Program-made: the position numbers and the translations under genes | The notes under the pieces: generated by a model | The model's database searches: none | Seen by the model: the letters and a program-made list of their open reading frames with translations, nothing else | What the model was told of the DNA's origin: nothing | Source: Bacteroidia bacterium | Lineage (GTDB): Bacteria > Bacteroidota > Bacteroidia > Cytophagales > Cyclobacteriaceae | Reading direction: 5' to 3' | Assembly (NCBI GenBank): GCA_030425425.1 | Contig: JAUIAO010000060.1 | Location: 1 to 35,539 of the forward strand | DNA length: 35,539 bases | Shown here: positions 1 to 35,539 of the stretch, one piece after another | Layout of the letters: each line of letters opens with the position of its first letter | How positions within the stretch are numbered: the first letter of the stretch is position 1

Positions 1-648
1 AGTAGTTATGATTTCCGTGTGAAGGCTTTGGGAGATTTACCTGATATCTGGGATTCGGAATGGTCGGCATTGCATACGGTAGTACCGTCAGAGGCTCGTC
101 GCGCGGCTACCCCAACGAACGTATCAGCGCTCGTTATAGGGATGGACATAACAATAAGTTGGGAAGATAATAGTAATGTGGAGACAGGTTATCAGATCCA
201 AGCGAGTAAGAATGGGGGAGGCTTTTGGACGATCGCTACTATGTCTAGCAATGTGATGAGCTACGATTGGTCAGGCGGAATAGCGGGTAGTAATTATGAT
301 TTCCGAGTGAGAGCATTGGAAAGTGGGAGTGCTATTTGGGACTCAGAGTGGTCGTTATTGGGTAGTGTATCATACAATCCATCAGCAAGAATGATCGGTG
401 GTTCACAAGATCAAACAGAACAAACCTTCAGCATCTATCCGAACCCAACAGCCAACTGCCTAACGATCAGGGGCGAAGATATCCGAAACGTCAAATTGAC
501 AGATCTGAATGGCAGAGAGCTACGAGTAGATATCACAGAGCGATCAGGCGTATATCAGCTGGATATGACGTCAGTGAAACAGGGAATCTATTTGGTAGAG
601 ATCACTACAGAAGAAACTACTAAGATTCAGAAGGTGGTGAAGAAGTAA
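1..648 (+). CDS. C-terminal part of a fibronectin type III protein with T9SS type A sorting domain (5' truncated by window)
   Basis: The frame is open from base 1, so the true start lies upstream of the window; the GTG at 19 is an internal Val codon. The visible part holds the end of one FN3-like domain, one complete FN3-like domain (about bases 90-380), and a C-terminal sorting domain containing the IYPNPT motif and ending in IQKVVKK. The two FN3 ends are close copies: YDFRVKAL...IWDSEWS at bases 7-63 and YDFRVRAL...IWDSEWS at 295-351, which shows tandem domain duplication. T9SS sorting domains of this type direct proteins across the outer membrane to the surface or medium. No catalytic domain is visible, and the missing N-terminus could carry one. 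It is followed at once by a strong hairpin terminator, so it is a separate transcription unit from the genes downstream. Confidence 0.85.
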   Translation, partial: SSYDFRVKALGDLPDIWDSEWSALHTVVPSEARRAATPTNVSALVIGMDITISWEDNSNVETGYQIQASKNGGGFWTIATMSSNVMSYDWSGGIAGSNYDFRVRALESGSAIWDSEWSLLGSVSYNPSARMIGGSQDQTEQTFSIYPNPTANCLTIRGEDIRNVKLTDLNGRELRVDITERSGVYQLDMTSVKQGIYLVEITTEETTKIQKVVKK

Positions 649-693
649 AGAGACTTTAGATTCCAGAGGTAAGACTCTAGACCAAATTATTAG

Positions 694-730
694 CAACAAA
701 AGCAGCTCAAGTGAGCTGCTTTTGTTGTTT
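694..730 (+). terminator. Rho-independent terminator after the FN3/T9SS gene
   Basis: A perfect 15-bp inverted repeat (arms 694-708 and 713-727) with loop AAGT is followed by a short T run. It sits 45 bases after the stop codon at 646-648. Confidence 0.9.
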
Positions 731-800
731 AGCAGTGCTCTGAAATTCGTATTAAATCCAGATTACTAAGTTTCACCCGCATCCACTAACTCTTTAGATT

Positions 801-861
801 TTACCCCCTTACTTCTTACGGATTACCCCCCTCTTATTCAAACTTTGACCATCTAAATTGG
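801..861 (+). promoter_or_regulatory. Site A: tandem C-rich repeat plus -7-like box (putative HTCS-controlled promoter)
   Basis: Two direct copies of TTACCCCC occur at 801-808 and 823-830 (22 bp apart). TAAATTGG at 854-861 matches the Bacteroidota -7 consensus TAnnTTTG at 5 of 6 fixed positions and starts 23 bp after the last C. No good -33 TTTG box is present at the expected place, as would suit an activator-dependent promoter. The same arrangement recurs at 4948, 22941 and 27271. That it binds the HTCS encoded at 23133 is an inference. Confidence 0.5.
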
Positions 862-950
862 ACTTGTTTTTATCCTGATAAACTCAATTAGGACATGATT
901 CATGATTAAACATGTTTTGAGGGTTTATCACAAATCTTAAACAAAAACCT

Positions 951-3900
951 ATGATACAAATTCAACAACTATTTTTTAAACGTGCATTGCCAGCGTTGCT
1001 GTTGATGCTCAGTTTATTGGCATTTCAGCCATTAAATGCTCAAACGTTAATTAACCAGGCATTAAATGCCACAGTAACAGCCACTTATTCAGCTCCATGG
1101 GATGGGGATGCCGTAGCTGTGAATAATGGAGAAGTGGGTTATGGCCCGGCAGGAGATGGTACTCCTGAATTAGCTGGTGCTAACGCCTGGTGGAACTGGA
1201 GTGATAATCGGCCAGCTTCTGAGAGCCTGGAATATACCTGGGCTTCTGCACAGACATTGTCTAAAGTTATATTGTATTTCTGGGCTGATCGGACTGAATT
1301 ATCTGGCTGGGGAGATAATGTGGCAGTTCCAGAAAGTTGGAGCCTTCAGTATTGGGATGGTTCAGCCTGGGCAGATGTTGTGTTGGCAGATGGCCAAACT
1401 TATACGAGTAATTTAAGTGCTCCAAATGAAGTTGATTTTAATGAAATCAGTACAACCCAATTGAAATTAATACTCAATGCGCAATCTAATGGAACTACTT
1501 ACGCAGGTGTAGGTGTCACGGAATGGGAAGCCTATACTGTGACCACAGCAAGTGCTGATGCCAGCTTATCAGCTTTGACTGCTTCTGTAGGAACTTTATA
1601 TCCTGCATTCTCTATAGATACTTATGAATATAAATTAACTGTACCTGCAAGCACTACTTCAGTGGATCTAACGGCAACAGTAAATGACACAGGAAAAGCA
1701 ACAAAATCAGGAGACGGAACAATTTCTTTATCTGGAGATAAAAGTGTTGAAATCGTAGTTACGGCAGAGGCTGGTAATACTAAATCTTATACCGTGAATA
1801 TTACTGAGAATTTCATATTTAATCAAAGTTTTGATGGTGATCCAAACCTGCTTAGCTCTGGAAATTATAAAACTGATCATGCTGAACCACGATTAAAAAC
1901 AGCAAATGGTTGGGCGACAGAATATGCAGGAAATTCAGCAGGAGGAGTGTTTGAATATGGTTCTACAGCCCAGTTGAATGATTTTACCGTTCCAGCTTTG
2001 GATGCGGATGGTGCTACGCCTGCCGCAGGAAGTGGTTGTTTAGGAGTTCAGACATCTTGGGGAGATCAGGCTCTGTATTTTCAAGATGTCACTTTATCAG
2101 CGGGTACATACAAAATATCTTACAAAGCTTACAATGCTCATACCTCAAACACAAATACTCAAAGTTTGGTTGGATGGGTGCCTAATTCTGGTTCTTCATT
2201 CTTGTCAACTCTCACTAGTTTCCCAGTAGGTGCATGGACCGCCGATGAAGTTTTATTTACGCTAAGTGCTGAAACATCCGGTAGGATTCAGATTGGTGTG
2301 AAAGATATAGCTGGTGGTTCAGGAAGCAATCCAAGATTATTCTTTGACAACTTTAATATTGAAACTGTTACCCAGAGTGCGGATGCTCAATTAAAAACGC
2401 TTTCTGTGGATGCAGGTACTTTGATTCCGGCATTTGATCCTGATATAACTGAGTATTTTGTATTTGCTCCATCCTCTACTACCAGTGTAAATGTGAGTGC
2501 ATCTGCGAATGACGAGAATGCTCAGGGTATTTCAGGTACAGGTGCCGTAGATGTGAATTCCGGAAGCGGATATACGACTATTACGGTAACAGCTGAAGCG
2601 GGCAACACAAAGGATTATGTAGTACAAGTATTTGTGAATGATGCATCTAATCTTGTGAGTTGGAGCGATGGAAACGGTGGTGTTGCTACAGTTTCAGGAT
2701 CTGCTCCTAACGATTATGGTTGGGCTAATACTTCTGGCTATAATACCTGGACAGACTATAATGGAGGCGGTGGTTGCCGACTTAGAGATAATTATTCCGG
2801 TTATACTTATGAAGATGGAGGTGCCACAGTAACAGGTGCTCAGTTACTATTGAGATATGATGGTGATGCGGCAAGTGAAACAGCAGCATTCACCTACCCG
2901 GTTGTATTAGAAGCTAATACAGTTTATGATTTCTCTTTCGATTATGTATATGGAGGCAGTGGTTCTGCTCCAGGAGTGCTAACTGCAGGAATAGGTACTT
3001 CTAATGATGATGTTTCGGATGTAGCATCAAAAGATTTTGAAACAGCAAATAGCACTACTCTTTATAGAAAAGGAACTTTGACCTTTTTGTCTGGATCTGC
3101 AGGTGTTTATTACCTGAAGTTTAGTTGCAATGAGCGTTCATGGCAAGGTGTTAATAACCTAAATATTTCAACTTCGGATGTAATCGTATGGAATGGAGTT
3201 TGGTCGAATGGTAGTGGGCCTTCGGTCTCAGATGATGTTTTAATCGCGGCTCCATATACCGTAAGTTCTGATTTGCATGTAAACAATTTAGAAGTTGGTA
3301 GCAATGGTAGTATCACTGTTGAATCAGGTGCTTCATTGGTAATCATGGGGTCTGCGATCGGAAATGCGACTATCAATAGAAATACAACAGGCGATGCAGG
3401 TTACAGCATTGTTGGTGCACCTGTATCTGGTGCTGATTTAGCAGATCTTAATGCAGATTATCTATATTCTTGGGATGGAGCACTCTACAATGCAGAGACT
3501 TCAGGTACTATGACTCCAGGTGTGGGTTATTTTGCTGGTTATGATGCTGTAAGCCCTGAAATATCTTTGACTGGTGCTTTGGTTTCTGGAAATCAGTCGG
3601 TAGCTGTTACTGGTGAAGTTTCAGGTACACATGATGGGTTTAATCTGGTAGCCAATCCGTATGCATCAGCAATTGCAGTTGACCAATTCATCGCAGGAAA
3701 TAGTGTTTCTGCCGTATATCTATGGGATGATGGTGGAGCAAACAACGGTGCTGATCGTGCTGGTGATTACTATGTAGTGAGTACCATCGGATCTGTGGAT
3801 AATACAGTAGATTTAAGTCCTTCAGGCAACGGAACAAAAGGTGCCACAGGAGCTGAAAGTGGATTTATTGGATCTGCTCAGGGATTCTTTGTTTATGCTT

Positions 3901-4622
3901 CAGCTGACGGAACAGTTGATTTCACACCTTCGATGCAATCAACAACCGCTGGTTCCAATGCTGATGTCAACTACTACAGAACAGTACCTCAGTCAACTCT
4001 CAAACTTTCATTGAGTGGAGCACATTACAATGAAGTATTGTTTGGATTCAGACCAGACGCTACAGAAGGTGTAGATAGCCAACTTGATGTTCTGAAGAAA
4101 ATAGGAAACGAAAACTTTGCTTTTTATTCTTTCATAGAAGAAGGTCAGTATGCAATTCAAGGTCTTCCTGAGTTGAACGGTGAGACTCAGATTACACTGG
4201 GTTATGACGTGAAAGAATCTGGTGTTTATCAGTTGTCGATCAAAGAAATAGAAGGAATTGAGGGATATACCGTAGTAGCCAACTATAACGGTGTAGACTA
4301 TGACCTTTCTGAAGAATCCGCAAACCTAGACTTGTCTGCAGGAAAAGGTCAAATTTATCTGACTTTGTCTGCAAAGAACATTCTTTCTACTGAAAGGATG
4401 AACAGCAAATTGCAGGTTCGAGGAAGAGAGAATGGTTTGATGATCAACTTTGAATCTAATAGAGCAGAACAAGTAAGTGTGTATACTATGGACGGTAGAG
4501 TGATCTTCAATAGCTCGGTTGTTTTCGATGGAAATAACGCAGTGATCAATGCTACCATCGCTCGCAACCAAGTTTATATACTTAGAGTAAACGATCAGAG
4601 CATTAAATTCATCATGAAATAA
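951..4622 (+). CDS. Large secreted multidomain carbohydrate-binding-like protein with T9SS-type C-terminus
   Basis: 1223 residues. A signal peptide covers 1-30 (hydrophobic core LPALLLMLSLLAF, cleavage before QTL). Domains seen: a discoidin/F5-8-like beta-sandwich (about 31-200, LSKVILYFWAD); a cadherin-like beta-sandwich (about 200-285, ADASLSALTASVGTLYPAF); a jelly-roll CBM-like region (about 288-475, ending LFFDNFNIETV); a second cadherin-like domain (about 476-560); another CBM-like region (about 565-735, GVYYLKFSC); a long beta-rich region with the NLVANPYAS motif common in Bacteroidota surface proteins; and a C-terminal sorting-like domain ending VYILRVNDQSIKFIMK. I see no glycosidase or lyase active-site signature. 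It is probably a substrate-binding or cell-surface structural component. It lies 14 bases before the PID-CTERM-like small gene and is probably co-transcribed with it from site A. Confidence 0.85.
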   Translation: MIQIQQLFFKRALPALLLMLSLLAFQPLNAQTLINQALNATVTATYSAPWDGDAVAVNNGEVGYGPAGDGTPELAGANAWWNWSDNRPASESLEYTWASAQTLSKVILYFWADRTELSGWGDNVAVPESWSLQYWDGSAWADVVLADGQTYTSNLSAPNEVDFNEISTTQLKLILNAQSNGTTYAGVGVTEWEAYTVTTASADASLSALTASVGTLYPAFSIDTYEYKLTVPASTTSVDLTATVNDTGKATKSGDGTISLSGDKSVEIVVTAEAGNTKSYTVNITENFIFNQSFDGDPNLLSSGNYKTDHAEPRLKTANGWATEYAGNSAGGVFEYGSTAQLNDFTVPALDADGATPAAGSGCLGVQTSWGDQALYFQDVTLSAGTYKISYKAYNAHTSNTNTQSLVGWVPNSGSSFLSTLTSFPVGAWTADEVLFTLSAETSGRIQIGVKDIAGGSGSNPRLFFDNFNIETVTQSADAQLKTLSVDAGTLIPAFDPDITEYFVFAPSSTTSVNVSASANDENAQGISGTGAVDVNSGSGYTTITVTAEAGNTKDYVVQVFVNDASNLVSWSDGNGGVATVSGSAPNDYGWANTSGYNTWTDYNGGGGCRLRDNYSGYTYEDGGATVTGAQLLLRYDGDAASETAAFTYPVVLEANTVYDFSFDYVYGGSGSAPGVLTAGIGTSNDDVSDVASKDFETANSTTLYRKGTLTFLSGSAGVYYLKFSCNERSWQGVNNLNISTSDVIVWNGVWSNGSGPSVSDDVLIAAPYTVSSDLHVNNLEVGSNGSITVESGASLVIMGSAIGNATINRNTTGDAGYSIVGAPVSGADLADLNADYLYSWDGALYNAETSGTMTPGVGYFAGYDAVSPEISLTGALVSGNQSVAVTGEVSGTHDGFNLVANPYASAIAVDQFIAGNSVSAVYLWDDGGANNGADRAGDYYVVSTIGSVDNTVDLSPSGNGTKGATGAESGFIGSAQGFFVYASADGTVDFTPSMQSTTAGSNADVNYYRTVPQSTLKLSLSGAHYNEVLFGFRPDATEGVDSQLDVLKKIGNENFAFYSFIEEGQYAIQGLPELNGETQITLGYDVKESGVYQLSIKEIEGIEGYTVVANYNGVDYDLSEESANLDLSAGKGQIYLTLSAKNILSTERMNSKLQVRGRENGLMINFESNRAEQVSVYTMDGRVIFNSSVVFDGNNAVINATIARNQVYILRVNDQSIKFIMK

Positions 4623-4636
4623 TAACCAACAGAGAT

Positions 4637-4810
4637 ATGAAAAGTAACATCATAAAAATAGCCACAATACTTCCAGCGATCTTACTATTTGCAAGCCCTG
4701 CGTTTGCACAAGGCGCACCTCCAGCAACACCAATAGATGGTGGGTTGAGTCTTCTCCTGATAGCAGGAGGAGCATATGGAGCCAAGAAGATATATGAGAA
4801 AAGAAAATAA
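4637..4810 (+). CDS. Small PID-CTERM-like sorted membrane protein (57 aa)
   Basis: A 57-residue frame beginning MKSNIIKIATILPAILLF, with a signal peptide ending near FAQG. After a short proline/alanine linker comes PIDGGLS, then a hydrophobic stretch (LLLIAGGAYGA) and a basic tail KKIYEKRK. The order PIDGG, transmembrane helix, basic end matches what I recall of the PID-CTERM protein-sorting domain, one of the exosortase-type C-terminal signals of Bacteroidota. After removal of signal peptide and sorting tail only about ten residues would remain, so the mature product would be a tiny anchored peptide. It starts 14 bases after the 1223-residue gene and ends 24 bases before a terminator, so the pair looks like one operon. 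It is below the usual length cutoff for gene callers. The cognate sorting enzyme is not in this window. Confidence 0.75.
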   Translation: MKSNIIKIATILPAILLFASPAFAQGAPPATPIDGGLSLLLIAGGAYGAKKIYEKRK

Positions 4811-4834
4811 GTTATTTCAATATAGTTTTTAGGG

Positions 4835-4866
4835 AAAAGAGGCTGCCTTTGGGTAGTCTTTTTTTT
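4835..4866 (+). terminator. Rho-independent terminator after the PID-CTERM-like gene
   Basis: A 12-13 bp hairpin with some G-U pairs (AAAAGAGGCTGCC pairing with GGTAGTCTTTT around a TTTG loop) runs into eight T residues. It starts 24 bases after the stop codon. Confidence 0.75.
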
Positions 4867-4947
4867 GTTGCCAATTGCGTATTTCACTTTCATTTTAACG
4901 GCAGTACCATTCTATAAAAACTATCTATAATGAAGTAATACGTTGAT

Positions 4948-5008
4948 TTACCCCCTATTGTATTATGAATTAACCCCTGTTTGTGCTTGCTATTTTAATC
5001 TTATTTTG
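4948..5008 (+). promoter_or_regulatory. Site B: tandem C-rich repeat plus -33/-7 promoter boxes
   Basis: TTACCCCCT (4948-4956) and TTAACCCCT (4970-4978) are 22 bp apart. The second repeat abuts a perfect -33 box TTTG (4980-4983). After a 17-base spacer comes TTATTTTG (5001-5008), matching TAnnTTTG at 5 of 6 fixed positions. This is the best-formed promoter in the set. Transcription would start near 5015 and give a leader of about 50 bases before the ATG at 5067. Confidence 0.6.
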
Positions 5009-5066
5009 ATTCAACTATTTATCAATTCTACCTTGGTCAAGATCAGTGTGCCAAGCGTTTCTAAAA

Positions 5067-8000
5067 ATGAACAAAATGAAAACAAATCGACAAAACAAAG
5101 TACTAATATGGACCTTCGCACTTATTAGTTTACTATTTTCTGGAAGGCTCTCTGCACAGATCTTAGATTACACCCAGAAAATAGATCCGCCGATTACTGA
5201 CAAAGCAATTTTTTATGCATCCGTTCTTGTTTCGGATTTGGATGAAAACGGAACAGTAGATGAACTGATTGGACTTTCACAAGGTGATATGGCTGGTTAT
5301 GGTTCATTATCATGTATCATTAGATGGACTTCCGGAAGTGGTTATGTGGATGCTCACAATGGAAGTGGTTATAGTTTTGATCCTAACAATGCAGTACCAC
5401 TGCCAGATCTAATTTCCCAGCCTGAAGGCGAAAAATATGAAGTTTGGTTTGAAGTAGATGTAATAGCTGGAAGATATACTCCATGGGTGAAAGGACCAGG
5501 AATGACTGATCCTGTCAAAATTCTTGATAATGTGGAATTTAGAGCTAAGGGAGTAGCTCAGTTGGATACATGGACTGCTGTCCACCAGGTAGGAGGCGAT
5601 CAAGGGTTGGACGTTTTTACTGTAGGTGAGGTAGATCAGGTTGGTGATAGACATCCAAGCTACAATGAAGCAAGTATTAAGCAAGTAAGTTTTAGTCCTT
5701 CAGCACTCAATGGAACATGGGATCCGGAGGTGACAAATTACACTGCGACTTTCCCTTATGGAACTACAACTGCTGAAGTATCAGCTACTGCAGTGCAACA
5801 TGGTACAAGAATATCAAACCAGGGTACACTGGATGTATCTGCTGGTTCAGGACAACTTACCCTGGAAGCAACATCAGAAAGTGGAGATGCCACCAAAACT
5901 TACACTGTAGATTGGAGTGTGAATGACCCGGCAAAAGATGCTACTTTAAGTGCATTGACTATTGATGTTGGAGATTCAATTAATTTTCCAGGACTCAGTC
6001 CGGCGTTTGGACCTACAACTACCGAATATATGATAACTGTACCATATGGTACAAAAGAAGTAAATGTAAATGCGACAGCAAGTGCTGCTGGTGAAGGTGC
6101 AACTGTAGCTGGTGCTGGAATGGTTGATATTTCATCAGGCACAGGCCTTGCAACAATAGTAGTAACTTCCGCTGATCAATCGTCAACCAAAACATATACG
6201 GTTGAAATTGTAACAGAACTGTTTAATATCACTGGAATAACCCTTGATGCTACCTTATTCAATGGCAATGTGGTCAACGTTTATTATGGAATATTCGAAA
6301 GAGGTAATAGTTACGTGAAAGACCTTCCTGCAGGTACAGTTTCTATTGGAAACCTTTCCGTAACAGCTAATGACAGCAGTGCCATTTATGAGTGGTCAGA
6401 TGAATTGGTTTTGGTAGATGGTGAGGTCACAACACAACTCACAGCCATCCCTGAAGATTTATCGGATAGAGTAAGTTATGATTTGACGTTTAGGGTATTA
6501 CCATCTGCTGCACCTACTCAGACAGGTAAATTTGAGACTACTTTATCAGGTACTCATGTGATTTATGCGAAAATTAGTTACCCAAGTCGATATGGAGCTG
6601 ATGGTGTTTTTGGCCTGAGTAGCGATTACATGACAGAATACTCACAATTTTCTGCCGGATTTAGGTTCGTTAATGGATTGCCTATTCAGCTACACAATGG
6701 TGGGTACACTGCCACCGATGGTAATCCAAATATGGCTTATGACACGGTATATCATTGCTGGATGTCAGTAGATTTTACGGCCAGAACCTACAGCGTTTAT
6801 TATACAGTAGAGGGAGAGACACAGCGATATACGGTTGGTGAAGATGCGGTTTTTAGAAATGGTTTGGATTCTACAGCTACTCAATGGGGTGCTTACAGAA
6901 ATAATTTTACCGGATACACCGAAATGAATGTGATGAAAGTTGAATTGGTGTCAAGTGTGGGTGATATACCTGATCAAAAGTCGGATGCTACATTATCTGG
7001 AATCAATCTAAGTGCGGGTAAACTCAATGAAGCTTTCACTCCAGGTACAAACTCTTACACTGCAACTCTTCCATATCGTGTAACTTCTGTCAATGTGACG
7101 GCAGAGGCTACAGATCCTGCAGCCTTAGTCACAGGACAAGGTTGGATTCAATTGGATAGTACTGGAACGGCTACAGACACACTTACTGTTTTATCGGATG
7201 ATGGATCTGTGACTCAGAACTATTTCATCAGCTTCGATGCGCTATCTGCAGCAGAAGATGCTTCACTAAGTGAATTATTTGTTGAAGAAGGTGCGATTAA
7301 TCCTGTTTTTGATCCTGAAGAGTTGGCGTATTCACTGACTGTTCCTTATGCTACAGACTCTATTCATGTAGGAGCTGTCGCCAATTCAGATAGTGCAGCT
7401 GTTACAGGAGATGGTGCTTACCTTGTTGGTGATGGAGTTACGGTTGATGTTGTTGTTGTCTCCAAAGATCAGTCCGCCACTCAGAATTACACAATTGAAA
7501 TAACTAAAGAAGCCGCATCTAATGATGCTACCTTAAGTCACTTGAGAGCTAATAATGGTGAGTTTGATAAGGCTTTTGATCCTACTGTATTTGATTATGT
7601 TCTAACAGCTGAATTTGGAAAAGAGTCAGTTGAAATTAGATATCTTACAACTCATCCTGGAGCTATAGTATCAGGCGGCGGTACCATAGATCTCGTAGGA
7701 AAGGATAAAGAAAATGTTTCGATCGTAGTTACTGCAGAAGATGGAACAACGACAAGCACTTATTCAATTGAAATTTTAATAGGAGAAGCTTCTTCAGATG
7801 CAACATTGAAGAATATAATATTGAGTTCCGGCACCCTGAGCCCGATATTTGATCCGGAAACTTACAGTTATACTGTAGATGTGGTTTATGGTACATCTGA
7901 AGTGGAAGTGACTGCAGTTGCTAACCAGGAGGGAGCTGTTATCTCTGGTGATGGCACAATAGATGTAACTTCCGGATCTGGCACTGCTAACATATTAGTT

Positions 8001-8603
8001 ACAGCCCAGGATGGTACAGAGTTGACCTATACGGTTGCGATCACCGTTTTGCCAGGATCAGATGATGCCACATTATCTAGTCTAAATGTTCTAAACGCGA
8101 CTTTAGAGCCAGAATTTGATCCAGCCGTTTTCGAATATATAGCTGTAGTGCCTTTGGGAACCGCAACAGCCACATTGACGGCTGTAAAGAATGATGATAA
8201 AGCTACAGTCACTGGAGCAGGTGCTTTGGATGTGATCTCAGGGTCTGGCGTGGCAAATGTTGTAGTGACTTCTGAGACTGGTAATGTTTCTAATACCTAT
8301 CAGGTAACTGTATATGTTGGATCCAAACCAAAAGAGGAAGAGGTGCTTTCAGCTGAAGATTTACAAAATATATTTAATGTATATCCTAATCCTGCGTCGA
8401 ATTATCTTACTGTTGATTTGACTAACATTGATCAAACTGATCTAAAGGTATCTGTTTTCAACTTAGATGGAAGAACGAATGAATTGAAGGTTCAGGGTGG
8501 TCAGAAGCTAACTGTAGACTTGACCAATTATTCTAAAGGATTGTATATGATCAGAATCGAAACTGCTGAAGGGGTACTTTTCGGAAAGTTCATAAAAGAC
8601 TAA
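5067..8603 (+). CDS. Secreted cadherin-like repeat protein with two copies of an unnamed ~150-aa module and T9SS sorting domain
   Basis: About 1178 residues. I prefer the ATG at 5067 (or 5076) over the upstream GTG at 5046, because it places MKTNRQNKVLIWTFALISLLFSG directly as the signal peptide with cleavage near LSAQ. Layout: unnamed module copy 1 (about 25-190, WTAVHQV, VDQVGD); two cadherin-like sandwiches; a distinct beta region; module copy 2 (about 489-636, ending SSVGDIP); five more cadherin-like repeats, each starting like DATLSxL and containing FDP, GTIDV and Y(T/S)V; and a T9SS type A domain (VYPNPAS ... GKFIKD). There is no recognised catalytic site. It probably binds or scaffolds polysaccharide at the cell surface. 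It is preceded by site B and closed by a hairpin terminator, so it appears monocistronic, with the GH127 gene following. Confidence 0.85.
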   Translation: MNKMKTNRQNKVLIWTFALISLLFSGRLSAQILDYTQKIDPPITDKAIFYASVLVSDLDENGTVDELIGLSQGDMAGYGSLSCIIRWTSGSGYVDAHNGSGYSFDPNNAVPLPDLISQPEGEKYEVWFEVDVIAGRYTPWVKGPGMTDPVKILDNVEFRAKGVAQLDTWTAVHQVGGDQGLDVFTVGEVDQVGDRHPSYNEASIKQVSFSPSALNGTWDPEVTNYTATFPYGTTTAEVSATAVQHGTRISNQGTLDVSAGSGQLTLEATSESGDATKTYTVDWSVNDPAKDATLSALTIDVGDSINFPGLSPAFGPTTTEYMITVPYGTKEVNVNATASAAGEGATVAGAGMVDISSGTGLATIVVTSADQSSTKTYTVEIVTELFNITGITLDATLFNGNVVNVYYGIFERGNSYVKDLPAGTVSIGNLSVTANDSSAIYEWSDELVLVDGEVTTQLTAIPEDLSDRVSYDLTFRVLPSAAPTQTGKFETTLSGTHVIYAKISYPSRYGADGVFGLSSDYMTEYSQFSAGFRFVNGLPIQLHNGGYTATDGNPNMAYDTVYHCWMSVDFTARTYSVYYTVEGETQRYTVGEDAVFRNGLDSTATQWGAYRNNFTGYTEMNVMKVELVSSVGDIPDQKSDATLSGINLSAGKLNEAFTPGTNSYTATLPYRVTSVNVTAEATDPAALVTGQGWIQLDSTGTATDTLTVLSDDGSVTQNYFISFDALSAAEDASLSELFVEEGAINPVFDPEELAYSLTVPYATDSIHVGAVANSDSAAVTGDGAYLVGDGVTVDVVVVSKDQSATQNYTIEITKEAASNDATLSHLRANNGEFDKAFDPTVFDYVLTAEFGKESVEIRYLTTHPGAIVSGGGTIDLVGKDKENVSIVVTAEDGTTTSTYSIEILIGEASSDATLKNIILSSGTLSPIFDPETYSYTVDVVYGTSEVEVTAVANQEGAVISGDGTIDVTSGSGTANILVTAQDGTELTYTVAITVLPGSDDATLSSLNVLNATLEPEFDPAVFEYIAVVPLGTATATLTAVKNDDKATVTGAGALDVISGSGVANVVVTSETGNVSNTYQVTVYVGSKPKEEEVLSAEDLQNIFNVYPNPASNYLTVDLTNIDQTDLKVSVFNLDGRTNELKVQGGQKLTVDLTNYSKGLYMIRIETAEGVLFGKFIKD

Positions 8604-8622
8604 GTAGTATAACAAGCATTAT

Positions 8623-8653
8623 AAAACCTCGGATATATATTCCGAGGTTTTTT
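8623..8653 (+). terminator. Rho-independent terminator after the cadherin-like repeat gene
   Basis: Perfect 11-bp arms AAAACCTCGGA (8623-8633) and TCCGAGGTTTT (8641-8651) surround a 7-base AT loop and are followed by T residues. It lies 19 bases past the stop codon. Confidence 0.9.
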
Positions 8654-8778
8654 ATAATCAAAACGTCAATTCAAGATTAAACTCTCATTTTTTTCTAGAC
8701 CTCATTATGTGATGATGCAACTTCCGTAGATCAGGTGCTCTCAGAAACTAGTGATTAATCAAAAACTAACACCTAGCA

Positions 8779-10710
8779 ATGAAATATTCATTTATCCTAT
8801 TTCTTACTGGAATCTTCATTTTTTCTTGCCAGAAAAATGGTAACGTCACCTTAAATGAAGACTATCCCATTAAAAGAGTTGACGTGCGAAACGTCAAGCT
8901 CACTGATGATTTCTGGTTGCCAATAATTCATCGTGTTCAGGAAAAAACCATTAAATACGCACTTGAGAAATGTCAGGAAGAAGGCAGATTTGATAATTTC
9001 CTCATAGCCGGAGGCCAGATAGAAGGGGAGGTCAGAGGTAAGATGCCCTTTGATGATACGGATGTTTACAAAATCATTGAAGGAGCTTCCAATAGCTTGA
9101 TCAGCGCACCAAATGCAGACATGGAAGTACTTTTGGATTCAATTATTGAAATTATTGCTATCGGACAGGAGGAAGATGGATATTTAACAACATGGCGTAC
9201 CATTGACCCAGCCAAACCACCCGCAAACTGGGTGAAAGTAAAGGAAGGGAAGAGATGGGAATCTCTCGACATGAGCCATGAATTGTATAATGCTGGTCAC
9301 TTGTATGAAGCGGCAGTAGTCCATTATCAGGCTACAGGAAAACGAAATTTTTTAGATATAGCCATCAAGAATGCAGACTTAATTGTTGAAGTATTTGGTG
9401 AAAAGGAGGGGCAAATTAATGCTGTTCCAGGTCATCAAATCATCGAAACGGGTTTGTTGAACCTTTATAAAGTGACAGGGCGAGATGCTTACCGAGATCA
9501 GGCAAAGTTCTTTCTGGATCACAGGGGTGGGAATGGGTTTGGTCCGTATGCTCAGGATCATAAGCCTGTGACAGAACAGGATGAAGCCGTAGGACACGCG
9601 GTGAGGGCTGTATATATGTATGCGGCCATGACGGACATCATTGCAATGGAAAAAAGCAAGCCATATCAAAACGCGGTGCTAGATCTGTGGAATAACGTAG
9701 TTGATAAAAAAATGTACGTTACTGGAGGTATTGGGGCTGTTCATCATGGAGAGGCATTTGGTGATAATTATGAACTACCCAATCTGTCGGCTTATAATGA
9801 AACCTGTGCTGCTATCGGTAGTGTATATTGGAACAGTCGTCTATTTAACCTATTCGGTGATGTCAAATACAATGATGTGCTCGAACGCACTCTTTACAAT
9901 GCCGTAATTCCTGGAATATCTTTGAATGGACAGAGGTTTTTCTACCCGAACCCATTGGAATCCGATGGTGTATATGAATTTAATCAGGGAGCACTCACAC
10001 GTAAGGATTGGTTTGATTGCTCATGCTGCCCGACAAACCTTATAAGATTCCTGCCAGCAGTCCCGGGACTGATATATTCCACAAATGAAAATACCCTTTA
10101 CATCAATCAGTATATTTCAAATGAAGCTGAAATCCAACTCGATAACGGGGTATTTAGAGTGTCCTTGGAAACTCAATTACCATGGAAAGGCAAAACTGTT
10201 TTTAAAATACTGGAAGCACCATCTACCATCGCAGAGATTCGTTTTCGTATTCCTGGTTGGGCCAGAAATCAAGTTGTGCCTTCTGACCTGTATAGCTATC
10301 AAGATAGCTTGAATTATCCGGTGGTTTATAGGACTAATTGGGATTCAAATGAAGTCTCCCTGGATGAGAATGAGGAATTTCTATCGATTGAGCGTGCTTG
10401 GAGTAGAGGGGAGGAAATAGCACTTGAATTTCCAATGCAGGTACGAAAAGTTAAAGCAACGGAATACGTAAAGGAAGATTCAGGAAAAGTGGCGCTGGAG
10501 TATGGCCCACTTGTTTATGCTTTTGAAGAAGCAGATAATCCTGATCGGATGGATGATCTGAAATTGGAGAAAGAATATCGTATTCACTTTAATTCGGATT
10601 TACTTGGCGGTGTTAATGTATTGGAAGGTGAAACTGGCTATAAAGCCATTCCTTACTATTCCTGGTCAAATCGAGGACTTGGTAAAATGAAGGTTTGGTT
10701 GGATCAGTAA
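8779..10710 (+). CDS. GH127 beta-L-arabinofuranosidase-like lipoprotein
   Basis: 643 residues. The N-terminus is a lipoprotein signal with lipobox IFSC (Cys17), so the enzyme is membrane-anchored. The body matches the DUF1680/GH127 (alpha/alpha)6-barrel family throughout (KLTDDFW, DGYLTTW, GGIGAVHHGEAFG). Compared with the characterised Bifidobacterium enzyme HypBA1, as I recall it, the zinc-thiolate site is intact: E341 and C343 (YNETCA), C416 and C417 (DCSCCPTN), with C416 the predicted nucleophile and E325 the predicted acid/base. The family removes terminal beta-L-arabinofuranose, notably from hydroxyproline-rich glycoproteins. It is the first gene of a + strand run with a GH43 and a metallopeptidase. 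No repeat-type operator is seen in its 175-base upstream gap, which begins with a terminator. Family call firm; exact substrate inferred. Confidence 0.9.
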   Translation: MKYSFILFLTGIFIFSCQKNGNVTLNEDYPIKRVDVRNVKLTDDFWLPIIHRVQEKTIKYALEKCQEEGRFDNFLIAGGQIEGEVRGKMPFDDTDVYKIIEGASNSLISAPNADMEVLLDSIIEIIAIGQEEDGYLTTWRTIDPAKPPANWVKVKEGKRWESLDMSHELYNAGHLYEAAVVHYQATGKRNFLDIAIKNADLIVEVFGEKEGQINAVPGHQIIETGLLNLYKVTGRDAYRDQAKFFLDHRGGNGFGPYAQDHKPVTEQDEAVGHAVRAVYMYAAMTDIIAMEKSKPYQNAVLDLWNNVVDKKMYVTGGIGAVHHGEAFGDNYELPNLSAYNETCAAIGSVYWNSRLFNLFGDVKYNDVLERTLYNAVIPGISLNGQRFFYPNPLESDGVYEFNQGALTRKDWFDCSCCPTNLIRFLPAVPGLIYSTNENTLYINQYISNEAEIQLDNGVFRVSLETQLPWKGKTVFKILEAPSTIAEIRFRIPGWARNQVVPSDLYSYQDSLNYPVVYRTNWDSNEVSLDENEEFLSIERAWSRGEEIALEFPMQVRKVKATEYVKEDSGKVALEYGPLVYAFEEADNPDRMDDLKLEKEYRIHFNSDLLGGVNVLEGETGYKAIPYYSWSNRGLGKMKVWLDQ

Positions 10711-10864
10711 TTATTTATTAAGTTAACTCGGATTGAATAATTAGATCAGAATTACCCTCAAATACCTTTCAGCATTTGATTGAAATTAATTTACAATGAA
10801 TACATTAAGATTTAAAGGTCATTTTTATACCATAATACCATTATTCGGTAGAGCGACTACCCTA

Positions 10865-11854
10865 ATGGAAATGGAAAAATTTGTGAATAACTATATCGTG
10901 ATAGGTAGAATGCCAATATTTGTTTTATTGCTAATTTTGTCATTCGGATTAACAGCTCAGGACAGTACCCTTCACTATCATTCTGAAGGAAACCCCATTT
11001 TTAGTCATAAATACACTGCTGACCCTGCAGCACTTGTGAAGGACAATACTTTGTGGCTTTATACCGGACACGATTTTGAAGGAGGTCAGAAGGGGTATAA
11101 AATGAAAGACTGGTTGGTTTTTTCTACTGAGGATTTGAAGAATTGGACAGAATATCCAATTCCGTTAAAAATTGAAGATTTTAAATGGGCCAGAAGTGGA
11201 GATGCCTATGCCGGGCATGTCGCAGAGCGAAATGGTAAATACTTTTGGTATATAAGTACTAACTGGTCCGGGATAGGAGTAGCCGTAGCGGACCAACCAC
11301 AGGGACCATTCAAAGATGCATTAGGGAAGCCACTACTCACTAATGAAGATTGTTTCGCATCTAGTCATTCATGGGCTTGTATAGATCCTGCGATATTTAT
11401 CGATGATGACGATCAAGCCTGGATTTTTTGGGGGAATGGTCAATGTTATTATGCCAAGCTCAAAGACAATATGATAGAAATCGATGGTGAAGTCAGACAG
11501 ATGAATTTTGAAAATTTTGATTTTACCGAAGCACCGTGGATTCATAAGTACAAAGGCAAGTATTATCTCACCTATGCTACAGGTTTTCCTGAGAAAATCG
11601 CCTATGCTATGTCAGACAATATTGACGGCCCGTATGAGTACAAAGGCATCCTCAATGAAATTGCAGGGAATAGTAATACCAATCATCAGGCTATTGTACA
11701 GTTTAAGGGGAAATGGTATTTCATTTATCACAATGGGGGTTTACAAACCAAAGGATCAAGCTACAGCCGATCGGTTTGTATTGAAGAAATGAAATACAAC
11801 AAGGATAAAACAATCAAAAGGATTAGAATGACCACTGAAGGTGTCTCCAAATAA
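10865..11854 (+). CDS. GH43 family glycoside hydrolase (arabinofuranosidase/xylosidase type)
   Basis: About 329 residues from the chosen start. The frame opens at ATG 10796, but that would put 40 residues before the hydrophobic signal segment (MPIFVLLLILSFGLTAQ). ATG 10865 (or 10871) gives a normal signal peptide with cleavage near TAQD. It is a five-bladed beta-propeller of clan GH-F. Using the 10865 numbering, the three acidic residues are visible: D53 (TADPAAL, general base), D174 (ACIDPAIF, pKa modulator) and E222 (FTEAPWI, general acid). There is no extra C-terminal module and no T9SS domain, so it is probably periplasmic. It lies 14 bases before the HEVGH peptidase gene and likely acts with the neighbouring GH127 in removing arabinose or xylose side chains. 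The subfamily cannot be fixed by eye. Confidence 0.88.
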   Translation: MEMEKFVNNYIVIGRMPIFVLLLILSFGLTAQDSTLHYHSEGNPIFSHKYTADPAALVKDNTLWLYTGHDFEGGQKGYKMKDWLVFSTEDLKNWTEYPIPLKIEDFKWARSGDAYAGHVAERNGKYFWYISTNWSGIGVAVADQPQGPFKDALGKPLLTNEDCFASSHSWACIDPAIFIDDDDQAWIFWGNGQCYYAKLKDNMIEIDGEVRQMNFENFDFTEAPWIHKYKGKYYLTYATGFPEKIAYAMSDNIDGPYEYKGILNEIAGNSNTNHQAIVQFKGKWYFIYHNGGLQTKGSSYSRSVCIEEMKYNKDKTIKRIRMTTEGVSK

Positions 11855-11868
11855 ATGAGGTAATTATC

Positions 11869-14361
11869 ATGAAAATTCAACATTCTGTTCACATTGGCAT
11901 TGCACTCCTATGCATGGCCTTTTTCCAGGTCAGTGCTCAAAAAAGCATTTACGTACCCTCATCATTTTCTAACCCAAATAGCACTTCCAGTAAATGGGCT
12001 TATGCAAGAAGTATGGAGTCCGACAACTGGATTGTTTTCTGGGAAGCTGGATACGGTACAGACCCTAATTCAGATGCTGATCCAAACCTCAGGGTAAATG
12101 TAAATAATGTACTTGCGGCTGCTGAGAGCAGTTTTGCTATGTACACCGATTCATTGAAATTTATAGAAAAGGGCAAATCTAAGACTGATAAGTACAAAAT
12201 GATCATTTTGTTGTTTTATACCTCAGATTGGATCGCAAGTGGGTCAGGTGTGGATGAGGCCATCGGACAGCTAAATCTAAGCGCCTGGGCTGCACGCGCA
12301 GGAGGCCATACAGTAGCGCATGAAGTAGGTCATTGCTTTCAGTACCAGGCCGGTGCAGATCAGCACCCTCTGGCACCAGGTGCTCCAATAGTGGGATGGC
12401 GCTGGGGGTTGGGTGATAATGGCGCAGGTGGTAATGGCTGGTGGGAGCAGTGTGCTCAGTGGCAGGCCAATAAGGTTTACCCCTCTGAACAATTTGCCGG
12501 AAACTTTGGCGCTTATCTTTCCAGTGAACATCGACATATTTTCTGGGAAGGTGCCCGCTATCAGAAATACTTCATCCAGGAATATTGGACAGATCTGCAT
12601 GGATGGGATTTTCTTGGCAATATGTGGCGAAATACCTTCTTTCCCGAAGACCCAATTGATACTTATAAAAGGTTGACAGACGTGGACCAGGCCCAGTTCA
12701 ATGATGAAATGTATGAACGAGCTGCACGTTTTGTGACCTGGGATATCCCGCACATTGAAGCCCTAGGTAAAAGTCATATAATGGATCGCGAGATTAATCC
12801 GCTTATCGCCGCAGATAATGATTCCTGGATCATCAAAGACACTAAAGTGCTGGAGAATTATGGAATGAATGTGATAAGATTAAATGTGCCGGAAGCAAAA
12901 ACATGGATTTCAGCTCAATTTAAGGGTATGGCAGGAGCAGCAGGCTATCGATCTATAAATGTAAACGAGGCAGGTTGGCGTTTTGGTTATGTGGCCATGC
13001 TTAAAAATGGAGAACGTGTTTATAGTCCCATGTCCATAGCCAACTATGATCAGGCAGAAGGTACCAACCCAATTGATACATTAAAATTTCAAGTGCCTTT
13101 TGATTGTGATAAACTTTGGTTTGTCGTTACCGGGGCCCCACAAACGCATTGGCATCATTTGTGGGATGATAGTGATGCAAATAATGAACAGTGGCCTTAT
13201 AAGGTTTCTTTCAATGTGACCAATCCATATGGTACTTATCATGTCACTGATGATCATATACCTCATAGCGATACGATTGTACATAATGTCAATTTATTAC
13301 CTGTATCCAATGGCTTTATAACTACTCCGGTTAATGGAAACACCCTGAAGGTCTGCCAATCTTTTAAACTAAACCTGGATGAGATAACTTCATTGATGGG
13401 AAGTCAAATCAAATTTAAAAGTATAGATGCTGATGGTACCTATAGTTCTACTTCGACCAATGGTACCTATTTGCATTGGTTTGATGATGAAGGAAATGTA
13501 ACGTCTCAAGAAAACGCAAGAAGCCATATTACCTCACAGTTTGATCCGCAGACTTTCACTTTTAAAGTGGGCCAATACCCAGGCCGATGTTTGCTGGGAG
13601 ATCATTTTACAGTACGCCAGGCGTTAGAATATACGCCTACCGGTCAGGATCCTGTTCGTATTGTATTTGTTTTTAATATCAAGATGGTATCATCAAATGA
13701 CCGGGATGGAGATGGTATCGGCAAGGATTATGATAGCTGCCCGGATCAATACAATCCCGGACAGGAAGATTTGGATGGAGATGGTATAGGTGATGCCTGC
13801 GATATGTTTGTGGCGAAGGCCTGGACTTACGGTACGTTGGATTTTGGGGAAACCACTTTGGGAGAAATAGATTCAACAGTCTTTGTGCTGAATAACCTGG
13901 GCCCGGATGCTTTGGAAATTACAGAGATCAGAACACCTGATGGAGTAGAAGCTGAGGCGTTGTATGATGAAGTAAAAGGCAACAGTTCTCAACTAATCAA
14001 TGTGACTTTCGAACCTCAAGAAGTGGGAGACTTTATTGGCACCATTCAGATACTGACGACAGGAGGAGAGGCCACTATGCCGGTTTTGGCGGAGGTACTT
14101 GGCGTTTTGGGTACAAAACAGCATTCAGAACTAACTATTTCTCCCAACCCTACCTCAGATTATCTTAGGATAAAGTGGTCAGGTACTCAATCAGGGAATG
14201 CACAAATAACCGTATTCGACCTAAACGGACAGGTCCGGAAACAGACACAAATCACCGAGCAGGAACAATCAATTAATATTTCAGGATTGAAGGCAGGAAT
14301 CTACCTGATCCGTGTTGAAACAGATGAAAAATCTTTAATTGGAAAGTTTGTAAAAGATTAG
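11869..14361 (+). CDS. Secreted HEVGH zinc-metallopeptidase-like protein with DUF4859-like, thrombospondin-3 and T9SS domains
   Basis: 830 residues, signal peptide 1-23 (cleavage VSA/QKS). The N-terminal half contains AHEVGHCFQ, a gluzincin-type HExxH with H151, E152 and H155. A plausible third ligand is E193 in GWWEQCAQW. This region resembles the DUF6055 group as I recall it. About 450-604 resembles DUF4859. About 608-648 is a calcium-binding thrombospondin type 3 stretch (DRDGDGIG, DLDGDGIGDACD). About 650-750 is an ASPM/Hydin-like Ig domain. The end is a T9SS type A domain (ISPNPTSD ... GKFVKD). Its tight linkage to GH43 and GH127 genes suggests that it attacks the protein part of a glycoprotein, or peptides shielding the glycan. 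Peptidase activity is inferred from the motif only; a non-proteolytic carbohydrate-binding role is possible. Confidence 0.8.
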   Translation: MKIQHSVHIGIALLCMAFFQVSAQKSIYVPSSFSNPNSTSSKWAYARSMESDNWIVFWEAGYGTDPNSDADPNLRVNVNNVLAAAESSFAMYTDSLKFIEKGKSKTDKYKMIILLFYTSDWIASGSGVDEAIGQLNLSAWAARAGGHTVAHEVGHCFQYQAGADQHPLAPGAPIVGWRWGLGDNGAGGNGWWEQCAQWQANKVYPSEQFAGNFGAYLSSEHRHIFWEGARYQKYFIQEYWTDLHGWDFLGNMWRNTFFPEDPIDTYKRLTDVDQAQFNDEMYERAARFVTWDIPHIEALGKSHIMDREINPLIAADNDSWIIKDTKVLENYGMNVIRLNVPEAKTWISAQFKGMAGAAGYRSINVNEAGWRFGYVAMLKNGERVYSPMSIANYDQAEGTNPIDTLKFQVPFDCDKLWFVVTGAPQTHWHHLWDDSDANNEQWPYKVSFNVTNPYGTYHVTDDHIPHSDTIVHNVNLLPVSNGFITTPVNGNTLKVCQSFKLNLDEITSLMGSQIKFKSIDADGTYSSTSTNGTYLHWFDDEGNVTSQENARSHITSQFDPQTFTFKVGQYPGRCLLGDHFTVRQALEYTPTGQDPVRIVFVFNIKMVSSNDRDGDGIGKDYDSCPDQYNPGQEDLDGDGIGDACDMFVAKAWTYGTLDFGETTLGEIDSTVFVLNNLGPDALEITEIRTPDGVEAEALYDEVKGNSSQLINVTFEPQEVGDFIGTIQILTTGGEATMPVLAEVLGVLGTKQHSELTISPNPTSDYLRIKWSGTQSGNAQITVFDLNGQVRKQTQITEQEQSINISGLKAGIYLIRVETDEKSLIGKFVKD

Positions 14362-14423
14362 TGGGTATTGCATTAAAAACTCAACTAATATTATATCCGA
14401 TAGGTGAGTATCAAAATATCATT

Positions 14424-15563
14424 CTACTGGTTATCCAAATACTTCACCATTTCACTTGCGGCCAGCAGAAAAGCCCCTACACCAAAGTCACTGGTTGATT
14501 GCTCATTAACCACTTGGCCTGGCACTGCGCGTTCACCAATAGGCTGGACATACCCAAGTGTACCGTCATTTTGTATGGCTGTCTCTGATAAGTAATTCCA
14601 GGCTTGCTCCACTACAGGGCTATAGGTTTTTGCATCCAGCAACCCATTGTTTATTCCCCAAAGAATCCCATAGGTAAAAAAGGCTGTTCCACTGGTTTCA
14701 GGTCCTGGAGCTTGCTGTGGGTCTAGCAAACTTCTGGTCCAATAGCCTTCTTGTTGTTGGCAGGCTTTTAGGTTTTCTGCCATTTTTGTCAATACTTCTG
14801 CGTATTCATCATAATGAGGCTCGGATTTTGGTAATAGATCCAATGTTCGCGCATGAGCTGCAATCACCCATCCGTTTCCTCTTGACCAAAAGTCTTTTTT
14901 GCCAGAGTTAGTTGTGTGCTGTGGATAGATATACTTTTTATCTCTGTACCACAGTCCTGCCTCTTCATCATAGGTGAGACTTTTCGTATAAGCGTAATAC
15001 TCATTCAGCTTTTCCAGGTAAATATTATCTCCGGTCAATTCATACATTCTTGGCATCACAGGCATTACCATGAAAAGTCCATCGATCCACCACCAATATT
15101 TGTGCTCTTCTGTATTCACTTCATAATTCATAACCTCTAGAGCTCTGGCTGTTTTGTAAGGTGCAGGATTCAGTTTATTGAGATCAATGTAAACCTGAAA
15201 GCAAGCCTGCCAATCTCCAAAAAGTACATAATCATCACGCTCGCCATAAGAAAACTTCCATTCATCTGGATTAGTAGATTTAGCGCCCATCCACTGATTA
15301 TGCGCGGCCCATTTTTGAGAGAATGCTAAATATGCTTCATTTTCCGTAGCATGGTAAGCTTCTATGTTTCCGATATGATAAGCAGCCGCATCCCAGAATG
15401 CTCGAACTTCAGCCTTATTATCTGTCTGCCATTTGTTGTTAACCACAGCAATATCCTGCAAAACACTTTCCTTGGATATGGAATAATGAGATTTGCTTTG
15501 CTTCACTGTTTTACATGAAAACACGAGTGCCATCAAAATAATTATCGGTAATAAACGAGACAT
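14424..15563 (-). CDS. GH105 unsaturated uronyl hydrolase, lipoprotein
   Basis: 379 residues with lipobox VFSC (Cys17), so a lipoprotein. The sequence is that of the GH88/GH105 (alpha/alpha)6 barrel: WWWIDGLFM carries the predicted catalytic Asp (D161), and FWSRGNGW, GPETSGTAFF and FGVGAFLLA are conserved blocks. These enzymes hydrate and remove the 4,5-unsaturated uronic acid left at the non-reducing end by a polysaccharide lyase. It is the last gene of a four-gene minus-strand operon, 54 bases after the GH127-type gene. It is convergent with the metallopeptidase gene ending at 14361; no clear terminator is visible in the 62-base gap. A second GH105 (32831-35359) is exported by T9SS, so this copy probably finishes smaller oligosaccharides in the periplasm. 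Confidence 0.9.
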   Translation of the reverse strand: MSRLLPIIILMALVFSCKTVKQSKSHYSISKESVLQDIAVVNNKWQTDNKAEVRAFWDAAAYHIGNIEAYHATENEAYLAFSQKWAAHNQWMGAKSTNPDEWKFSYGERDDYVLFGDWQACFQVYIDLNKLNPAPYKTARALEVMNYEVNTEEHKYWWWIDGLFMVMPVMPRMYELTGDNIYLEKLNEYYAYTKSLTYDEEAGLWYRDKKYIYPQHTTNSGKKDFWSRGNGWVIAAHARTLDLLPKSEPHYDEYAEVLTKMAENLKACQQQEGYWTRSLLDPQQAPGPETSGTAFFTYGILWGINNGLLDAKTYSPVVEQAWNYLSETAIQNDGTLGYVQPIGERAVPGQVVNEQSTSDFGVGAFLLAASEMVKYLDNQ

Positions 15564-15617
15564 AGGAAAAATTATAGTTTTGGAGTTTTCTATAGTAAAA
15601 GATCTGATTTGGCAACT

Positions 15618-18107
15618 TTATTCAACCTCGGCAACTTCCATAGTTTGAATACCGAAAATTCCTCCTGCTGTGCTTCCGGATTTTGCAACGAATTTTATGG
15701 TCACAGAATTGATTTTTTGACCATAGCTATTCGTTTTGTCTCGCACTAGTTCATAAGGTACATCATAGCTCACATCAAAGAACTCGCCTGGTTGATTTTT
15801 TGATAAACTTTGTTCACCGATTTTAATATCATTCGCATAAATATCAAAAGTTCTATTGTTATCACTGCCCCAATATGAACAAATAAGTTTGGTGGGTCCT
15901 GATGTGGATACTTTCATATTAAAACTCATCCAATTTCGTGAATCAACCCAGTTCAATTCATTGAAGGTTCCTTTGCCCACTTTTAATCCATTTAAATGGT
16001 GTTCTTTTTCGGAGGTTCTATTTCCAATTAATACATAATCAATGGCACTGGAGTATTTTGCTTTTATTTTTTCATGTTTCTCTACCAGAGATTTGAAACC
16101 TATACTTTCATGATCCTGAAGCCAGATTGCATAGGAGTAGGCTTTGGAATTAGGTTCTGGTTTGTCTTTATTAAACCGGTACCACAAGCCCACATTGGTA
16201 AACGGTACCGCCAGAGTTTTCAAATTCTTTCCACTAACAGTCTTCACATCTACCTTATAGCCGGGTCCCAAAAGTTGATCAGGTAATGCTACCTCATCCA
16301 AATTGGAGACATCCGAGCGAATATATGCTATTTCGTTGCCTACGTTGTTGGGCATGTCGTTGACTTCCCACCACAAGTTATCTACCGCATAGGCAATAGG
16401 TCCACGCATCAATGCGAAAGGTGCGCTTGATGCTCTACTACTGTCAATATCAAAGATGATTTCACCACCTGGTAACCTGCCGGTGACGATATTAGCGAAA
16501 TGGTCATGCTCTATCCATTGTAATTCCATTGGGAAGATTAGCTCCACTTTATCTTCTGCTCTCCATTTTCTGGTAATATTGGCATAAGAGCCTGGTTGCA
16601 GGTCGTTCATAGCCTCTCCATTGATCAATATAGTAGGGTTACTACACCATTCGGGAATTCGAAGTTTAAGTGTGAACGATGTGTTTTTATTACATTTTGG
16701 CAATATTGTTATCCGCTCGGATTGAGGGTAGTCAGTTTGAATAGTGAGATTAACTGACTTTTTTTCCGATATTTTAATTTCAGTTTCTGAAGCCACGTAC
16801 TGATTGATACAGATGGCGTTTTTGGCTGTTGCATAAATGAATGTAGGTAACATAGAGACAATTCTGTGGCCACTACTGGTGCAGCAATCTGGTCCATGAA
16901 AGTACTCAAATGGTTTGTATCCATTGGGAGGGGTATGGTATCGGTAGCTATCTCCATCAAACGCCTGGGAGGCAAACACATGATTAAATAAAAGTCGTTC
17001 TATGTTGTCCGCATATTTGGGATTACCTGTAATGAGCAATAATTGCTGAGTGAGTTGCATCCATGACATGGTAGCACAGGTTTCTACTACGTTTCCTGTG
17101 AGCGGGCGAATGTGATTTTTTTCATAATGCTCACCCACACTCACTCCACCAGTAATATAAGATTGTCTTCGATTTACATCATCCCACACCCCTTTTACCT
17201 TTCGGAATATCGATTCGTCACCCGTGATTTGATACAACCTCAGGAGCCCAAGGAAATTCATTTGAAAGGTATGCGAATGGACATAAGGTTGTACTTCATC
17301 AATTCCCATGGTGCCATCTGCAACAGAGTCTAGTCTGGAATAGGTATTCCAACCACTCCATTTATCCATATTTTTCACTATCCACTCACTCCACTCAAGA
17401 TAATTCTTGTCACCAGTAATCTGATATAACCTCAACACTGGGTCAATTAACAAAGTGCCCTCCAAACCACAGTGCACACTATGACCTGCAATCTCTGAAA
17501 TTCCCTCTGGCACTACATGAAAGTTTTCAGGGCTTCTCAGGTCTGTAGGCCAAAACTCAGCTTTTCCTTCATTAATTGTACTAACAAAATAATCTGCCAG
17601 CCCTATGGCTGATTTAAGTGCTGATTCATCTTCCCATTGCTCTGAAGCAGTAATAAGGCCATGCAACATGAAATAAAGTTCATACGGATCCATCCCTCTG
17701 AGAGGTTTTTTCGCGGTTCTCAGTGATGGGTGAGTAATACCCAAATATCCGTCTGGCTGCTGAGCATTCTCAAGTCTTACCAAGATGTTTTGAGCTTTAT
17801 TCAGGAGTGATGAGTCTCTGGATAGAGAAGAACAAAGCACAGCTGATTCCAGCCATTTTCCAGGTTGTTCTCCTATCCACCACCAGTCAGTATGATCTTG
17901 AGACTCAACCATAGACACATATCTGTCTATATCAAAAGCTTTTATAGATCCATCCTGGTTAGCTTTGATACGATCACCTACATACCCATGAATACTCTTT
18001 ATCGAGTTTACGGGTATTTCATTTTGCTGATACGGAATCTTCAGTTGCCCAAACGATATATTGAATATTAATGACAATAAAATGAATATACCAGGTGCCT
18101 TTTTCAT
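15618..18107 (-). CDS. GH127-superfamily (DUF1680) glycosidase with C-terminal DUF6805-like domain
   Basis: 829 residues, signal peptide 1-20 (cleavage SFG/QLK), no lipobox. The catalytic part has the DUF1680 blocks QQPDGYLG, GGVSVGEHYEKNH, VVETCATM and GPDCCTSSG. The zinc/thiolate residues of GH127 are conserved as E342, C344, C408 and C409, so the retaining cysteine mechanism is likely kept. Unlike the lipoprotein GH127 at 8779, the Cys two residues before the CC pair is replaced (P-D-C-C); I do not count that residue as a zinc ligand. The last ~150 residues (EKEHHLNGLKVG, SRNWMSFNM, NNRTFDIYAN) resemble the DUF6805 beta-sandwich found after GH127-type enzymes. It may be GH127 or the related GH146. 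It lies between the HELSH lipoprotein and GH105 genes, with gaps of 42 and 54 bases. Confidence 0.85.
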   Translation of the reverse strand: MKKAPGIFILLSLIFNISFGQLKIPYQQNEIPVNSIKSIHGYVGDRIKANQDGSIKAFDIDRYVSMVESQDHTDWWWIGEQPGKWLESAVLCSSLSRDSSLLNKAQNILVRLENAQQPDGYLGITHPSLRTAKKPLRGMDPYELYFMLHGLITASEQWEDESALKSAIGLADYFVSTINEGKAEFWPTDLRSPENFHVVPEGISEIAGHSVHCGLEGTLLIDPVLRLYQITGDKNYLEWSEWIVKNMDKWSGWNTYSRLDSVADGTMGIDEVQPYVHSHTFQMNFLGLLRLYQITGDESIFRKVKGVWDDVNRRQSYITGGVSVGEHYEKNHIRPLTGNVVETCATMSWMQLTQQLLLITGNPKYADNIERLLFNHVFASQAFDGDSYRYHTPPNGYKPFEYFHGPDCCTSSGHRIVSMLPTFIYATAKNAICINQYVASETEIKISEKKSVNLTIQTDYPQSERITILPKCNKNTSFTLKLRIPEWCSNPTILINGEAMNDLQPGSYANITRKWRAEDKVELIFPMELQWIEHDHFANIVTGRLPGGEIIFDIDSSRASSAPFALMRGPIAYAVDNLWWEVNDMPNNVGNEIAYIRSDVSNLDEVALPDQLLGPGYKVDVKTVSGKNLKTLAVPFTNVGLWYRFNKDKPEPNSKAYSYAIWLQDHESIGFKSLVEKHEKIKAKYSSAIDYVLIGNRTSEKEHHLNGLKVGKGTFNELNWVDSRNWMSFNMKVSTSGPTKLICSYWGSDNNRTFDIYANDIKIGEQSLSKNQPGEFFDVSYDVPYELVRDKTNSYGQKINSVTIKFVAKSGSTAGGIFGIQTMEVAEVE

Positions 18108-18149
18108 GATTGAGATTTTTTGTGAGAAGGTTTACAAGAAAAATGACGA

Positions 18150-19610
18150 TTAAAACAGCCCATCAATCCGCATTCCTTCCAGGATCAGACAATGGTTCAT
18201 AAAATCAGTAGGAGAGGTGCCTTCACTGTCGTAATTCAGGCCATGAGGCCACATATGTACTCCGGATTGGTGTATGACGTCATTGGAAATCCCGCTAATC
18301 GCTCTAAGTGCATTGTTGCCGTTAGTGCCTGTCCAGAGATTATTTGACATAAGATTGTAAAATCCTCCGCTCGTACCAATTCCAACCGTATGAGACAGTT
18401 CGTGAAGGACAGTTCTTACATTCATAAACGAACGATTCGATCCAAATCTCATCCATCCTTCTATATTCGCATCTGCGGTTGGAACACCAGGCGAGTAGTT
18501 GATCCAAACGTGCCTGGCGAAATTGGTATAGGTTTGATGATATCCGATTGCCTCGTTGGCTGATTTAGTAAGTCGAATGTAAGCATCCCACTGATCTGCA
18601 GTAGGGTTTTCGGCCATATTCATGGTGTAGGTGATTCTTCGCTCAGCTATTGTATTTATTTTCTGCACTTTACCGTATGTTACACCTCCGGCATTTATAG
18701 CATATGTACGAAAGAAATACTCTGTCCCATTTTTCAGGTCCCTGATCAAGGTCAGCTCAGAAGGATTAATATCTGAGGTAGAAGCGTTTTCTATTTGTGG
18801 ATTTGCATCCTCAGAATATATGATACCCATCTCACCTATTTCTGAATTCCCATTACCCTCACCTAGTATATCGCTTTCCAGGATTGTGTAATATGGTGAA
18901 GTAGCCTTGAAATCAATAGAGTCGAGGGTAGGGTTTGTTGCTGTTGTAGCCTCCGCACTGTAAAGTGTATCACCTTCTAAGATCATATAAGCCCTGAAAT
19001 AATAATTGGAATTTGGAACGAAACCAATGATCATTTGGCTGAAATCACCCGGATATACCGAACCAGAATATCCGGGTTTGACTGTTGGCAAAGTTTCTGA
19101 CCCCCAGCATATTCCAGCGGCATCCAGCACATCGGCCAATTCAGGAACAAGAACTCCTGACACCCAAATATTTTCTGTAGAAGTGCTATCTATTGCAATA
19201 TCCAAAGTCAGTCCCGTTGTTATTGAGTCTATTTCTCCGAAATAAGAAATAGAGTCTGTTTGAACATATGCGCGGAAATAGTAAGTTGAATTGAGATCCA
19301 GATTGATTAGTTCCACTTCAAAATCAAGGGAACTGCTATTATCAACAACTTTATTATCACTCAGATCAGGTGATGGCTCTTTGCTGTAGCAAACTCCTTT
19401 TTTCAATTCGACATCTCCCTCACCAGTTACAGAAATTTTACCACCTACTTTTACCTCCCTCAGACCTGACCTGCTTGCTGATTTGGTTTGAATACTTATA
19501 GTTACCGGCTGTGATTCGTCCGAACGGTTAATACCAGGATCTTCCGAACTACAACGCATTAATTGCAAGGACAATAGAATAACTGTTGATAATAATATTT
19601 CTTTTCTCAT
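18150..19610 (-). CDS. HELSH metallopeptidase-like lipoprotein with three FN3-like domains
   Basis: 486 residues. A signal peptide is followed by Cys20 in LMRC; the Arg just before Cys is atypical for a lipobox, but the SSEDP tail fits a lipoprotein. Three FN3-like repeats of the Bacteroidota surface type follow (GVCYS...YYFRAYVQ, GICWGS...YYFRAYM, GIIYSED...YFFRTYA; about 65-330). The C-terminal part has LHELSHTVGIGT, with H403, E404 and H407. This is a metzincin-like HExxHxxGxx(H/D), but the position of the third ligand is Thr413. Later histidines in HQSGVHMWPHGLNY could substitute. It is the second gene of the minus operon, between the GH128-like and GH127-like genes (gaps 43 and 42 bases). 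It may cut the protein part of a glycoconjugate; activity is inferred only from the motif. Confidence 0.78.
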   Translation of the reverse strand: MRKEILLSTVILLSLQLMRCSSEDPGINRSDESQPVTISIQTKSASRSGLREVKVGGKISVTGEGDVELKKGVCYSKEPSPDLSDNKVVDNSSSLDFEVELINLDLNSTYYFRAYVQTDSISYFGEIDSITTGLTLDIAIDSTSTENIWVSGVLVPELADVLDAAGICWGSETLPTVKPGYSGSVYPGDFSQMIIGFVPNSNYYFRAYMILEGDTLYSAEATTATNPTLDSIDFKATSPYYTILESDILGEGNGNSEIGEMGIIYSEDANPQIENASTSDINPSELTLIRDLKNGTEYFFRTYAINAGGVTYGKVQKINTIAERRITYTMNMAENPTADQWDAYIRLTKSANEAIGYHQTYTNFARHVWINYSPGVPTADANIEGWMRFGSNRSFMNVRTVLHELSHTVGIGTSGGFYNLMSNNLWTGTNGNNALRAISGISNDVIHQSGVHMWPHGLNYDSEGTSPTDFMNHCLILEGMRIDGLF

Positions 19611-19653
19611 TGGTAAAAGGATTTTTCTCTAAAAGGGTTGGTGAGACGATTCA

Positions 19654-22600
19654 CTATTCCTTGATGATTTTCAGAGTTTTGAACCCATTCACTTTCAAGA
19701 AATAAACTCCCGGAGACCAGCTACTGACATCTATTGCGGGTTTGGATAGGTCAGAGTACACAATTTGACCTAGAATATTTAAAACATCTACTCTCGAACC
19801 AGGTTGGACGTTTTTCAACATCAATATATTCTCTACCGGATTAGGATAGATTTCGAGAGTTTGCAGAGCCGGGCTACTCAGTATAGCCTCTGTTGTAGTA
19901 AATGACCATACTTCTCCCGAGTTTACAAATTCACTACCATCTTTTAATACAATATGTTCATCCACCTTCCAGTAGTAGGTAGTAGATGGTTCTAAACTTC
20001 CGATCAAACTTGCTCTGTCAAAACTGGTGAAGTCATCCAGAAATGTGGACTCAAGTACCATTGAATCAGGATGCGTGCCGAGATATAATTTATGAAGCTC
20101 CTCTTTTGTAGAGTCTGATTGCCAGGTGAGAATCAAATCACGCTCAACATCTACTGCTCCATTGGCAGGATAAGGGTTAGATGCTTTTTGGTATTCTACC
20201 GTTGAAAATTCCAATTCTTCTCCAGTTTGGAACTGTCCATCTACATAAGTATCAATTCTCCAATAGTATGTTTTGTTAAATTCAAGCTGATCTATCTCGT
20301 ATGAGTCCACACCCGCATCGAGATTAGCATGCAAAGGAGGAGGGTAGGAGTCACCAAAATACAATTGCTGTGAGATTGCACCTGACCTGGTATTCCATGC
20401 GAGAGTTGGTTCTCTGGAAATTTCCTTCGCCAGATGTTCAGGATAATTGAAGTTAACATCAATTTCTCTATCACCACTGTAAGCAAATGATGTAGGGTGA
20501 TTATAGTAGGCCCATCCTCCAGGAGTTCTGGTACCATCTCCATAGAAGTATGACCTCTCTGGATTACAGCCTGCCCATAGGACATAGCGTTCTACGAAAG
20601 GAGCATTTTCGAGCATAGTTGTCCATGCCTCAATAGTTTCCCCCTGAGATTCATAAGAAGGTAAACAACACGTCCAGTTACAACCATTGTTCCATTCGGT
20701 CACCCATACAGGCAGTCCCGTTCTATTATGCACATCAGCTAAAAAGTTATAAAACTGTTGTGTAGTTTGTCCTCCTCTGTAAAAGTGTATGGCTACAGCA
20801 TCTAGGCGGTAATTGTTTGCTTTACACTGATTGACAAAATCTACGAGCCATCCCACACCTCCGTCAGTTGGAGCAGGACTCACCATTCTTAGTCCTGAAG
20901 CTAACATATTAGGATATGCAGCTATTGCATCTTCTACGGAAGAGAATCCGTCATCTACTGAGTTGTCTGGTTCATTATAATATAATGCGTGAGTATAATT
21001 TTCGTTGTTCTGGATTCCATAATACCCTGGCCAGTTCGGATTATGTTTTAAAGGAACGAATTCCGTATTCAGCGTTGATTGCTCTCCAGAAGGGTTGCCA
21101 TGACTATATGTCCAACTCGCCTGTGCAGCCCAATCCCCATGACCGGGACTGCCTACATATCCTTTCTTATTAACCCACCTCCACGGAACCACTCTGATAA
21201 AAGAAGTAGTATTGAATAAGCCCTCGGGCATAGTATTTACAACTATATCTTCTTTATTGGCTATATATATCTTACTGCTTCCTGTGCCATTCGTCTTATC
21301 ACTGAAGGAAGCCATATAGCCTTTCTTGAGTACAAAAGACTCTACATTGTTATTGAAATCATCCAGATCTAATGTTTTATAATGGGTATGTACTTCCAGC
21401 TCCATGGATTCTCCGGATAGATTAGCATCTGTATAAATAGTTAATGGCTTATAGTCCTTCGAATGTCCAATGATTACACTTCCGTTTCCAAATTGTACTA
21501 ATCTGACATTTTCACCAACTAATACAGGCTGACCATATACCTGAATATTTTGGAGATAAAGATCATTGACAACCTGTGGTCGGATATGGTCAAAATATAT
21601 CCATGCATCTTCTGATTTGATGTTGAGCAATGTTCCGGCAAAAGGGTTTTCCTTCGTAAGAATGTGTATCTCCGCGGCACCTTCTAAATCGTATTTTTCC
21701 TGATCTAGATTAAAAAACACTCTTTTAGAATCTGATATGACTTTAGCAGGCTGTGCTTTATCTGTTGTGATGGTAGTATAGGTCTTTACTGACCCATCTT
21801 CAGCAGTAACTTCAATTTTGAAGTTGGTTTCAATAAGAGTTTCAGGATCATTGATGGTCTCAGATGATTTATCCAGAACTTTGAAGGTGGCATATTCAGA
21901 AACTTCTAATCCCGTAATGAATCTATAATAAGTAATGTCATTGTATAGGTTAAATACGTAGGAGGATGCATGATCAATGTCCGCTCCAAAAACGTAATAA
22001 AGCTGATTGTCGCTGCTGATTTCTCTTACCTGTAGCTGGTATTCACTTATTTGGGTGCCAGTGATTCTTAGTTTCATTTGACTTGTGATTAAGTCAGTGC
22101 TGGCACTGTTAATTGTATTGCCGGATTCATCTATGATTTCTGCCGTAGCGCTATTAGAAATTTCTATTCCAGACAAGAAATCAGCAATTGATACCGGGTC
22201 TAAATTCGAAATGGTCAGGTTGTCTTGGTCGATTGTTCCATATGCTGAGGACAACACATAAAAATCTGGAGGAAGCTCACCTACGCTGTTAACGATGGCA
22301 GTCTGAGTGACTAATAGTTGATTTGGAGAATTAGCCGAATTGTGAATTGCACTCCAAAAATTGAAAGAAGTAATGTCTTTTTTTCTGAATTGAGCATCAG
22401 CATGGATCAACGTTGGGTTATCCATTCCATTTGTCTGCACATAGGTACTGTAAGTTTGATTTGAAAAGTCAATATCAAACCAGCACTGATAGGTTTGTCC
22501 AAACTCGATGGCGACATTGTTAGTGCGGACATATGTTCCACTGTGTACGTCGAGGTACGGTTGGGCTTGGATATTATTGAATCTTAATATTGTAGAACAA

Positions 22601-22821
22601 TCTGTGTATGAAGTGATTGGGCCCTCTGAAAGAGTGAAAAGTGCATCTATGGTTTCTCCAGATGTATTGTCAGGAACCACCTCGAAATAATAAATAGTAT
22701 TAGCGGAAATAGCTGGAGATATTCCTTCCCTTGCATCTGTAGTCTGGCCTTGGGCAGAATTATAACCCAAAGAGACAATTGTTAATAAGAGTAAATACCA
22801 GATTTTTTTAATGTTGTGCAT
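19654..22821 (-). CDS. T9SS-exported GH128-like glycosidase with N-terminal unnamed module and C-terminal FN3 pair
   Basis: 1055 residues. A signal peptide ends near residue 25 (SAQGQ). About 27-190 is the unnamed module shared with the 5067 and 28290 genes (TYSTYVQT, FRKKDI, FWSAIHN, VNSVGELP). Two Ig/cadherin-like stretches and a beta-rich region follow. About 555-780 resembles the glycosyl-hydrolase catalytic core family (Glyco_hydro_cc, GH128). Its key residues are YNEPDN with predicted acid/base E617, AIHFYRGG, and VWVTEWNNG with predicted nucleophile E709. Two FN3-like domains (TYYWRIDTY, TYYWKVDEH) and a T9SS type A domain (IYPNPVEN ... LKIIKE) complete it. GH128 enzymes cut beta-1,3-glucan, but this divergent copy may have another beta-linked substrate. 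It is the first gene of the minus operon, so it is probably its most upstream surface enzyme. Confidence 0.8.
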   Translation of the reverse strand: MHNIKKIWYLLLLTIVSLGYNSAQGQTTDAREGISPAISANTIYYFEVVPDNTSGETIDALFTLSEGPITSYTDCSTILRFNNIQAQPYLDVHSGTYVRTNNVAIEFGQTYQCWFDIDFSNQTYSTYVQTNGMDNPTLIHADAQFRKKDITSFNFWSAIHNSANSPNQLLVTQTAIVNSVGELPPDFYVLSSAYGTIDQDNLTISNLDPVSIADFLSGIEISNSATAEIIDESGNTINSASTDLITSQMKLRITGTQISEYQLQVREISSDNQLYYVFGADIDHASSYVFNLYNDITYYRFITGLEVSEYATFKVLDKSSETINDPETLIETNFKIEVTAEDGSVKTYTTITTDKAQPAKVISDSKRVFFNLDQEKYDLEGAAEIHILTKENPFAGTLLNIKSEDAWIYFDHIRPQVVNDLYLQNIQVYGQPVLVGENVRLVQFGNGSVIIGHSKDYKPLTIYTDANLSGESMELEVHTHYKTLDLDDFNNNVESFVLKKGYMASFSDKTNGTGSSKIYIANKEDIVVNTMPEGLFNTTSFIRVVPWRWVNKKGYVGSPGHGDWAAQASWTYSHGNPSGEQSTLNTEFVPLKHNPNWPGYYGIQNNENYTHALYYNEPDNSVDDGFSSVEDAIAAYPNMLASGLRMVSPAPTDGGVGWLVDFVNQCKANNYRLDAVAIHFYRGGQTTQQFYNFLADVHNRTGLPVWVTEWNNGCNWTCCLPSYESQGETIEAWTTMLENAPFVERYVLWAGCNPERSYFYGDGTRTPGGWAYYNHPTSFAYSGDREIDVNFNYPEHLAKEISREPTLAWNTRSGAISQQLYFGDSYPPPLHANLDAGVDSYEIDQLEFNKTYYWRIDTYVDGQFQTGEELEFSTVEYQKASNPYPANGAVDVERDLILTWQSDSTKEELHKLYLGTHPDSMVLESTFLDDFTSFDRASLIGSLEPSTTYYWKVDEHIVLKDGSEFVNSGEVWSFTTTEAILSSPALQTLEIYPNPVENILMLKNVQPGSRVDVLNILGQIVYSDLSKPAIDVSSWSPGVYFLKVNGFKTLKIIKE

Positions 22822-23132
22822 AGTAATTTTTGTTTGCCAAAACAGTATTTATTTGAAATGCCAATTCACTGCTTTTTGTGTTTAATGTAAATATGTTGAT
22901 CCATGACTAAATAGAAAACAATGTGCAGCAACTATACAAATTCCCCCTTTCTATAAAACGAGTATAACCCCTCTCAAGACCTTGGTTTAGGTTCTCTTTG
23001 AGTGGGTTAAAGGAGGGTGGTTATTTTCTGATTTGATTAATCCGTATTACATTGGCATATATTACGATTTACTGCATATACCTTTATCAATCAGACGATT
23101 TTGGTAGTTTTAAAGATCAATAGGATTAGGAA
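22822..23132. other. Divergent intergenic region between the GH128-like operon and the HTCS gene
   Basis: This 311-base region has no credible gene. It is AT-rich next to the minus-strand start and contains the C-rich repeat pair (site C, 22941-23000) oriented toward the HTCS gene. I could not define a matching operator or -33/-7 pair for the minus-strand operon. A weak candidate at 23004-23022 is listed among the rejected items. Confidence 0.7.
22941..23000 (+). promoter_or_regulatory. Site C: tandem C-rich repeat upstream of the HTCS gene (possible autoregulation)
   Basis: TTCCCCCT (22941-22948) and ATAACCCCT (22964-22972) form a repeat pair at 24-25 bp, slightly wider than the other sites. 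TCTCTTTG (22993-23000) matches TAnnTTTG at 5 of 6 fixed positions and starts 22 bp after the last C. The orientation points at the HTCS gene, leaving a leader of about 125 bases. It may instead serve the divergent minus-strand operon from the other side. Confidence 0.4.
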
Positions 23133-26100
23133 ATGGAATACGAAATCACAGGGGTGAAAAATTTAATATTCGTCTTGTTAAGATGGATCAGTCGCAGGGA
23201 TTTTTGTAGGTTATTCTTAATCGCAATAATGATTACACCCCCTAGCTTAGGTGTGGCTCAGGTGGATTATAAAATCAGAAACATTGGGATAGAGCAAGGA
23301 CTGGCGAATAATTCAGTAACTGCAATTTTCAAGGATTCCAAAGGCTTTATGTGGTTTGGTACCTATGATGGATTAAGCAGGTATGATGGCTATGAGTTTA
23401 AGAATTACCGTAACATTCCAGGAGATTCTACTTCCTTAATAAATAATAGGATAGTCACTATTTGCGAATCTGAAGATTTGATCTGGGTAGGGACAAAATT
23501 TGGCTTGTGCGTATATGACTACAAAACGGATAAATTCAGACCGTGTAAGTATATCGATCCGGAAGGTAAGCTGAACAGCGTAGATTTTGATATTAACGAC
23601 GTGATTGAATTCCAAGATAAGACTGTGGTATCTACTGGAGGCAGAGGACTACTAATTGGGAATCAGGAAAAGTTGCTTCAAATACAAGCCATTACCGAGG
23701 AAGGTGAAACTTTCAATGAATTTCACGCTCAATACGCAGATTTTGATGCTGATCACAATCTATGGGTATTTATTCAGGGATTAGGCCTGGCCAAAAAGAG
23801 TGCAGGAAAATCGAGACTTGAGATTATCAACAAGGGTACCCTAAGTTCGCATTGTATGGCTTTTAATGGTTCAGGAAATATTTGGATGGGTATGGATCGC
23901 GGTGTGTTTAAATACAATATTGCGAGTAATCAGGGGCAATACCTCACTCAACCAGCACTGAATCATTTTGTTACAGACATTCAATATATCCCTCAGAGAG
24001 AGGAAATTTGGGTGACTGCAGGAGTAAAAGGTATAGTGGTAGTGGATGAAAAAGATAACTCAATAAGCCTAATAGATAAAGGAGCTGATGATACCAACTT
24101 TCCTAGTTATTCAATGGAAGCCATGTATTGGGATGAGATCAATAATGTGTGGGTTGGTACGCTTAAAGGAGGAATATCAAGGGTGGAATTTGGCAATAAT
24201 TCAATAAGAACAATTTCAAAGGAAAATTCAAGGTTTGCCGGCTTAGCTAGTGATTTTATTTTATCATTCAATGAACAGAAAGACGGTCAGATTTGGATCG
24301 GGACTGATGGGGGCGGAGCTAGTCTTTGGAATCGGAAAACAAATGAATTTCATACGATTTCAGCATCGATGGGTAATACTATAGGTAGCGATTGGGTAAC
24401 ACGTATTGTTGAAACCGACGATGGAACTTGGTTTGCCACTTATGGAGGCGGTTTAACTCTTCAGAAGGAAGATGAGTCTTTTTTAAGATATGATTTAATA
24501 GACGGTTATGGCAACCAACAAGTGGATGTTTGGGATTTATTAGTGACTAGAAATGGAGATTTGTGGGTAGCTACCATAACCGGAAATGGTCTTTTTAAAT
24601 ACAATAATTCTTCCGACTCTTTTGATTTTTACTCTACGGGTATAGATGGTGTAATCACCCTTAGTGAGAGCCCTGATGGTAGTCTTTACCTTGGCACTTT
24701 TAGCCAATTGATCAAAATGGATCTGACCTCTGGCGATCAAACTGTGATCTATGTTGGTTTTCCTGTAAGAGACATCATTTATCTTAAAGACGAGACGCTT
24801 CTAGTCGCTACAGAAGGCAAAGGATTACTCCATTTCAATCCAAAGTCAGGTGAAAAAAAGTTTTATACTACAGAAAATGGCTTGCCTAATAATTCTGTTT
24901 TAAAAATTATTCAAGATGACTTTGGATTCTTTTGGTTAACCACTTTTAATGGGTTGTCAAAATTCGACATGCGCGAATCCAGTTTTACCAATTACTACAG
25001 TGATGATGGATTACAGTCGAATCAATTCAATTATAACGCTGCACTTAAGCTGGAAGATAGTAGCATACTAGTAGGCGGAATCAATGGGTTCAATATAATA
25101 GATCCTGAAACGAAAAGCGATGAAAGCACCTTTCCCGATGTATTAATCACAGGAATTAAAGTGAGGAATGAACCTCTGAAAATCACATACGGAAATACAG
25201 TTTTTGATACAAAGGAGCTGGAATTACCTTATGACGAGTCTATGCTATCATTCAGTTTTGTTGGTTTTGAATATCGTAAGCCATTCAAGATTTCATATGC
25301 TTACATCATGGAAGGGTGGGATGAAGAATGGCATGAGGTTGGTGACGCCAGAGTTGCTAATTATTCAAAAATTGAGCCCGGTGAATATGTTTTTAAGGTC
25401 AAATCGACAGATACGCAAGGAAATTGGAATGATGAGTATACAGAGCTGAAAGTAAAGATCTTACCGCCCTGGTATTTGACATTGTGGGCATTTTTGCTTT
25501 ACATCTTGGGAGCGATGGGATTGGTCGTCGGGACCTTGTTGTACCAAAGAGAACGCCATAATCTCAAATATGATCTGAAGCTGTCCAAAGAATTAGCCAA
25601 ACAGAACCGAGAGTTGAATGAGAAGAAACTGACTTTCTTCACGAACATATCACATGAGTTTGGCACACATCTAACTATGATTGTGAATCCACTCAAGGAA
25701 GTGTTGTATGGTGAGAACGATCAAACAGATAGTGTGGCGATTGAGGCGGCCTATCAGAATGCACGTAGATTGCTCAGTTTGCTTGATCAGCTGTTGCTTT
25801 TCAGGAAAATTGAGAGTGAAACCGGGGAATTGAAAATCGCCAAACTGGACGGAATTGAACTCTCTAAGGAAGTATATACTTGTTTCATTCATCAGGCAAA
25901 AGCGCGCAATATCCAATATGAATTTCGGGCTAATGTCAGTGATTGTGTCATATATGGAGATAGGCAGAAGCTGGAAATGGCACTGTTTAATATCATTTCT
26001 AATTCTTTGAAATTTGCCAGCAAGGAAAATGGAATAGTCATTGTAGAAATCGAAAATCAAGATGAAAACATCATTTTGAGAGTTCAGGACAATGGTCAGG

Positions 26101-27260
26101 GAATTCCAGAGTCGGAAAGAAGCAAAGTTTTTGATCTCTTTTATCAGACAGAAGTAGGGGGGAAACCTTCCAAACGTGGTTTTGGAATTGGCTTGTACTT
26201 GGTAGGGAAATTCGTTGAAATGCACAAAGGAGAGGTTAATATTTCAGACAGCTCATTTGAAGGTGCCCAGATCGAGATTATCCTTAAAAAAGGAAATAAT
26301 CATTTTGGCGATAATGTAGAGATGCTGGTGGATGAAGGCGAACACTCCACTTTATTAGAAGAAATGGTTGTAGAAGAATCATCTGAGCATAAGGAAAATT
26401 CAGACATCTCCCCTGATGTTTCCGGCCAATTGATTCACAGCAATCAGATGGTTTTTATCATAGATGACAATGATCAGATTCGAAAATACCTACGACAGAT
26501 TTTGTCTTCTGAATATTCTGTGATGGAAGCCGCCAGTGCCGAAGAAGCATTAAAAATATTAAAAACCGGAAGTCTTCCTGACTTGATCATATCCGATGTA
26601 GTGATGCATGAAATCAATGGTGTAGAGCTGGTAAGGAAAGTAAAAGAGGATGACAATTGGAGACACATTCCCGTTGTGCTCCTGACCAGCAGTAAATCAG
26701 ATGAGATCAAACTGAAAGGTGCTGAGGTAGGCGCGGATGACTATATCTCAAAACCGTTTGATAAGGGATATCTAATGGCAAGAATCAGAGGGATTTTGAG
26801 AAGACAAAAGGATATTCAGGATCACCTTCTCAGTGAGGTAACCAAAAAACCAGAGAATAATAAACTTTCAGAAGAAGATAAAATGCTTCTGGACAATGTA
26901 ATGTCTCTAATCGAAAAGCGCATGACGGATGAGGGCTTTAACATTAAGTTGGTTGCAAAAGAGATTGGTTTGAGTCATAGCCTGCTCTACAAAAAAATCA
27001 AGCAGGTTACGGGGAAGTCAGTAAATGAGTTCATTAGATTCATTCGTCTTAGAAAAGTCGCAAACTTGCTTATTACTACAGATATGCAAATCAATGAAGC
27101 TGTATATAAGGCAGGGTTTAGTGATCTGAAATATTTTAGAAAGCAGTTTCAGCTGCAGTATGGAATGAACCCGTCAGAGTTTCAAAAGAAATATAGAAAT
27201 GCGCTGAAGGATAAACAGTACATCCTAAACAAATCGATTTTTAGTAAAGCAGACGCTTAA
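23133..27260 (+). CDS. Hybrid two-component system sensor/regulator (HTCS)
   Basis: 1375 residues in one chain. A signal/anchor segment near 25-43 precedes a periplasmic double propeller of Reg_prop repeats (about 50-690, e.g. GFMWFGTYDGLSRYDGY, IWIGTDGGG). Then come a Y_Y_Y domain (about 710-780), a transmembrane helix (about 783-803) and a histidine kinase with H841. ATPase boxes are NIISNSLKFA, DNGQGIPESE and GFGIGLYLV. A receiver domain has acidic DDND, phospho-acceptor D1155 (ISDVVMHE), LLTSS and SKPF. An AraC-type DNA-binding domain ends it (GFSDLKYFRKQF). The H-box reads SHEFGTHLTMI, whereas HTCS proteins usually have SHEFRTPLTLI, so the conserved Arg and Pro are replaced by Gly844 and His846. 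HTCS proteins sense oligosaccharides in the periplasm and activate nearby glycan-use genes. It sits between the two divergent enzyme operons. Confidence 0.95.
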   Translation: MEYEITGVKNLIFVLLRWISRRDFCRLFLIAIMITPPSLGVAQVDYKIRNIGIEQGLANNSVTAIFKDSKGFMWFGTYDGLSRYDGYEFKNYRNIPGDSTSLINNRIVTICESEDLIWVGTKFGLCVYDYKTDKFRPCKYIDPEGKLNSVDFDINDVIEFQDKTVVSTGGRGLLIGNQEKLLQIQAITEEGETFNEFHAQYADFDADHNLWVFIQGLGLAKKSAGKSRLEIINKGTLSSHCMAFNGSGNIWMGMDRGVFKYNIASNQGQYLTQPALNHFVTDIQYIPQREEIWVTAGVKGIVVVDEKDNSISLIDKGADDTNFPSYSMEAMYWDEINNVWVGTLKGGISRVEFGNNSIRTISKENSRFAGLASDFILSFNEQKDGQIWIGTDGGGASLWNRKTNEFHTISASMGNTIGSDWVTRIVETDDGTWFATYGGGLTLQKEDESFLRYDLIDGYGNQQVDVWDLLVTRNGDLWVATITGNGLFKYNNSSDSFDFYSTGIDGVITLSESPDGSLYLGTFSQLIKMDLTSGDQTVIYVGFPVRDIIYLKDETLLVATEGKGLLHFNPKSGEKKFYTTENGLPNNSVLKIIQDDFGFFWLTTFNGLSKFDMRESSFTNYYSDDGLQSNQFNYNAALKLEDSSILVGGINGFNIIDPETKSDESTFPDVLITGIKVRNEPLKITYGNTVFDTKELELPYDESMLSFSFVGFEYRKPFKISYAYIMEGWDEEWHEVGDARVANYSKIEPGEYVFKVKSTDTQGNWNDEYTELKVKILPPWYLTLWAFLLYILGAMGLVVGTLLYQRERHNLKYDLKLSKELAKQNRELNEKKLTFFTNISHEFGTHLTMIVNPLKEVLYGENDQTDSVAIEAAYQNARRLLSLLDQLLLFRKIESETGELKIAKLDGIELSKEVYTCFIHQAKARNIQYEFRANVSDCVIYGDRQKLEMALFNIISNSLKFASKENGIVIVEIENQDENIILRVQDNGQGIPESERSKVFDLFYQTEVGGKPSKRGFGIGLYLVGKFVEMHKGEVNISDSSFEGAQIEIILKKGNNHFGDNVEMLVDEGEHSTLLEEMVVEESSEHKENSDISPDVSGQLIHSNQMVFIIDDNDQIRKYLRQILSSEYSVMEAASAEEALKILKTGSLPDLIISDVVMHEINGVELVRKVKEDDNWRHIPVVLLTSSKSDEIKLKGAEVGADDYISKPFDKGYLMARIRGILRRQKDIQDHLLSEVTKKPENNKLSEEDKMLLDNVMSLIEKRMTDEGFNIKLVAKEIGLSHSLLYKKIKQVTGKSVNEFIRFIRLRKVANLLITTDMQINEAVYKAGFSDLKYFRKQFQLQYGMNPSEFQKKYRNALKDKQYILNKSIFSKADA

Positions 27261-27270
27261 TTGATTTCAG

Positions 27271-27327
27271 TCCCCCTTTTAGTATGAATTAACCCCCGTT
27301 GAGAGTGCAGTTGTAGGAGGATATTTG
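27271..27327 (+). promoter_or_regulatory. Site D: tandem C-rich repeat plus promoter boxes for the GH16-lyase-GH105 operon
   Basis: TCCCCCT (27271-27277) and TTAACCCCC (27289-27297) are 21 bp apart. GTTG (27298-27301, one mismatch to TTTG) and GATATTTG (27320-27327, 5 of 6 to TAnnTTTG) are separated by 18 bases. The -7-like box starts 23 bp after the last C. The predicted start of transcription is near 27334, so the GTG at 27332 cannot be the initiation codon if this promoter is used; the GTG at 27356 would be. Confidence 0.55.
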
Positions 27328-27355
27328 GATCGTGGTTCAATTTCAAATTTATCAG

Positions 27356-28258
27356 GTGATCCGAAACGCAGCATTAATACTCCTTTACTTATATCTGACT
27401 TCTTGCGGAAGTATGACGTCTAGTCATTTGACTCAAGATTACTCAATTCAAATCCCGGATGGGTATGAATTGGTGTGGAATGAAGAATTTGAAAATGACG
27501 GGTTGCCAGATGAGGATACCTGGTCTTATGAATACGGTTTTGTTAGAAACAATGAACTTCAATGGTATCAACCTGAGAACGCGCTGATAGATAATGGTGT
27601 TTTGGTCATTACTGGAAAGCAAGAGGAAGTTGAAAATCCATTATATGACCAGAAAAGCAATGATTGGAGGAAGAACCGTCAGACAGCCAATTATACCTCA
27701 GCTAGTCTGAATACAAGAGGTAAAAGGGAATTTCAATATGGAATCTTCGAAGTAAGGGCAAGAATTGATACTGCTTTGGGGATGTGGCCAGCCATCTGGA
27801 CCTTAGGGGTAGAAAAAAACTGGCCGGCCAATGGTGAAACTGACATAATGGAGTTCTATCGGAGACAAGATGAACCTGGGCTTTTGGCAAATGCCGCCTG
27901 GCAAAAACAAGGATATGAGGCTGCATGGGATGGTTACTACGAACCATTGTCAAATTTTCTGGAGAATGATCCCAACTGGCCTGAAAAATTCCACATCTGG
28001 AAAATGGAATGGGATCCAAATGAGATCAAGTTATATATGGATGATGAACTGTTGAATGCAATTGATTTGAGCACGACTCAGAACAAAGACGGTTTCAATC
28101 CTTTTCATCAACCTCACTACATATTGCTCAATTTGGCCATTGGTTCCAATGGTGGCGATCCATCCCAGACTACATTCCCTCGAACTTATGAAATTGATTA
28201 TGTGAGAGTATTTCAAAGACAATTAAATAACATTCAGCAAGCAGAAGCTTTCAAATGA
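27356..28258 (+). CDS. GH16 endo-beta-1,3-type glycanase lipoprotein
   Basis: About 300 residues from GTG 27356. This start is preferred to GTG 27332 because it gives a short lipoprotein signal with lipobox LTSC at Cys17, the same position as in the GH127 and GH105 lipoproteins here, and because the predicted promoter overlaps 27332. The GH16 jelly-roll is clear: LVWNEEF, ELQWYQPEN, YGIFEVRARI, MWPAIWTLG and the active site GETDIMEF, with E161 as nucleophile, D163, and E166 as acid/base. The ExDxxE form is that of the laminarinase-like subgroups (beta-1,3-glucanases, also beta-1,3-galactanases). It is first in an operon with the lyase-like giant and a GH105. A glucan or galactan backbone is plausible; which one cannot be told by eye. 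Confidence 0.9.
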   Translation: MIRNAALILLYLYLTSCGSMTSSHLTQDYSIQIPDGYELVWNEEFENDGLPDEDTWSYEYGFVRNNELQWYQPENALIDNGVLVITGKQEEVENPLYDQKSNDWRKNRQTANYTSASLNTRGKREFQYGIFEVRARIDTALGMWPAIWTLGVEKNWPANGETDIMEFYRRQDEPGLLANAAWQKQGYEAAWDGYYEPLSNFLENDPNWPEKFHIWKMEWDPNEIKLYMDDELLNAIDLSTTQNKDGFNPFHQPHYILLNLAIGSNGGDPSQTTFPRTYEIDYVRVFQRQLNNIQQAEAFK

Positions 28259-28289
28259 TAACATTCAGTAAGTTGAATTCCTAAATGAT

Positions 28290-31200
28290 ATGAATCAAAC
28301 TTTTTCAAAACTGGTCCTTCTGATTCTTTTCTTTTCAATATTTAACCTGTTGAAAGCTCAGTCAGTAGATGATACAGGAACTATTGATCCGATTTCAGGC
28401 TCAGCAATAGTGTATTTTTCCACAACTTTTACGGATGGTGACTCGGATGGTGTATTTGACGCCTCGCTTGTATTGTCAGAAAATCCAATTACCACCTGGG
28501 GTGATTATTCTACTTCGCTGGCATATTATGCTGATGGATTTAAAGTACGAGATGGTGGTGCGTTCGTCGCTGACAATTTTGTTGCAGTTTTGCCCGGAGA
28601 AGAAATTCATATCTGGATGTCTTTGGATGTGGCTACCAAAACCTATTCTACTCATATCAAAACGAGTGAGACTACTGATCCTGTATTGATCAGAGCAGGC
28701 GCAGCATATAGAAATCAGGCAATTTCTACGATACAGCGCTGGAGTGCACTTCATAATCCAGACACAGAACCTGATTTTGTAACCATGAATAAGGTTCAGG
28801 TTGTCAATAAGGTAGGCGATATTCCGGGTGGAAATAACGCATTGTATTTGCCGGGTGGTGCCAATGGAGCGAATAGTAATGTAGCCATTGAGAACCTTGG
28901 TTTGACCAGCCTGCCTGCTACCATCGAATTCTGGTACAAACCGGAAGCTACTCATGCTGAATACGCAGGGATTTTTTACAATAGAGGATCCAGTGATGCA
29001 GGAATACAATATGACAAATGGACCAATAACAAGACTTTAAGGAGTGTTTGGGGAAGTAACTCTGCGCTCGTGGCAAGTAATGAGCCCGTAATAAATGAGT
29101 GGAATCACGTTGCTTCTGTAATTGATGCGTCAGGCCAGCAGACGCTTTATATCAATGGTGTAGCTACCAAAGGTTCTGGCGGATTAACTGCCTACGATTG
29201 GTCTGTCAATACTACCTATATTGGCTGGGACAATACAGTGCCAGTAAATGGCGATGCGTCCAGAGTTTTCAATGGCTTTGTTGACGAAGTGCGGATTTGG
29301 AATACTGAGCGATCCGCTGAGGATTTATCGAATAATAAATATTCCGTACTGAATGGTGATGAAGCTGGTTTGCTTGCCTATTACAATTTCGATGATCTAG
29401 CTACCGATGCAACTGACCTGACCGGAAATGGCTATACTGGTACGATTACCGGAGGAACTTATGAAGCTTCATTTTACAGAGATGATCAGGATGGTGATGG
29501 TGTACCGGATGTTTTTGATAATTGTTCTGAACCCAACCCTGATCAAATGGATACTGACGGAGATGGAGTAGGGGATGTATGTGATAATTGCCCAAATGCC
29601 AATAATCCGAATCAGGTTGATATAGACGAAGATGGAATCGGAGACGTTTGTGATACCGAACTTCCCAGTGATCTTGATTTTGCCCTGTACCTCCCGGGTG
29701 GTGAGGGCAGTTTGAGTAATGTCGATATCTCCGGCCTCAACATTACTTCCCTTCCATATACCATAGAAATGTGGGTTAAGCCGGAGGAAGCACAAGTAGC
29801 CAATGCAGGATTAATCTTTAACAGACCGGGAAATATTGGTTTTCAATATACTTCTGGTTGGCAATCAACTTCACAATCTCTGAGATACATGACCACCGGT
29901 GGAAATACTTACGGAGAAGGTACTGAAACCTCGGACGTCAGTGTGGGAGAATGGCATCACCTGGCTGTGATAATGACCGAAACAACCCGTACGGTGATTC
30001 TAGATGGAGTAGCTCATACAGAAAACAATATGTTTACAGTAGATAATTTCACTGCAGGAAAGACATATCTCGGATGGGATTCGGATGTTTCCAACAGGGC
30101 ATTTAAAGGCTGGATGGACGAAGTAAGGGTTTGGAATGTAGCCAAATCAGCAGATGAAATAAACAATCATAAATTCGATACGCTTGATGTTGCTAATGCT
30201 GATGGGTTGGTGGCCTACTGGAATTTTAATGACCGAGCTGAAGGAAACGCAACGGACCAATCGCCATCAGGTCTCAATGCTAGCATTACAGGAGGCAGTT
30301 ATGCTCTTTCGGAAATATTCCAAGCCATGGAGTATGTTGGTTCAGATGCAAGTCAGCCGGATAAACTAGTTGGGGCCAATTCAAAAAACAATGTGGCGAT
30401 GGTGCTGGAAGTGCAAACTGTAAATGAAAACAAACCACTTCATTTGACTCAGTTTGATCTATCGGCAACTGGTACAACGGATTTAAGCGATATCACCAAT
30501 ATATCGATATACGCCACACCAGATTCAATTTTTTCTTCCAATAACCTTATCGGAGAATTGGGTCAATCACTAGAAGAATCAGACTTTGTTTTAACTACTG
30601 AATATCAACTTGGTAGAGGAAATAATTACTTCTGGATTACTGTGGATATTGCTGAATCGGCAACTAAAGATCATGTAATTGATTTACGAGTAAATGAAAT
30701 AACAATATCTGACTCTGCGTACATTCCAGATACAGTAAGTCCTGTAGGTCAATTGACTGTCAATCCAGATATATTCATAAGCTACACAGAGTTACCGACA
30801 GATACGGTAACAACCACCGCTCATTCTTCCTTTGAGGGATCCAATTTTGCATCCTTTCAGCAAGATGTGATTGTTACATTCAATGGATATCAATATGTAA
30901 CCTATTGGAAAAACGTATCAGGATCGACTCATCCTACCATTGCGAGAAAAAAACTACCTGATGGCGAATGGGAAGATTTGGTGCTTGCTTATTCAGCCTC
31001 AATAGCTAAGATCAATGACAATCACCAGACGATTTCAATGGGTATATGTCCTAATGATGGGACTATTCATATTGCGTATGATCACCATGACGTACCCTTG
31101 AACTATCAAAAATCAGTTGTAGGAATGGTCACTGATCCTGAAAATGCAGTTTGGTCTGATGCTTCTTTTGGTGCCAAACAAGATTATTTGATTCCAGGTA

Positions 31201-32816
31201 CTCAAATCACCCCGGTCACTTATCCAAGGTTTATTGCAAAGCCGAATGGAGATTTGATTTATGAATGTCGTTTGGGTCAAAGCGGAAATGGCGATTCTTT
31301 TATGTGGGAATACAGCGCTGAAACCGGTGAATGGTCTAGTATCGGCAAGTACATCATAGGCACTAACGTAAGTCAGAATGCATACATCAATGGGGTGCAT
31401 TATGATCCAAATGGAAGAATGCATGTCTCCTGGGTCTGGAGAGAAACTCCTGATCCACAAACTAATCATGACGTGTATTACGGTTACAGTGACGATGATG
31501 GTCGTACGTGGTACAATGCAGCTGGTACTCAAATAGGTACTGCTGAGACCAATCCAATGACCCTGAATACCGAAGGATTGAAAGTAATTACTGTTGGAAA
31601 AAACAGAGGATTGATCAATCAGGAAGCTCAGGTAGTTGATAGCAAAGGACGTATTCACATTCTTCAGTCATACATTAGTGATGATCATCCCAATAGCAAT
31701 AACTTCTGGGGGTTTCGAATAAATTTTGGAGACTTAAGACATATCTATCAGGATGAAAGTGGTAACTGGCACAGCGATATAATTGCACCTTCTGCAAGAA
31801 ACAGAAGTGAAATTGCAGTGGATAGCGAGGACAATGTTTATGTGGTCAGTGGTGATCACAGGATATACTTCGCATCAGCTAAAGACAGATGGCAAACATG
31901 GACAGAGCTTGATGTTTCAAAAGCTGGAGTTTCTCAAAATGAGGGTTTCGTTGATCGAACAAGATTATTGAATGATGGCATACTTTCATACGTTTATGCT
32001 TCATCCGCCAATGATGGCAGGATCATGATTTCCAATTATAAATTGGAGATTGCCTCAAATGATGCCACGTTAGCGAATCTATTCGTAGATGATGTAGCCG
32101 TTTCTGAGTTTGATCCTGATACTTACACTTATACAGTGGAATTGCCAATAGGAACTACAACTATTCCTTTGGTCACTGCTGCTGCACAAAATGCCAATGC
32201 GAAAGTAGAAATCACTCAGGCAAGTCAAATACCAGGTTCAGCTGTCGTATTAGTTACTGCAGAGGACAAAATCAACACAGCATCTTACACAGTTATATTT
32301 TCAGTTGAGAAGTCAACTGATGTGAGTCTTAAAGAAATAAAGTTAGATGGTTCATCGATTGATGGTTTTTATATCAACAAAGTGAATTATGATATTGTAT
32401 TATTCAGCAGTAGTATTCCGGAGGTGACAGCTGTTGCCAATGATGACAATGCCACGGTTGATATCTCTCAGGCTACAGAATTACCGGGTAGTTCGATAGT
32501 AAAAGTAACTGCGGAAGATGGGGAGACATTCCAGAATTACACCATCAATTTTACCATGGAAATACTCAGCGCAAATCAATTGTCAGATTTTTCCATTTAT
32601 CCGAATCCAGCAAGAGACCAATTTTACATAAGTGCCAGTGAAAGGGTACAGAAAATTGAATTTTATGATTTGACAGGCAAATCTGTAAAGTCATTTCAAG
32701 GTCATGATGTTCATCAGGGAGGGATATCAGTTTCAGGGCTTTTGAAAGGGGTTTACTTGTTGAAAGCACATTTCGAAAGTGGCTTAGTGCTAACTAAGCA
32801 AATTATACTTGAATAA
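28290..32816 (+). CDS. Giant secreted beta-propeller lyase-like protein (BNR_4, PL24/PL25-like) with LamG, BNR_assoc_N and T9SS domains
   Basis: 1508 residues, signal peptide 1-23 (LLKA/QS). Order: unnamed module (about 25-180, WSALHNP, VVNKVGDIP); LamG-like ConA domain (about 184-395); thrombospondin-3 linker (about 398-455, DTDGDGVGDVCD); second LamG-like domain (about 465-670); sialidase N-terminal-like BNR_assoc_N domain (about 680-825, GNNYFWITVDI); BNR_4 beta-propeller (about 830-1253); two short cadherin-like domains; T9SS type A domain (IYPNPARD). The propeller keeps a pattern matching ulvan lyases of PL24/PL25: H912 (NDNHQT), H932/H933 (YDHHDVPL), Y978 (VTYPRF) and R994 (YECRLGQSGNGD), with the Tyr-Arg spacing of 16 that I recall for those families. 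It would cut a uronate-containing polymer by beta-elimination and feed the GH105 encoded 14 bases downstream. GH145-like rhamnosidase activity is an alternative. Confidence 0.82.
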   Translation: MNQTFSKLVLLILFFSIFNLLKAQSVDDTGTIDPISGSAIVYFSTTFTDGDSDGVFDASLVLSENPITTWGDYSTSLAYYADGFKVRDGGAFVADNFVAVLPGEEIHIWMSLDVATKTYSTHIKTSETTDPVLIRAGAAYRNQAISTIQRWSALHNPDTEPDFVTMNKVQVVNKVGDIPGGNNALYLPGGANGANSNVAIENLGLTSLPATIEFWYKPEATHAEYAGIFYNRGSSDAGIQYDKWTNNKTLRSVWGSNSALVASNEPVINEWNHVASVIDASGQQTLYINGVATKGSGGLTAYDWSVNTTYIGWDNTVPVNGDASRVFNGFVDEVRIWNTERSAEDLSNNKYSVLNGDEAGLLAYYNFDDLATDATDLTGNGYTGTITGGTYEASFYRDDQDGDGVPDVFDNCSEPNPDQMDTDGDGVGDVCDNCPNANNPNQVDIDEDGIGDVCDTELPSDLDFALYLPGGEGSLSNVDISGLNITSLPYTIEMWVKPEEAQVANAGLIFNRPGNIGFQYTSGWQSTSQSLRYMTTGGNTYGEGTETSDVSVGEWHHLAVIMTETTRTVILDGVAHTENNMFTVDNFTAGKTYLGWDSDVSNRAFKGWMDEVRVWNVAKSADEINNHKFDTLDVANADGLVAYWNFNDRAEGNATDQSPSGLNASITGGSYALSEIFQAMEYVGSDASQPDKLVGANSKNNVAMVLEVQTVNENKPLHLTQFDLSATGTTDLSDITNISIYATPDSIFSSNNLIGELGQSLEESDFVLTTEYQLGRGNNYFWITVDIAESATKDHVIDLRVNEITISDSAYIPDTVSPVGQLTVNPDIFISYTELPTDTVTTTAHSSFEGSNFASFQQDVIVTFNGYQYVTYWKNVSGSTHPTIARKKLPDGEWEDLVLAYSASIAKINDNHQTISMGICPNDGTIHIAYDHHDVPLNYQKSVVGMVTDPENAVWSDASFGAKQDYLIPGTQITPVTYPRFIAKPNGDLIYECRLGQSGNGDSFMWEYSAETGEWSSIGKYIIGTNVSQNAYINGVHYDPNGRMHVSWVWRETPDPQTNHDVYYGYSDDDGRTWYNAAGTQIGTAETNPMTLNTEGLKVITVGKNRGLINQEAQVVDSKGRIHILQSYISDDHPNSNNFWGFRINFGDLRHIYQDESGNWHSDIIAPSARNRSEIAVDSEDNVYVVSGDHRIYFASAKDRWQTWTELDVSKAGVSQNEGFVDRTRLLNDGILSYVYASSANDGRIMISNYKLEIASNDATLANLFVDDVAVSEFDPDTYTYTVELPIGTTTIPLVTAAAQNANAKVEITQASQIPGSAVVLVTAEDKINTASYTVIFSVEKSTDVSLKEIKLDGSSIDGFYINKVNYDIVLFSSSIPEVTAVANDDNATVDISQATELPGSSIVKVTAEDGETFQNYTINFTMEILSANQLSDFSIYPNPARDQFYISASERVQKIEFYDLTGKSVKSFQGHDVHQGGISVSGLLKGVYLLKAHFESGLVLTKQIILE

Positions 32817-32830
32817 ACTAGCTGTTTTAT

Positions 32831-35359
32831 ATGAAGAAGTTAATCACAACTATTTGGCTTTTATTTGTTGTAGCAATCAGTATTGCACAGGAATTACCTT
32901 CAAAATCAGAGATCATTTCATCAATGCGTCTGGTGAATGAGCATTGGATCTCTACCCATCCTGATCCTGGTCACAGGGGTTGGGATCGTGCGGTGTATTT
33001 TACAGGCAACCAGGATTTTTATAAAGTATATCCTTACTACCAATACCTTGACTACTCTTACCAATGGGCAGAAAAACATAATTGGAATATAGATGCCGGG
33101 ATATATTCGACAAATGCAGACCAACAATGCGCAGGACAACTTTATATTGATTTATATAGACTGGATCCGCAAGCTGAGAAAATTGAGGATATCAAAGGAT
33201 CGATAGATAATATGATCTTTTGGAACAACACGGATGCCTGGTGGTGGATAGATGCATTATATATGGCTATGCCGAGTTTTACGAAATTAGGTGTGATGAT
33301 GCAGGATGAGGCTTATTTTGATCAGATGTATAAGCTTTATACCAATACGAAGTATGAAAGAGGTCTTTACAATGAAGAGATTGGGCTTTGGTATAGGGAC
33401 GAAGGTTTTAAACCTCCGTATGTCACGCCAAATGGCAAAGATTCGTATTGGGCGCGAGGAAATGGATGGGTTTTCGGGGCTCATGTTAGGGTTTTGCAGG
33501 AGCTTCCTGATGATCAGAAGAATAGAAAGGAATACGAAGAGACATTTCAGGCTATGGCCGAAGCACTCAGGTTAAGACAAAGAGAAGATGGTTTCTGGAA
33601 TGTAAGTTTAGAAGATCCTGAGGATTATGGAGGACCGGAAACAAGTGGTACCTCTTTTTTCACCTATGGAATGGCATGGGGTATTAATAATGGATTATTG
33701 GATAGTGCTACCTATATGCCGGCTATTATTAAGGCTTGGAATGCTTTAAATAGTACAGCCGTTCATGAGGATGGGTTTTTGGGATATGTTCAGGGAGTTG
33801 GTGTAGGGCCGTCATCTGCACAGCCTGTTACCTATGAATCAACCACCGATTATGGAGTAGGAGCGTTTTTATTAGCAGGGACTGAGCTTGTGAAAATGGC
33901 TAATGGTACTATGCCCGATACGCCAAATTTATGGGTGACAGATGTTAATGTTCTGAGCGTCAGACAGCTGGCAGTCAGCTTCAACCTGCCTATTGATGAA
34001 CAATCATTGGTTGTTTCCAATTTTGAAATAACTCCCGAAGTATCAATTACATCCGTTGAATTGGGGGATGAATCTAATACGATTGTACTTACAATGAATT
34101 CGCTGGAAAACGGCAGATATCAATTGAAGATTAGTGAGAGTATTATGAGTCAGGATGGTCACTCGTTGGAAGGAGTCATCAGCAAAGACTTTTATTATTC
34201 TTCTGTCAAAGTGGTTGAATATAGTGGTTATGAGCCAGGAACAAGTAATATCCCCGAAAATACTTTGGACTTTGATTTAGGAACTCGATGGTCTTCTAAT
34301 GGTAGTGGAGAATACATAGTGTTTGATTTGGGCCAACTAAGGCTTGTACAATCTGTAAGCATCGCTTTTTTCAGGGGAGATGCCAGAAACACGTATTTTG
34401 ATCTATCCACTTCCGATGATGGAGTCACATTTACAGAAGTCTATACCGGACAATCCTCTGGTGACGGGCTTGATTTGGAGACATTCGATTTTGATAATGT
34501 AAATGCTCGATTTGTTAAATATACCGGGTATGGTAACAGCCAAAGTACTTGGAATAGTATTACAGAAGTTTCGATAGAATATTCCGAGCCAATAATTGAT
34601 GATGCCAGACTTCAGGTCATTGAGATGGATGGTTTGACTATTCAAGACTTTCACCCGGATACCTTATCCTATACCATAGAACTTGAGGTAGGAACTGCGG
34701 TTGTTCCACAAATTACGGCAGTGCCAGCCTATTCTTCTAGTGTGGTAGAGGTATCTGCAGCAGATTCGCTGCCTGGAAAAACAACAATCACCGTTACAGC
34801 GGCGGATAATACTACCGTGCTTGTTTATGAAGTGGCATTCCTGGTAAAATTGTCAGATGATAGCTTGTTGAATGACTTGATGATTGATGGCGAGACGGTG
34901 GCAGACTTTGACCCAAATGTTTTTTCTTACCAAGTTGTATTAGAAGGTATAGAAATTCCTGCTGTTACTGCTTTTGCTAATTATACAGGAGCTGATGTAG
35001 AGGTTATTCAAGCGGATAAAATTCCGGGAGTAGCTATGGTTCATGTGACTTCAGAGAGCGGTCTTTTTTCATCAAGCTACAGTATAAATTTCGATACTGA
35101 ATTGATTAATGCATTAAATGAGAGATCTGAAAAGTTGGAAATCTTTCCTAATCCTGTTGCTCATGAAATCCATCTAAAGTATAAAGAACTCGCAGGACTG
35201 TATTCGATTTTTAATAGCTCAGGAAAAGTAATGCGGGAAGGTTTGTTGAAAAAAGGTGAAGGTAAAATTGATATTAGTGATTTTCAGCCGGGGCTTTATC
35301 TACTGAAGATTGTTGAGAATGATGATTCAATTTGTGTCGGGCGATTCCTGAAAGAATAA
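32831..35359 (+). CDS. T9SS-exported GH105 unsaturated uronyl hydrolase with F5/8-type and cadherin-like domains
   Basis: 842 residues, signal peptide 1-19 (ISIA/QE). About 22-357 is a GH105 barrel: WWWIDALYM with predicted catalytic D141, YWARGNGW, GPETSGTSFF, YGVGAFLLAG. About 360-455 is an SbsA/Ig-like domain (VTDVNVLSVRQLAVSF). About 457-590 is an F5/8 type C discoidin domain (LDFDLGTRWSS, FDLGQLRLVQSV), probably carbohydrate-binding. Two short cadherin-like domains of the same subtype as in the preceding gene follow (about 591-760), then a T9SS type A domain (IFPNPVAH ... GRFLKE). GH105 enzymes remove unsaturated uronate from lyase products. Most are intracellular or periplasmic, so an exported, substrate-tethered form directly behind a lyase-like gene suggests pairing of the two steps on the cell surface or outside. 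Confidence 0.9.
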   Translation: MKKLITTIWLLFVVAISIAQELPSKSEIISSMRLVNEHWISTHPDPGHRGWDRAVYFTGNQDFYKVYPYYQYLDYSYQWAEKHNWNIDAGIYSTNADQQCAGQLYIDLYRLDPQAEKIEDIKGSIDNMIFWNNTDAWWWIDALYMAMPSFTKLGVMMQDEAYFDQMYKLYTNTKYERGLYNEEIGLWYRDEGFKPPYVTPNGKDSYWARGNGWVFGAHVRVLQELPDDQKNRKEYEETFQAMAEALRLRQREDGFWNVSLEDPEDYGGPETSGTSFFTYGMAWGINNGLLDSATYMPAIIKAWNALNSTAVHEDGFLGYVQGVGVGPSSAQPVTYESTTDYGVGAFLLAGTELVKMANGTMPDTPNLWVTDVNVLSVRQLAVSFNLPIDEQSLVVSNFEITPEVSITSVELGDESNTIVLTMNSLENGRYQLKISESIMSQDGHSLEGVISKDFYYSSVKVVEYSGYEPGTSNIPENTLDFDLGTRWSSNGSGEYIVFDLGQLRLVQSVSIAFFRGDARNTYFDLSTSDDGVTFTEVYTGQSSGDGLDLETFDFDNVNARFVKYTGYGNSQSTWNSITEVSIEYSEPIIDDARLQVIEMDGLTIQDFHPDTLSYTIELEVGTAVVPQITAVPAYSSSVVEVSAADSLPGKTTITVTAADNTTVLVYEVAFLVKLSDDSLLNDLMIDGETVADFDPNVFSYQVVLEGIEIPAVTAFANYTGADVEVIQADKIPGVAMVHVTSESGLFSSSYSINFDTELINALNERSEKLEIFPNPVAHEIHLKYKELAGLYSIFNSSGKVMREGLLKKGEGKIDISDFQPGLYLLKIVENDDSICVGRFLKE

Positions 35360-35430
35360 GACTCGCTCATTCAGTGTAATTGATACAACGGCGTTTTGAT
35401 TTTGATCTTAATTAATCCTACTTTGTCAAG

Positions 35431-35539
35431 TTACAGAATTTCGTTTATGATTCTGTTGAATTTGGCAATGGTATCTTGCGAGTTGCTGAATGCAGAGATC
35501 GATAGTACTATCCAGAGTTTCCCATCGGCTGATAATGGT
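35431..35539 (-). CDS. C-terminal end of a minus-strand gene, possibly a class V aminotransferase (truncated by window)
   Basis: The minus-strand frame from the window edge to the TAA complement at 35431-35433 encodes 35 residues including GKLWIVLSISAFSN and ending FNRIINEIL. The pattern of a Leu-Trp-Ile beta-strand, SAF, and then a helix to the end resembles the C-terminus of class V aminotransferases (usually LWIRISA-like). The piece is short and the identity tentative. It is convergent with the GH105 gene ending at 35359 and probably marks the end of the glycan locus. Confidence 0.4.
   Translation of the reverse strand, partial: PLSADGKLWIVLSISAFSNSQDTIAKFNRIINEIL

Follow-up and report, generated by a model that had tools for sequence, protein, structure and literature searches.

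Tandem C-rich repeats as predicted operators of an HTCS regulator in a PUL of a Cyclobacteriaceae genome

HTCS regulators govern much of the polysaccharide use in Bacteroidota, and AraC-type activators occupy tandem half-sites beside the promoter, arranged as a direct repeat about two helical turns apart. The HTCS operator predictions that we found in print concern gut Bacteroides: in an excerpted study, operators were predicted for 16 HTCS of B. thetaiotaomicron as direct repeats lying on average 21 bp apart, and the Bacteroides operators precede PUL operons, the HTCS gene sharing its locus with susC/susD (Ravcheev et al. 2013, PMC3878776). According to excerpts of a second study, phosphorylation enables or enhances binding of the receiver and DNA-binding domain (DBD) of B. 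thetaiotaomicron HTCS to susCD promoters, and the HTCS receiver carries an S/C-H-I-P motif (Gao et al. 2024, PMC11253607). The promoter recognized by the primary sigma factor of Bacteroidota is quoted, in part of PMC7366714, as TAnnTTTG at -7 with TTTG near -33, and the same source describes Flavobacterium johnsoniae as having no identifiable -33 element.

We analyzed a window of 35,539 nucleotides, the complete contig C5 of a 5.85-Mb draft genome in 121 contigs. It encodes an HTCS in which the Reg_prop/Y_Y_Y sensor, HisKA, HATPase, receiver and AraC-type HTH lie in one chain, the composition that defines the class. A preliminary description had proposed that four tandem C-rich repeats, each followed at a fixed distance by a TAnnTTTG-like box, mark promoters under the control of this protein. 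All four repeats are present on the plus strand, in the gaps before the 951, 5067, 23133 and GH16 genes (Table 1). Each comprises two C-runs with T/A-rich letters ahead, and among the sites of this genome the spacing of the runs varies by 4 bp, from 21 to 25 bp. The boxes agree with TAnnTTTG at 5 of 6 positions and begin 22-24 bp past the last C, corresponding to the offsets of 21-23 also seen in relatives; for four random intergenic anchors in the window, a shared 3-bp band of boxes occurred in 0 of 20,000 draws. The sites do precede transcription units, with the amendment that the proposed operon at 951 is in effect a single gene, since 5067, which follows it, is preceded by a separate site. 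For the GH16 gene, a second in-frame GTG at 27356 yields a lipoprotein-like signal (MIRNAALILLYLYLTSC, judged by eye). This codon is probably the true start rather than GTG 27332, which sits at about the expected start of transcription.

Table 1. Predicted operators, promoter boxes and adjacent genes in the window. Matrix, score with the relatives-trained matrix; profile, E value and start of the match.
Feature	Position	Strand	Description	Matrix	Profile
HTCS operator 1 (predicted)	801..831	+	direct repeat TTACCCCC...ATTACCCCCC; precedes 951 gene; C-run starts 804/826, 22 bp	31.2	E 0.0019, at 797
-7-like box TAAATTGG	854..861	+	TAnnTTTG, 5/6 positions		
Cadherin-like domain protein, putative target	951..4622	+			
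HTCS operator 2 (predicted)	4948..4978	+	precedes 5067 gene; C-run starts 4951/4974, 23 bp	28.7	E 6.6e-4, at 4946
-7-like box TTATTTTG	5001..5008	+	TAnnTTTG, 5/6 positions		
Cadherin-like repeats and type IX sorting tail, putative target	5067..8603	+	longest ORF from GTG 5046; ATG 5067		
Candidate HTCS operator 3	22941..22972	+	precedes HTCS gene; C-run starts 22943/22968, 25 bp; weakest	20.7	absent from matches at E<=10 (150/622 first-look candidates scored)
-7-like box TCTCTTTG	22993..23000	+	TAnnTTTG, 5/6 positions		
HTCS	23133..27260	+	Reg_prop, Y_Y_Y, HisKA, HATPase_c, receiver, AraC-type HTH_18		
HTCS operator 4 (predicted)	27271..27297	+	precedes GH16 gene; C-run starts 27272/27293, 21 bp	25.4	E 5.5e-4, at 27270
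-7-like box GATATTTG	27320..27327	+	TAnnTTTG, 5/6 positions		
GH16 protein, putative target	27332..28258 (ORF)	+	followed at short distance by 28290-32816 and 32831-35359		

The half-sites are short, low-complexity stretches, as would be expected if C-rich tracts had been chosen by eye and owed their arrangement to chance. The genome-wide counts and their controls argue against this reading. The pattern CCCCCTN{9,16}TWACCCC has six exact matches in the 5.85 Mb, four in the window and two on contig C31, compared to none for its backwards version; when these half-sites are set at 30 other spacings (N{17,46}), the genome contains two matches and the backwards control likewise two. This pattern was composed after the sites had been seen, so that its counts alone could flatter the finding, and the independent test is therefore provided by a matrix and a profile built on relatives. 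The matrix, trained solely on 48 sites from relatives and run over the window and C31, assigned at least 20.7 to all six exact sites and added a seventh on C31 (20.5), the last C of which lies 133 bp upstream of the start codon of susC; in the 25 top-scoring matches from these two contigs, the six exact sites and the susC site were the only places above 17.5. The profile, comprising 33 sites of relatives together with their -7 region, gave five matches in the own genome at E<=10, with 150 of 622 first-look candidates scored. All five belong to this PUL, namely operators 1, 2 and 4 of the window and, on C31, the site at 4071-4137 and the susC site at 21280-21343; the exact sites at 22941 and at C31 9213 were absent from them. 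The motif is thus not scattered over the genome, all six exact sites belonging to this PUL or to what is likely its second half, and the profile, for the candidates scored, points to the same locus. Considering also the conservation in relatives described below, we regard a chance origin as scarcely credible.

Contig C31 (21.9 kb) carries PUL genes on its minus strand, including a SusC-type gene with TonB plug and carboxypeptidase-like domains, SusD, and genes for DUF4959/DUF5126/DUF5000 and DUF4998 proteins, GH2, GH43-like and BNR_4 products. A cadherin-like/fn3 protein gene overruns the end of this contig (L009:2-3970), and the first ORF of the window (1-648) encodes a partial protein that combines an fn3 domain with a type IX sorting tail. 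Because fn3-type repeats are found in both, C31 and C5 are probably neighbours, that is, two halves of one PUL at which the assembly broke within the fn3 repeats; a search for an overlap directly joining the two contigs found none. The enzymes encoded in the window include two GH127, one GH43, two GH88 and one GH16, which suggests an arabinose- and uronate-containing polysaccharide as the substrate of the PUL. The best 25 matrix matches include no separate site for the minus-strand genes from 22821 to 14424 or for the GH127 gene at 8779. The seventh site (L016:3313-3344, before susC on C31) is a variant of the form GACCTC...TTTACCCC, and a similar GACCT form is present at the Flavobacterium loci L050, L055, L063, L065, L067 and L092.

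Taking these data together with the comparison of relatives, we consider it very probable that the repeats, situated just upstream of the -7 element, serve the HTCS encoded at 23133-27260 as operators, and we strongly infer that the HTCS itself binds them. A search with the HTCS yielded 191 related stretches, of which the best 80 were kept, representing 79 distinct loci with 34-43% identity from genera including Chitinophaga, Niastella, Flavobacterium, Sphingobacterium, Pedobacter and Parapedobacter. At most 600 bp from the HTCS match, we counted 64 C-run pairs with a spacing of 20-25 bp, compared to about 3.5 expected from the remainder of the same 79 loci. Pairs at 21 bp formed a sharp peak (33 observed vs 0.6 expected), and a pair was found near the HTCS in 50 of the 79 loci. 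In a first proximity count, made with a stricter pattern, 31 sites in 23 of 79 loci fell near the HTCS and 12 far from it, compared to 3 near and 7 far for the reversed control. A SusC-like gene with its first ATG at most 1.5 kb after the HTCS is present in 52 loci. Of these, 40 contain a site, and in every one (40 of 40) a site is located strictly within the interval from the HTCS stop to the susC ATG and is directed at susC (likewise 40 of 40 when 300 bp of slack is allowed); the other 12 of the 52 loci have no C-run pair. Operator 4 of the window, like these sites, lies downstream of the HTCS gene.

In a leave-one-out matrix analysis, 59 of 76 downstream flanks reached at least 16 vs 0 of 76 on the opposite strand, three of the 79 loci being left out owing to flanks that were too short. 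Plain reversal was discarded as a control, with 45 of 76 still reaching at least 16, because C-runs survive reversal, and the opposite strand was used instead. At a threshold of 18, a downstream site was found in 53 of 79 loci, an HTCS-directed site in two and a divergent one in three; elsewhere in the 79 loci there were 11 matches between genes and three within ORFs. Across 676 kb of the relatives' DNA upstream of the HTCS, two places reached a score of 20, both of them intergenic. The distance to the promoter box recurs as well: boxes with at least 5 of 6 positions were counted 24 times at offsets of 21-23 past the last C vs 18 times at the other offsets in the range 0-44, offsets 0-3 accounting for ten of the 18. 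Such a box at offset 21-23 accompanies 22 of 55 sites, the remaining 33 being without one. In the Chitinophaga loci L030, L031, L033, L037, L083 and L084 (near 14100), three consecutive C-runs are present rather than two.

The DBD of the window HTCS, compared over 94 positions, is 42-61% identical to those of 78 of the 79 relatives (that of L085 is too short), whereas the corresponding values are 29-44% for 28 further HTCS from its own family and 56% for the G190 ortholog, both measured over a slightly different span. In the receiver, the window protein reads RHIP and is the only one with R among itself and the 79 relatives; the residue before HIP is S in 40 and another residue in 30 besides the R of the window, and nine have no HIP. 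G190 encodes the closest ortholog that we found (46% identity over the whole protein). In the 60 kb read from this genome there is one intergenic C-run pair, located downstream of the HTCS, in front of a TonB-receptor gene and the SusD gene after it; upstream of the ortholog, no C-run pair occurs in the stretch read. Within the own family, a C-run pair is found near 4 of 29 HTCS, one being the G190 ortholog, and downstream of these 29 HTCS, repeats counted irrespective of their sequence at periods of 20-22 bp numbered 4, 4 and 1, without a clear peak. Three loci of one other genus in the window's family (L104, L121 and L125) have C-rich tandem repeats near an HTCS with a DBD about 38% identical. 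According to these comparisons, the repeats have a period of about 21 bp (21-25 bp in the window), stand before susC on C31 and recur beside the orthologous regulator of G190. The expectation that the motif is conserved at promoters of relatives is thus borne out by the sites between HTCS and susC and by that before the G190 TonB-receptor gene. Such conservation beside HTCS and susC, along with the restriction of the sites to the PUL, supports the repeats as plausible operators of the HTCS as far as sequence comparison reaches.

We also searched for the motif in other genomes. The pattern TTTACCCCCN{11,16}TTWACCCC proved too strict for finding relatives, matching in 3 of 395 genomes of the class, with 5 matches in the backwards control; by eye, one of the two non-own matches is flanked by the end of an HTCS and by a SusC-like gene, and the other lies near an integrase-like ORF. 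The 33-site profile, run over 25 genomes of the family of G567, gave 13 matches in six genomes at E<=0.01; G567 had been picked owing to its earlier match to the strict pattern and contributes two of the 13. All 13 lie between ORFs and ahead of a co-directional ORF, eight precede SusC-like genes, and six have an HTCS end at most 0.4 kb upstream. For the remaining seven, examined in 20 kb with the site near the middle, one has an HTCS about 5 kb away and one an HTH fragment. The longest nucleotide match of these sites to the 79 loci is at most 75% identical. The AraC-type HTH fragment (L155:9631-9774), positioned just upstream of a profile match before a SusC-like gene, is perhaps an HTCS remnant.

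Five of the 13 matches have no HTCS match within about 10 kb on either side, as might be expected if the repeats were operators of another DNA-binding protein encoded elsewhere, with the HTCS a mere neighbour. We regard this as improbable: the adjacency of HTCS and site recurs over many loci, direct repeats averaging 21 bp are the architecture predicted for HTCS in the excerpted Bacteroides study (PMC3878776), and the HTCS is the sole regulator recognisable by Pfam among the 22 PUL proteins scanned in the window and on C31.

Having assigned the repeats as a set to the HTCS, we examined the site at 22941 separately. The preliminary description had extended the regulon to the HTCS gene itself. 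Autoregulation through this site is possible but weak; it is the weakest part of the proposal and depends on the poorest of the six exact matches. The exact pattern and the box before the HTCS gene stand, and the site is one of only six such matches genome-wide, with its 5/6 box at the right distance on the plus strand and a matrix score of 20.7. Yet this score is the lowest of the six, the 25-bp spacing is the widest, and the site is absent from the profile matches (150 of 622 first-look candidates scored); moreover, an HTCS-directed site was found in only 2 of 79 relatives, and the G190 ortholog is without an upstream C-run pair in the stretch read. These features would agree with the sites being HTCS operators while the one at 22941 does not drive the HTCS gene, but is a chance match or serves the divergent operon from 22821, the first gene of which starts 120 bp away. 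We give this reading a considerable chance, though one short of even.

For the HTCS as regulator of the PUL, we envisage the following sequence of events. The sensor part would detect a sugar fragment, upon which the receiver would become phosphorylated. Two AraC-type DNA-binding domains could then occupy the two TTTACCCCC half-sites, which lie about two helical turns apart and thus on one face of the DNA, and the bound domains may help RNA polymerase at promoters whose -33 region coincides with the operator end. As a result, the PUL, that is susC plus several units encoding enzymes or binding proteins, would be switched on. The TTTACCCCC half-site is found in the own genome and at HTCS loci of Chitinophaga, Niastella, Flavobacterium, Pedobacter-like and other genera. 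We lean, by a small step beyond even odds, toward a broader proposal, in which TTTACCCCC direct repeats would be the shared operator of one large HTCS clade with a SHSxLYKK-type DBD across environmental Bacteroidota, the bound HTCS standing in for the -33 element at a constant distance to the -7 box. If this holds, the targets of many uncharacterised HTCS could be read from sequence, even where they lie at a distance from the regulator gene. An operator that can be searched for and keeps a recurring distance to the promoter would make it possible to predict regulons in relatives from soil and water, and the sites offer a defined probe set for asking by what means an AraC-type domain joined to a sensor kinase activates the unusual promoters of Bacteroidota.

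Compared with AraC-type activators in general, the direct repeat described here is likewise promoter-adjacent with about two helical turns between its halves, whereas its DNA-binding domain shares one polypeptide with a sensor kinase. The -7-like boxes that follow the operators by 21-23 bases resemble the primary sigma promoter of Bacteroidota as quoted in PMC7366714; in contrast to that promoter, the operator ends at about the place where the -33 element would be. With the predicted Bacteroides HTCS operators, as excerpted from PMC3878776 and compared by architecture rather than by letters, the sites share two direct repeats about 21 bp apart before PUL operons; the half-site here is TTTACCCCC, with a recurring distance to a -7-like box. 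The architecture of HTCS operators was thus already known, and the present analysis contributes the C-rich half-site letters, their occurrence across several genera and the recurrent spacing to the promoter box.
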